NCBI RefSeq assembly: GCF_038502225.1
Contig: NW_027195520.1
Coordinates: 1-64,000, forward strand
Source: Cherax quadricarinatus
Taxonomy: Eukaryota > Arthropoda > Malacostraca > Decapoda > Parastacidae
Reading direction: 5' to 3'
DNA length: 64,000 nt
Shown: piece by piece, positions 1 through 64,000 of the stretch
Layout of the letters: every line of letters begins with the position of its first letter
How positions within the stretch are numbered: position 1 is the stretch's first letter
Notes under the pieces: model-generated
The model's database searches: none
What the model was told of the DNA's origin: nothing
The model's input: only the letters and a program-made list of their open reading frames with translations
Made by a program: the position numbers and the translations under genes

Positions 1-655
1 TTAGCCTTCCAGCCCTCAACAACAGGAGGAGCACATTATGTAATGCTAAAATAAAGTCAGTATACTCACTAAACTCCAACACAAAACACAAACAACAAAA
101 CAAAAATTAACCTCTAATTGCAATACGATTATCGCATATGAAACATGCCCAATAAAGGCTATAAACGTACAATCTACATAGACCCAAAAGCTTCTGCAAG
201 GTCTTACACCTATAATCTTAACACCATTCACACTTAATATATTAAGAAGGTCATGACGACCCTGACACATCAAACACAAAATTCTCCATACGTTACTACA
301 TAATTACTTGATTTCATCACCTTTGCTTTCTGTGCCCACTTGCATGCTACATACACTTATGCCACACATCTACACCTTCTATACCCACATACACATCACT
401 CTCACCTCCCCCCAGGAGGTGACCCCCTGAATTCCCTCTTCTCATATGTAATCCCCAAACCCCCACCCCTTACTCACTCAGCCCAAGTCGCAGAATCATG
501 AGAAACCCTAACGTTAACATTCTATAACCTTCCAAAAAATCCTTCGTCCACCTCCTCCCATACAGTTCTCTATTACGACACATCGTACCATAAACTGTTA
601 CCGCAAGTACCCGCCTCCACACCTCACAAACCCCCCTCCCCCTCATCACCCACGA
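1..655. other. Unassigned sequence, possibly decayed 3' part of the L1/Tx1 copy
   Basis: No recognisable gene. A 77-codon minus-strand open stretch (46-279) has no family I recognise. Because the L1/Tx1-like LINE at 1847-6103 runs leftward on the minus strand and is cut by insertions at 656-1846, this stretch could be its missing 3' end. Minus-strand readings around 450-560 are broken by stops, so the link rests on position only. Confidence 0.3.
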
Positions 656-1462
656 TTTTATTTATTTATTATCACACTGGCCGATTCCCACCAAGGCAGG
701 GTGGCCCGAAAAAGAAAAACTTTCACCATCATTCACTCCATCACTGTCTTGCCAGAAGGGTGCTTTACACTACAGTTTTTAAACTGCAACATTAACACCC
801 CTCCTTCAGAGTGCATGCACTGCACTTCCCATCTCCAGGACTCAAGTCCGGCCTGCCGGTTTCCCTGAACCCCTTCATAAATGTTACTTTGCTCACACTC
901 CAACAGCACGTCAAGTATTAAAAACCATTCGTCTCCATTCACTCCTATCAAACACGCTCACGCACGCCTGTTGGAAGTCCAAGCCCCTCGCACACAAAAC
1001 CTCCTTTACCCCCTCCCTCCAACCTTTCCTAGGCCGACCCCTACCCCGCCTTCCTTCCACTACAGACTGATACACTCTTGAAGTCATTCTGTTTCGCTCC
1101 ATTCTCTCTACATGTCCGAACCACCTCAACAACCCTTCCTCAACCCTCTGGACAACAGTTTTGGTAATCCCACACCTCCTCCTAACTTCCAAACTACGAA
1201 TTCTCTGCATTATATTCACACCACACATTGCCCTTAGACATGACATCTCCACTGCCCCCAGCCTTCTCCTCGCTGCAACATTCATCACCCATGCTTCACA
1301 CCCATATAAGAGTGTTGGTAAAACTATACTCTCATACATTCCCCTCTTTGCCTCCAAGGACAAAGTTCTTTGTCTCCACAGACTCCTAAGTGCACCACTC
1401 ACCCTTTTCCCCTCATCAATTCTATGATTCACCTCATCTTTCATAGACCCATCCGCTGACAC
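656..1462 (-). mobile_element. RTE-like LINE, 5'-truncated 3' fragment
   Basis: Minus-strand reading 1462-911 encodes the last part of a LINE polymerase: the region after the RT domain, including LLRWFGHVERMERN and GRRGRGRPRKGW, which matches almost residue for residue the end of the longer copy at 22350-25937. About 250 bp of 3' UTR follows (910-656), ending in the conserved GGGCCACCCTGCC block and a TTTA-rich simple tail. The copy starts abruptly at 1462 in the C-terminal coding region, as expected for 5' truncation during target-primed reverse transcription. At the truncation point a 15-bp stretch is present in inverted orientation (1446-1477). The call to the RTE group is from style (RTE-like C-terminal motifs), not a phylogeny. 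Confidence 0.8.
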
Positions 1463-1846
1463 GTCAGCGGATGGGTCGGTTCTCTGAACCATTCATCTAC
1501 AAACCTGTCAGACACTGCAACTTCTTGGGATCTTAATACTTGGGAATTCTTCGCTTGCCTAATTCTTGGGCACGACCTACTTCGACATTGAACAAATGTT
1601 ACACGACCTATGACTTCTGCACCTCTCCTGCCAACGGTTTATAAGCTCCTTCTCAGCACGTATGCCGTATTCTATTCAAGATTGATGGACTGACCACATC
1701 GACTCAAGGTTGAGGGACTGATTACCTCATTCTCCTCCTGTTCTTCAAGATTCTCCTTTGTATGGACTGATGAAGCCACTGTGTGGCGAAACGTTTCCTC
1801 AATAAAGATACCCAAGAGTTGCACATGTGTCTAATTTATCAACAGG
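1463..1846 (+). mobile_element. Penelope-related non-autonomous unit with hammerhead motif
   Basis: A unit starting at GTCGGTTCTCTGAACC (1475-1490) and running through a hammerhead motif to an AATAAA-containing end (about 1800) and GTGTCTAATTTATCAAC. The same unit recurs on the minus strand at 2301-2750 and in diverged form at 27012-27262 and 38802-39450. It sits between the RTE fragment and L1/Tx1 coding sequence, so it interrupts the L1/Tx1 copy. No protein is encoded. The assignment to Penelope-like elements is inference from the hammerhead in the repeat and from Penelope-type RT remains elsewhere in the window. Confidence 0.7.
1764..1798 (+). ncRNA. Hammerhead ribozyme motif (type I-like, minimal stem III)
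   Basis: Order on the plus strand: GGA (stem I), CTGATGA (core), one extra A, GCCAC-TGT-GTGGC (stem II), GAAA (core), C/G and A/U as a two-pair stem III, then GTT followed by TCC, which pairs with GGA. Stem III has no proper loop, so a monomer would be weak. The palindromic GAAACGTTTC would favour a dimer, as known for hammerheads of Penelope-like elements. The unpaired A before stem II is a deviation from the classical core. Activity is not shown by sequence. Confidence 0.7.
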
Positions 1847-2288
1847 TAACATTACAACCTCTCTCCTCAGCCAATCGCACCTTGAACCCCACAAAAAGTT
1901 AAACACCCATCTCAGAATTTCCACAATCGCCGTCCCTGTTATTGGGAACACGGCTGCTACGTGCCAAACCTTACTATACAATAATACATTTATTACAATC
2001 ACTCTTTGCACGAGAGTCAGATGATGAGGTCGCAATGCACCCAGACGCCCCAGAATCCTTTCCATCAATCTATTTGAGTTTTCCTCTCGAGCAGCGTCCA
2101 AGTCATCCTTATAGATAATACCACAAATTTTTAAAGACACCGTTTGTTTCCTCACGAAGTTACATCTCCCCCCCTCCACCCAATCACCCAACCCCATGAC
2201 CATTGACTTCTCACTATTTACCTGCATCCCTGTTGCACTTCAAAACAATTGCACAACATCATCCCAAACCCCCAACACCATCCCTTCC
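1847..2288 (-). pseudogene. L1/Tx1-like LINE ORF2, C-terminal part
   Basis: Minus-strand reading gives the region after the RT domain of an L1/Tx1-type polymerase: an LSLKICGI-like block, LMERILGRLGAL, then FNFLWGSRCDWLRREVVMLP, the FxWG...LP signature typical of L1-group proteins after the RT. It continues the coding sequence at 2878-4950 once the insertion at 2301-2865 is removed. Coding is lost at 1847, where the next hammerhead unit begins. Inactive fragment. Confidence 0.75.
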
Positions 2289-2877
2289 CAAACCAAGACT
2301 TCAATAGAATACGGCATATGAGCGGAGAAGGAGCTTATAAACCGTAGACAGGTGAGGGGCAGCAGTTGCAGGTGGTGTCACATTGTTCAATGCGGAAGTA
2401 GGTCGTGCCCAAGGGTTAGGCAAGTGAAGAATTCCCAAGTATTAAGATCCCAAGAAGTTGCAGTGTCTGACAGGATTGTGGATGAATGGTTCAGAGAACC
2501 GACATGTTGTTGAATTAGACACATGTGCAACTCTTGGGTATCTTTATTGAGGAAACGTTTCGCCACACAGTGGCTTCATCAGACCATACAAAGGAGAAAC
2601 TTGAAGAACAGGAGGAGAATGAGGTAATCAGTCCCTCAGCCTTGAGTCGATATGGTCAGCCCATCAATCTTGAATAGAATACGGCATATGAGCGGAGAAG
2701 CAGCTTATAAACCGTAGACAGGTGAGGGGCAGCAGTCGTAGGTGGTGCCACAGACACTGCAACTTCTTGGGATCTTAATACTTGGGAATTCTTCACTTGC
2801 CTAACCCTTGGGCACGACCTACTTCCACATTGAACAATGTGACACCACCTACGACTGCTGCCCCTCAAACCAGGACT
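2289..2877 (-). mobile_element. Penelope-related insertion with 12-bp target duplication
   Basis: CAAACCAAGACT (2289-2300) and CAAACCAGGACT (2866-2877) flank 565 bp and differ at one base, so they look like a target-site duplication. Inside, the minus strand carries about 1.4 head-to-tail units of the hammerhead repeat (2750 to 2301), and 2752-2865 repeats the beginning of the unit in plus orientation. The duplicated site lies in the RT gene of the L1/Tx1 copy, just after its YVDD box. Partial tandem plus inverted copies are a known arrangement for Penelope-like elements. Confidence 0.75.
2551..2585 (-). ncRNA. Hammerhead ribozyme motif
   Basis: Read on the minus strand: GGT, CTGATGA, A, GCCAC-TGT-GTGGC, GAAA, CGTT, TCC. 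Identical to the motif at 1764-1798 except that stem I keeps only the two G-C pairs (the closing pair is U-U). Confidence 0.65.
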
Positions 2878-4950
2878 GTTGTATCGTCTACATATCCTAT
2901 TATTCCAGGCCACACTTTCCCTACCTCCCTCTCACCCCCACTCATGTTACATACACAACGTTCAACCATTCTATAGAAGGGGTCCTGAATGCACACAAAC
3001 AACATTTGTGACATGGGACACCCCTGCCTAAGTCCCCTACCCATTACAATCTTCTCCCCCAAGCATCCATTAATCTGTACCCTAATCTTAGCTCCTTTGT
3101 ACAACGTGGTTACCCAATTAACTATTTCTTCCCCATAACCCTGCCTCCCAAGTATAGTTTCCTCTCTGTCATAGGGCCCCTGCCAGTCTAAAGCCATCAA
3201 CGCCGCCCCCCTCCCCCCTTTTGACTCCACAAAACTTCTCAGTATTCCATGACCTTCAATCATCGACCTTCCAGGCAATCCATACTGCGTTTTCGAAACC
3301 ACTCTCCCTACGACACATTTAAACTTATTTCCCAAGACTTTAGCAAACAACTTATAATCTGCACATAACAGCGATATGGCATGGTACTCCTTGAGGGTGT
3401 GTTGCCCCTTACCCTTCGGGACCAACACTACAACTGCTGTTGCTTGCTTGTCCCCCTTCACACTCTTCTCCATCATCTGATTTAATAACCTAACCATGAA
3501 ACCCCTTATCACCTCCCAATGTTGTAGATAAAATTCAGCCGGGAGACCGTCTATTCCTGGTGCTTTGCCCTTCCTCATTCCCCTTAAGCCAACTCTATTT
3601 CCTCCTCCGTTATCACCCCTCCTAAAGCCTTCCTATCACTATTCCCTAAATTACATGTCACTTACTCACCTTCTCTAAAGCCACATTCCCCACCCTCCCA
3701 CTTGTCCAATACCCTTCATACCGTTTATCCGCATATGCACACATTCCTTTCGTAGCTCGTATCTCCTGACCTACCATATAACCTCCCGCCATCTCATGTA
3801 CCTCTAACCTCGGAATAGCTGTAACCTGCTGCCTTTGTTTTTGACGTCACAACATACACGCTGATGGCTTGTCTCCCCAAAGCACCTCTTCTACCCCTGC
3901 CTGCATCCTTACCCCTTGAAACCTCTCATTTTGTAACTCCCTCAGTCTCCCCTTGACCTCGACAATTTCATCCATAGGATAGTTGCCCCACACAGCCCCC
4001 TGCCCATAACAACCCCTTAACCTGTCCTCTAAATAATTTGAAAGTCCATATTTTAAATTATTTATACGTTTACCCTCCCTCACATAATATTTCCTAATCC
4101 TTTCCTTGGCTACACAATCCCACCATTTCACGACATCTTCCACCCCCTGTGCATCCTTGCTAAGCTCCTTCCCTAGGACAGAAAATCCCACTAACCCATC
4201 CTCATCACTCAATACACTTATATTTAATTTCCAGTAACTCCTGTATATTTCCGCAAGCGCCTCCCACCCAACCTCCACCAACACTGCTCTATGATCCGAC
4301 CATGCTACTTCAACAGTTTTGAAAGATCGCACTACAACCCCGTGAGAAAGATACACTCTATCTAACCTCACTGCATACCCTCTCCTAACAAACGTATGCT
4401 CTGTCTCCCACGCTCTCCCCTCAAATGCGTCCCCTAACCAAATATCCCTAATTAAATCTCTTCGGGACACTGACACATAGCCTGCCCCTTTCGGTTCCAC
4501 GTCAGCCCTCCTAATAACGCAGTTCCAATCACCTCCTACTATTGCCACCTCAGGTAAAAAAACACAAGGTCCTCACACACAAAACTCCTGCTTCACCTGT
4601 ACGTTATTCTTTGCAGGCGCGTACACGCTTATAAAGGCCACACGTTTGCCCATCCACCAACCATCCATGCACAACACCCTTCCCCCTCCCCCCTAACTTC
4701 TCTGCAAAACAAACGGGTTCGCCTCCCTAATTAGTATACCCACCCCTCCTTTCAAACGGGCAGATGGCAGTGTTACCACCTGAAACCCTGCCACCTCCAA
4801 CACCCTACCCTCCTTATAATTATGCTCCTGAAGGAACACAATATCCACTCTAAATTTATTCAGAAAAATTCTAAACCATTCTCTCTTTACACTATTACAC
4901 AAACCATTAACGTTTACTGTCATACACCGGAGGCCTATTAAAGTTTCCAC
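2878..4950 (-). pseudogene. L1/Tx1-like LINE ORF2: endonuclease and RT
   Basis: Polymerase of a target-primed retrotransposon. Reading right to left: endonuclease start (4923-4696; MTVNVNGL, FLQEHNY), endonuclease C-terminal half (4548-3847; GGDWNCVI, LDRVYLS, WSDHRAVL) and RT (3578-2878) with KAPGIDGLPAEFY, a fingers block, LRQGCPMS and YVDD. Frames change between the blocks (about 4690-4550 and 3846-3579), so the copy is dead. L1/Tx1 placement rests on the KLFAKVLGNKFK and VPGR-like RT blocks and the FxWG motif further on. ORF2 opens overlapping the end of ORF1 (4950 against 4938). Confidence 0.8.
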
Positions 4951-6103
4951 CCCTGCCTCCTCTCTTCATTCTTCCGATGGGCACCTGAACTTATGGGTCC
5001 ACTTGTCACCTTCACACTTCCCTCTATCTGCCCGCCCTTCTTTTGGTGCCTCCTGTCATGGCCACCACTACCTTCACCTTCTGCCCATATTTGCTTCCCA
5101 GGCCGCTGCGCTGGCGTTAGGACATCATCGGAATCCGACGCAGCGGCCCTCTTTCTTGTGACAATCGCATCCTCCATAGCTTGGTCTAGGGATGCCTCAC
5201 AATGTACCTCAACCTCCACTGTACACTCTTTCAATAATCCTGGTGACACCTCAGTCACGCTGCCACTCCCGTTGTCCAGATAGTTCTCCTGTTGTTGATG
5301 CACCGCAGCAGTCAACTCGTCATCTACCACCTTTCCAGGTGCAGCCTCCTCCTCAGGCGGTGACAAGGACTTCAGCACCTCAGCTAATTCCTCCTCAATT
5401 TCCAACACTTCCTCATCCATTATCTCGCTCCATAGACGACCACGCCCTCCTTCACGCCGTTGAACATCACCTGCTCCCTCCTGTATAGAAGCGGATGCCT
5501 CCGCCTCTGGACCAGGAGCTCGTTGCCGATCCCGCACGCCGCCGCTATGTGATCATATTCCCCACATAGTCGGCATGTACGTCTTTGCCCGGCATACGAA
5601 ACCATGACCTGTATCGTGAATTCCTGTAGGTACATGTAGGACGGTACAGGGTGTCGTAATGTCATTTTTAGGTTGAAAGTGCCTTCCGGCAGACCTGCAT
5701 AGGCACCCGTCACCCACGTACCATGCTGGGCCAAATGAACAGCTCCATATTCCTCAAAAACTTTTCTGATGTCTGTCTCATCAGCCTCAAAGGGGACATT
5801 ACGCAGTTTGATCCATGTATAATGCCTGGATACATAAATCATCCTCACATGAACAGCTGGTGTTGCATCAAGACTTACGTCTTGAAAACGGTTGACCAAC
5901 GATTCATAGACCGTTGCTGAGAGCAGTTTCACAAGAATTCTATGTGCTCCGTTTATGGCTACCCCATACAACTCTCTATCCTGAATGCCATACGTCTCTC
6001 TGATGATTTTAGGTAGTAATACCTGGGCTGAAACTGGCGTTATTGCCTCTCGGAGAAGCTCAACGCCGACAGTGTTGATCCTGCGTCTATGACTAAACGC
6101 CAT
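4938..6103 (-). pseudogene. L1/Tx1-like LINE ORF1 with CCHC knuckle
   Basis: RNA-binding ORF1 protein. From ATG at 6103: an N-terminal region, an RRM-like segment (YTWIKLRNVPFEADETDIRK), then one zinc knuckle CRLCGEYDHIAAAC. The frame is lost near 5530 and resumes in another frame through an acidic, low-complexity tail that ends at 4938. The second copy (61384-62577) has the same order and the shared tail block SDSDDVLTPAQRPGK, which confirms the joined reading. One frameshift is the only obvious lesion. Confidence 0.8.
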
Positions 6104-6505
6104 GTTGACTGATGGTAGTTCTCCTGGTTTGGTTTGATGGTAGAGGCACGACAAGCACCACCTCACACCACTGCAATCAGGCAACTGAGGATCGTTCGTG
6201 CAGTAGGTCCACACGGCCCGAGAGCGATGATGACAATGAAACTCACTGAAATTTACTTGGTAAGATAAGCCAGTACTTTGAAATTCAAGGGAAATCTTAC
6301 TTTAATCTGTACTAATAGCAAGGTGAGTTGTCTTTACTCTCAATTCAATAAATTGTAAATCAATGCAAAAATAATAAAACAGAATCAATAAATCTCATAC
6401 AAATAAACAGACTTGGAAAACAGTTTTCTAAAAATGGCACACAACAATTAAAACATTACACAATGATAAGACAACTAAATGGATCTGCTGGAATAACTGA
6501 GAATA
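6104..6505. other. 5' leader of L1/Tx1 copy and AT-rich spacer
   Basis: About 6104-6225 is the probable 5' UTR of the L1/Tx1 copy (minus strand). From 6226 the sequence is AT-rich and shows nothing coding up to the CCCH-LINE reading frame. The exact 5' end of either element is not visible. Confidence 0.4.
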
Positions 6506-7216
6506 TTGCAGGTAGTCGGGAATTATACGCAGGAAGGAATACATATAAATGATCTCATAGGGGACAGGAGCCATAGTAGGGAAACAAGTGTAGTCAAAGA
6601 TAAGATAAAACCAATATTGCAAACTAGAAATACCGCAGGAAATAGCAAACAAGAGGACTCCAATAGCAATAGTGAGGATAAATTACCAAAAACAACTGGT
6701 GGGAGCTCCATTGTTGGTGCTAGGGAGGATAGAAGTAAGACAGGGAAACATGCACCAACAGGGAATACAGTCACAGAAACCCAAGGCAAGCGGAAACCAA
6801 GCCTGTGCACATACTATGCACTTGGTATCTGCTGGCATGGGAAATCTGGAAAAACAGATGGGACATGCAACTATGACCACCCTAGAAAATGCCATGCCCA
6901 TATGAAAACAGGAAAATGCAAACTCCCTTCCTGTAAGCTTTTTCACCCTGAAATGTGTACCTCTTCAGTACAGGAAAGACTGTGCTATAACTTAAATTGC
7001 CAGGCATACCATCTAAAGGGGACAAAAAGATACAAAACATCCAGGCCATGGGAAAACCTGGGTAGCCACAGCCACTCAAGAGGGAGAGGTTTTTTAGTGC
7101 CAGGAAGGAAAAAAAACTGGCAGGAAATGGCAGAAATCGTACACCAAATCCAGTCATTCCTGGAGTGGAACCACAGTCGATGGCCTCCACTCCAAACCAA
7201 CAGATACAGATACTAA
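6506..7216 (+). CDS. CCCH-zinc-finger ORF1 of a LINE (copy 1)
   Basis: An open frame of 236 codons with three cysteine/histidine clusters in tandem: CTYYALGICWHG...CNYDH, CHAHMKTGKCKLPSCKLFH and CTSSVQERLCYNLNCQAYH. These resemble CCCH fingers rather than the CCHC knuckles usual in LINE ORF1 proteins, and are presumed to bind the element RNA. The frame opens only from a TTG after an in-frame TAA at 6494, and no ATG precedes the fingers, so the true N-terminus is missing or sits in another frame. The 3' end overlaps ORF2 by 37 bases. Homologous frames are at 11111-11656 and 33500-34541. Confidence 0.8.
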   Translation: MQVVGNYTQEGIHINDLIGDRSHSRETSVVKDKIKPILQTRNTAGNSKQEDSNSNSEDKLPKTTGGSSIVGAREDRSKTGKHAPTGNTVTETQGKRKPSLCTYYALGICWHGKSGKTDGTCNYDHPRKCHAHMKTGKCKLPSCKLFHPEMCTSSVQERLCYNLNCQAYHLKGTKRYKTSRPWENLGSHSHSRGRGFLVPGRKKNWQEMAEIVHQIQSFLEWNHSRWPPLQTNRYRY

Positions 7217-10200
7217 TGCCGGAAAAAAAATCCCCCCCCAGTACCAACAATACCACCAGTCCGATAACATTCTTCTTTGCAAATATACAGGGTCTAAAGC
7301 CAGCTACAAACAACAAAATACCTTTCATCCGTGGACTGCTTGCAGAGGCAAAGGCAATGTTCGCGGCTTTCACTGAGACCCACATAAAGGATCACTTGGA
7401 CAACGAAGTATGGATCCCAGGTTACAACCTATACAGATGTGACAGAGTGAACAGGCAAAAGGGGGGGGTTGGCCTGTACATTGCAGAGTCACTTGTTTGC
7501 ACAGAACTGCTTAATGCCTCAAATGACGTAGTGGAAGTTTTAGCAGTAAAGGTCGAGAACCAAAACCTAGTCATTGTGGTAGTCTACAAGCCTCCGGATG
7601 CAACATCCCAGCAATTCCAGGAACAGCTGTTAAAAATTGACCACTGTCTGGAAAATCTTCCAGCTCCTGCACCCAACATCTTGCTCCTGGGGGATTTCAA
7701 CTTAAGGCACCTAAAATGGAGGAATATAGCAAATAATATTGTTGCAGTAATAACACCAGGAGGCAGCTCTGATGAAAACTCACACTCACACGAGCTTTTA
7801 AATCTCTGCACAAAATTCAATTTAAACCAGCAAATAATAGAGCCTACAAGACTGGAGAATACACTAGACCTCATCTTCACTAACAATGATGATCTGATAA
7901 GAAATGTCACCATATCAAAAACAATATACTCAGATCACAACATAATTGAGGTTCAGACATGTATGCATGGAGCCCCAGACCGACAAAATGAGACTAGTCA
8001 CGAGGGAGCATTCACCAAATTCAACTTCAATAACAAAAACATAAAGTGGGACCAAGTAAACCAAGTCCTAACCGATATAAGCTGGGAAGATATACTAAGC
8101 AACACAGACCCAAACTTATGCCTAGAACAGATTAACTCGGTGGCACTCGATGTATGCACAAGGCTTATTCCTCTAAGAAAAAGGAGGAGTAGATGTAAAA
8201 TAGAAAGAGACAGGCGCTCCCTTTACAGGCGACGGAAAAGAATAACAGAGCGGCTAAAAGAGGTCAATATATCTGAAATGCGCAGGGAGACACTGGTCAG
8301 AGAAATAGCAAGCATCGAACTTAAGCTAAAAGAATCCTTTAGGAGTCAGGAATCGCGGGAAGAACTAAAAGCCATAAATGAAATCGAAAGAAACCCAAAG
8401 TATTTCTTCTCCTATGCCAAATCAAAATCGAGAACAACGTCCAGTATTGGGCCCCTACTTAAACAAGATGGGTCCTACACAGATGACAGCAAGGAAATGA
8501 GTGAGCTACTCAAGTCCCAATATGACTCAGTTTTTAGCAAGCCGCTAACCAGACTGAGAGTCGAAGACCAAAATGAATTTTTTATGAGAGAGCCACAAAA
8601 TTTGACTAACACAAGCCTATCCGATGTTATCCTGACGCCAAATGACTTCGAACAGGCGATAAATGACATGCCCATGCACTCTGCCCCAGGGCCAGACTCA
8701 TGGAACTCTGTGTTCATCAAGAACTGCAAGAAGCCCCTATCACGAGCCTTTTCCATCCTATGGAGAGGGAGCATGGACACGGGGGTCGTCCCTCAGTTAC
8801 TAAAAACAACAGACATAGCCCCACTCCACAAAGGGGGCAGTAAAGCAACAGCAAAGAACTACAGACCAATAGCACTAACATCCCATATCATAAAAATCTT
8901 TGAAAGGGTCCTAAGAAGCAAGATCACCACCCATCTAGAAACCCATCAGTTACACAACCCAGGGCAACATGGGTTTAGAACAGGTCGCTCCTGTCTGTCT
9001 CAACTACTGGATCACTACGACAAGGTCCTAAATGCACTAGAAGACAAAAAGAATGCAGATGTAATATATACAGACTTTGCAAAAGCCTTCGACAAGTGTG
9101 ACCATGGCGTAATAGCGCACAAAATGCGCGCTAAAGGAATAACAGGAAAAGTCGGTCGATGGATCTATAATTTCCTCACTAACAGAACACAGAGAGTAGT
9201 CGTCAACAGAGTAAAGTCCGAGGCAGCTACGGTGAAAAGCTCTGTCCCACAAGGCACAGTACTAGCTCCCATCTTGTTCCTCATCCTCATATCCGACATA
9301 GACAAGGATGTCAGCCACAGCACCGTGTCTTCCTTTGCAGATGACACCCGAATCTGCATGACAGTGTCTTCCATTGCAGACACTGAAAGGCTCCAGGCGG
9401 ACATCAACCAAATCTTTCAGTGGGCTGCAGAAAACAATATGAAGTTCAACGATGAGAAATTTCAATTACTCAGATATGGTAAACATGAGGAAATTAAATC
9501 TTCATCAGAGTACAAAACAAATTCTGGCCACAAAATAGAGCGAAACACCAACGTCAAAGACCTAGGAGTGATTATGTCGGAGGATCTCACCTTCAAGGAC
9601 CATAACATTGTATCAATCGCATCTGCTAGAAAAATGACAGGATGGATAATGAGAACCTTCAAAACTAGGGAGGCCAAGCCCATGATGACACTCTTCAGGT
9701 CACTTGTTCTATCTAGGCTGGAATATTGCTGCACTCTAACAGCACCTTTCAAGGCAGGTGAAATTGCCGACCTAGAAAATGTACAGAGAACTTTCACGGC
9801 GCGCATAACGGAGATAAAACACCTCAATTACTGGGAGCGCTTGAGGTTTCTAAACCTGTATTCCCTGGAACGCAGGAGGGAGAGATACATGATTATATAC
9901 ACCTGGAAAATCCTAGAGGGACTAGTACCAAACTTGCACACGAAAATCACTCACTACGAAAGCAAAAGACTTGGCAGACGATGCACCATCCCCCCAATGA
10001 AAAGCAGGGGTGTCACTAGCACGTTAAGAGACCATACAATAAGTGTCAGGGGCCCGAGACTGTTCAACTGCCTCCCAGCACACATAAGGGGGATTACCAA
10101 CAGACCCCTGGCAGTCTTCAAGCTGGCACTGGACAAGCAACTAAAGTCAGTTCCTGATCAGCCGGGCTGTGGCTCGTACGTTGGTTTGCGTGCAGCCAGC

Positions 10201-10272
10201 AGCAACAGCCTGGTTGATCAGGCGCTGATCCACCAGGAGGCCTGGTCACAGACCGGGCCGCGGGGGCGTTGA
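7180..10272 (+). CDS. Intact LINE ORF2: endonuclease and reverse transcriptase
   Basis: 1030 codons from the first ATG (7180) without a stop; the same frame is open from 7165. N-terminal AP-type endonuclease: FANIQGL near residue 30, TETH near 64, GDFN near 170, SDHN near 250. RT domain roughly residues 480-770, with NYRPIALTS, GFRTGRSCLSQ, YTDFAKAFDKCDHG, SVPQGTVLAP and FADD near residue 719. The C-terminal part ends GPRGR. It nicks DNA and copies its own RNA at the nick. The only uninterrupted polymerase in the window, so possibly recent. CR1/Jockey-group by motifs; exact clade not resolved. Confidence 0.88.
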   Translation: MASTPNQQIQILMPEKKSPPSTNNTTSPITFFFANIQGLKPATNNKIPFIRGLLAEAKAMFAAFTETHIKDHLDNEVWIPGYNLYRCDRVNRQKGGVGLYIAESLVCTELLNASNDVVEVLAVKVENQNLVIVVVYKPPDATSQQFQEQLLKIDHCLENLPAPAPNILLLGDFNLRHLKWRNIANNIVAVITPGGSSDENSHSHELLNLCTKFNLNQQIIEPTRLENTLDLIFTNNDDLIRNVTISKTIYSDHNIIEVQTCMHGAPDRQNETSHEGAFTKFNFNNKNIKWDQVNQVLTDISWEDILSNTDPNLCLEQINSVALDVCTRLIPLRKRRSRCKIERDRRSLYRRRKRITERLKEVNISEMRRETLVREIASIELKLKESFRSQESREELKAINEIERNPKYFFSYAKSKSRTTSSIGPLLKQDGSYTDDSKEMSELLKSQYDSVFSKPLTRLRVEDQNEFFMREPQNLTNTSLSDVILTPNDFEQAINDMPMHSAPGPDSWNSVFIKNCKKPLSRAFSILWRGSMDTGVVPQLLKTTDIAPLHKGGSKATAKNYRPIALTSHIIKIFERVLRSKITTHLETHQLHNPGQHGFRTGRSCLSQLLDHYDKVLNALEDKKNADVIYTDFAKAFDKCDHGVIAHKMRAKGITGKVGRWIYNFLTNRTQRVVVNRVKSEAATVKSSVPQGTVLAPILFLILISDIDKDVSHSTVSSFADDTRICMTVSSIADTERLQADINQIFQWAAENNMKFNDEKFQLLRYGKHEEIKSSSEYKTNSGHKIERNTNVKDLGVIMSEDLTFKDHNIVSIASARKMTGWIMRTFKTREAKPMMTLFRSLVLSRLEYCCTLTAPFKAGEIADLENVQRTFTARITEIKHLNYWERLRFLNLYSLERRRERYMIIYTWKILEGLVPNLHTKITHYESKRLGRRCTIPPMKSRGVTSTLRDHTISVRGPRLFNCLPAHIRGITNRPLAVFKLALDKQLKSVPDQPGCGSYVGLRAASSNSLVDQALIHQEAWSQTGPRGR

Positions 10273-10304
10273 CCCCCGAAACTCTCTCCAGGTAAACTCC
10301 AGGT
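10258..10304 (+). other. 3' end of CCCH-LINE with stem-loop at the stop codon
   Basis: The last codons and the stop lie in GGGGGCGTTGACCCCC (10262-10277), a perfect 5-bp stem with a 6-base loop. Only about 30 bases of 3' UTR follow, ending CTCCAGGTAAACTCCAGG, a short imperfect tandem instead of poly(A). Copy 2 has the same stem-loop (14563-14578); copy 3 keeps the right half. Confidence 0.7.
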
Positions 10305-11110
10305 CTTGAAAAATGAACAATTACTGAAACAAAAATAACAATATGAAAATTCATGAAAGCAACATAATCGCTGCATAACAATTAAATTGGACAAAAAAAG
10401 TCATTTGCTGAGTAGTCAATTAATCAATAAAAAGTGCACACACAGAAAATATAGCTTAGAAGAATAACAAAAATGTCAAGAAAAAATGGGTTGAACACTT
10501 TCACTCTTAATTTCAATGATGGAAACAGTTACTCAAAATAGAGCAAAACAGCAATTTTACTTTAAAAGAAAGTACACTAGCAGTGAATTTGTTCAAGCAA
10601 GAACGATAACATGAATAAAATAAAATGGAAATAAAATACAGAACTGGAAACTTTAACACTTACAGGCTGCAGGAAAACAGAAAACATCAAGAGTTCACTC
10701 ACAGATAAATTCAATGGGTAATATAAATATTTTGGCATTAGACTTGATGTTGCAAAATAAAAGGAATATCTGTCTTGACACAGAAGATCTGGCACTGTCT
10801 GTGAAAATTCAGTGGAAATGAGGCACTGCTTGTCATAGAAAAATGGTACACACAGAAATAAAACGGTAAACACACGTCAAGGCACTGAAAAAAAAAATAA
10901 TGTAAGACACAAGAAACTAATAAAACACAATACTGAAACACGCTAAGTATCACAACACATTTATAAAAAAAACAAGGTCACAAGGGATAAATGACAGGAA
11001 AATGAGCGCAATGCTGCACACAGTAGATAAATAATAAATGTATACAGAGAAAATGGTACTTGCTTCAGGTATTGTGAATGGGACACGGTAAGAAACATTA
11101 ACATGAAAAT
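10305..11110. other. AT-rich spacer, no feature seen
   Basis: A-rich sequence between two copies of the CCCH-LINE. It could include the 5' UTR of copy 2, but there is no counterpart upstream of copy 1 that I can align by eye. No coding signal. Confidence 0.5.
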
Positions 11111-11656
11111 AGGCACAAAAATGAAGAAGTTAGTACTAGTGAGGATAGGAATGAGACAGGTAAACATGCACCAACGGGGAATACAGCCACAAAAATCCAA
11201 GGCAAACGGAAACCAAGCCTGTGCACATATTATGCACTTGGTATCTGCAGGCACGGAATATCTGGAAAAACAGATGGGACGTGTAATTTTGACCACCCTA
11301 GAAAATGTCGTGCCCATATGACAACAGGAAAATGCAAACTCATGTCCTGTAAGCTTTTTCACCCTGAAATGTGTCCATCTTCAGTACAAGAAAGACAGTG
11401 CTATAACTTATATTGCCAGGCACACCATCCAGATTATGGGAAAACCTGGGTAGCCACAGCCACTCAAGAGGGAGAAGTTTTTTTATTGCCAGGAAGGAAA
11501 AAAAAACTGGTAGGAAAGGCAGAAATTGTACACCAAATCCAATCATTTATGGAGTGGAATCAGTCGATGGCCTCCACTCCAAACCAACAGATACAGATAT
11601 TAGTGCCAGAAAAAAAGGTCGTCCCCCCAGTACCACCAATACCACCAATCCGATGA
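11111..11656 (+). pseudogene. CCCH ORF1, copy 2 (5'-truncated)
   Basis: Carries the same three cysteine/histidine clusters as 6506-7216 (CAHIMHLVSAGT in one frame, then CKLMSCKLFH and CYNLYCQAHH in another). A frame change near 11320 and a second at about 11430 break it. It starts within the region just upstream of the fingers, so the copy is probably 5'-truncated. Close in sequence to copy 1. Confidence 0.75.
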
Positions 11657-14605
11657 CATTCTTCTTTGCAAATATACAAGGTCTAAAACCAGCAACGAAC
11701 AACAAAATACTTTTCATCCGTGGTCTGCTTGCAGAGGCAGATGCAATGTTCGCGGCTTTCACGGAGACACACGGAGACAAAGAAATATGGATCGCAGGTT
11801 ACAACCTATACAGATGCGACAGAGTGAACAGGCAAAGGGTGAGGGGTTTGGCCTGTATATCGCAGAGTCACTTATTTGCACAGAACTGCTAAATGCCTGA
11901 AATGATGTAGTTGAAGTAAAGATCGAGAACCAAAATCTAGTCATTGTGATAGTCTACAAGCCTCCGGATACAACGTCCCAACAATTCCAGGAACAGCTGT
12001 TGAAAATGAACCACTGTCTGGAAAATCTTCCAGCTCCTGCCCCCTGGGGGATTTCAACTTAAGGCACCTAAAATGGGGGAATATAACAAATAAATATGTT
12101 GCAGTGATAACACCAGGAGGCAGCTCAGATGAGAACTCGCACACACACGAGCTTTTAAATCTCTGCACAAAATTCAACTTAAACCAGAAAATAATAGAAC
12201 CTACTAGATTGGAGAATACACTGGACCTCATCTTCACTAACAATGATGATCTGATACGAAATGTCACCATATCAAAAACAATATACTCGGATCACAACAC
12301 AATCGAGGCTCAGACATGTATGCGCGGAGCCCCAGACCGTCAAAATGGGATCAGTCACGAGGGAGCCTTCACCAAATTCAACTTCAATAACAAGAACATA
12401 AAGTGGGACCAAGTAAACCAAGTCCTAAATGATATAAGATGGGAAGATAGACTAAGCAACACAGACCCCAACTTAAGCCTAGAACAGATTAACTCTGTGG
12501 TGTTCGATGTATGCTCAGGCATATTCCTTTAAGAAAAAAGAGGAGTAGATGTAAAATAGAAAGAGACAGGAGCTCCCTTTACAGGCGACGGAAAAGAATA
12601 ACAGAGCAGCTAAAAGAGGCCAATATATCTGCAATGCGTTGGGAGACACTGGTCAGAGAAATAGCAAACATCGAACTTAAGCTAAAGGAATCTTACAGGA
12701 GTCAGGAATCGTGGGAAGAACTAGAAGCCACAAATGAAATCGAAAGAAACCCAAAGTATTTATTTACTTATGCCAAATCAAAGTCGAGAACAACATCCAG
12801 TATTGGGCCCCTACTTAAACAAGATGGGTCCTACACAGATGACACTCAAGTCCCAATATGACTCAGTTTTTAGCAAGCCACTAACCAGACTGAGAGTCGA
12901 AGATCTAAATGAATTTTTTATGAGAAAACCACAGAATTCGGTAAACACAAGCTTATCTGATGTTATCCTGACGCCAAATGTCTTCGAGCAGGCGATAAAT
13001 GACATGCCCATGAATTCTGCCCCGGGGCCAGACTCATAGAACTCCGTTTTCATCAAGAACTGCATGAAGCCCCAATCAAGTGCTTTTAACATCCTATGGA
13101 GAGGGAGCATGGACACGGGGGTCGTCCCACAGTTACTAAACACAACAGACATAGCCCCACTCCACAAAGGGGGCAATAAAGCAATATCAAAGAACTACAG
13201 ACCGATATTGCTAACATCCCATATCATAAAAACCTTTGATAGGGTCCTGAGAAGCAAGATTGCCACCCATCTAGATACCCATTAGTTACAGGGCAACGTG
13301 GGTTTAGACCAGGTCGCTCCTGTCTGTCCCAACTACTGGATCACTACGACAAGGTCCTTGATGCACTAGAAGACAAAAAGAATGCAGATGTAATATACAC
13401 AGACTTTGCAAAAGCCTTCGACAAGTGTGACCATGGCATAATAGCGCACAAAATGCGTGCTAAAGAAATAACAAGAAAAGCTGGTAGATGGATCTATAAC
13501 TTCCTCACAAATAGAACACAAAGAGTTGTAGTCAACAGAGTCAAGTCTGAGGCGGCTACGGTGAAAAGCTCTGTTCCGCAAGGCACAGTACTTGCTCCCA
13601 TCTTGTTCCTCATCCTCATTTCTGACATAGACAAGGATGTAAGCCTAAGCACCGTGTCTTTCTTTGCAGATGACACCCGAATCTGCATGACAGTGTCTTC
13701 CATTGCAGACACTGCAAGGCTCCAGGCAGACATCAACCAAATCTTTCAATGGGCTGCAGAAAACAATATGAAGTTCAACGATGAGAAATTTCAATTACTC
13801 CGATATGGTAAACATGAGGAAATTAAAACTTCATCAGAGTACAAAACAAATTCCAGCCACACAATAGAGCGAGAAACTAACGTCAAAGACCTAGGAGTGA
13901 TCATGTCAGAGGATCTCACCTTCAAGGACCATAACATTGTATCAATCGCATCTGCTAGAAAAATGGCAGGATGGATAATGAGAACCTTCAAAACTAGGTC
14001 GTTTGATCTATCTAGGCTGGAATATTGCTGCACACTAACAGCACCTTTCAAGGCAGGTGAAATTGCTAACCTAGAAAATGAACAGAGAACCTTCACTGCA
14101 CGCATAGCTGAGATAAAACACCTCAATTACTGGGAGCGCTTGAAGTTACTGAACCTGTATTACCTGGAATGCAGGCGGGAGAGATACATGATTATATACA
14201 CCTGGAAAATCCTAGAGGGACTAGTACTAAACTTGCACACGAAAATCATACTTTTCGAAAGCAAAAGACTCGGCAGACGATGCAACATCTCCCCAATGAA
14301 AAGCAGGGGTGTCACTAGCACGCTAGGAGACAACATGATAAGTGTCAGGGGCCCAAGACTGTTCAACTGCCTCCCAGCATACATACGGGGGATTACCAAT
14401 AGACCCCTGTGTGTCTTCAAGCAGGCACTGGACAGGCACCTAAAGTTGGTACCTGGCCAGCCGGGCTGTGGCTCGTACGTTGAATTGCGTGCAGCCAGCA
14501 GTAACAGCCTTGTTGATCAGGACCTGATCCACCATGAGGCCTGGTCACAGACCGGGCCGCGGGGGCGTTGACCCCCGGGACTCTCTCCAGGTAACTCCAG
14601 GAATA
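11648..14605 (+). pseudogene. LINE ORF2 (CCCH-LINE copy 2), multiply frameshifted
   Basis: Same polymerase as 7180-10272, in at least six frame segments: endonuclease (about 11650-12530), linker (12511-12861), RT start (12734-13285), RT core and C-terminus (13453-14571). It keeps FADDT, but small deletions cut the GDFN box (about 12045), the sequence after HQL (about 13284) and the block before LSRLEYCC (about 14000). The 3' end has the same GGGGGCGTTGACCCCC stem-loop and CTCCAGG tail. Dead copy; divergence from copy 1 is modest. Confidence 0.85.
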
Positions 14606-14925
14606 TGACACTGAAATGACTGCAGAGAGTCAAATTGCACTGAGTTTATACTAAGGCGCAAGTCTCTGAATATCACAAGTAATTCACTATAGATTTAGAA
14701 ATATGTCAACACTCACAATTGTCTCTGCATGAAAATTAGAACTTGAGAGGACACTGGTGGTGGTGAAGAGGACAGGATGGTAGTGGACCTCTCGTGGGCT
14801 GGCCGTGTCACTCTCCACTCTTCTCGCTCGTCTAATTCTCAGAGAAATCTGTGCTTTCTCAGAGAATTACACATAGCAGGATTTAACGCTGGCGCACAAC
14901 AGTGAAGATAAGATTTTGTTCGGAT
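14606..14925. other. No gene seen
   Basis: Unique-looking sequence between the LINE 3' end and a SINE. No coding signal or repeat structure that I can support. Confidence 0.5.
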
Positions 14926-15195
14926 TTTTAACCCCGGAGGGTTAGCCACCCAGGATAACCCAAGAAAGTCAGTGCGTCATCGAGGACTGTCTAACTTATT
15001 TCCATTGGGGTCCTTAATCTTGTCCCCCAGGATGCGACCCACGCCAGTCGACTAACACCCAGGTACCTATTTGCTGCTAGGTGAACAGGACAACAGGTGT
15101 AAGCAAACGTGTCGAATTTTTCCACCCGCCGGGAATCGAACCCGGGCCCACCGTGTGTGAAGCGGGAGCTTTAGCCACCAGGCCACCGGAAGAAC
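14926..15195 (-). mobile_element. tRNA-derived SINE
   Basis: Read on the minus strand: a tRNA-like head with an A-box-like TGGCCTGGTGGCTAA and a B-box-like GGGTTCGATTCCC, then a body with GGTACCTGGGTGTTAG and GGGTCGCATCCTGGG, then a 3' part GGACCCCAATGGAAATAAG ... TTGGGTTATCC. The boxes would make it a Pol III transcript. The body recurs at 26100-26375, and the 3' part recurs in an L2-like LINE 3' UTR at 28575-28710, so the LINE could supply the reverse transcriptase. Confidence 0.8.
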
Positions 15196-16305
15196 AACTC
15201 ATAAGTCTTGACCTGCCATGTGAGCCATAAAATAAGATGCTAGGACCGGTATATGGGTGGAATAAGCCACACATGGTTATGGCTTTGTGTGGGTGGCAGA
15301 GCTTGCGTGGGTGGTGGTGTTTGGCTGGCTGGTGAGTGGCAACCCGCGTGCTCTGGCTGGCACCTACAATACTAGGCATGTGAATATGCAAAGCCGGGCT
15401 GGCTTAAAACCCACAAAATACCACAAGGATGGTGAATATCACTCTGATCAGTGGTTTTTACTGGTAGTACAGAGTAATACTGGAACTGGCTTACTTCTCA
15501 CACTCGACTGGGTTGGTTTGCTGGCTTAAGGCAGTAAACACTGGCTGTGATTGCATTAAATCGGGAAGCTGGCTAGGCTGGCTTAGGACTTAGGCAGGCT
15601 GAATGGTTTAGGACGCAGGCAGGATGGATGATTTAGGATCTCCCCCACAGATTGGTTTAATTTGCAAAACCCTGATCTAATCCTTGAAAGTTAAAAGCAA
15701 ATAAGCAGATAAGGCACACAAAACTGACCATGAAATTGTGTAGACGCTGGTGGACGCTGGCTTTGGGTAGATGTGAGGTTGTGGGTGAGTGTGGTAGTTA
15801 GCTTGGCTAGGCTGCCATGCAGTTAACACACAATGTCCGTCGGCTGGTAGAAGTTAATCTCCGTACATTTGCATAAGTATCAAATTTACATGACCACCAC
15901 TGCCACCATTTGTTAACTGGATTCTTGAGGAGATATTAGAGTAAGGAATACATTCGTTGGACAGTTCGTAACTTATATTAGCGTCTTGTGAGAGGGGAAC
16001 CCAGGAGCCATGCCTTGCCGTCCCTATGCCTACAGTCGGAATAAAAAGGAGGCCTGCAAGCAAGTGCTCACGTGTGCGGCTGCATGATGTTACAGCTAGC
16101 CACTGAGCCTAACTGGACAGGAAGCCTATATAAAATACAGCTAGTACTAACTACATACACTACACAAGTATATTACATAGGGATTCAGTAACACTACTGA
16201 CGTAAATGAGAAAATATATCTTTCAATGTATAAAAGAAAACTTTTGAAATGACTTAATTTTAAATGATTTCTTGCTAATTTACCAATTTTGCTAATTTGG
16301 CACGA
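15196..16305. other. No gene seen
   Basis: Mixed sequence with loose GGCTGG/CTTAGG repetition around 15540-15660. Short open frames here lack codon structure or family resemblance. Nothing supportable. Confidence 0.5.
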
Positions 16306-16495
16306 CATATACGTATATCCTTGGGAAAGTGGAACAAAATTCTTCCTCCATAAGCCATGCCTGCTGTAAGAGGAGACTAAAATGCCGGGAGCAAGAGGCT
16401 AGAAACTCCTTCTTTTATGTTCATTATTAAAGTTGAAAAGAGAAAGTTTTGTTTTTCTTTTCGGGCCACCCTGCCTCTTCAGGATACTGCCGTGT
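16306..16495 (+). mobile_element. Short RTE derivative: leader joined to 3' tail
   Basis: A leader block (GGGAAAGTGGAAC, CCGTAAGCC-like, then GACTAAAATGCCGGGAGCAA) matches the 5' UTR of the RTE-like LINE at about 22635-22735. It is followed within about 50 bp by CTTTTCGGGCCACCCTGCC, which matches that LINE's 3' end (about 25888-25910). All coding sequence is missing. This is the plan of a non-autonomous derivative keeping only the two ends of its parent. Confidence 0.7.
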
Positions 16496-16945
16496 TGTGA
16501 CCTCTGGTCACGACCATAATTCATTCAAAAACTCTGGTTGCGACCCAATTTGGTCATGACCTGAGCCTAATTTACCCACTGGATTGTATGTAATTACGAT
16601 TAATCTGTTCCTGATCCCTACGAACTGTATTTTAAGATTTTAAGTAAAAAAATAGTTAATTATACAAAAGAATGCACAGCGTAATAGTAAACTAAATGTA
16701 AAAACCTTGAATAACACTGGGAAAACCTAGAGCAATAGAGAAAACTAACATTGCACTAGTCCGTTCTAGAGCTCTATGAGATTTAAGGACACAAAAAATA
16801 TTCAAAGTTTGAAAAATCCTTAATTACACAAAATAATGCATAGTTTAATAGAGAAAAAACTTAAATAAAGGAGGGGTCTGGGATATTGGCAGTTTGGTGG
16901 GATATGTTATATATCTTTATATATGCTTCTAAAGTGTTGTATCTG
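16496..16945. other. AT-rich spacer, no feature seen
   Basis: AT-rich, with repeated fragments such as TAATAGAGAAAA. No coding signal. Confidence 0.5.
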
Positions 16946-17078
16946 GGCACCTCTGTAAAGACAGTGATTATGTGTAAGTGAGGTGAAAGTGTTGAATGAT
17001 GATGAAAATATTTTCTTTTTGGGGATTTTCTTTCTTTTGAGTCACCCTGCCTCGGTGGGAGACCGCCGACCTATTGAA

Positions 17079-17081
<3 letters not shown>
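16946..17081 (+). mobile_element. RTE-like LINE, extreme 3' end
   Basis: GACAGTGAT, a GATGATGAAA block and CACCCTGCCTCGGTGGGA follow the order of the 3' UTR of the copy at 22350-25937. Only about 130 bp is present, and it leads directly into (TG)n. A severely 5'-truncated insertion. Confidence 0.6.

Positions 17082-17144
<63 letters not shown>
17082..17144. repeat. (TG)n microsatellite between two retroelement 3' ends
   Basis: About 31 uninterrupted TG units. The left neighbour is an RTE 3' tail reading rightward; the right neighbour is a CR1/L2-like 3' end reading leftward (GTACACACAC on its sense strand). Confidence 0.95.
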
Positions 17145-17147
<3 letters not shown>

Positions 17148-20130
17148 CACCTAGTTGTACTCACCTAGTTGAGGTTGCGGGGGTCGAGTCCGAGCTCCTG
17201 GCCCCGCCTCTTCACTGATCGCTACTAGGTCACTCTCCCTGAGCCGTGAGCATTATCATACCTCTGCTTAAAGCTATGTATGGATCCTGCCTCCACTACA
17301 TCGCTTCCCAAACTATTCCACTTACTGACTACTCTGTGGCTGAAGAAATACTTCCTAACATCCCTGTGATTCATCTGTGTCTTCAGCTTCCAACTGTGTC
17401 CCCTTGCTACTGTGTCCAATCTCTGGAACATCCTGTCTTTGTCCACCTTGTCAATTCCTCTCAGTATTTTGTATGTCGTTATCATGTCCCCCCTATCTCT
17501 CCTGTCCTCCAGTGTCGTCAGGTTGATTTCCCTTAACCTCTCCTCGTAGGACATACCTCTTAGCTCTGGGACTAGTCTTGTTGCAAATCTTTGCACTTTC
17601 TCTAGTTTCTTTACGTGCTTGGCTAGGTGTGGGTTCCAAACTGGTGCCGCATACTCCAATATGGGCCTAACGTACACGGTGTACAGGGTCCTGAATGATT
17701 CCTTATTAAGATGTCGGAATGCTGTTCTGAGGTTTGCTAGGCGCCCATATGCTGCAGCAGTTATTTGGTTGATGTGCGCTTCAGGAGATGTGCCTGGTGT
17801 TATACTCACCCCAAGATCTTTTTCCTTGAGTGAGGTTTGTAGTCTCTGGCCCCCTAGACTGTACTCCGTCTGCGGTCTTCTTTGCCCTTCCCCAATCTTC
17901 ATGACTTTGCACTTGGTGGGATTGAACTCCAGGAGCCAATTGCTGGACCAGGTCTGCAGCCTGTCCAGATCCCTTTGTAGTTCTGCCTGGTCTTCGATCG
18001 AGTGAATTCTTCTCATCAACTTCACGTCATCTGCAAACAGGGACACCTCATCAGAGTCTATTCCTTCCGTCATGTCGTTCACAAATACCAGAAACAGCAC
18101 TGGTCCTAGGACTGACCCCTGTGGGACACCGCTGGTCACAGGTGCCCACTCTGACACCTCGCCACGTACCATGACTCACTGCTGTCTTCCTGATAAGTAT
18201 TCCCTGATCCATTGTAGTGCCTTCCCTGTTATCCCTGCTTGGTCCTCCAGTTTTTGCACCAATCTCTTGTGTGGAACTGTGTCAAACGCCTTCTTGCAGT
18301 CCAAGAAAATGCAATCCACCCACCCCTCTCTCTCTTGTCTTACTGCTGTCACCATGTCATAGAACTCCAGTAGGTTTGTGACACAGGATTTCCCGTCCCT
18401 GAAACCATGTTGGCTGCTGTTGATGAGATCGTTCCTTTCTAGGTGTTCCACCACTCTTCTCCTGATAATCTTCTCCATGATTTTGCATACTATACATGTC
18501 AGTGACACTGGTCTGTAGTTTAATGCTTCATGTCTGTCTCCTTTTTTAAAGATTGGGACTACATTTGCTGTCTTCCATGCCTCAGGCAATCTCCCTGTTT
18601 CGATAGATGTATTGAATATTGTTGTTAGGGGTACACATAGCGCCTCTGCTCCCTCTCTCAATACCCATGGGGAGATGTTATCTGGCCCCATTGCCTTTGA
18701 GGTATCTAGCTCACTCAGAAGCCTCTTCACTTCTTCCTCGGTTGTGTGCACTGTGTCCAGCACATGTTGGTGTGCCCCACCTCTCCGTCTTTCTGGAGCC
18801 CCTTCTGTCTCCTCTGTGAACACTTCTTTGAATCTCTTGAGTTCCTCACATACTTCACGGTCATTTCTTGTCTCTCCTCCTTCCTTCCTTAGCCTGATTA
18901 CCTGGTCCTTGACTGTTGTTTTCCTCCTGATGTGGCTGTACAACAGTTTCAGGTCAGATTTGGCTTTCGCTGCTATGTCATTTTCATATTGTCTTTCGGC
19001 ATCCCTTCTTATCTGTGCATATTCGTTTCTGGCTCTACGACTGCTCTCCTTATTCTCCTGGGTCCCATGCCTTCTATATTTCTTCCATTCCCTAGCACAC
19101 TTGGTTTTTGCCTCCCTGCTCCTTTGGGTAAACCATGGGCTCATCCTGGTTTTTTCATTATTCCTGTTACCCTTGGGTACAAACCTCTCCTCAGCCTCCT
19201 TGCATTTTGTTGCTACATATTCCATCATCTCATTAACTGCCTTCCCTGCCAGTTCTCTGTCCCACTGAACCCCGTTCAGGAAGTTCCTCATTCCTGTGTA
19301 GTCCCCTTTCTTGTAGTTTGGCTTCATTCGTCCTGGCCTTCCTGCTTCTCCCTCCACTTGTAGCTCTACTGTGTATTCGAAGCTTAAAACCACATGGTCA
19401 CTGGCCCCAAGGGGTCTTTCACATGTGATGTCCTCGATATCTGCACTACTCAAGGTGAATACTAAGTCCAGCCTTGCTGGTTCATCCTCTCCTCTCTCTC
19501 TTGTAGTGTCCCTTACGTGTTGGCACATGAAGTTTTCCAGTACCACCTCCATCATCTTAGCCCTCCATGTATCTTGGCTCCCATGTGGGTCCAAGTTCTC
19601 CCAATCGATCTCCTTGTGGTTAAGTCACCCATGATCAGGAGCTTTGCCCTGCATGCATGAGCTCTTCTGGCCACTCTAGCCAGTGTGTAAACCATCGCTC
19701 TATTGCTCTCGTCGTACTCTTGCCTTGGCCTCCTGCTGTTCTGTGGTGGGTTATACATCACTGCTATTACCACCTTGGGACCTCCAGAGTGAAGCGTTCC
19801 CGCTATGTAATCACTTTCTTCTCCGCTATCTCCTCTCTCCAGCTCATCAAAATTCCAGCGATTTTTGATCAGCAATGCCACTCCTCCAGCCCCCCTGTTC
19901 CCTCTGTCTTTCCTCAGGATTTGGTATCCCGTTGGAAAGATGGCATCTGTTATCATACCTGTAAGCTTGGTTTCTGTGAGAGCTATGATGTCTGGTGATG
20001 CTTCCTTGACTCTTTCATGCCACTCCTCCCACTTATTTGTTATTCCATCAGCGTTTGTGTACCATACCTTCAGTTTCCTTTCCAACACTGTGGTTTGGTG
20101 GGCCTGTGAGGGTGGGAGACCTGGTGGCAT
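17145..20130 (-). pseudogene. CR1/L2-like LINE ORF2, nearly intact
   Basis: Endonuclease (20130-about 19200; YTNADGI, TETKLTG, MYNPPQ, GASDHVVL) and RT (about 18700-17700; NYRPVSLTC, GFRDGKSCVTNLLEF, LDCKKAFDTVPH, SGVPQGSVLGP, FADDVKLM), ending about 17225. Two lesions are visible. A base is missing in GGTGACTTAACCAC (about 19618-19631), where GGT GAC TTT AAC would restore GDFN. An in-frame TGA at 18173-18175 sits where an arginine-type codon is likely (CGA to TGA, CpG decay). The 3' end (17224-17145) has two tandem CAACTAGGTGAGTA units. An otherwise young copy. Confidence 0.85.
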
Positions 20131-20141
20131 ACTGTGGGATT

Positions 20142-21169
20142 CTATAGCTCAGTGTTGGGTGGAGGCTGTGGGTATGGATTGTAGTGTGTGTTGGGATGGT
20201 GTGATAGGTTGTATGGTTCTGAGAATAGTTGTGTGTGTGCTTGCCCTTGCTGTTCTGTTCTGCTCTGACTGACCTCTGCTGGTTCCATCCTTGTCTCTTT
20301 TCCTAGCTCCTTTCGCTTTTTTGTCCTCTCCCTCAGCTGCTGTCGTTCTGATTTTGTTCTGTCTCTGTCTAGGAACACCCTCTTGTACTCTTCCGAGTAT
20401 TTCAGTCGTGGTTTCTCTTGGAGGATCCTGTTCCACACTGTTTCCGTCCTGAGAATCAGCTTGATTGGTCGGTTTCTCCCCTTCGAGTACCCCCCTATTC
20501 TCTGAAAATTTACAATCTCGTCCATCTCTTCACCTATTTCCGTGATGATTTTCTCAATCTCCTTTCTTTCTTCCTGCTGCCTTTCAGTGTGTGTCCTTTC
20601 CTCTCTCTCTTGAAGCCCATGGATAAACACTGATTTTGCCCTTTCCTCCTCCCATTGCCTCACCCTCTGTGACTCTGGATCCTGCCTGTATGTGGTCAGT
20701 TTCTCCCTTGATTTTTCCAGTGGCTCTTGATAGCATGGTTGTGCCTCAGCATTCGACCTATCACCCTCTCCATCTGCAACCAGCTGTTCTTCCCTTTCAC
20801 TCCTTGGTCCTCCTTGGCAGGCTGATATGACCTTAGCATAATTCATAATTCCTTCCTTCCTGTTCGGCCTCGCAGCTTCATATGCTGTGTCTTCTCTGGT
20901 CACTGCCCCTGTAACTCGCTTCAGCCTATTTATCTCAACTTCTAGGACCCTTATCTTGGCTACTGCAGTTTCGACTTGTGCCTCCAATACTTTGTCTCCT
21001 TCTCCAACCTCTTTTCCAATTTCACAGAGAGCTCTTTCTCCATTTTTTCAGAAAGCTCTCCTAATTTTCTCTCCCACTCTTGTTCCATCCTTTTCCACTG
21101 CTCCTTCATCCACTCCTCCCTACCAGAACCATTCTCATCTGATCCTTGGTTCCTGCGAGTCCCCACCAT
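20142..21169 (-). pseudogene. CR1/L2-like LINE ORF1: coiled coil and RNA-binding region
   Basis: From ATG at 21169: a charged, Glu/Lys/Arg-rich start (EEWMKEQWKRMEQEWERKL), predicted coiled coil, then a frame change near 21000. The second frame (20987-20142) has a heptad-like stretch (AVAKIRVLEVEINRLKRV) and a region KSVFIHGLQE ... RPIKLILRTE ... KRVFLDRDRT resembling the RNA-binding domain of LINE ORF1 proteins. It ends 12 bases before ORF2. Its role would be binding element RNA. One frameshift is the only obvious lesion. Confidence 0.75.
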
Positions 21170-21415
21170 TTTTTTTTTCTTTTTGTGAGAGAAGAGAGAA
21201 GGGAAAGGTAGAAGGAGAGAGAGAGGGGAAGAGTGAGAAGGGAAAGGGGGAGAGAGTGTGTGAGAGGGGGCAAGAGAGAGAGAAGGGAAGGGAAGGAGAG
21301 GGGGAGAGTAAGGAGGGAAAAATGGAGAAGAGATGGAGAGAGAGAGAGGGACAGAGAGAGAGAGAGAGAAAGGGGGAAGGGAGGAGAGGGGAGAGTTAGA
21401 AGGAAAATAAGAGAG

Positions 21416-21486
<71 letters not shown>

Positions 21487-21890
21487 TGGAGAGGGAGAGA
21501 GGGAGATGGAGAGGGAGAGAGGGAGATGGAGAGGGAGGGAGGGAGATGGAGAGGGAGGGAGAGAGAGAAAGAGAGAAAGAGGGGAGGGGGAGAGGGGGGA
21601 GAGGGGAGGGGAGGAAGAGAGGGGAGAGGAAGAGTGAGGGGAGAGAGGCTAGGGGGAGAGGGAGGGAGGAGGGGAGAGAGATGGGGAAAGGGAGAGGGGA
21701 GAGATAATGGGAGGAGAGATGTTAGAGGGGGAGAGATGTTAGAGGGGGGGAGGTGTTAGAGGTAAGAGATGTTAGAGGGGAGAGATGGGAGAGGGAAGAG
21801 AGAGAGAGAGATAGGTAGAGAGTGATAGGTAGAGAGAGAGATATAGGTAAAGAGTGAGAAAGGTAGAGATAGGTCTCTACCTAGGAGAGG
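21170..21890 (+). repeat. Polypurine tract, (GA)n and purine minisatellite
   Basis: About 700 bp with nearly every plus-strand base a purine. It holds a pure (GA)n run (about 21420-21480), then four 20-bp GGGAGATGGAGAGGGA-type units (21481-21560), then GGGGAGAG-rich sequence. It abuts the ORF1 start of the LINE at 17145-21169, so its first part is that element's pyrimidine-rich 5' UTR on the minus strand. Long Arg/Glu open frames across it are a by-product of composition. Confidence 0.9.
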
Positions 21891-21981
21891 AAGAGGAGGG
21901 GAGAGGAGCAAGGTTCAGATGGTCAGTTCACAGGACGGTGTGAAATCCTGCATGTGTACTACAGCTTACAAGTGCTTGTTC

Positions 21982-21983
<2 letters not shown>

Positions 21984-22054
<71 letters not shown>

Positions 22055-22093
22055 TGTGTGAGGGGGTGTATGTGTGTGTGTATATGTGTGTGT

Positions 22094-22144
<51 letters not shown>

Positions 22145-22218
22145 TGTGTGTAGTGTGTGTGTGTTTAGTGTGTGTGTGTGTGTATGTGTGTGTTTGTGTG
22201 TGTATAGTGTGTGTGTGT

Positions 22219-22280
<62 letters not shown>

Positions 22281-22293
22281 TGTGTGTGTGTGT

Positions 22294-22339
<46 letters not shown>

Positions 22340-22345
22340 TACATA
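21984..22345. repeat. Compound (TG)n and (AT)n microsatellite
   Basis: More than 300 bp of (TG)n with TGTATG and TAGTG interruptions, ending in (AT)n at about 22297-22340. Cys-Val and Thr-His open frames here are repeat artefacts. Confidence 0.95.
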
Positions 22346-22349
22346 TATA

Positions 22350-25300
22350 CATTATAGGTAGTAGGTTGGTAGACAGCAACCACCCAGGGAAGTACTACCG
22401 TCCTGCCAGATGACTGTGAAACAAAAACCTGTAACTGTTTTGCATGATGGTAGGATTGCTGGTTTCTTTTTCTGTCTCATAAACACGCTAAGATAACAGG
22501 GATATCTTGCTACTCCTACTTACACTTTGGTCACACTTCACAGACACGCACATGCATATATATATATACATACATCTAGGTTTTTCTCCTTTTTCTAAAT
22601 AGCTCTTGTTCTTTTTTATTTCTTCTATTGTCCATGGGGAAGTGGAAAAGAATCTTTCCTCCGTAAGCCATGCGTGTCGTATGAGGCGACTAAAATGCCG
22701 GGAGCAATGGGCTAGTAACCCCTTCTCCTGTATACAATTACTAAAAAAGAGAAGAAGAAAAACTTTATAAAACTGGGTTGCTTAAATGTGCGTGGATGTA
22801 GTGCGGATGACAAGAAACAGATGATTGCTGATGTTATGAATGAAAAGAAGTTGGATGTCCTGGCCCTAAGCGAAACAAAGCTGAAGGGGGTAGGAGAGTT
22901 TCAGTGGGGGGAAATAAATGGGATTAAATCTGGAGTATCTGAGAGAGTTAGAGCAAAGGAAGGGTAGCAGTAATGTTAAATGATCAGTTATGGAAGGAGA
23001 AAAGAGAATATGAATGTGTAAATTCAAGAATTATGTGGATTAAAGTAAAGGTTGGATGCGAGAAGTGGGTCATAATAAGCGTGTATGCACCTGGAGAAGA
23101 GAGGAATGCAGAGGAGAGAGAGAGATTTTGGGAGATGTTAAGTGAATGTATAGGAGCCTTTGAACCAAGTGAGAGAGTAATTGTGGTAGGGGACTTGAAT
23201 GCTAAAGTAGGAGAAACTTTTAGAGAGGGTGTGGTAGGTAAGTTTGGGGTGCCAGGTGTAAATGATAATGGGAGCCCTTTGATTGAACTTTGTATAGAAA
23301 GGGGTTTAGTTATAGGTAATACATATTTTAAGAAAAAGAGGATAAATAAGTATACACGATATGATGTAGGGCGAAATGACAGTAGTTTGTTGGATTATGT
23401 ATTGGTAGATAAAAGACTGTTGAGTAGACTTCAGGATGTACATGTTTATAGAGGGGCCACAGATATATCAGATCACTTTCTAGTTGTAGCTACACTGAGA
23501 GTAAAAGGTAGATGGGATACAAGGAGAATAGAAGCATCAGGGAAGAGAGAGGTGAAGGTTTATAAACTAAAAGAGGAGGCAGTTAGGTAAGATATAAACA
23601 GCTATTGGAGGATAGATGGGCTAATGAGAGCATAGGCAATGGGGTCGAAGAGGTATGGGGTAGGTTTAAAAATGTAGTGTTAGAGTGTTCAGCAGAAGTT
23701 TGTGGTTACAGGAAAGTGGGTGCAGGAGGGAAGAGGAGCGATTGGTGGAATGATGATGTAAAGAGAGTAGTAAGGGAGAAAAAGTTAGCATATGAGAAGT
23801 TTTTACAAAGTAGAAGTGATGCAAGGAGGGAAGAGTATATGGAGAAAAAGAGAGAAGTTAAGAGAGTGGTGAAGCAATGTAAAAAGAGAGCAAATGAGAG
23901 AGTGGGTGAGATGTTATCAACAAATTTTGGTTGAAAATAAGAAAAGTTTGGAGTGAGATTAACAAGTTAAGAAAGCCTAGAGAACAAATGGATTTGTCAG
24001 TTAAAATAGGAGAGGAGAGTTATTAAATGGAGAGTTAGAGGTATTGGGAAGATGGAAGGATATTTTGAGGAATTGTTAAATGTGATGAAGGTAGGGAAGC
24101 TGTGATTTCGTGTATAGGGCAAGGAGGAATAACATCTTATAGGAGTGAGGAAGAGCCAGTTGTGAGTGTGGGGGAAGTTCGTGAGGCAGTAGGTAAAATG
24201 AAAGGGGGTAAGGCAGCCGGGATTGATGGGATAAAAGATAGAAATGTTAAAAGCAGGTGGGGATATAGTTTTGGAGTGGTTGGTGCAATTATTTAATAAA
24301 TGTATGGAAGAGGGTAAGGTACCTAGGGATTGGCAGAGAGCATGCATAGTTCCTTTGTATAAAGGCAAAGGGGATAAAAGAGAGTGCAAAAATTATAGGG
24401 GGATAAGTCTGTTGAGTGTACCTGGTAAAGTGTATGGTAGAGTTATAATTGAAAGAATTAAGAGTAAGACGGAGAATAGGATAGTAGATGAACAAGGAGG
24501 CTTTAGGAAAGGTAGGGGGTGTGTGGACCAGGTGTTTACAGTGAAACATATAAGTGAACAGTATTTAGATAAGGCTAAAGAGGTCTTTGTGGCATTTATG
24601 GATTTGGAAAAGGCGTATGACAGGGTGGATAGGGGGGCAATGTGGCAGATGTTGCAAGTGTATGGTGTAGGAGGTAGGTTACTGAAAGCAGTGAAGAGTT
24701 TTTACGAGGATAGTGAGGCTCAAGTTAGAGTATGTAGGAAAGAGGGAAATTTTTTCCCAGTAAAAGTAGGCCTTAGACAAGGATGTGTGATGTCACCGTG
24801 GTTGTTTAATATATTTATAGATGGGGTTGTAAGAGAAGTAAATGCGAGGGTCTTGGCAAGAGGCGTGGAGTTAAAAGATAAAGAATCACACACAAAGTGG
24901 GAGTTGTCACAGCTGCTCTTTGCTGATGACACTGTGCTCTTGGGAGATTCTGAAGAGAAGTTGCAGAGATTGGTGGATGAATTTGGTAGGGTGTGCAAAA
25001 GAAGAAAATTAAAGGTGAATACAGGAAAGAGTAAGGTTATGAGGATAACAAAAAGATTAGGTGATGAAAGATTGAATATCAGATTGGAGGGAGAGAGTAT
25101 GGAGGAGGTGAACGTATTCAGATATTTGGGAGTGGACGTGTCAGCGGATGGGTCTATGAAAGATGAGGTGAATCATAGAATTGATGAGGGAAAAAGAGTG
25201 AGTGGTGCACTTAGGAGTCTGTGGAGACAAAGAACTTTGTCCTTGGAGGCAAAGAGGGGAATGTATGAGAGTATAGTTTTACCAACGCTCTTATATGGGT

Positions 25301-25935
25301 GTGAAGCGTGGGTGATGAATGTTGCAGCGAGGAGAAGGCTGGAGGCAGTGGAGATGTCATGTCTGAGGGCAATGTGTGGTGTGAATATAATGCAGAGAAT
25401 TCGTAGTTTGGAAGTTAGGAGGAGGTGCGGGATTACCAAAACTGTTGTCCAGAGGGCTGAGGAAGGGTTGTTGAGGTGGTTCGGACATGTAGAGAGAATG
25501 GAGCGAAACAGAATGACTTCAAGAGTGTATCAGTCTGTAGTGGAAGGAAGGCGGGGTAGGGGTCGGCCTAGGAAGGGTTGGAGGGAGGGGGTAAAGGAGG
25601 TTTTGTGTGCGAGGGGCTTGGACTTCCAGCAGGCATGCGTGAGCGTGTTTGATAGGAGTGAATGGAGACAAATGGTTTTTAATACTTGACGTGCTGTTGG
25701 AGTGTGAGCAAAGTAACATTTATGAAGGGATTCAGGGAAACCGGCAGGCCGGACTTGAGTCCTGGAGATGGGAAGTACAGTGCCTGCACTCTGAAGGAGG
25801 GGTGTTAATGTTGCAGTTTAAAAACTGTAGTGTAAAGCACCCTTCTGGCAAGACAGTGATGGAGTGAATGATGGTGAAAGTTTTTCTTTTTCGGGCCACC
25901 CTGCCTTGGTGGGAATCGGCCGGTGTGATAATAAA

Positions 25936-25937
<2 letters not shown>
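22350..25937 (+). mobile_element. RTE-like LINE with both ends, frameshifted polymerase
   Basis: The 5' UTR (about 22350-22760) opens with two stacked hairpins: GGTAGTA/TACTACC (22357-22363, 22393-22399) around GGTTG/CAACC. Coding follows in several frames: endonuclease start (CLNVRGCSADD, ALSETKLKG), then 22973-23590 (VVGDLNAKVGE, DISDHFLV), a linker with DWWNDDVKRV (23605-23934), then RT to C-terminus (24244-25689; YRGISLLSV, GGFRKGRGC, FMDLEKAYDRVD, GLRQGCVMSP, FADDTVLL, LLRWFGHVER). Frame changes near 22960, 23590, 23940 and 24235 make it dead. The 3' UTR keeps the GGGCCACCCTGCC block and ends in AATAAAAAAATATAT. Confidence 0.85.

Positions 25938-26031
<94 letters not shown>
25938..26031. 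repeat. (AT)n microsatellite at the RTE 3' end
   Basis: About 46 AT units directly downstream of the LINE tail. Confidence 0.95.
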
Positions 26032-26033
<2 letters not shown>

Positions 26034-26099
26034 CGAAGCTGCAGCATGGCCGGGGATCGATACAGCACCACCTTGTTCCGCACCGTGGGAAGCAAGACA
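26034..26099 (-). mobile_element. tRNA-like SINE head fragment
   Basis: The minus strand reads TTGCTTCCCACGG ... GTATCGATCCCCGGCCATGC, a B-box-like stretch. The same block occurs in plus orientation at 26604-26704, so the two form an inverted pair about 500 bp apart. Confidence 0.5.
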
Positions 26100-26375
26100 G
26101 CAATAATAATAATAAAAATAATATCTTTATTTACTACAAGTACATGTACAAGGTATACAGTCCTAGCTGGCAACAATGACATACTACTATATAGAAAGTC
26201 CCTTGTTATGCTCCGCATGTCGGGCAAATTAGGTCAGTGTCCCAGGATGCGACCCACACCAGTCGCTAACACCCAGGTACCTATTTTATTGATGGGGAAC
26301 ATAGACAACAGGTGGAAAGAAACACGCACAATGTTTCTTCTCTGACTGGGAATCGAACCCACTGGACCACCAATC
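26100..26375 (-). mobile_element. tRNA-derived SINE with (TAA)-type tail
   Basis: Minus strand: GGGTTCGATTCCC (B box), AGGTACCTGGGTGTTAGCG and GGTGTGGGTCGCATCCTGGG as in the SINE at 14926-15195. The 3' part differs: TTGCCCGACATG ... GTACATGTACTTGTAGTAAA and an ATTATT-rich tail. The same head and body with a different 3' half suggests the family has switched its LINE-derived tail. Confidence 0.75.
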
Positions 26376-27011
26376 CTAGAAAACTACGTTTTTTCCTTGC
26401 TTCATTAATATATAGACTTCGTGAAGGTTGGTATTCAAATGGGAGTAGGTTGAAATTAACTCTGGTTATTATATTAAAAAAAAAAAGCGCTAAATCGACA
26501 ATTGTTTCATTAGCTCTGAGTTTACCATGGCCACATATATCCTCGTACCATGAATCATGCTCCAGTTCTACTATGTGCATGGTATTTTAAGGATTGTTGG
26601 TCAAGTGATTAAAGCGTCACGAACGTTGTTTTGCTTCCCATGGGGCGAGACAAGATGTTGCAGCATCGATCTCCGGCCATGCCGCAGTTTGGTTAATTAT
26701 TCAATACCACTTATATCGTTGTTTCATTAATATACAAACTGCTCAGGAAGGCTGGTATTCAAACTGGATGTTACAAAAAACGATATCTGTAAAGTATAGA
26801 CATCTCGAGCATCTAGCCTGTTTCTGGTTATGTAACAGTTTGTCAGATAATGTTCTAATCCATTTATCCATTAAAATTAATGGGCCTGCGACCTGCGGTT
26901 ACGCGCGGAATACGAAAGCAATTGAAAAATATGGAAAATGAGTTTTATTGACAGAAAGAGTTTACGAATCTGGCAACATTTTGGTAAAAATCACAGTTTA
27001 ATACGACATGG
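26376..27011. other. No gene; contains one tRNA-like block
   Basis: 26604-26704 repeats the tRNA-like block of 26034-26099 in plus orientation (box-A-like GGTCAAGTGATTAAAGCG, box-B-like ATCGATCTCCGG). AAAAAAAGCGCTAAA at about 26478 resembles the 3' tail of the I-like LINE. The rest is AT-rich without coding signal. Confidence 0.5.
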
Positions 27012-27262
27012 TGAATTTGGCGAAACGTTTCCTCCTCCTTCGCCTTACCTGATTACAGTATAAAAGCCACTGCTACGGCCCTGTATTGTACTTTCTACAA
27101 GATTGATGGACTGAACACATCGACTCCTGGCTGAGGGACTGACTACCTCAAACTCCTCTTCTCCTCATACCTTCCTGCTTTGTATAAGACTGATGAAGCC
27201 ATTGTGTGGTGAAACGTTTCTTCAGTAATGATTCCCATATGTTGCATAAGTGTCTCAATTCT
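27012..27262 (+). mobile_element. Penelope-related unit with hammerhead motif
   Basis: Starts at GGCGAAACGTTTCCTC, then TATAAAAGCCAC, CAAGATTGATGGACTGA and GAGGGACTGACTACCTC as in the unit at 39060-39450, and ends GCATAAGTGTCTCAATTCTTCAAC. Missing the start of the full unit. It lies 5' of Penelope-type coding remains. Confidence 0.7.
27186..27222 (+). ncRNA. Hammerhead ribozyme motif with covarying stem I
   Basis: AAGA, CTGATGA, A, GCCAT-TGT-GTGGT, GAAA, CGTT, TCTT. Stem I is AAGA/TCTT here, against GGA/TCC in the copies at 1764 and 39343. Stem II keeps five pairs using two G-U pairs. Confidence 0.7.
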
Positions 27263-27399
27263 TCAACTAGTGGTAGTAGTAGTAGTAATAGTAATATTAG
27301 TTTTAGTAGTAGTCGTAGTAATACAATATGGTAGAACACTCAACTTGCACATGAGTAAAGGTATAAAAGCTATTACTTGGGTAGCATAAAAATAGGTCA

Positions 27400-27735
27400 G
27401 ACAAATATTGGTGGGTTGGATTCAAGAAGGTCTGTTTCAGCGTTCCTCTTCTATAATGTGCCCGAGTAGTATTAGCAGCAGAGACTATGTGATGGCAGGG
27501 TTTACTATTTTCAGGTTTCTCGCTAAAACTTCAGAGATGGTGAAGCTGCCTTTATTTTGCTTAATTGTTTTAGAAACGGCGATTAATGCTGATTTAAAGC
27601 ACTTGCGTTTGCAGAAATTAGGTTCTTTGATCACTAATCGGGAGTCCCTGAATTTCGTGGGATGACTGGAGGAATTTTGGAATTTTTGTTGAATGTTGTT
27701 GGGTTCGTATGTGTACTGGTCTTTCAAAAGTTGGA
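27400..27735 (-). pseudogene. Unknown open frame, possibly Penelope C-terminal region
   Basis: The minus strand is open for about 80-110 codons (KEPNFCKRKCFKSALIAVS, GSFTISEVLARNLK). Such C-terminal sequence could follow the GIY-YIG endonuclease of a Penelope-like element, and it lies between a hammerhead unit and a Penelope RT fragment. I see no GIY-YIG motif itself, so the function is not assigned. Confidence 0.35.
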
Positions 27736-27821
27736 GACACTCACCAAAGATTTCCTATATAAAACCAGACAAATACTGAGAGGCACTAGTGGAGGGAAGA
27801 AACTTATGTACTAGATACCCA

Positions 27822-28129
27822 GCAAACCTAAACTAGCACTCTCAGACGTATCACATCAGGTATAGGCAGTGCACCACACAAACTAGCCGGAGTTCTTGCC
27901 AAACATCTTTCCTGCCTTCTGGGGCCCATCAGCTCCGCTCATCTTAAGCATTCAGGCGACCTTCCCAACATCATCCGAAACTTCTCCATCTGTAACAAGA
28001 AACTCAGCAGTTTGGACATGACTTCCCTTTTCACTAAAGTAGGTATCACACAAGCTATCGACGTTCTACGAAATAAAATCAATCAGGACCTTAATCTTCC
28101 TCTACCTCCCGTAGATTATGTAGACCTAT
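27822..28129 (+). pseudogene. Penelope-like element, RT fragment
   Basis: In one frame from about 27840: ITSGIGSAPHKLAGVLAKHL, LLGPISSAHLKHSGDL, then KLSSLDMTSLFTKV and VDYVDLY. The SGIGSAPHKLA block and the motif-A-like (L)DMTSLFTKV are characteristic of Penelope-like reverse transcriptases. The rest of the RT and any GIY-YIG domain are missing. The fragment stops where the palindromic element at 28130 begins. This is the only RT of the type thought to mobilise hammerhead-bearing repeats seen in the window. Confidence 0.75.
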
Positions 28130-28311
28130 ACACAAATAACCCGCACATAGAAGAGAGGATCTTACGACGACTTTTCGGTCCGACTTGGACCATTTACAAA
28201 GTCACACTTTGTAAATGGTCCAAGTCGGACCGAAACGTCGTTGTAAGCTCCTCTCTTCTATGTGCGGGTTATTTGTGTATCGTTCCAGTCACGGTATTGT
28301 GCCTTATTTAA
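28130..28311. mobile_element. Palindromic hammerhead-like element (family GTCG)
   Basis: Arms 28130-28201 and 28207-28278 (72 nt each, few mismatches) around a 5-base centre, then a tail ATCGTTCCAGTCACGGTAT-TG-TGCC and a T-rich end. The right arm carries GGTCC-AAGTC-GGACC, GAAA, CGTC, that is hammerhead stem II, core and a GTC site. The CTGATGA box is not recognisable. The same family is at 47863-48056. No target duplication is visible here. Confidence 0.75.
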
Positions 28312-28574
28312 TATGACGTTTCTAAAGCAAATTATAGCAATTTGAAACTTATTATCTTACAAGGCGCAAGGTAAAAAAGCGTTCGTGACCGCGTGAGATA
28401 ATTTCTTTATTTACTTTTCTGTCTATTTTTCTTTCTAATACACTAAATTTAGCACTCAACAATATGTACAGTGTGGGAGGGGCTTATTGCAGAGGTGGGA
28501 GGAGCCAAGAGGCAGCCAAGGACGATGATAATTGCTTGATCAGCAGTTTGGGACTCCCAACAAATGTCTTCATG

Positions 28575-29055
28575 CTAAGAAAGTAAGTTTATTCAGGTAT
28601 ACACAAATACAGTTACGTAGATTATCATACATAGCAACATATGTGTAAAGTACCTGGGATAACCCACAAAAGTCAGACAGAGTGACTTATTTCCATTGGG
28701 GTCCTTTTACCTTATTATTGTAATATGAAGGTCATAATATCTTATTATTATTCTGTAATGGAGATAACATCTTATTATCATACTAAAAAGACTATCTACA
28801 ATACGAGGGTCATTACTAGGAATAAGGTAAAATTATGCGTGTGTTAGCTAAAAAAATAGAAATCATTCCCCTCCCTTTCTGCAGCTACATTCATCAGGCA
28901 CCTTTTGGCACTCTTCTTGAACTGGTTCATGCTATGACTGGCTTCGACATGTGCCGGTAGTCTGTTCCATTCCTTTATTGCTGTACAATAAAAGGTGTTT
29001 GAAGCCTGGCCACTGACTGTGGGTACTACAAAGTTGTGCTCTCTCACACTAGTAC
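28575..29055 (-). pseudogene. L2-like LINE, C-terminus and 3' UTR
   Basis: 29047-28844 on the minus strand gives MREHNFVVP ... WNRLPAHVE ... FKKSAKRCLM, the usual C-terminal end of CR1/L2-type polymerases. The 3' UTR follows (28840-28575) with CCCCAATGGAAATAAGT and TGGGTTATCCCAGGTA, shared with the SINE at 14926-15195, and a GAATAAACTT end. Confidence 0.7.
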
Positions 29056-29099
29056 TATGATTGCTATTATTAATAATACACTTTATCTGCTTATACTAT

Positions 29100-31640
29100 T
29101 TATTCAATAATTCAATTCAAAGTTTATTCTCTATAAGGATTACAATGCTGAGTTTACAGAATTTGGTTACTGTGTGGTTTACATGTAGCAAAATAATAAT
29201 TACAGAGGGTACCACTAGAACACCTAGCATGGCTAGGCATTTCGGGCAGACTTAGATTAATTCTTAAATTTGTTAAAGTTGTTTTATGGCTAAGTGACTA
29301 AATACTAATTTGTGAATTTAGCAATGTGAATGCTTTTGTTTTGGCACAATACATAGTTTCAGTATTGGAGTATCACAGGCCAACTTATGACTAGTTAGGA
29401 TTCATTATTTTAAGATTGATATTGATATTTCTGTTTATGGTCAAATGGGTGAGTGAGTGTAAGTGTGAACCACCAGGTGATATTCATGTAATTAGTTGAC
29501 GGGGTGTATCAGGGAGTCAAGAAATCGTAATGACACGATTGCAAACAAACCATACCCCCGGCCGGGATTGAACCCGCGGTCATAGAGTCTCAAAACTCCA
29601 GCCCGTCGCGTTAGCCACTAGACCAGCTAGCCACAATAAGATTCATCCAATTAGGTATATTTCTACACCATAGGAAGGTTAGCACAGGCACCTCTGTGAC
29701 CACAAATGCAAGTTTTTACAGACGAATCTCCAGCTAGCTGGAGGTTTTTACAGACGAATCTCCAGCTAGCTGGAGATTCGTCTGTAAAAACTTGCATTTG
29801 TGGTCACAGAGGCGCCTGTGCTAACCTTCCTATGGTGTAGAAATATACCTAGTTGGATGAATTTTATTGTGGCTAGCTGGTCTAGTGGCTAACGCGACAG
29901 GCTGGAGTTTTGAGACTCTATGACCGCGGGTTCAATCCCGGCCAGGGGTATGGTTTGTATCAGGGAGATAAGATGTTTTCTAATGGTAGTTTTGAAGGTG
30001 ATGAATATGTCTGCAGTTCTAGAGTTTTCAGGTAGGGTGTTCCAGATTTTAGGGCTTTTGACATACATTGAATTTTTGTAAAGGTTTAGTCGGACACGGG
30101 GAATGTCATAGAGATGTTTGTGTCTGGTGTTATGCCTGTGGGTTCTGTCACAACTATCAAGAAAACGTTTTAGGTCAAGGATAATATTGGAATTTAAGGT
30201 CCTGTAGATGTAGATTGCACAGTAGTAAGTGTGGATGTACTGAACAGGGAGTAAGTTTAGATCTATGAAAAGTGGGGAGGGGGGGGGGGATGTTGCCAGG
30301 GATGGGATTTAGTGATTATTCATAATGCGGCTTTTTGTTGGGTTATTATTGGGTTTAGGTGTGTTGCTGCAGTTGATCCCCAAGCACAAATAGCATAGGT
30401 GAGGTATGGATAAATAAGTGAGTGGTATAGTGTGAGAAGGGCATTTTGCGGCACATAGTATCGTATCTTGGAGAGGATCCCAACCGTTTTGGATACTTTT
30501 TTGGTTATGTGTTGGATATGGGTGCTGAAATTCAGGGTGTTGTCGAGGTATAGGCCTAGGAATTTGCCCTCATTATGTCTGGCAAGTAGAGTGTTGTTGA
30601 CCTTAATGTTAATTTGTGCAACTCCTGCTCTGCTACCAAACATAATATAGTAGGTTTTGTCAGTGTTAAGCGTAAGTTTATTGGCTGTCATCTAAGTCGA
30701 TATTTTGATCAGCTCCTCGTTAACAATGGTGTTGAGGGTGGCAAGATTAGGGTGAGAGATGACATAAGTCGTGTCGTCAGCAAAAAAGAATGGAGTTCAG
30801 GTGTTGTGATACGGTTGGAAGATCATTGATGTATATGAGGAGGGGTTGAGAAGAGCAGGGGACCAAGGACACTTCCCTGCGGAACTCCAGTATCAAGTGG
30901 CCGTGTTGTTGATGCTGTGTCTTTAATGGTGACATACTGATACCTATTAGTAAGGTAAGATTTGAAATATGCAAGCGCATGGCCTCTTATACCATAATGG
31001 TCAAGTTTGTGGAGTAGGATGCCGTGGTCTACTGTGTCAAAAGCTTTTCTTAGGTCAATAAAAATTCCTAGTGGATATTCCTTATTTTCCAGTGCTGTGT
31101 AGAGCAGATCTAGCATTTTTATGATTGCATCATTAGTGCTTTTATTTTTCCTGAATCCAAATTGACAGGGGTTGAGTATGTTTTGTGCCATTATAAATGA
31201 ATATAGTCTCCTGTGCACGAGTTTCTCAAAGATTTTGGATAGCAATGCTAAGTTTGATATTGGCCTATTGTTCTTTAAATCTGTAGGGTCACCACCTGTA
31301 TGTATTGGTGTAACCCTTGCCATCTTGAGTAGTTTCGGGAAGGTGCTAGTTTCTAGTGAATTGTTAAAAAGTAATGAAATAGCATGCGAAAGGACATGGG
31401 CCGCTCGCTTGTACAATAATGGTGGGACATGAGACAGATTCCCTGAGTTATTTTTAAGTGGCTTTATAATCTCGGTGACTTCCGTGGGCTCAGTTGGTGC
31501 AAGATAGAAGGAATTTGGGAAATTCCCATCTAGGTAGTCCCCGGCATGGGGATTGGTACATGGGATTTTATGGGCGAGATTAAATCCTATGGTTGAGAAG
31601 AAGTCGTTTATCTTGTTAGCTGTGTCAGACATAAGATACA
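29100..31640 (-). pseudogene. L2/CR1-like LINE, 5'-truncated, RT and 3' UTR
   Basis: RT begins inside the linker at about 31640: DTANKINDFFSTIG, NNRPISNLALLSKIFEKLV, CQFGFRKNKSTNDAI, FIDLRKAFDTVDH, GVPQGSVLGPLLF. A frame change follows near 30880, then FADDTTYVI-like sequence, LTLNTDKTYYIMF, FLGLYLDN and WGSTAATHLNPI (30691-30320), and the end at about 29990 (PKIWNTLPE, FKTTIRKHL). The 3' UTR (29500-29100) ends in TTGAATTGAAT-type repeats. The 439-bp palindrome (29517-29955) is inserted just past the coding end. Dead copy. Confidence 0.8.
29507..29967. mobile_element. 439-bp palindrome with tRNA-like arms, 10-12 bp target duplication
   Basis: TGTATCAGGGAG occurs at 29505-29516 and 29956-29967 and brackets the insertion. 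Inside, two long arms (about 200 nt each) face each other around CCAGCTAGCTGG. The outer part of each arm is tRNA-like: on the right arm, TGGTCTAGTGGCTAACGC (A-box-like) and GCGGGTTCAATCCCGG (B box plus T-arm pairing). A direct TTTTTACAGACGAATC repeat at the centre makes it slightly asymmetric. Not a normal tRNA gene, because the acceptor stem does not close cleanly. Head-to-head SINE dimer or fold-back element. Confidence 0.75.
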
Positions 31641-33499
31641 TGAGATAAAAGCATAATAATGACGGCAAAAATAATAATGTGTGATTGTGGAAATTTTATA
31701 AGTTTACCTGTATGAACTTTGTTCTTACATTCATACAAATAATTTCACTGGGAGGTGACATCCATATATTGTTTGCAGTAGTTACCCCGTGTAGACGTAT
31801 AGGAAAACATAAGTCATTCCTGGTCGCTGCAAGTAACCCCTTCGACATCCCAAATCTTAAACACATCTGTCCTGGACCAGTATTATAGATTAAGGTTGGA
31901 TAACACCAATAGACAAATTAGTTGTGGACTGTATGTATAAAAGAAGACCAACACTTACCCGATGATTGGTGGTCACTGGAGATCTTTGTAAAGCCCACAG
32001 TACCTGTCCTGTTATAACGCCTAACTGGCCAGTTATGAGTCTTATGTAATAAGAAGGTTTACTCAACTGTGGGCGGGGAGGCAGCATCCCATATCTTTAT
32101 TTCCTCCTCTGTCGAGAGGTCCTGCCGAATCGATGAGATTCTTCTTCCAGCAGGGCTATTATATCACCCTGTTGTCTCGACTGAGAGAAGGAGACTGAAA
32201 AACCTCCCTCTCGGAACAGGACTGCACGGTTACATGTGCTTCACTCGAAGAATGGCGACTCGTTTCTCTTTACACATTCTTTTAACTAAGTGTTATTATC
32301 ACTGATTTCACTACAATTCACAAGACGACTTAGTGTTCCATTAATGTACACATGTTAGTGGTTGATACATTAAGATCTGAGCCCGATGAGTGTCGATTGA
32401 ATAGTCGGATATTCTCCCCAATGAACTTGTTCATCATGGCATTATTGCTTCGTTTACTAATTTCCGTTGTTTCCACCCTATTATTACGGTTTCGACGACT
32501 TACTGTCCCAAAATATGTGCCGAGAACAGTTACAACACTTCCTATTATGAAGAGAGACCACTAATCACGTTTCGGTCGTCGGAACCGCCAATTTCCTGGT
32601 TCCATGTTAATGGGGGTACCGTGTCATAGGTCTATGCTCCACGAGACTGCCCATGCATGCCCAAGCCTCCCTTCTCGGACCCCAGTGCATGCACAGGGCT
32701 TCTCTGTTGGTTCTCTTCTACCTTCAAATACATTTTTTGACCAACAACAACAACACATCAATTACATATTTACATGATACAATATAAGTATGAGAAAATT
32801 ACACCAGAATTTTCCACAGTGCTTTTATACCGGAGAGTGAAGGCATCGGAGACCTTTGTCTAGCTTTGTTCCTGCTTATAGATATACGGTTTTCTCTATT
32901 TCCTTTATGGTGTACTCAAAGAAAACGGTATTTCAACCCTGGAAACACTTAAAAATCCCTTACAATGCGTAGAAAAAGCCCAAAATAGAACGACTTCAAG
33001 AATCTTTTTACGTAAATGAGGTGTGCGCACTTTACCGCGATTATCTCAAAAGTAAGATTTTAGCCTATTGCTTGCCATACCTCCATTACTAAAGATTAGA
33101 TTGAAATGATTTTCATAGGGAACATAAAACAAAGTGCGTTTGATTATCGTGTGTAACAAAATTTGGAATATCTCAAATGTTTTTTTATTTTGTGGGGAGT
33201 AAAAAGGCAGATATTTTGGTTAGTGTCAAAAGCGCACCAACTGTATCTTTTTAGGCATAAAGGTAAGCTATCTTACATTCACTGACTTCACATGTAATTC
33301 GGGTTAGATATATTCTACGAATGGGGAGTGTCCGCAGCGCCGCTAGTATCGTGAAACCGGATGGACTGGCTGCCAAATGTCAAAATCAGTAATGATTTTT
33401 TTCTCAGGTGTTTGTTGGCCGATCTTATTGAAACTTTGTCAAATCATTCTAAACATATGCTTTCAAATGCAGGCCGAAAATAAAAGAAGCGGACGACAA
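31641..33499. other. No gene seen
   Basis: Mixed AT-rich sequence. A TATAAAAG at about 31936 stands alone. Open frames of 65-80 codons (31685, 32069, 32352) show no family resemblance. CAACAACAACAAC at about 32740. A hidden LTR cannot be excluded, but I see no paired ends. Confidence 0.45.
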
Positions 33500-34541
33500 A
33501 TAACGGAGAAGGAAAATATGTTTCACCACACAGGTAAACACCAAGTAACACGAAATACACCATACGAGATACACCTGTATAAGGAAATGACATCTATATT
33601 AAAAGACAAGAACACCAATAAAACATCCTTCTTGAAAGACATGTCAGCATGGTATGACAGCTGGGAAACAAAGATGGGTGGTAGGGACGGGGCTGTCTGC
33701 TGAGGGTGCTAGTGGAGGACAGTGCAGGGTGTGTCCTCCTGAGGGTGCTAGTGCTGTCCTGGAGGACAGTGCTGAGGGTGCTAGTGCTGTCCTGGAGGAC
33801 AGTGCTGAGGGTGCTAGTGTTGTCCTGGAGGAAAGTGCTCCAGAGGGTCCTAGTGATGTCTTAGAAGACAGAGCTCGTGAGGGTACTACTGTTGTCCTGG
33901 AGGACAGTGAAGACAACGTTATTCAGCCCAGAGAGGTTCAAAATAGAGATACTGCTGGAGATGGATCAAAATGGGATGATGCATCAGGGAATAGTGTCGA
34001 CACACTGCCAGCAAAACCTGGTGGAAGCACTGATGTCCATACAGGGGTGAAAAATAGGGAGGAAACAGGAAAAACAAATGATCCAGCACCGAACGCAGCT
34101 ACAATAAATCCTAGCAAACAGAATTACAACCTATGTAAATACTATGCCATGGGTATCTGCAGGCACGGTATGTCTGGTAAAACAGGTGGGACATGCACCT
34201 TTGACCATCCCAAAAAATGCAGCACCCACATGACAACAGAAGAGTGCAGCTTTCCCTCTTGTAACTTATTTCACCCAGAAATGTGTCACTCATCAATCCA
34301 TGAAAGAAAATGCTACAATGCATTCTGCCAGGCACATCATCTAAAGGGGACTAGAAGATACAGACCAGCCAGACTATGGGAAACAAAAGAAAGGAGCCAT
34401 AACCTCTCCAGGGACAGAGGTTTTCTAGGGCCAGGAGGAAAAAAAGACTGGCAAGAAATGACAATAATCCTACACCACCTGAAAACACTTCTGGAGCAGA
34501 GGCACGGACATTTGCCTCTACTCCAGAACAACAGATATTAG
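33500..34541 (+). pseudogene. CCCH ORF1, copy 3, with 11-residue repeats
   Basis: 33654-34541 is open for 295 codons: an N-terminal run of EGASAVLEDSA-type repeats (about 33705-33905), a hydrophilic linker, then CKYYAMGICRHG...CTFDH, CSTHMTTEECSFPSCNLFH and CHSSIHERKCYNAFCQAHH. A preceding frame (33377-33703, ending MSAWYDSWETKMGGRDG) overlaps it and probably holds the original N-terminus, implying a frame change near 33690. The finger region is well conserved against copies 1 and 2; the repeat region is not seen in them. Confidence 0.75.
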
Positions 34542-37500
34542 AGCCAGCAAATAAAACCCCCCTAAATTCCACCAATACAACGACATTTGTCTCTACAAAC
34601 ATACAGGGTCTAAAGCCGTCTAAAAGCAGCGAAATTCCTTACATCAAGGCACTGCTCACGGAGTCAAATGCAATGTTTGCAGCAGTCACAGAGACCCACA
34701 TAAAGGATCATGACAACGAAATATGGATCCCAGGTTATAATCTATTCTAATGCAACAGATTAAACAGGCAACAAGGGGAGGTAGGCCTGTATGTCACAGA
34801 GTCGCTCATTTGCACAGAACTACTAACCACCTCAAATGATGTAGTTGAAGTTTTGGCCGTAAAGATTGAAAACCACAACCTTGTTATTGTGGTAGTATAC
34901 AAGCCTCCACTCCAGATGCAACTTCCCAGCAATTCCAGGAGAAGCTTGAGAAATTTGACCACTGTCTGGAAAATCTCCCAACTCCTGCCCCAAACATCTT
35001 ACTACTACGAGACTTAACTTGAGACACCTAAAATGGAGGAGTATATAGCAAACAATGTTTTAGCAGAGATCACCCCGGGAGGCAGCTCAGATGAAAATTC
35101 ACACACACACGAACTATTAAACCTCTGCACCAAATTCACCTTAAATCAGCAAATAGTAGAGCCTACAAGACTAGAAAATATGCTGGACTTCATCTTCACT
35201 AACAATGAGTATCTGATACGTGATATAAGTGTATCAAAGACATGTATGCACAGGGCTCCAGACCAGCAAAATGTGAGCAGTGATGAAGGTCTCTTCACGA
35301 AATTCAATTTCAATAACAAAAACATAAAATGGGATCAAGTAAACCATGTCCTAAATGAGTCAAGCTGGGAAGATGTCCTAAACAACACAGATCCGAAGAT
35401 TTGCCTTGAAAAAATGAATTCTGTGGTTCTTGAGATCTGCTCAAGACACATTCCATTAAGAAAACGAGAGAGAACATGTAAACTAGAAAGAGAGAGACGT
35501 TCCCTATACAGACTAAGGCGACGAGTTACAAAGCTGTTGGGTCGGGCCAATGTATCTGACATACGAAGGGAGGTGCAAATCAATGAAATTACAAATATCG
35601 AACTTAAACTAAAGGAATCTTACAGGAGACAAGAATCACAGGAAGAACTAAAAGCCATAATGGAAATCGAAAAAAAATGCTTCTTCTCTTATGCCAGATC
35701 TAAGGGAAAAACAACATCCAGTATTGGGCCCCTGTTTAGGTGGGATGGGACATACACAGATGACAGTCAAGAAATGAGTGATACTAAAGTCCCAATATGA
35801 TTCATTGTTCAGCGAGCCACTGCCGAGACTAAGGGTCGACAATCCAAATGAATTCTTTATAAACGAAACCCAAAATTGGGTCATCCCAAAACTCTCGGAT
35901 ATTATTCTAACTCCACAAGACTTTGAAGAGGCAATTAATGACATGCCCATGCACTCTGCTCCAGGCCCAGACTCGTGGAACTCCGTGTTCATCAAGAATT
36001 GCAAGAAGCTCCTATCGCGTGCCTTCAGCATTTTATGCAGAGGGAGCATGGACACAGGGGTCATCCCACACACACTAAAAACAACAAGCATAGCCCCACT
36101 CCACAAAGGGGGCAGTAAAGCAATTGCAAAGAACTACAGACAGATAGCACTAACATCCTATATCATAAAAATCTTTCAGAGGGTTCTAAGAAGCAAAATC
36201 GCCAACCACCTAGACACCCATCAATTACACAACCCAGGGAAACACGGGTTTAAAGCAGGTCGGTCCTGCCTGTCCCAGCTACTGGACCACTATGACAAGG
36301 TCCTGGATGCAGTAGAGGATAAACAAAATATGGATGTAGTACACACAGTCTTTGCAAAAGCTCTCGACAAGTGTGACCATGGTGTAATAGCATACAAAAT
36401 GCATGATAAAGGAATGACGGGGAAAGTTGGTAGATGGATCTGCAACTTCCTGACAAATAGAACACAAGAACACAAAGAGTAATAATAACAGAGTAAACTC
36501 CCAGGCAGCCACGGAAAAAAGCTTTGTTCCACAAGGCACAGTACTAGCTCCCATTCTATTCCTCATCCTCATTTCTGACATAAACAGAGATGTAAGCCAT
36601 AGCTCCGTGTCTTCCTTTGCGGATGACACCCGGATTGCCACAGCAGTGACCTCCATCAAAGACACCGCGAGACTCCAGGCGGACATCAACCAAATCTTCG
36701 ACTGGGCCACTCAAAACTATATGAAATTCAAAGAGGAGAAATTTCAACTACTCAGATGTGGGAAACTTTAAGAAATTAAAAATGTGTCAGGGTTAACGAC
36801 AAATTCTAACCATACAATAGAGCGGAAAAGTAATGTGAAGGACCTGGGAGTGATAATGTCAGAAGACCTCGCCTTCAAAGACCACAACAATGTATCTACC
36901 TCATCCGCTAGGAAAATGATAGGATGGATAATGAGAACCTTCAAAACTAGGGACGCCAAGCCCATGATGATTCTCTTCAAATCACTTGTGCTCTCTAGGC
37001 TGGAATACTGCTGTACACTAACGGCCCCCTTTAAAGCTGACGACATTGAAGATCTGGAGAGTGTACAAAGAACTTTCACGGCACACATAAGTATAATAAG
37101 ACACGTAAACTACTGGGAATGGTTGAATGTCCTTGATCTGTATTCCCTCGAACGCAGGCGAGAGGGGTACATGATAATATACACTTGGAAGGTCCTGGAG
37201 GGATTGGTACCAAACCTGCACACGAAAATCACTTCCTATGAAAGCAAAAGACTCAGCAGGAGATGCAACAATACCCTGATTAAAAGAAGGCGCGCCACGA
37301 GTACACTGACAGACAACACAATAAGTGTCTGTGGCCCAAGACAGTTCAACTGCCTCCCAGCACACATAAGGGGGATTACCAATAGACCCCTGACTGTCTT
37401 CAAGAAGGCACTGGACAAGCGCCTAAAGTCAGTATCTGACCAACCGGGCCGTGGTTCGTACGTGAGTTTGTGTGCATTATTATTATTATAATCAAAAAGA

Positions 37501-37632
37501 AGCGCTAAGCCACAAGGACTATACAGCAGTTTGTGTGCAGCCAGCAGTAACAGTTTGGCTGATCAGACCCTGTTCACCATGAGGCCTAGTCTCAGACCGG
37601 GCCGCGATGGCGTTGACCCCCAAAACCCTCTC
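34542..37632 (+). pseudogene. LINE ORF2 (CCCH-LINE copy 3)
   Basis: Same order as the intact copy at 7180-10272, but diverged and broken: endonuclease 34560-35250 (stops near 34750 and a lost GDFN box near 35010), linker 35033-35800, RT 35778-36482 with GFKAGRSCLSQLLDHYD and an altered motif A (FAKALDKCDH), FADDTRIA (about 36615), C-terminal part 36784-37491. A frame change lies near 36475 and a stop near 36770. The 3' end has lost the left half of the stem-loop. A 51-bp insertion sits at 37477-37527. Confidence 0.85.
37465..37539 (-). mobile_element. 51-bp I-element tail with 12-bp target duplication
   Basis: AGTTTGTGTGCA at 37465-37476 and 37528-37539 flanks 51 bp that, on the minus strand, equals the last bases of the I-like LINE (GCTGTATAGCC...GTGGCTTAGCGCTTC, then TTTTGATTATAATAATAATAA; compare 47250-47310). 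An extremely truncated retrotransposition product. Confidence 0.9.
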
Positions 37633-37954
37633 CAGGTAAACACCCCACACACAGCAAGTTCAAAATACAATAAAAGTTCTCGACCAACAAGGCAATGAAC
37701 TGTATGACGAACCATTCGCCAAACCAATAATGTACGAAGCAGCAGTGAACAGCACAGTGTCAGGCCATGTGTCCCAAACATCGCTTCACAAATTTGCTGG
37801 GCTTATCTGTGCTGTGATTGGCTGGATGAGCCTAGCAATTTGCACAGCTGTGAGGCGCCTCTTGTTACACTCTCAACTGCCAGATCGCTGGTCGGGAGGA
37901 CGTAACTATATGGGAGTGTCACATTCGTCGAATAAATTATTATGGACACTCTGA
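37633..37954 (+). CDS. Unrecognised open frame with a membrane segment
   Basis: From 37633, directly after the LINE 3' end, one frame stays open for about 107 codons to TGA at 37954. The first ATG is at 37730. It contains KVLDQQGNELYDEP and a hydrophobic stretch LICAVIGWMSLAICTAV followed by RR, which looks like a single membrane anchor with a basic cytoplasmic side. I do not recognise the family. The frame seems cut at its left by the LINE insertion, so it may be the C-terminal end of a larger protein. Confidence 0.4.
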
Positions 37955-38074
37955 ATGCCACACTGATCCTTCCCACATTCTCTACCTCCTTTTATTCATT
38001 TTCATTCATTCTTCCTTCCCACATTTACTTTTTTGTTTCCATTATTCACTCTTCCCCGACTACATTTATTATCA

Positions 38075-38124
<50 letters not shown>

Positions 38125-38786
38125 TTTACTATTACGTGTCCCTATGGGAGGAACTTTTAGTAGTTGCCAAAAAGTTTTTTCTTCTTGTTTTATAAACTTT
38201 TCTTTGTTATTTCTCTGACAAAACGATAACGATATATCAGATCAGCTTCAATTTTTTAAATCAGATGTACGATAACTAGGGAAAAATAACTGGGAAAGTT
38301 AATGTTTTCAGATGCTATGTGACTGATGGTTCCAATACCTTCCACAACTCTCCACAGCCTTGTTGCAAACATTAAAATAGGTCGCCTCCTATTTCAACAA
38401 TGGCAGAGAGTGAAATTCATTTGCGTAGGTACACAAATTCCAATTTTATTTGTGAAAATAGTGTGTATTATATATTCATATAGAATATATTTCAGTCGAC
38501 CTCTACAGCATGGGGTTAATACTTCATGTGTGATGGATCTCACTACCAGGATAGTACTCATAAAGTTCAGTTTGTTAGTACATAATGTATGATGCATCTT
38601 ACTGCCAGGATAGTACTCATAAAGTTTAGTTTGTTAGCACTTAATGTGTGTTGCATCTTATTGCCAGGATAGTACTCATAAAGTTTAATATGTGGGCAAG
38701 GAAATTCGTTAATGTAATATTTTTCTTTAAACTTGAAATCGATGGAATCCGTGTAATTGCTGGACAATTAATTTTCTGATCTATTT
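37955..38786. other. No gene; (TTA)n and AT-rich sequence
   Basis: (TTA)n microsatellite at about 38068-38121 and a 59-bp tandem repeat at 38516-38697 (separate entry). No coding signal. Confidence 0.6.
38516..38697 (+). repeat. Tandem repeat, 59-bp unit, three copies
   Basis: CCAGGATAGTACTCATAAAG starts at 38546, 38605 and 38664, a constant 59-bp period. Units differ by a few substitutions. Confidence 0.9.
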
Positions 38787-38842
38787 ACAATTTTAATCTT
38801 GAAGATTGAGACACTTACGCAACATATGGGAATCTTTATTCA

Positions 38843-38877
38843 GGAAACGTTTCGCCACACAGTGGCTTCATAAGTCC
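38843..38877 (-). ncRNA. Hammerhead motif, core mutated
   Basis: Minus strand: GGA, CTTATGA (G5 to T), A, GCCAC-TGT-GTGGC, GAAA, CGTT, TCC. The core change should abolish cleavage. Confidence 0.6.
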
Positions 38878-39342
38878 AATACAAAGTAGAAAGGCGTAAG
38901 GAGAGGAGGAGTTTGAGGTAATCAGTCCCTCAGCCTGGAGTCGATGTGCTCAGTCCATCAATCTTGTAGAATGTACAGCATAGGGCCGTACACGTGGCTT
39001 ATATACTGTAGTGAGGTGTCTCATAAGTGCCTCAATCTTCAACTTGTCGGTTTTTCAAACCATTCATCACAACTGTCAGACACTGCAACATCATGGGATC
39101 TTGTTACAAAGAATTCTTCAACACTTGTCCAACCTTTGGACGAAGACCTACTTCGACTAGTGGATGGTACCACTATGACCCTACCTCCTCCTGCTTCACC
39201 TCACCTCACTATAGTATATAAGCCACGTCTACGGCCCTATGCTGTACATTCTACAAGATTGATGGACTGAGCACTTCGACTCCATGCTGAGGGACTGATT
39301 ACCTCAAACTCCTCCACTCCTTACGCCTTTCTACTTTGCATT

Positions 39343-39377
39343 GGACTGATGAAGCCACTGTGTGGCGAAACGTTTCC
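39343..39377 (+). ncRNA. Hammerhead ribozyme motif
   Basis: GGA, CTGATGA, A, GCCAC-TGT-GTGGC, GAAA, CGTT, TCC, followed by AATAAA. The intact-core copy within the complete element at 38802-39447. Confidence 0.7.
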
Positions 39378-39462
39378 TGAATAAAAATTCCCATATGTTG
39401 CATAAGTGTCTCAATCTTCAACTTGTCGGTTTTTCAAACCATTCATCACAATTTTAATCTTG

Positions 39463-40077
39463 GAGTGTTTTTCAAAAACTCGTTTCAAAATTTTGTGCTG
39501 CATAATTACTAATTTGCCAGTTTATCAAATAAATGTTGAGGCATTCGAAGATGGAATATATCCTCATTGTAAAAGCTGTTACGGCACAAAATTGAAGATT
39601 TATTTAAATTGCTTAAAAAACTATAAACGTTGAACTCAGAGCAATTATTGGAGAATGCTTTTTCGGATAGGCTAATGCCTATCCGAAGAAGCATTCTAGC
39701 GCCCTCAAATCTAGTGAGATAAAGCTGGTAGGCCTACATATGAAAGAATGGGTCTATGTGGTCAGTGTGCGCGGAATAAAAAAAAAATTTGCAGCACACA
39801 GTATGTAATGAGAAAAAAAAAACTAGGGGCTGCGCCTAGGGCGAAGTGGGCAGATGATCTCTGATTGGCTTCAGGAGACGAACAGAAAACGTGTGTTTCG
39901 CGCGGTCATTGTCCTAAACAAAGGAAGAATGTGTTTGACTCTTGCACAATCTCAGACATTCGCGGTAGAACTATTACACAGGGAATTGTGATCTACTTGT
40001 TGTGAAAATACCACAAAGTAGAGGACAAACGTTGATTTTAGTGTAATATAACAATTCGTGTTGAGGAACATTCTCAT
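39463..40077. other. No gene; one strong hairpin
   Basis: 39653-39672 and 39677-39696 are complementary over 20 nt with one mismatch around a TAAT loop. The rest is AT-rich with poly(A) runs near 39780 and 39820. No coding signal. Confidence 0.6.
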
Positions 40078-40215
40078 GATGTGAAGTTGATGAGAAGAAT
40101 TAAATCGGATGAGGATGAGGCAGGACTGCAAAGAGACCTGGACAGGCTGGACATGTGGTCCAGAAACTGGCTTCTCGAAATCAATCCTGCCAAATGCAAA
40201 GTCATAAACTTTTAG
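40078..40215 (+). pseudogene. RT crumb of the CR1/L2-like LINE
   Basis: About 46 codons: DVKLMRRIKSDEDEAG, LQRDLDRLDMWSRNWLLEIN, PAKCKVI. It matches the region just after the FADD box of the LINE at 17145-20130. Both ends are abrupt and lie in AT-rich sequence, so it is a fragment truncated on both sides. Confidence 0.8.
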
Positions 40216-40727
40216 TGTTGATTGAGTTTCTCTTTGAATATTGGAAATTTTATATTATTTCATTATATATATTTCATTAAATAAACTGGTTTCCACATTA
40301 ATAATTAGATAATGTCTATAAAGAACAAAAAGGAACAATGTCTCTTCTGTTAAGCTTCAAACACATAATCTTTGTTGTATCACAAAATCATTTTTTTTTC
40401 TAGACAATTTATGGAGAATTTTAAACAGAATATGCCTGAAAATAAAAAAAATGAGAAATACTGAAAACTTTCTTTTATGTAGTGTTGAAAATTTTCATTT
40501 TTTTTTAGCGAACATTTAGAAACTATGTGATATATCTGCCACATTGTTGTTTATATTGATCTTGTCTTCCACTATTATCCTTATAAGATATTGTTTACAT
40601 CTTCAGACCTTATCAGATTAGCTTAATTTTTTTTTTTTTGCTTTGTGACCAACTAATACAAGATGAAGGTTCGTGGAACAATTCACATGTGCCAGTGACC
40701 TCTGTTAAATTATATAAAGAACATTCT
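40216..40727. other. AT-rich spacer, no feature seen
   Basis: Strongly AT-rich with several poly(A) and poly(T) runs. No coding signal. Confidence 0.6.
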
Positions 40728-41471
40728 TGAAATTGGTTCCTCTTCAAGGGGGGCTCCTTGGCGTGGTGAAGAGGCTCTTGGTCTGAGGAATTAGACCTGT
40801 CGGTCTACTTCCTCAGACCGAACCTAATTACCCCCCAATCCCCCGTTCCCTATCCCATCCTCCCCTTTTTCCTTTCCCCCTCCGCCGCCCCCCCCCTCCC
40901 TTTTGCCCTTCCTTTTTGGCCTTTTTTTTTTTTTTTTTTTTTCCACAGGCACGCTAGTTCCTAGGTAGGGGAAAGGGTACCGGTGTCCATCCCATTCCGT
41001 TGAGGTTCTTGGCGGTGGCGTAGTTTGCCGTGGAATCTGGATTGCCTGGGGATGTCCTGATCCCTCTCCGATATCCCGGAGGGTGGCTTTGGGTGTCTCT
41101 CGGGCGACGGGTGTATCTCTGGAAGCCACCTTTCGGATTCCGGGGGTGGTGGCCAAAGGAGGTATGCTTTGTGGCAGATTTCCGGCCGCCCTCTCTTTTG
41201 TCCACCGAGGTAGCTTGGCAGATGTGAGGTTGCTATCCCGGATTGCCGGTTTACTGGCATGATGGGTAGGGTATGGCACGGGTTCCATGCTGCATCTGCG
41301 CTACTTGAGGTGCTGAGGTCCTCTTGGGCACGGAGGGAGATTTCTGGCCCTTTCATTCCTCCTAGGAACTATCCCTCCCCGGTCCTCCCTTTTTTTAATC
41401 TTTTTTTTTTATTTTTATTTTATTTTCTTCTTTTTTTTTCTTAAAAACAAAAAGAAAGAAGTAACCTAACC

Positions 41472-43381
41472 ATGGCAGCCCTAGTCCATGAACCTGCTAC
41501 CCCCGGGCCCCTTCTTGATACCGCACCCCGTTCTGACCCCGCCTCATCTTTGGACCACTCTTCGGACACTCCTCATGCCTCTGTACCTCTTGCCGGTGCT
41601 GTTTCCTCGCCCGCTTCAGGTACTGAGGCCTCGACTGACTCCTTCGATTTATCTGACCTTCGCTCTCCTCTGACTATGCTTCCGGCCTCTCCCTCTACGG
41701 TGCGGCAATTTTCGAATCGCCGGCCCGTTCCACGTCGGACCAACTCTGGTCCCACGCCTAAACGCCAACGACAATTACCTGCTGATGATACTTCTCCACC
41801 TTCTCGTTTTTCTCAGAAAGGATCGACACGTCCTTCACTACCTTTCCACGCTCAGTTTTAGACTGCACAATGGACTAAATTCTTCACTTTACGACCAACT
41901 TCCTCTACTGCCTATCTTTCTGACCACAGTATTGGCAAGGCACTCCTACGCCATGTTGGTAAAGATATTTCTTTTCATGCTCTTAAGAGCGGTACGCGCA
42001 TCATCACTGTACAGAGTGGTACCCAGGCTCATGAGCTTTTTCGTCTTTCCCATATCGATACTGTTCCTGTCACTATTGAAAAGCATCATTCCCTCAATTC
42101 TTGTAGTGGTACCGTCATTCTGCCCCATACCATAGTTCAACAAAATTTCCAGACATGTGGCACTGACATTCTTGAACAGCTGGAACTCCAAGATCTCCCA
42201 ATCCTCAAGGTAGACACTTACGTTCTTCCTGCCCGCGGGCGGAGACGATACCCTAGCAATGAGAGCCGTGAACTCCCATCCTCAGTTTATGTAGCAGGAC
42301 ATCGGTTACAAGTTCAAAAGGTGATCCCTACACCACAACAGTGTAGAAATTGCTGGCGATTTGGCCATCCAGCGAAATATTGCAGATCTATCGCCGAATG
42401 CCCAGTCTGTGGTGCTGATGACCATTCTAATACGTCTTGCAATCGACCTCCCTCTTGCCTTTATTGTCATGAGGCTCACCCTTCGTACTCTCGCCGTTGT
42501 CAAGTCTACTTAAATGAGCGGGAAATCCGTTACCTCAAAGAGACAGAAGGTCTCCCTTATGCCATGGCAGTTTCTCATCTCCGCCTCCAAGGGAGACTAC
42601 CTCGTGTTTCTTATTCCCGTGTTTCAAAACGTCCCCCCACTTCTGGTATCCCATCTTCTGCACCCACCTCTGTGGTTACCTCTCCCATAGTCACTCCTGT
42701 AGCTAATTCTTTTGCTGTCCTCGGCTCAGACATCCCTACTTCAATGTCTCAGTCTGATCTCGCTTCTTCGTGTTCTCTCTCACAAGCCTCAGTAGTGACG
42801 AGATCTCGTATGACACCTCCTCCCAATCGTCCCTCTACTTCTCAAAAGTCAAAAAAAATGTCCGTTAACACCTCCTACCCATCTTCCACCTCCTCATTTT
42901 CCCTTCCCTGTCTCTGTACCTGGTTCTCCCCCTCTCACTGGCTCTGTTACAAGTGTTGAGGTTCACCCTCCTCCTCATACTGTACCTTCCTCCCCTGTTC
43001 CCTCCCAAGTTTCTTCCTCTTCTGCCACCTCCCAGGTTTCTGCCTCTTCTGTCCCCTTCCACGCTTCTCCAGTTCCCTCCACCCTTTCGCCCCCCCCCTA
43101 CCTTGGTACAGTCCATTACAGTTCCAATCTTTACTCATCCTCCCCCTACCATTTCCAATATTGTCTCCCATACGACGTCTCTGAATTCTGAAACACTTGA
43201 AGCAATCTCTGAATACATTGCAGAGACCAAGCCATCAATGGACACTGATCCACCCTCCGCTCCTTCTCTCTCCTCTACTCCATCTGCGCAACTCCTTTCT
43301 TCACAGCGCACTGTTCCTTCGCTGCTTGAACGTTTTCCACTCCCTCCGCATGTGGACTTTTCTAACCCCTCTAGTCCGTAG
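41472..43381 (+). pseudogene. I-like LINE ORF1 (gag-like) with three CCHC knuckles
   Basis: ATG at 41472. The first 129 codons are Pro/Ser-rich, ending at a TAG (41859-41861). The same frame continues without further stops through a nucleic-acid-binding region to three knuckles: CRNCWRFGHPAKYC, CPVCGADDHSNTSC and CLYCHEAHPSYSRRC (about 42342-42500). After about 42900 the frame shifts twice through a Pro/Ser-rich tail, ending TAG at 43379-43381. One nonsense change and two frameshifts separate it from an intact ORF1. Would package element RNA. Confidence 0.8.
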
Positions 43382-43425
43382 GAACCCTTACCTGCAGATT
43401 TCAGGTATCTTTATCATTGCCAATC

Positions 43426-46400
43426 ATGGCCTATTTACAGTGGAATATACGCGGCCTCAGGGGTAATCGGGGTGAGCTTCAGATGTTACTCTCCCAGTTT
43501 TCCCCTGTTGGTGTTTGCTTACAGGAACCAAAATTACACTCTGTTGTTATCTCTCCCATCTCAGGCTATAATTTATTGTATTCTTCAGATCCTTTTCCTG
43601 ATGGGACCTTTAATGAAAGTGCCCTTCTTCTACGCACTGATATTCCGTACCATCAGATATTTGTTCGTACTTCGCTGCATTACACAGCAGCTCATATCCA
43701 CTTACATAGGTGGTATACGCTCTGTTCTTTATATCTCTCTCCTTCTCGGGCATTATCTATTCCGGATATTGCCTTTCTTGTTTCGTCATTACCACCACCG
43801 ATTCTGTTACTTGGTGATTTTAATGCCCACCATTTCCTCTGGGGGGGTCTCACTGTGATTCCCGTGGCATTCAGTTAGAGGCTTTTCTTGCCACCCACCC
43901 CCTCCATGTTTTAAATACAGGTACTCACACCCATTTTGATCCTCGGACTCACACTCTCTCTTGCATCGATCTCTCAGTCTGCTCTTCCTCCGCCGCATTA
44001 GACTTCACTTGGTCTGTTCTTCCGGACTTACATGACAGCGATCATTTGCCAATCATTCTTACTTCCCCTTCATATTCACCACCTATTCGCTGGCAATTTG
44101 ATCAGGCAAATTGGAACCTTTACTCACACCTAACTGTTTATATAGAGGTTCCTTCTTCGTCCTCCATCGATGAGCTTTTACACCTCTTCTCGTCCTCCGT
44201 TTTAACTGCAGCTTCTCATGCTATACCCCAAACTTCGGGCAGGCATTCTCAGAAATGCGTGCCTTGGTGGTCTCCTGCTTGTGCTCGTGCAGTACGTTTG
44301 AAACGCACTGCATTGGGCAGGTACCGGTACAATAGAACCACAGAGAGACTTCTTGATTTTAAGCAGAAGCGTGCGATCGCTCGCCGTGTCATCCGTGATG
44401 CTAAACGCACTTGCTGGCGAGATTATGTCTCCACCATCACCTCTGCTTCCTCTATGAGTGCAGTCTGGAAAAAAGTACGAAAACTGAGTGGTAAATATTC
44501 TCCTGACCCGGCTCCTGTTCTGCGGGTTGCCGGTGTTGATATAGCAAACCCACTAGATGTTGCCAATGAAATTGGCAATCATCTGGTCCATATTTCTCAG
44601 GGACTCCATCTATGCCCCTCATTTCTTTCCTCAAAGTCTGGCAGAGAGTTAGCATCCTTGGACTTTTCTTCTCTCAGAGAAGAACAGTATAATGTGCCTT
44701 TTACACTTCAAGAACTGGAGGCAACACTCTCAGCTTGCCGATCATCGGCAGCTGGGCCCGACGACATTCATATTCGTATGCTACAACATTTACATCAGTC
44801 AGCCCTTGCAGTTCTATTACTCCTTTACAATCTTATTTGGTCACAAGGAGTTCTTCCACAGCTGTGGAAATCTGCCATTGTTCTCCCTTTCCGCAAACCA
44901 GGCACTACGGGACATGAAACCTCCCACTATCGTCCCATTGCTCTTACCAGTGCAGTTTGCAAAGTGATGGAACGCCTAGTAAATAGTCGTTTAGTGTGGT
45001 ATTTAGAGACACACAACAGTCTCTCCACTCGTCAATATGGCTTTCGTAAGGGACGTTCTACCATAGACCCCTTACTACGCTTGGATACGTATGTTCGTAA
45101 TGCCTTTGCGAATAACCACTCAGTTATTGCCATATTTTTTGACCTTGAGAAGGCATATGACACAACTTGGAGGTATAATATTTTAGCCCAAGCCCACTCC
45201 TTAGGCCTTCGAGGCAATCTACCATCCTTCCTTAAGAACTTTTTAACTGACAGGCATTTCCGTGTTCGTTTTAATAATGTGCTCTCCCCGAACTTTATCC
45301 AAGCTGAAGGTGTCCCCCAGGGATGTGTTCTGAGCATAACACTTTTTCTCCTTGCTATTAATGATTTGGCCTCTAGTCTTCCATCAAATATTTGGTCATC
45401 ACTATGTTGATGACTTCGCTATTGCCTGTGCAGGCGCTGACTGTCACCTTATTACAGTTTCTCTCCAGCATGCAGTCGACCGTGTTTCCAATTGGGCCAC
45501 CACACGTGGGTTTAAATTTTCCAGCACTAAAACCCACCAAATTACTTTCACTAGACGCTCTGTCATCTCCGATCATCCTTTGTACCTCTATGGCTCCTGT
45601 ATCCCTGAACGTGATACAGTCAAGTTTCTGGGCCTCCTCTTTGATCGTAGGTTATCCTGGAAACCTCACATTACCTCTCTGAAGGCAACTTGTCACAGCC
45701 AGCTGAACCTTCTTAAAACCCTTGCTCATCTTTCATGGGGAGCTGATCGTCGAACCCTCCTTCGCCTACATTCCACCCTTATTTTATCGAAACTTGATTA
45801 TGGTGACCAGATCTATTCAGCGGCATCTCCTGCTACTCTCTCTAGCCTTAACCCCATTCATCACCAAGGATTACGTTTATGCCTTGGTGCTTTTCGCTCT
45901 TCCCCTGTCGAGAGCCTCTATGCAGAAGCGAACGTTCCATCCTTATCCGATCGCGGTAATGCCCATTGCCTTCGCTACTATGTACGCTCTCATGATCTCC
46001 GCAATCCTTCCATTTATAGGATGGTCACTGATATTAGTAGACATTCTTTATTTGTTCGCCGCCCCTGTTTACTCCGTCCCTTCTCTCTTCCCCTTCATTC
46101 GCTCTTGTCTTCTCTTCAATTACCACCTTTCTATGTACATGTAGCATCTCACTTTTCCCTACCCCCCTGGGAAGTTCCAGCTGTTCGAGTCTGTTCTTTC
46201 TCTCTCCCTTGCTAGAAAGCCCAACTGTCTATGGTCGCTTCCTGCTCTCTTTTTCTTGACCACTTTCACTCTCATTCTCATGCCATTGCTGTGTACACAG
46301 ATGGCTCTAAGTCTTCTGATGGCGTAGGATTCGCAGCAGTGTTTCCGGACAGCGTCGTACAAGGGCATTTACTATCTTCGGCTAGTATTTTTACTGCTGA

Positions 46401-47196
46401 ATTGTATGCCATCCTTACAGCACTTATCCGTATTGCATCTATGCCTGTGTCATCATTTGTGGTTGTCTCAGACTCCCTTAGTGCTTTACAGGCTATACAG
46501 AAATTTGATACACCTCACCCCTTAGTCCTCCGTATCCAACTTTGGCTATGCCGCATCTTTACCAAGCATAAAGATATTGTTTTTTGTTGGGTCCCTGGTC
46601 ATGTTGACGTACAGGGCAATGAACAGGCAGACACTGCTGCGCGGTCAGCAGTACATGACCTACCAGTTTCATGTAGAGGTATTCCATTTACGGACTATTT
46701 TGCTGCAATATCTTCCCACCTTCACACCCGTTGGCAACAACGTTGGTCTACTATGCTCGGCAACAAACTTCAATCTATTGAACCGAGTATAGGTTACTGG
46801 CCGTCTTCTTATCACCAGTGTCGAGGTTGGGAGACTACTCTCTCCCATCTTCACATTGGCCATACTTGTCTTACTCACGGATATCTCATGGAGAGGTGCC
46901 CTGCTCCTCTCTGTGAGAATTGCCAAGTTCCATTATCAGTCAGCCACATTCTGTTGGACTGCCCACTTTATCAACGAGCACGCAGAATTTACCTCCGTCG
47001 TCGTCTTCGCTCCACTGCTCTCTCTTTACCTTCCCTTCTCGCTGATGGACCCACCTTTCATCCAGACTCTCTCATTGACTTTTTGACAACAACTGACTTC
47101 ACAAACTCTTATACCTTTAGCCCTTTCTACTTCAATCTCTTGCTACCCTCTACCCCCGTACTATCCCCTGCCCCGCTGATTTTTGTAACCTACTGA
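43426..47196 (+). pseudogene. I-like LINE ORF2: endonuclease, RT, RNase H
   Basis: ATG at 43426. Endonuclease: LQWNIRGLRG, LQEPKL, LLGDFNAHH, then a frame change at a G-run (about 43846-43852); it continues SDHLPIIL. RT 44700-45700: GPDDIHIRML, HYRPIALTSAVCK, YGFRKGRSTIDP, FFDLEKAYDTTW, GVPQGCVLS, frame change near 45390, then YVDDFAIA. A TAG at 46213 precedes RNase H (46280-46660): YTDGSK, TAELYAIL, SDSLSALQAI, WVPGHVDVQGNEQAD, all catalytic positions present. A CCHC-like CENCQVPLSVSHILLDC ends the protein. Confidence 0.88.
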
Positions 47197-47321
47197 TCAT
47201 CCCTCCTCACTTCTGCCATCCAATACCCTCGCTTCCTTCCCTACCCTGCAGCGCTGTATAGCCCTTGTGGCTTAGCGCTTCTTTTTGATTATAATAATAA
47301 TAATAATAATTGAAATTGGTT

Positions 47322-47850
47322 TTCATCTTACGCCCTTAAAAAAGTTCTAATTCATTTAAACAAGTTTACTTTTGTGCCCAACTTATATGAAAGATGATGT
47401 TGTTTATGAAGTGTTTACGTGCCAAAGTGACACTTTTATCAACGAAATCAAATAGTAACATTTTTCATTATATAACTTCATAATGTTTCCTGGTATAGAG
47501 AACCTTGATGCTGGTGAGAGGCTCATGTTTCATGAAAGTAAATCTATCTCCTCTTTTCTTGGATTAAATCTGCCTCCCTCTCCACAGGCTAAATAACCGG
47601 TATAGGTTTCCTCTGATTAAAAAAAAAACTTGTGAATGGCATCATACTTTAATGGCTGATGATTCATATGAAATATACGACATGTTTCTTGGGTATATTC
47701 TGTGTCGGGACAAATTTTTGTTGTATTATGTACAATAGATGAAGAGTGCATCTTGTGATTAACTCTTCACTTCTAGTGATGATGTGTTTTCCTAAAGGGA
47801 AACTTTCTCTTTATTTTAGGTTGTGTACGTTTCAGTGTGCCAGTTTTAAA
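47322..47850. other. No gene seen
   Basis: AT-rich sequence without coding signal; it is the interrupted target of the I-like LINE continued rightward. Confidence 0.6.
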
Positions 47851-48068
47851 AATCAAATTGGTACACAAATAACCCGCACATAAAAGAGAGAAGCTTACGA
47901 CGACGTTTCGGTCCGACTTGGACCATTGACAAAGTCACAGTGTGACTTTGTCAATGGTCCAAGTCGGACCGAAACGTCGTCGTAAGCTTCTCTCTTTTAT
48001 GTGCTGGTTATTTGTGTATCGTTCCAGTCACGGTATTGTGCCTTTTTTTGTTTTTTAATCAAATTGGT
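47851..48068. mobile_element. Palindromic hammerhead-like element with 12-bp target duplication
   Basis: AATCAAATTGGT at 47851-47862 and 48057-48068. The insert is 194 bp: arms 47863-47939 and 47941-48017 (77 nt each, one mismatch seen) around a single G, then a tail with CGGTAT-TG-TGCC and a T-rich end. The right arm reads GGTCC-AAGTC-GGACC, GAAA, CGTCGTCG: hammerhead stem II, GAAA core and a GTC site, with the CTGATGA side unrecognisable. Confidence 0.85.
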
Positions 48069-48445
48069 TTCTGTGAAATAACTTCAGAAATAAGTTATTA
48101 TTGTCTTTTATCTGACCATCCTAGATTAATGGTTTATAAAGCACTTATATATTCCTGTAACATCTGTGTTCCCTCTAGATCATTAAAACAAATTATATGG
48201 TATATACCGAATGCTTAGGTATATAAACAACTTTATTTTCATATAGTTACCTACTTACTTTCCTACTTGCTGACTTACTTTCCTAATTGCTAACTTTCCT
48301 ACTTGCTAACTTTCTTACCAACTGAATTACTTAAAACCTGGTCAGTTTTACCATTAAGAACTTTGGATTGATTTTCAACCGTGTTTGTTCCATTGTGCTT
48401 TTTTTGCAAGAAATTAGAAAAATAAAATACTGCTTTGATGCGATA
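48069..48445. other. No gene seen
   Basis: AT-rich; a CTTACTTTCCTA-type local repetition at about 48250-48310. Confidence 0.6.
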
Positions 48446-48505
48446 TACAGGGTGTTTCAGATAGTTGAATTTCAAATCGGGTCCATCATTTTGAAACACC
48501 CTGTA
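48446..48505. mobile_element. 56-bp mariner-like MITE
   Basis: TA (48446-48447), then CAGGGTGTTTCA, 32 bp, TGAAACACCCTG, TA (48504-48505). Perfect 12-bp terminal inverted repeats with TA on both sides fit Tc1/mariner target choice; CAGGGTGTTTCA is a common mariner end. No transposase. Confidence 0.8.
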
Positions 48506-49065
48506 ATTCCTGTCACTTCCCATTAGCTTGAAGTCTTAAGTGCGGATGACTTAATAAAGTGATTTCTGACCAGACTGAAAAATAATATTCAAATGCATTT
48601 TAGTATATTGATCATTGTCGTATAACTAGGGAATACCTTTGCAGTTTACCTTCAAAGTTTGTGTTTATTGATTGAATGTGTGAATTAGATTTTGCTGTGT
48701 ATGTCTTATTTATCATGTTTATTGCTGCACTCTGCGCTGTTCTAAGACTTGGGTTATGCAGAACAGAGAAATCATTCAACGATCGTGCAGAAGTTGAAAT
48801 ACGCTTAGCTATTGTTGTTGTTGTTGTTGTTGTTGTTATTATTATTATTTTTAAACTATTCATGGGGGTGCCCTAAATCCGATGGTACCATGCATTGCTT
48901 GATGAGTGCTGCCACCTTTCATTCAAGAAAGAAGAGGATAGGTAGGTACACTTTTCCACTTTGGTGATTTAGTCACCATTATCAGTACATCGACTTTAAA
49001 GATATTCTTTTTTTTGGCGTATTTGTTCAATATATGCATAAGCTCTACCTAACTTTACATTGGTG
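48506..49065. other. No gene; (GTT)n microsatellite
   Basis: (GTT)n then (ATT)n at about 48812-48850. The remainder is AT-rich without coding signal. Confidence 0.6.
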
Positions 49066-49440
49066 GAGACATGAGTAATTCCTTTGTGTAAGGATAAAAG
49101 GCGATAAAAAAAAAAGTGTAAGCCTCATAAATATACCGGATAAATTGAATGGTAGAGAATTATTGAAACAATTAAGACTTAGATAAAGAATAGGATTTCA
49201 GAGAAACAAGGATGATTTAGGAAGGGTAGCAGATATGTAGACTAAGTATTTACGTTAAACAATAAGTGAACATTTCTTGGATACAAGTAAGATACGTTTT
49301 GTTGCATAGACTGACTAACAAAAGTCACATGAAAGGTATAAGGAAGCAATGTGGCTGATGTTGCATATGTCTGGAATAGGTGGTTGGGTACCGAAAGCTT
49401 TCAAGAGTTTTTATGCAAATAGTTAGGCCAGGTTAAGTCA
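49066..49440 (+). pseudogene. Ancient decayed RTE-like RT fragment
   Basis: Translating across many stops gives blocks aligning with 24360-24740: KDKRR...KCKPHKYTG, IKNRISEKQG, FRKGSRYVD, ADVAYVWNRW, SFQEFLCK. Each corresponds in order to the RT of the LINE at 22350-25937 (KGDKRECKNYRG, IKSKTENRIVDEQG, FRKGRGCVD and so on). A much older copy than the others. Confidence 0.7.
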
Positions 49441-50904
49441 TCATAATGATGGGCAAATTCTCCATATTTCCTAGACTTTTGGGACTCCCTGAAGCTGACG
49501 GCTGCCCCTCCTTCCTCTCTGGTATATTGGAGATAGGTATCAGCCAAGGTAGATGCACAAGTGAAGTCCCACACCACCTGTTTACCGTCTGTCCAGGCTT
49601 GAAGTGTGATACCATCTGAACGCTTCTGGCTGCCATCAGATCTGCATAGTTGGGGTGGCTACCTTACTGCTGGGCATCCGGTTGTTGTGAGGCTCCTCTT
49701 GATAATGTATTTAACCTCCTCATATCTTGCAATCTTTCCCTCGAATTTACTGTACACAAGACCATGGTACCCGAATCGGTCTACTGCTTCACTGCCACAA
49801 ATACACCTGTGTTCGGCGAGAATAGCGGCGGCAAGTCGAAGGGCAACACCAATGTGGATGGTCTGTGGGTTGAGGCGTGTGCCAAGCCTGGAGTTGGGAA
49901 TAGCCAACAGCAAGTCCCATGCATGAGGAGCTCTCACTGCCAGGAGGCGGGCTCTATCCTTCCCTGACACACTCTGAAGCATTGTTGAGGTAATATTCTC
50001 CTCTACTGGGCCATCCCAGTGCGACCGTTTGTAGTTGTTGCGGGAGCAGGTCTGATTTCAGAGCCTGTTAGATTATCCCAGATCGTGGCTTCGTCATTGA
50101 GCTTCTGGCCATGGACTCTAGTCTTGTCCCTAAGATGTTCAGCAGGAATCGCTGCTACAAGCCCTCTGGGTGCAACGCATGAGGACAGAAAAGCATATAG
50201 CTTAATCTGTGATTGACTTTTGGACACCAATGCCTCCTAGTCTGACTGGAAGTGTAGCTTGGTTCCACTGCCCGGCTTATAGAGTAAGGTTAAGTACTTT
50301 CTTAAAAATCTGCTTCAGGATACTGTCATATTCGTGCAGTATAGGGTTATCATAAGAAGGTGCACATCTTAGGAAATATGTCAACCTGCGTAGACTCAAG
50401 CACTTTGTGAGAAGGTACAAGGCGTCGTGGGTGTCAAGATTGCCTATTCGTTGCTCCATTCTCCCCAACTCTTCCATTTCTTTCTAAGAATGGCGTCGCT
50501 TCCCAGAGGTGCTCCAAGCAAGACGCTATTTGTAGGGGCAATGACTGATGATCCTGGTAGTTTGGATCTCACTGCATTTATCACTTGTTGACTGGCCGTG
50601 ATGATTTCACATTTGGAGGGATTCAGGATGAGACCCATTTCCTGTTCCCGTGTCATCACCTGTGTAAGATCATCTAGGAAGGACTCCTTTGTACCTGCTA
50701 GTGTGCCATCATCCAGGAACCAGATGTTTAGCTCACTGGTCAGTCTGACTGTGATTTCCCTAACTGCTATACAGAAGAGAAGTGGTGCAAGAGGATCCCC
50801 TTGCTGGACACCCTCTGATGATGTTATTTCATGCTTTCCAAACAGAAGCATTGATTCCTTGCTATATCCAGCTGAAACAAAGACGAAGAGACCAGGGTAA
50901 TGTT
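49441..50904 (-). pseudogene. RT with probable restriction-type endonuclease (R2-group style)
   Basis: Minus strand, several frames: RT core (50900-50444) with SSEGVQQGDPLAPLLF, IWFLDDGTLAG and LNPSKCEI, then LLGAPLGSDA, ALYLLTKCLSLRRLTYFLR, RLGGIGVQ-like sequence (about 50240) and LLAVPNS-like blocks. Near 49600 it reads KRSDGITLQAW ... VVWDFTC. The spacing of RxD and WD resembles the PD-(D/E)XK endonuclease found C-terminal to RT in R2-like LINEs, with P changed to S here. Stops and frame changes throughout. The RT start is cut by the hammerhead unit at 50905. Confidence 0.6.
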
Positions 50905-51078
50905 CTTCTCCAGACTGAGGGACTGACCACCTCAAAACTTCAAGGGTGATGGACTGATTACATCATCTTCACGTCTCTTCTATCAACTTTTCGGTATTCG
51001 ACTGAAGAAGCTTACTGTGTAGGCGAAACGTTTCGAAATAAAGATACCTAACTGTTGCATATGTGTCTAATTTAACAA
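50905..51078 (+). mobile_element. Penelope-related unit with hammerhead motif
   Basis: Contains GACTGAGGGACTGACCACCTC and GATGGACTGATTACATC as in the longer units, the hammerhead, AATAAAG, GTTGCATATGTGTCTAATTT and ends TGTTGGTAT-TTT-ATACC (about 51066-51083). Inserted between the RT at 49441-50904 and a CR1 copy. Confidence 0.7.
50997..51037 (+). ncRNA. Hammerhead-like motif, five-pair stem I
   Basis: TTCGA, CTGAAGA (core T7/G8 region altered), A, GCTTAC-TGT-GTAGGC, GAAA, CGTT, TCGAA. Stem I is TTCGA/TCGAA and stem II GCTTAC/GTAGGC: both differ from other copies yet remain paired. Confidence 0.65.
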
Positions 51079-51503
51079 CCTGTTGGTATTTTATACCATT
51101 TTAGTATTCACATTGCATCAGTCTATTCAAATCATCCTGGAGTGCTCTAGTGTCCTCATTAGAATGAATTGGACAGCCTATTTTGGTGTCATAAGCAAAT
51201 TTGCTTATGTCGCTATTTATTCCCTCATCTACGCCGTTTATGTAAATTGTGAACAACAACGGGCCCAACACTGACCCCTGAGGAACATCGCTTGCGACAT
51301 GCCCCCATTCTGATTTCTCCCCATTTATGCAAACTCTCTGCTGCCTATTTGTCAGTCATGCCTCTACCCAAGAAAAATTTCTCCTTCTATTCCGTGTGCC
51401 TTAAGTTTCCTCAATAGTCTCTGATGTGGAACTCTATCGAGAGCCTTACTGAAGTCCATATACACAATATCAAATTCATTACCATGATCTATCCCCTCAA
51501 ACA

Positions 51504-51704
51504 CCTCAATGAAAAATGTGGAAAAAGACACTTATGTACAGTTCAGGACATTTATTAGAGGAAACGTTTCGCCACGAGTGGCTTCTTCAGTCCTAATACG
51601 CCACTCGTGGCGAAACGTTTCCTTTAATAAATGTCCTGAACTGTACGTAAGTGTCTTTTTCCACATCTTGTCGGTATCACCATACCATTTCCTCAATGAA
51701 AAAT
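51504..51704. mobile_element. Palindromic hammerhead element, 14-bp target duplication
   Basis: CCTCAATGAAAAAT at 51504-51517 and 51691-51704. The insert is 173 bp: arms 51518-51582 and 51600-51664 (65 nt, about two mismatches), tail TGTCGGTAT-CACC-ATACC. The minus strand holds a hammerhead: AGGA, CTGAAGA, A, GCCAC-TCG-TGGC, GAAA, CGTT, TCCT. The plus-strand arm keeps only stem II to stem I 3' side. Confidence 0.9.
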
Positions 51705-51999
51705 ATTAGTAAATTCGTAAGGCAGTAACGCCCCTTTGTAAAACCTTGTTGAGATTCATTAATCAGTCTGTGCTTATCAAGATGGCTACGAATTACTTCG
51801 GCAATTATTGATTCCATAAATTTTCCCACTATGGAGGTAAGGCTTATTGGTCTACAGTTCGAAGCCAAGGACCTGTCACCTGCCTTGTAAATAGGTATTA
51901 CATTTGCCATTTTCCACTTATCAGGCACTATGCCAGTTTGTAGTGATATGTTAAAAAGATTAGCCAAAGGCATGCTAAGTTCCTCTTTACATTCCTTTA

Positions 52000-52205
52000 A
52001 CACCCTTGCAAACATGTAAAGTAAAAGGACACAAGTGCAACTAATGTGACATATTATTGTGGCAACGTTTCGCTCTCCAGGAGCTTGATAAAGCTCCTGG
52101 AGAGCGAAACGTTGCCACAATAAAATGTCACATTAGTTGCACTTGTGTCCTTTTACTTTACATATTGTCGGTAATTCTACCAACTTTATTACACTCTTGC
52201 AAACA
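52000..52205. mobile_element. Palindromic hammerhead element, 15-bp target duplication
   Basis: ACACCCTTGCAAACA (52000-52014) and ACACTCTTGCAAACA (52191-52205), one mismatch. The insert is 176 bp: arms of 72 nt (52015-52086, 52091-52162) around GATA, then tail TGTCGGTA-ATTC-TACC and a T-rich end. The plus strand reads TTGATAA, A, GCTC-CTGGA-GAGC, GAAA, CGTT: a hammerhead with a degenerate first core box. Confidence 0.88.
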
Positions 52206-52485
52206 GTTCATCAGGGCCTGGGGATTTGTTAGGTTTTAGTTTCTCTATTTGTCTGAGGACCATGTCACTAGTTACTGCAATCGTGCATAGTTTATTATTG
52301 TCCTGTTCTACATAATCTATTATTTCAGGAATATCGCTAGTATTTTCCTGGGTGAAAACTGAGAGGAAGTAGGTATTGAGAATTTCACACATATCCCTAT
52401 TCATTAAAACTGTCTTCGATTTTGTAAAATTTACTAAGTTTTCCATCCCACCTCCAGTAAGCTCCACCCTGCATGGTGCAGTTAT

Positions 52486-52796
52486 AATACGGATGAATCA
52501 TACTATTATCATCAAAGTTTCATTTATTTGTAAGGGCATTTAGAGAGGCAACTACACAACTGATTCACTATTTTCGAGCTTGTTTGTTCATATGACGTAA
52601 AAGATCACTCTTCTAGTTATTCATGTGGATATTTAGAGACACTGAACTGTTTTATACTTAACTCTCAATACTTATCCCTACCACCCAAAACCACTGACTC
52701 CCCACCACTCACACACACAGACACACACACACACGCACACGCACACACACACACACACATACACTCACTTTTACACATTTATACACTCATATATAC
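52486..52796. other. No gene; (CA)n microsatellite
   Basis: (CA)n with CG interruptions at about 52712-52762. Otherwise AT-rich without coding signal. Confidence 0.7.
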
Positions 52797-53135
52797 ATAA
52801 GAACATAAGAAAGACGGAACACAACACTGCAGCAGGCCTACTAGCCCATGCGAGGCAGGCCCAAGTCTCCTACTGGCTTAAGCCAATGCCCCAACTTAGT
52901 CAGGCCAGGTCACATTCACTTAAAGAAGGAACACACCAACTGACCTAGCAGCACAAGCTAGTCAGGTCCAACTCACACCCACTCATATGAACACAAGAAC
53001 ATAAGAAAGGAGGATCACTGCAGCAGGCCTGTTGGCCCATGCTCGGCAGGTCCTTTACAATTCATCCTGCATAAGAACATAAGGACATAAGAAAGGAGGA
53101 TCACTGAAGCAGGCCTGTTGGCCCATGCTCACAGT
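52797..53135 (-). mobile_element. Three consecutive CR1 3'-end fragments
   Basis: Three times on the minus strand the sequence ends in TTCTTATG repeats, preceded by GGCC(A/T)...GGCCTGC blocks: about 52797-52985, 52988-53072 and 53073-53135. The same end closes the CR1 copies at 57925 and 62907. All three lie in one orientation, opposite to the CR1 ORFs that follow. 8-bp tail repeats are a CR1 hallmark. Confidence 0.75.
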
Positions 53136-53232
53136 TTGTAACAATCAGTTTGTGACGTGTACTTAGCTCAGTGGTGACATGTACTTAGCTCTGTGAAGAC
53201 CTGTTTGCGCGCTCTCTACGAATTGAAGCAAG

Positions 53233-54069
53233 ATGCCCTCCATCGAGCAACTTTACCAACAGCTTAAGGAAGAATTGAGGATGGCGAAGATGGAGATTCG
53301 GCGACTGACCGAGGAAAACAAGAAGATTCGTAGTAATCCTCCTGTTTTGAGTCCTCAGGTCAAGAAAGGAAACTGGTCAGTGGCTAGACAGCAGGGAACG
53401 AAGTTGACGATCAAGAAGACGAATGGAAAGGTAGAAACGATGAAGAAGAAAGAGACTGCCGTGCAAACTGTTGTGGAAGCATCTAATACATTCTCAGTGC
53501 TACCCGACGAATGTGAGTCGACTACTGGGAACGTCACGACGAACGACATCAAGGAAGGTAAGAATATTGTTGTTGTTGGGGATAGCCAAGTTAGGTATAT
53601 GGATAGGGCGTTCTGCTTGAAGGACAGGAGTAGGAGACAGAGAGTTTGCTTTCCTGGGGCTGGGATGGAGGATATTGTTAGCCGTCTGGATGACATCATG
53701 AGAGGTAATGGGAGCAATCCTATTATCTGTCTCAGTGCTGGAGGCAACGATGTTGGCAGACGTAGGAGTGAAGACCTGATTAGCAGGTATAGGTCACCAA
53801 TAGAAATAATTAGGAGTAAGGGTGGGAACCCTGTCATAAGTGGTATTTTGCCAAGGAGGGGAGTTGGAAATGAATGGTTGTCCAGGGCAATTGGTGTCAA
53901 TTGCTGGCTGGACAAATACTGTAAGGAAAATGCGGTAACATTCATTGACAACTGGGACCTCTTCTATGGCAGAAATGACATGTATGCCAGGGATGGGGTT
54001 CACTTATCTAGGTCTGGGGTGGTAGCACTGGCAACTGCAGTGGAGGGAGCAGTTAGGACTTTAAACTAG
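53233..54069 (+). CDS. CR1 ORF1 with SGNH-type esterase domain
   Basis: 278 codons, intact from ATG 53233. N-terminal coiled coil (residues 5-35: LYQQLKEELRMAKMEIRRLT), a basic linker, then an SGNH/GDSL-like domain: GDS at residues 116-118, GGND at 169-172 and DGVH at 254-257, supplying the Ser, Asn and Asp/His positions. Esterase domains in CR1 ORF1 proteins are established; their role in retrotransposition is not settled. No CCHC or PHD finger is present. ORF2 starts 15 bases later. A second, partial copy of this domain is at 61000-61292 (minus). Confidence 0.88.
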   Translation: MPSIEQLYQQLKEELRMAKMEIRRLTEENKKIRSNPPVLSPQVKKGNWSVARQQGTKLTIKKTNGKVETMKKKETAVQTVVEASNTFSVLPDECESTTGNVTTNDIKEGKNIVVVGDSQVRYMDRAFCLKDRSRRQRVCFPGAGMEDIVSRLDDIMRGNGSNPIICLSAGGNDVGRRRSEDLISRYRSPIEIIRSKGGNPVISGILPRRGVGNEWLSRAIGVNCWLDKYCKENAVTFIDNWDLFYGRNDMYARDGVHLSRSGVVALATAVEGAVRTLN

Positions 54070-54083
54070 GAATAGTTAGTGGT

Positions 54084-56341
54084 ATGGGTTTTGGCAGGAA
54101 AACAGTGAAGTCCCAGTGTAGTAATATTACGAGTTCTAGGGGAACAAGTAATAAGCAGAATGAGGTAGATATTGAAAAGCCAGGGACTTTGGGTGATAAG
54201 GACAGTAACAGGTTTAGTAGAAAAACAGAAATGAGCAGGAAGGGTAAAGAGAAAGGAGAGTCTTTCAATGTTTATTATGCTAATTGCCGTAGTGCTAGGA
54301 ATAAGATGGACGAGTTGAGATTAGTTGCTAGTGCAGGTAACATTGATGTATTTGCCTTAAATGAGTCGTGGTTTAATTCAAAAAGTCGGGACATGCCTGC
54401 GGAATGTCATATTCAGGGTTTCAAATTGTTCCAAGAAGATAGAAGTATTGGGAGGGGGGGTGGGGTGGCACTGTATGTCCGAGATCGCTTGAACTGTTGC
54501 ATAAAAACGGGTATTAAGTCTGAAGTAACACATACAGAGTCTGTTTGGATAGAATTTTCAGAGGGGCATGAAAAACTGATTTTAGGAGTGATATACCGTC
54601 CCCCAAACTTAGATAGGGACCAAGGGAGACTACTGTGGGAAGAAATTGTTAAGGCCACAAGGCACGATAATGTAGTAATTCTAGGAGACTTTAACTTTAG
54701 TCATATTGATTGGAATTTCTTGACTGGGAATTTGGAATCATACGACTTCTTAGAAGTAGTTCATGATTGTTTTTTGAAGCAGTTTGTGACAGAACCTACA
54801 AGGGGAAATAACCTGCTTGACTTAGTTATGGCAAACAATGAATCCCTTGTTAATAATTTAGAAATTTCAGAGGAACTGGGTGCTAGCGACCACAAATCAA
54901 TTACATTTAGCATTGAATGGAAGTACGATAGTAGCAATAACTCAGTAACAGTCCCAGATTTTCGCTTAGCAGATTACGATGGGCTTAGAGAACACTTATC
55001 ATCTGTTGACTGGGGTAACGAAGTGAGCTATCAATATGACAGTTTTCTGAACACTATACATGCTGCTCAAAGAACGTTTATCCCATATAAAGAAATTAGA
55101 TCAAATAGAAATGACCCAAAATGAATGAATAATAGGCTCAAATATCTACTAGGGCATAAGAAAGGAATTTATAGGCGTATCAAAAGAGGTGAGGGTCATC
55201 TTATGAATCAGTATATTGACATTAAGAGGGACATTAAAAAGGGGATAAGAAAAGCTAAAAGGGACTATGAAATTAAAGTTGCTAGGGATTCTAAAACTAA
55301 CCCAAAAAGTTTTTTCCATGTCTATAGAACAAAAGTTAGAGATAAGATAGGTCCCCTTGAAAATAACTATGGGCACCTTACTGACAAAGAGAATGAAATG
55401 TGCTAAATTTTTAATAATTATTTTCTCTCAGTTTTTACACAGGAAGACACTAACAATATTCCAGTAATTAATTTTTATAGTGGGCTAGAAGAAGATAAAT
55501 TATGTAACATCACAGTCACTAGTGAAATGGTTGTGAAGCAGATAGACAGACTGAAGCAAAATAAGCCGCCGGGTCCTGATGAGGTTTTTTCAAGGGTTCT
55601 TAAGGAATGCAAAATGGAACTCTGTGAACCATTAACTAATATTTTTAATTTATCTCTTCAAACAGGTGTAGTGTCTGATATGTGGAAGATGGCTAATGTA
55701 ATTCCTATTTTTAAAACAGGGGACAAGTCGTTACCGTCAAATTACCGCCCAATAAGCCTGACCTCAATTGTAGGCAAATTACTAGAGTCAATTATAGCTG
55801 AGATTATAAGAAGCCATCTCGATAAGCATAGCTTGATTAATGATACTCAGCATGGATTCACAAGAGGCCGGTCTTGTCTAACTAATTTATTAACTTTCTT
55901 CAGTAAAGCTTTTGAGGCTGTTGACCACGATAAAGAATTTGATATTATTTACTTAGATTTTAGTAAGGCTTTTGATAGAGTTCCGCACCATAGACTGTTA
56001 AAGAAATAGGCAGCTCATGGCATTGGGGGAAAAGTGCTCTCGTGGATCGAGTCATGGCTCACTGACAGAAAGTTAAGACACATGTGCTACATCTGGATAT
56101 CTTTATTGTAGACGTTTCGCCATCCTATTATGTCCTAGAATCTGTATTGATAAAGCCACTGGATGGCGAAACGTCTACAATAAAGATATCCAGATGTTGC
56201 ACATGTGTCTTAACTTTCATATTGTCGGTATTTTATACCTTTCTTGCACTGACAGAAAGCAGAGAGTGTCCATAAATGGGGCTAAATCCGAGTGGGGATC
56301 TGTAACAAGTGGCATTCCACAGGGATCAGTCTTGGGCCCGT
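54084..56341 (+). pseudogene. CR1 ORF2: endonuclease and first half of RT
   Basis: ATG 54084. Endonuclease: YYANCRSARNKM, LNESWFN, IYRPPN, LGDFNFSHIDW, SDHKSITF. In-frame stops at 55122 (TGG to TGA, the sister copy has Trp), 55404 and 56007. RT blocks: NKPPGPDEVFSRV, NYRPISLTSIVGK, HGFTRGRSCLTNLL, LDFSKAFDRVPH. At 56073-56246 a palindromic hammerhead element is inserted. Coding resumes to GSVLGPLF at about 56335, where it jumps back to an upstream part of the RT (next entry). Confidence 0.85.
56060..56259. mobile_element. Palindromic hammerhead element, exact 13-bp target duplication
   Basis: CACTGACAGAAAG at 56060-56072 and 56247-56259. The insert is 174 bp: arms 56073-56125 and 56161-56213 (53 nt, one mismatch) around a 35-base centre, then tail TGTCGGTAT-TTT-ATACC and TTTCTTG. 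Centre plus right arm read TGTA, TTGATAA, A, GCCA-CTGGA-TGGC, GAAA, C, GTC, TACA: stem I TGTA/TACA, stem II, GAAA and a classical GTC site. The first core box departs from CTGATGA at two positions, so cleavage is doubtful. Excising insert and one duplication restores the CR1 frame (LTDRKQRVSING). Confidence 0.93.
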
Positions 56342-57490
56342 TGTTTCACTAGTGAAATGGTTGTGAAGCAGATAGACCGACTGAAGCAAAATAAGTCACC
56401 GGGTCCTGATCAGGTTTTTTCAAGGGTTCTTAAGGAATGCAAAATGGAACTCTGTGAACCATTAACTAATATTTTTAATTTATCTCTTCAAACAGGTGTA
56501 GTGTCTGATATTTGGAAGATGGCTAATGTAATTCCTATTTTTAAAACAGGGGACAAGTCGTTACCGTCAAATTACCGCCCAATAAGCCTGACCTCAATTG
56601 TAGGCAAATTACTAGAGTCAATTATAGCTGAGATTATAAGAAGCCATCTCGATAAGCATAGCTTGATTAATGATACTCAGCATGGATTCACAAGAGGCCG
56701 GTCTTGTCTAACTAATTTATTAACTTTCTTCAGTAAAGCTTTTGAGGCTGTTGACCACAATAAAGAATTTGATACTATTTACTTAGATTTTAGTAAGGCA
56801 TTTGATAGAGTTCCTCACCAAAGACTGTTGAAGAAAGTAGCAGCTCATGGCATTGGGGGAAGGGTGCTCTCGTGGATCGAATCATGGCTCACAGACAGGA
56901 AGCAGAGAGTGTCCATAAATGGGGTTAAATCCGAGTGGGGATCAGTAACAAGTGGCGTTCCACAGGGATCAGTCTTGAGCCCGTTGTTGTTTATAATATA
57001 TATCAATGATTTTGATGAAGGAATTACTAGTGATATGAGCAAATTCGCCGATGACACGAAGATAGGTAGGATAATTGATTCAAACGTAGAAGTTAGGGAA
57101 CTTCAGGAGGATTTAGACAAACTCTACTCTTGGTCAGAAAAGTGGCAGATGCAGTTCAATGTAGATAAATGCAAGGGTCTGAAGCTCGGGAGTGTCCATA
57201 ACCCTAGCACTTATAAGTTAAATAATGTAGAACTTAGCCATACAGATTGCGAAAAGGACTTGGGGGTTATGGTAAGCAGCAACCTTAAACCAAGACAGCA
57301 ATGCCTAAGTGTACGTAATAAGGCAAATAGATTACTGGGATTTATATCAAGAAGTGTAAGCAACAGGAGTCCAGAGGTCATACTGCAGCTTTATACATCA
57401 TTAGTAAGGCCTCACCTAGATTATGCAGCTCAATTCTGGTCTCCATATTACAGAATGGACATAAATTCGTTAGAAAACATTCAGCGTAGG
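56342..57490 (+). pseudogene. CR1 RT, second partial copy in tandem
   Basis: Restarts at TSEMVVKQIDRLKQNKSPGP, repeating 55520-56335 at very high identity, but lacks the hammerhead insertion. It continues past the first copy: SGVPQGSVLSPLLF, KFADDTKIG, CEKDLGVMVSSNLK, LDYAAQFWSPYYRMD, then ends at QRRM (57490), where the sister copies continue. Open throughout. A tandem duplication of about 640 bp of the LINE explains it. Confidence 0.85.
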
Positions 57491-57850
57491 ATGCCTATAA
57501 AACCTTTATATTTTTTCAATAAATCCACATACAAATAACCATAAAATCCTAAAATTTTCAATAAATTTTTCACAGACGACACATAAAATCCTATATTATC
57601 AGTAAATCTTCACAGAAATACCCATAAAATTCCATATAACTTTTAATAAATCTTCACAGAATATCTTTAAAATCTTCATGAAATACTGCATATTTTAATT
57701 AAATATTCTTAAAAATCCCTGTTTTCATTTAAATTCCTCAAAGAATTTCTATTAAATCCTTTATATTTTTCAATAAATCTCCATAACAATTCCCATAAAA
57801 TCCCATTTATATTTCAATAAACCTTCAAAGAATTTCCATAACCTGTATGA
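57491..57850. repeat. Degenerate AT-rich tandem repeat, about 43-bp unit
   Basis: At least seven degenerate units containing CATAAAATCC, TTTCAATAAA and CTTCACAGAA in that order. It begins exactly where the CR1 coding sequence breaks off. Confidence 0.8.
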
Positions 57851-57924
57851 TAAAAACATGAAGATTCGGTGAGATTTCAGTTCCTCAAAAATTACAAATC
57901 CAGCTTGTCTTTTTAGGCTTTTTA

Positions 57925-60900
57925 CATAAGAACATAAGAAAGGAGAATCACTGCAGCAGGCCTGTTGGCCCATACTAGGCAGGTCCTTTACAATCCATCC
58001 CACTAACAAAACATTTGCCCAACCTAATTTTCAATACTACCCATGAAATAAGCTCTGATAACTCTATCCACTCATTTGCAAGTCTCACTCAAAACCAACC
58101 CCTCTCACTCATATATTTATCCAACCTAAATTTGAAGTTACCTAAAGTCCCAGCCTCAATAACCCAACTAGGTAGACTGTCCCACTTATCAACTACCCTA
58201 TTTCCAAACCAATACTTTCCTATGTCTTTTCTAAATCTAAACTTATCTAATTTAAATCCATTACTGCGGGTTCTCTCTTGGAGAGATATCCTCAAGACCT
58301 TATTAATATCCCCTTTATTAATACCTATCTTCAACTTATACACTTCGATCAGGTCTCCCCTCATTCTTCGTCTAACAAGTGAATGTAATTTAAGAGTCTT
58401 CAATCTTTCTTCATAAGGAAGATTTCTAATGCTATGTATTAACTAGGTCATTATACGCTGAAAGTTTTCTAACGAATTTATGTCCATTCTGTAATATGGA
58501 GACCAGAACTGAGCTGCATAATCTAGGTGAGGCCTTACTAATGATGTATAAAGCTGCAGTATAACCTCTTGACTTCTGCTGCTTACATTTCTTGACATAA
58601 ATCCCAATAATCTGTTTGTCTTATTACGTACGCTAAGGCAATGCTGTCTTGGTTTAAGGCTGCTGCTTACCATAACCCCCAAGTCCTTTTCGCAATCTGT
58701 ATGGCTAAGTTCTACATTATTTAACTTATAAGTGCTAGGGTTATGGACACTCCCAAGCTTCAGAACCTTGCATTTATCTACATTGAACTGCATCTGCCAC
58801 TTTTCTGACCAAGAATAGAGTTTGTCTAAATCCTCCTGAAGTTCCCTAACATCTACGTTTGAATCAATTATCCTACCTATCTTTGTGTCATCGGCGAATT
58901 TGCTCATATCACTAGTAATTCCTTCATCAAGATCATTGATATATATTATAAACAAGAATGTGCCCAAGACTGATCCCTGTGGAACCGCACTTGTTACAGA
59001 TCCCCACTCGGATTTAACCCCATTTATGGACACTCTCTGCTTCCTGTCTGTGAGCCATGACTCGATCCATGAAAGCACTTTTCCCCCAGTGCCATGAGTT
59101 GCCACTTTCTTTTACAGTCTTTGGTGAAGAACTCTATCAAAAGCCTTACTAAAATCTAAGTAAATAATATCAAATTCTTTATCGTGGTCAACAGCCTCAA
59201 AAGCTTTACTGAAGAAAGTTAATAAATTGGTTAGACGAGACCAGCCTCTTGTGAATCCGTGATTCTTATAATCCATGGCTTCTTATAATCTCAGCTATAA
59301 TTGACTCTAGTAATTTGCCTACAATTGAGGTCTGGCTTATTGGGCGGTAATTTGACGGTAACGACTTGTCCCCTGTTTTAAAAATAGGAGTTACATTAGC
59401 CATCTTCCACATATCAGACACTACACCTGTTTGAAGAGATAAATTAAAAATATTAGTTAATCGTTTACAGATTTCCATTTTGCATTCCTTAAGAACCCTT
59501 GAAAAAACCTCATCAGGACCCGGTGACTTATTTTGCTTCAGTCTCTCTATCTGCTTCACAACCATCTCACTAGTGACTGTGATGTTATATAATTTATCTT
59601 CTTCTAACCCACTATAAAAATTAATTACTGGAATATTGTTTATGTCTACCTGTGTAAAAACCGAGAGAAAATAATTATTTAAAATCGAGCACATTTCATT
59701 CTCTTTGTCAGTAAGATGCCCATAGTTATTTTTAAGGGGACGTATCATTTCTCTAACTTTTGTTCTGTAGACCTGGAAAACTTTTTGTGTTAGTTTTAGA
59801 ATCCCTAGCAACTTTAATTTCATAGTCCCTTTTAGCTTTTCTTATCCCCTTTTTAATGTCCCTCTTAATGTCAATATACTGATTCATAAGATGACCCTCA
59901 CCTCTTTTGATACGCCTATAAATTCCTTTCTTCTGACCTAAAAGATATTTCAGCCTATTATTCATCCATTCTGGGTCATTTCTATTTGATCTAATTTCTT
60001 TATACGGGATAAACGTTCTTTGAGCAGCATGTATAGTGTTCAGAAAACTGTCATATTGATAGCTCTCTTCGTTACTCCAGTCTACAGATGATAAGTGTTC
60101 TCTAAGCCCATCTTAATCTGCTAAGCGAAAATCTGGGACTGTTACTGAGTTATCCCTACTATCATACTTCCATTCAATGCCAAATGTAATTGATTTGTGG
60201 TCGCTAGCACCCAGTTCCTCTGAAATTTCTAAATTATTAGCAAGGGATTCATTGTTTGCCAGAACTAAGACAAGCAGGTTATTACCCCTTGTAGGCTCTG
60301 TCACAAACTGCTTCAAAAAACAGTCCTGAACTACTTCTAAGAAGTCGTTTGATTCTAAATTCCCTGTCAAGAAATTCCAATCAATATGACTCAAGTTAAA
60401 GTCTCCTTGAATTACTACATTATAGTTCCATGTGGCCCTAACAATTTGCTCACATAGAAGTCTCCCTTGGTCCCCATCTAAGTTTGTGGGACGGTATATC
60501 ACACCTAAAATCAATTTTTCATGCCCCTCTGAAAATTTTATCCAAACAGACTCTGTATGTGTTTCAGACTTAATACCCGTTTTTATGCAACAGTTCAAGC
60601 GATCTCGGACATACAATGCCACCCTACCCCCCTTCCCGATAATTCTATCTACTTGGAACAATTTAAAACCCTGAATGTGACATTCCGCAGGCATGTCCCG
60701 ACTTTTTTAATTAAACCACGTCTCAGTTATGGCAAATACATCAATGTTACCTGCACTAGCAACTAGTCTCAACTCATCCATCTTATTCCTAGCACTACGA
60801 CTATTTGTGTAATATATATTTAAGGACCCTCCATTCTCTTTACCCTTCCTGCTCCTTTCTGTTATTCCACTAAACCTATTACTGTCCTTGTCAACTAGTG

Positions 60901-61292
60901 CCACTGGCTTTCCAATATCCACCTCATTTTGCCTATTACTAGTTCTCCTAGTACTCATATTACTACACTGCAACTTCACTGTTTTTCCGCGAAAACCCAT
61001 ACCACTAACTATTCCTGCGTTGGCCAGTGCTCCCACCCCACACCTAGATAAGTGAACCCCATCCCTGGCATACTTGTCATTTCTGCCATAGAAGAGGTCC
61101 CAGTTGTCAATGAATGTTACCGCATTTTCCAGTATTTGTCCAGCCAGCAATTGACACCAATTGCTCTGGACAACCAATTCATTTCCAACTCCTCTCCTTG
61201 GCAAAATACCACATGTGAAAGGGTTTCCACCCTTCCTCCTAATTATCTCTATTGCTGACCTATACCTGCTAATCAGGTCCTCACTCCTACAT
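57925..61292 (-). pseudogene. CR1 copy B: partial ORF1, ORF2, 3' end
   Basis: Minus strand, right to left: end of the SGNH ORF1 (61292-61010; LPRRGVGNE, YARDGVHLS), ORF2 endonuclease (about 60960-60113; YTNSRSARNKM, GDFNLSHIDW, SDHKSITF), linker (59965-59753), RT (59823-58443; NKSPGPDEVFSRV, NYRPISQTSIVGK, FADDTKIG) and C-terminus (58403-58089; WFGNRVVDKWDSLP), then a 3' UTR ending (TTCTTATG)n at 57925-57942. Several frame changes, including a deletion near 59270. Truncated at its 5' end inside ORF1. Confidence 0.85.
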
Positions 61293-61383
61293 CTGATGAT
61301 TCGTCTCTCAACCCTTGAGTGGAGAGGACGTGTGCTGCTGCTGCCCCCTGGAGTTGTCTGGTGGCAGTATTATTTTCACAAAC

Positions 61384-62577
61384 ATGGCGCAGGCTAGCCG
61401 GCGCAGGGTAAATACTGTCTGCATTGAATTAACCAGTGGAGCTGTAACGGGGCCATCAATGGAGTTGCTTCTGCCTGCAATCATCAGAGATACCTACGGA
61501 ATAGCCAATGAGGAGATTTGTTGACTTGCACTGAACGGTACGAAGAGGATTTTTGTAAAATTTAGTTCGGCGAATGTGTATGAGGCAGTGGTGAATAAGT
61601 TTCAAGAAGTGGACATACCAGTTAATCATGCTGTGACGGTGAGGCTGCATGATGTGTCCAGCTATTACACATGGGTTAAGATCAGGAATGTGCCGTTCGT
61701 GGCGGATGCATCTGACATCCGGTTCACTATGTGTAAATACAGCACAATACATACGATCACTGCAGGAAGGTGGTCAGCTGGCCCGTATATGGGGATACCT
61801 GAGGGTACATTCTCTGTCAAGATGACGCTCAGACACACAATTCCATCGTACGTGGTGATGGAAGATTTCAGGACTCAGGTTTTTGTAACATACGCTGGGC
61901 AGCGACGCACTTGCCGTTTGTGCGGGTCGTATGATCACCTGGCTGCGCAATGTGAAAGAAGACGTGGCGATAAGGACCAGCAGCAACGACGAGATGTGGA
62001 GGAAAGGAGAGAGGACCAAGATCAGCCGTTTTCGACTCTGCCTCAGCAGAGTTTGACATGGAGTGGGGAGGTTGAGAGGGCCGAAGAAAAGGAGATGGCA
62101 GGGGCTATGCGGGGGGACGACATCACTTCCCTGGACGTTGTACAAGTGCTGGATGAGGTCATCGCGGAAGCGAATTGTAGCGACGCGGAAACGTCGATAG
62201 TGTCGACGTTTGAGAACATTTTGGGTAATGAGCGTCCTTGTCAGGATGTTGGTACAGACCTGGATCATGGGTCTGCAGTTGAGGAGGGCGTGGTGATGCC
62301 AGCTCGGCCTGAAGTGTGTCGTAAGGATGCCCAGTTGGTGAGAACTGTGGAGGTGGAGGTTCATCATGGCACTGCGCTGGATGACTTGATGCAGGTCGAG
62401 GGTACGACGCGAAATCGCGCAGCAGTGCTTTCTGATTCCGACGACGTGCTTACACCCGCACAACGGCCTGGGAAGAAAACATGGGCGGAAGCCATGCGGA
62501 GAGGTTCAAGTGGCGCCCAGTGGCAGGGGTTGGGTAAGGGTGGCCAGAAAGGGGGGAGAGGGAAAAGGGTGCAATGA
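61384..62577 (+). pseudogene. L1/Tx1-like LINE ORF1, copy 2
   Basis: ATG 61384; one in-frame TGA at 61522-61524, otherwise open to 62577. RRM-like segment YTWVKIRNVPFVADASDIRF, knuckle CRLCGSYDHLAAQC (about 61910-61955), acidic tail with SDSDDVLTPAQRPGK. Same layout as 4938-6103 and used to confirm it. Readthrough or a single change would give a full-length RNA-binding ORF1 protein. Confidence 0.85.
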
Positions 62578-62594
62578 AACGATCAGGTGATAAG

Positions 62595-62906
62595 TCGATA
62601 GTGTCAAGAGGGAAACCCCCTTTGTCGGTTTTAAGTGCCTGACATTGAACATCAATGGCTTGAGGTCTCAGAGAAAGTGTGAGTGGTTTAGGGAATATTT
62701 GGTGCGTCATGATGTTGACGTTGTGTTCTTGCAGGAACACAATTATAGACCGGGTTATCAGTTGAAGGTGGATGGATATAATGTGTATGTTGAGCATGCA
62801 GTCAGATTGAAAGGAGGTGTGGCCATTTTGGTGAAAGAAACTAGCCCGTTGGTTTTCAGGCATAGTGAGGGGGGAGAGGGGAGGGTGATTCGTGTGGATG
62901 GGTTAT
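62595..62906 (+). pseudogene. L1/Tx1-like LINE ORF2, endonuclease start
   Basis: LTLNINGLRSQRKCEWFREY, VVFLQEHNY, LKGGVAILV: the first third of the AP endonuclease, matching 4923-4696. Coding stops at 62906 where a CR1 3' end begins; the remainder is outside the window or lost. Confidence 0.85.
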
Positions 62907-64000
62907 AAGAACATAAGAAAGGAGGAACACTGCAGGAGGCCTGCTGGCCCATACTAGGCAGGTCCTTTACAATTCATCCCACTAACAAAACATTTGCCCA
63001 ACCCAATTTTCAATGCTACCCAAGAAATAAGCTCTGAAGTGAAAGTCCCACTCAAATCCAACCCCTCCCACTCATGTACTTATCCAACCTAGATTTGAAA
63101 CTACCCAAAGTCCCAGCCTCAATAACCCAACTAGGTAGACTGTTCCACTCATCAACTACCCTATTTCCAAACCAATACTTTCCTATGTCCTTTCTAAATC
63201 TAAACTTATCTAATTTAAATCCATTACTGCGGGTTCTCTCTTGGAGAGACATCCTCAAGACCTTATTAATATCCCCTTTATTAATACCTATCTTCCACTT
63301 ATACACTTCGATCAGGTCTCCCCTCATTCTTCGTCTAACAAGTGAATGTAACTTAAGAGTCTTCAATCTTTCTTCATAAGGAAGATTTCTAATGCTATGT
63401 ATTAATTTAGTCATCCTACGCTGAATGTTTTCTAACGAATTTATGTCCATTTTGTAATACGGAGACCAGAACTGAGCTGCATAATCTAGGTGAGGCCTTA
63501 CTAATGATGTATAAAGCTGCAGTATGACCTCTGGACTTCTGTTGCTTACACTTCTTGATATAAATCCCAGTAATCTATTTGCCTTATTACGTACGCTTAG
63601 GCATTGCTGTCTTGGTTTAAGGTTGCTGCACACCATAACCCCCAAGTCCTTTTCGCAATCTGTATGGCTAAGTTCTACATCATTTAATTTATAAGTACTA
63701 GGGTTATGGGCACTCCCAAGCTTCAGAACCTTGCATTTATCTACATTGAACTGCATCTGCCACTTTTCTGACCAAGAATAGAGTTTGTTTAAATCCTCCT
63801 GAAGTTCCATAACATCTACGTTTGAATCAATTATCCTACCTATCTTTGTGTCATCGGCGAATTTGCTCATATCACTAGTAATTCCCTCATCAAGATCATT
63901 GATATATATTATAAACAACAACGGGCCCAAGACTGATCCCTGTGGAACGCCACTTGTTACAGATCCCCACTCGGACTTAACCCCATTTATGGACACTCTC
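62907..64000 (-). pseudogene. CR1 copy C: RT and 3' end, runs off the window
   Basis: Open from the window edge to 63052 on the minus strand: SGVPQGSVLGPLLF, KFADDTKIG, CEKDLGVMV, WSPYYKMD, YWFGNRVVDEWNSLP, ending SGRGWI. The 3' UTR ends in (TTCTTATG)n at 62907-62920. No lesions are seen in the visible 315 codons, so this may be the least decayed of the CR1 copies. Inserted into the endonuclease of the L1/Tx1 copy. Confidence 0.88.

Follow-up and report, generated by a model that had tools for sequence, protein, structure and literature searches.

Covarying minimal hammerhead motifs in probable Penelope-like terminal-repeat units of Cherax quadricarinatus

The 64,000-nt stretch of Cherax quadricarinatus DNA analysed here (the window) contains nine hammerhead-like sites, distributed over both strands. 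We consider it very probable that these are minimal type I hammerheads in pLTR-type units of EN-positive Penelope-like elements (PLEs), copied by the cycle proposed below, in which ORF-less units of about 280–475 bp were probably moved in trans. Minimal dimer-type PLE hammerheads are already known (Lunse, Weinberg and Breaker 2017, as described in PMC7761336 and PMC6155905); to these, the present data add a U3:A8 core, ORF-less units of the above length and insertion footprints that fit two-strand priming. The initial annotation of the window had proposed selection on RNA structure, which we uphold, but missed the Penelope-like terminal-repeat identity, a known home of such hammerheads. The features concerned are as follows.

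1475..1847, plus strand: F1 unit copy, ORF-less; hammerhead 1757-1816 with intact core; stops right before the tail
1638..1646, plus strand: TATA-like motif; motif start to hammerhead box 129-131 nt in five copies
1682..1702, plus strand: stem-loop SL1 (loop GACTGACCA), lying 5' of the hammerhead; RNAalifold consensus of six copies
1711..1729, plus strand: stem-loop SL2; loop GACTGATTA; RNAalifold consensus of six copies
2299..2867, minus strand: F1 units, partial tandem and inverted; hammerhead 2533-2592 on the minus strand, first stem I pair T.T
27018..27272, plus strand: F1b copy, starting within the stem II sequence; hammerhead 27179-27239, intact core, stem I AAGA/TCTT
27686..28128, plus strand: Penelope-like RT ORF fragment (tblastn)
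28129..28309, plus strand: fold-back insertion from another family (GGTCC/GGACC), in which only the 3' half of the hammerhead is left; right end placed by eye; no TSD found
38802..39447, plus strand: head-to-head insertion between TSD copies 38787-38801 / 39448-39462; the minus-strand hammerhead (38825-38885) has lost G5 and the plus-strand one (39335-39395) is intact; only the plus copy has the 29-nt tail
47863..48056, plus strand: GGTCC/GGACC-family fold-back; 12-bp TSD 47851/48057; 39-nt tail
50903..51107, plus strand: F2-type copy with a tail hairpin; its hammerhead (50991-51052) is intact and has TTCGA/TCGAA as stem I; no TSD found
51518..51690, plus strand: fold-back insertion; intact hammerhead in the minus arm (51551-51594); 14-bp TSD 51504/51691; 26-nt tail
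52015..52190, plus strand: fold-back insertion with a 28-nt tail and a 15-bp TSD (one mismatch); its hammerhead-like site, 52074-52134, has a U3/A8 box
56073..56246, plus strand: fold-back insertion with a 33-nt tail and a 13-bp TSD; its hammerhead-like site, 56141-56194, has a U3/A8 box and TGTA/TACA as stem I

At least nine motifs had been claimed, and nine were found where expected, with first box bases at 1767+, 2582-, 27190+, 38874-, 39346+, 51002+, 51590-, 52085+ and 56147+. The further claim that all share the box and stems holds for five of them (1767, 27190, 39346, 51002 and 51590), which we call intact, that is, possessing CTGANGA together with stems I and II, and which thereby show the type I core CUGANGA ... 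GAAA. The remaining four are altered: G5 is gone at 38874, the first stem I pair at 2582 is a T.T mismatch, and the box at 52085 and 56147 reads TTGATAA (U3/A8 instead of C3/G8), with two stem I pairs only at 52085. Every one of the nine has the extra A after the box that had been described and an unchanged GAAACGT, and stem III, said to have almost no loop, consists of one A-U and one C-G pair with the loop absent. Candidate cleavage triplets (GUU, GUC or GUA) are present at the sites. Although every stem I pairing that had been listed (GGA/TCC, AAGA/TCTT, TTCGA/TCGAA, AGGA/TCCT and TGTA/TACA) was recovered, two stem II readings did not survive: GCCAT/GTGGT keeps its pairing through two one-sided G.U wobbles instead of a paired change, and GGTCC/GGACC comes from two fold-back insertions (28.2 and 47.9 kb) that hold only the 3' half of a hammerhead and no CTGATGA box. 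With these corrections, the initial annotation largely holds.

The box CTGATGA by itself is weak evidence for hammerheads: it occurs 22 times in the window against 12.57 expected, 2 of 100 shuffles reach 22, and the majority of the occurrences fall outside hammerheads. The full descriptor matches five times in the window, compared with no match in 98 and one match in 2 of 100 first-order Markov sequences, a control on which a chance origin of the sites was rejected. An Rfam covariance-model search, the check suggested with the initial annotation, returned no hammerhead match in the window at E up to 10; this did not overturn the hammerhead reading, because the stem III of the sites (two pairs, loopless) lacks the closed monomer helix of a standard type I hammerhead. 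Our model R1 scores the unit at 1475..1847 at 89.5 bits (a training copy; blastn identity to the minus copy 89–92%) and the F2-type copy, outside the training set, at 51.4 bits (E 8.9e-12). The structure-free model R2 likewise recovers the window copies, and bit differences between R1 and R2 were left unused because the models differ in mode and weighting.

Evidence for selection comes from 11 distinct hammerheads of six families, in which 97.0% of 99 cells are paired compared with 71.9% in shuffles (34–53% when partners are slid), and the covariation score is 0.758 compared with 0.256 (reached by 0 of 500 shuffles). Both sides change in seven of nine pairs, the helices being preserved by compensatory change. 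Exact permutations reach the observed value in 2 of 40,320 cases for stem I, 48 of 40,320 for stem II and 720 of 40,320 for the core pair by family; stem II in the window copies alone is weak (24 of 720 and 2 of 24), and SL1, SL2 and the tail hairpin have one or two changes behind each, none significant alone. Across 103 genomic copies, the catalytic-core pair 3-8 is C:G in 74, U:A in 29 and mixed in none, as counted with a descriptor that accepts C or U at position 3, accepts G or A at position 8 and makes GAAACGT obligatory, so that further core variants are invisible to the count. On sequence grounds, paired change in stems I and II and in pair 3-8 indicates that the fold is under selection; compensatory changes down to the catalytic-core pair, across several families of one genome, point to a fold that matters. 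The structural selection claimed across sub-families therefore extends to genomic families beyond the window, and its proposed refutation, stem changes compensated no more than by chance, was not borne out on these 11 sequences.

The stem III palindrome ACGT, which fits dimers, is unchanged in all nine window sites, and cofolding draws the complete ACGU into a helix between two molecules in five of eight window copies (2582, 38874, 39346, 51002 and 51590), with most predicted dimers driven by a 10-nt palindrome, GAAACGUUUC, that would occupy core bases. As monomers, two of the eight have minimum-energy folds with both stems and an open core (38874 and 51002), two have both stems with the core partly paired (1767 and 39346) and four are without stem I; single-copy folds are unremarkable (z -0.9 to -1.3, four folded).

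In the genome, the units consist of a TATA box, hammerhead, AATAAA (3–6 nt past the predicted cut) and tail hairpin, often with TSDs. They are short, non-coding and tandem (370–371, 400–474, 412–419 (once 309), and 282 or 371 bp), with up to ~4.8 units in one arm. F1 accounts for at least 40 near-identical, ORF-less copies (407 first-look candidates), which are young (98–100% identical to one another) and many of which lie in head-to-head tandem arrays. Flanking duplications at a score of at least 11 accompany 12 of 20 genomic insertions, compared with 35 of 470 control placements; the other 8 show none at that score. Within the window, TSDs flank five insertions, and 6 of the 7 tested bear a tail of 26–39 nt on one inverted repeat, as in PLEs (30–40 bp). 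No TSD was found at the flanks of 1475..1847, and the insertion at 2289-2877 has a weak 12-bp flanking repeat (2289/2866, one mismatch) and no tail signature.

The ends of these insertions form a two-start-site footprint. One outer end of the head-to-head arrays stops before the tail and the other contains it in 18 of 18 two-arm F1 insertions counted; families F2–F4 use the same two end points, and the footprint also appears in 6 of 7 window insertions tested. The two arms of an insertion are independent, because their inner ends lie within 5 nt of each other in only 1 of 18 (6–171 nt apart in 17). Of 42 inner ends, not one falls 3 nt or less from the predicted cut site (0.8 expected by chance), such that cut linear monomers would not be the usual template. 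The 18 include L031, whose arms are separated by 1.5 kb containing a PLE fragment (dropping it gives 17 of 17 and 16 of 17). Four insertions were left out: L024 shares its junction with L049, L029 extends beyond its locus, L032 is a composite and the arms of L035 are separated by 730 bp. Of these, L024 and L035 fit the footprint too, as do the outer ends of L032.

A candidate source of the enzyme exists in the same genome. The genomic locus C19 (L053) has a single open frame with RVT_1 and GIY-YIG, as in EN-positive PLEs, and an F4-type hammerhead stands both before and after this ORF (L052 and L051, one locus), whose first ATG is ~107 nt past the GAAACG of the hammerhead. F4 is the only ORF-tied family; for the hammerheads of F1, F2 and F3, no ORF lying between them was found. 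GIY-YIG candidates number 14,992 in the genome (150 scored, all above the cut-off). Pfam on 10 of 221 open frames of at least 120 aa from the 20 genomic loci gave no GIY-YIG. The window itself holds units without ORFs and an RT fragment, 27686..28128, corresponding to residues 234-284 (45% identity) and 299-394 (72%) of the C19 frame; a search for PLE domains in 60 of its 72 ORFs of at least 130 aa yielded RT, endonuclease and RNase H, besides GDSL lipase and some weak matches to unrelated domains, and no GIY-YIG.

On the basis of these observations, we suggest that a TATA-type promoter in each unit would transcribe tandem units. The hammerhead, having no monomer stem III, may then pair with that of another unit through the ACGT palindrome and cut after GU(U/C/A), as reported for PLE hammerheads. 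A PLE RT/GIY-YIG protein would presumably open the target with a stagger of ~11–17 bp and initiate cDNA on both strands at two fixed positions flanking the tail hairpin, and two independent, often multi-unit cDNAs may finally be joined head to head, the layout that is observed.

An alternative is that the units are animal non-LTR retrozymes, in which the hammerhead-cut monomer is circularised and RT running round the circle yields tandem arms. We regard this as possible, though on balance doubtful; it agrees with the PLE reading on the enzyme and differs in the template. The non-coding tandem units are near the published 170–400 nt and reach the arm lengths given above, units diverge by 0.85% within one insertion (without L032) compared with 1.95% between insertions, and L048 has seven variant sites common to all passes and none mixed. 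Yet the same arrays are expected from a linear multimer transcript, and 27 insertions contain 42 fixed but 76 mixed variants; 27 of the 76 recur elsewhere, 11 of them within the duplicate pair L024/L049. Moreover, the hammerhead is of the minimal PLE kind rather than the invertebrate type I with a stable stem III, and the units possess TATA boxes, whereas promoters are reported to be missing from animal retrozymes (PMC7761336). A combination of the two, in which ORF-less PLE repeats are retrozymes made from circular RNA by a Penelope enzyme that primes both strands at two fixed start sites, and in which an open, recently multiplied PLE of this genome switched its hammerhead core pair 3-8 from C:G to U:A by compensatory change while still active, is a tentative and rather unlikely proposal.

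Could the pairing instead stem from common ancestry of a palindromic DNA repeat that is under no selection as RNA? The youth of the F1 copies, the altered cores or stems in four of nine window copies and the in vitro insertion of anole PLE hammerhead mutants (PMC11167929) would allow passive relics, but we find them highly improbable given the two-sided changes between families, which include core pair 3-8, a pair that a DNA palindrome would not keep. Relative to the distant copy at 51002, furthermore, the linker before the hammerhead is 19–31% identical while SL1/SL2 are 77–89% (the hammerhead is 60–68%, in an alignment whose columns are offset by one there). It also seems improbable, if slightly less so, that the fold-back copies are DNA transposons or arose when a single cDNA snapped back and primed itself. 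The almost perfect palindromes at 52011-52166 and 47862-48018 point that way, and self-priming was proposed for rotifer Penelope (PMC3846280); however, duplication length is not constant, the tail is missing from one outer end, and simple snap-back would not yield the separated inner ends seen in 17 of the 18 counted insertions. Snap-back may nevertheless account for individual insertions, 52011-52166 being an example.

The preferred PLE reading agrees with described systems. Known PLE hammerheads, compared via secondary descriptions, are likewise type I with a loopless stem III, occur in PLE terminal repeats and dispersed non-coding copies, and would be expected to cleave as dimers; by those descriptions, the present ones would differ in the extra A after the box, in having both C:G and U:A at 3-8 in one genome and in the AATAAA shortly past the predicted cut. 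As described in PMC11167929, Anolis Poseidon PAc shares the pLTR hammerhead, the tail between two RT start sites and the cutting and extension of both DNA strands (here suggested by footprints), but its ORF begins at stem II, unlike that of C19, and here genomic arrays pair both start sites in every counted insertion. Adineta vaga Penelope (PMC3846280) resembles our units in its inverted pLTR with a tail on one repeat (31 bp), TATA box, TSD, partial tandems and insertion into a non-LTR element, and is described as very low copy, in contrast to the abundant F1. Animal non-LTR retrozymes (PMC7229834) likewise combine a type I hammerhead with tandem units that are short and non-coding, whereas here the hammerhead is PLE-type minimal and accompanied by its own TATA-like motif and a tail hairpin. 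The role and activity of minimal Penelope hammerheads have been called still a mystery (PMC7761336); the compensatory changes within one genome, together with the many young insertions that preserve RT start and stop points at their ends, make two questions testable, namely the need for cleavage, and two-strand priming and circular templates of Penelope enzymes in vivo.

Several minor candidates were set aside. Sub-threshold Rfam matches (MIR821, mir-297 and others) are long inverted or simple repeats, and three patterns scanned against viral contigs found nothing. By eye, an ATG within the F1 box opens a 12-codon frame ending at the TAA of AATAAA; a conserved peptide was rejected because the F2 to F6 boxes are without ATG. 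The single-arm insertions L026, L034, L037, L043, L045 and L050, which stand outside the 18, show the pre-tail end only; L026 and L043 share unit ends and may be duplicates.

Nine hammerhead-like sites lie on both strands of the window at the positions given by the initial annotation (first box base at 1767+, 2582-, 27190+, 38874-, 39346+, 51002+, 51590-, 52085+ and 56147+), in the order stem I, box, one extra A, stem II, GAAA, C-G, U, H, stem I. The extra A before stem II, which that annotation had noted, is present across all nine, and stem III, described there as having almost no loop, consists of two pairs, A-U and C-G, and is loopless. A viroid hammerhead carries an extra A at the same place. 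Only part of this set matches a full descriptor (stem I with at least 3 pairs, then CTGANGA, an optional single extra base, stem II with at least 4 pairs, GAAA and UH): five of the nine sites do and the other four do not, and the descriptor gave no match in 98 of 100 first-order Markov sequences and one match in each of two. The Rfam search that had been proposed as a check (4,227 models, E up to 10) found no hammerhead in the window, likewise when 1600-2700 was scanned again; our own covariance model, trained on five F1-type copies (F1-F4 being hammerhead families), recovered four non-training window sites (E 8.9e-12, 3.6e-10, 8.7e-8 and 7.8e-6).

The genome (3.95 Gb, 7,334 contigs) was also searched, and a wide descriptor applied to 194 kb around 20 genomic insertions returned 103 hammerheads of several families. 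The proposal that stem pairs change together is borne out in 11 distinct sequences aligned on fixed anchors: 97.0% of 99 cells are paired (71.9% after shuffling), both sides change in 7 of 9 pairs, and covariation scores 0.758, compared with 0.256 for shuffled data, with 0 of 500 shuffles reaching it, a count that is not a probability because the rows are related. Sliding the partners by 1-3 columns, a control that preserves this relatedness, leaves 34-53% paired. The most telling pair is 3-8 of the catalytic core, which is C:G in 74 and U:A in 29 of the 103 genomic copies, with no mixed form among them although the descriptor allowed such forms; counted by family, this amounts to one or two switches rather than 29, and a permutation test at that level is by itself modest (720 of 40,320). 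In an anole Penelope-like element (PLE), C3G or G8C singly abolish hammerhead cleavage and the double mutant partly restores it (PMC11167929), so that a natural U:A pair at 3-8 is plausibly workable chemistry. In a literature search that covers few subscription papers, none of the listed titles and abstracts on C3-G8/U3-A8 or on non-autonomous PLEs with hammerheads mentions the U:A core.

Minimal PLE hammerheads and their expected cleavage as dimers are already described (PMC7761336, PMC6155905). Given that the stem III strand ACGT is a palindrome, a four-pair stem III can be common to two copies, and on cofolding, five of eight window copies have their four ACGU bases all within an intermolecular helix. 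This helix is usually the longer palindrome GAAACGUUUC, the pairing of which would, in these predicted folds, compete with the active core. Among the minimum-energy monomer folds of the eight copies, two have both stems and an open core, two have both stems and a partly paired core, and four lack stem I.

Three features noted in the window are these:

Window 1682-1729: pair of stem-loops preceding the hammerhead, their loops conserved as GACTGAnnA; also found at the equivalent position of five further copies
Window 1801-1806, with counterparts at other sites: AATAAA, close behind the predicted cut
Window 27686-28128, plus strand: Penelope-like reverse transcriptase (RT) fragment, more distant from the contig C19 frame described below, with a GGTCC/GGACC-family fold-back immediately after it

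AATAAA starts 3-6 nt 3' of the predicted cut in eight of the nine window sites (27190 is without it); the poly(A) signal thus adjoins the cut, and cleavage and polyadenylation may be in competition. On the upstream side, five copies have a TATA-like motif at a distance of 129-131 nt from the box. The two small stem-loops also lie upstream; RNAalifold, run on six copies, recovers them alongside stems I and II, and they are possible protein-binding sites. In the 51002 copy, their stems GATG/CATC and GAGG/CCTC are swapped in position. Downstream are a GTTGCA..GTGTCT block, conserved at 13-14 of 15 positions in five comparisons, and a tail hairpin.

These hammerheads lie in mostly ORF-less, PLE-type terminal-repeat units of 370-371 bp in F1 (GC 46%), 400-474 bp in F2, 412-419 bp (once 309 bp) in F3 and 282 or 371 bp in F4. 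F1 is young: of 407 candidates 40 were scored, and these full-length matches share 98-100% identity. An arm contains up to about 4.8 units arranged head to tail, and the two arms of an insertion are oriented head to head. The 18 F1 two-arm insertions counted all have one outer end at unit position 59-64, immediately ahead of the tail, and the second at 86-94, where the tail ends; copies of F2, F3 and F4 terminate at equivalent positions, as do six of seven window insertions tested (one right end set by eye). The inner ends lie 6-171 nt apart in 17 of the 18, which makes the arms look like separate cDNAs rather than a single snapped-back strand. Duplications flank 12 of 20 genomic insertions, whereas control placements give 35 of 470. 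Ten of these duplications measure 11-17 bp; the remaining two, at L039 and L049, lie within longer local repeats. Five window insertions have duplications as well, and a score of 12 is reached by 7 of 400 random windows. At loci L034 and L037, side-by-side arms come from different hammerhead families, possibly as chimeric insertions built from two RNAs.

A genome search for GIY-YIG placed 150 of 150 scored matches (of 14,992 candidates) over the curated cut-off, with at least 27 places, identified by eye, where close minus-then-plus pairs have the same head-to-head order as the unit arms. One locus, on contig C19, was analysed. An open frame in its plus copy encodes RVT_1 (2.2e-10) and GIY-YIG (6.2e-8) domains and is flanked by F4-type U3/A8 hammerheads, one before (E 1.4e-5) and another after (E 5.8e-7); both have the same tail hairpin behind them, and the first ATG is about 107 nt past the GAAACG of the first hammerhead. 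Pieces of this frame recur at loci L023, L031, L032 and L034 with 90-100% identity, apart from one of 20 residues at 75%. A Pfam scan of window ORF 27832-28308 did not detect the Penelope-like RT fragment. The units match the published PLE marks, namely pseudo-LTRs (pLTRs) bearing hammerheads (PMC7761336, PMC6155905) and inverted pLTRs, one of them carrying a tail of about 30-40 bp, target-site duplications, a TATA box and partial tandems (PMC3846280). In vitro, two RT start sites bracket the tail and both DNA strands are cut and extended (PMC11167929); that study observed no start-site difference between strands, whereas the Cherax arrays have one start site per arm, a pairing that extends beyond its result and is not accounted for by it. 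No listed title or abstract on head-to-head pLTR structures mentions paired two-end footprints, again in a search that covers few subscription papers.

Taking as established the families, paired changes, unit layout, end positions, duplications and the one ORF with matching hammerheads, we suggest that F1-F3 may be moved in trans by a C19-type enzyme, that the hammerhead fold would cut as a dimer and that the templates could be circles or multimers. Cut linear monomers are not favoured as templates, given that 0 of 42 inner ends lie within 3 nt of the predicted cut (0.8 expected by chance). Unit divergence of 0.85% inside insertions (composite L032 excluded), against 1.95% between them, fits a single circle or uniform multimer; however, 76 variants are mixed within insertions and 27 of these are also found in others, so that this uniformity argument is not decisive.

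The window is also rich in ORFs of non-LTR type RT and endonuclease, and repeats of a kind similar to the hammerhead units presumably occur in decapod crustacean transcripts. At 32574 (-), a further GACCGAAACGTGATTAG stretch resembles the decayed 3' half of a hammerhead of another family. A long inverted repeat at 29698-29805 with a AGCTAGCTGGAG centre is a fold-back with weak miRNA-model matches, and 15121-15192 (-) gives a marginal tRNA-like match (29.2 bits, cut-off 29).
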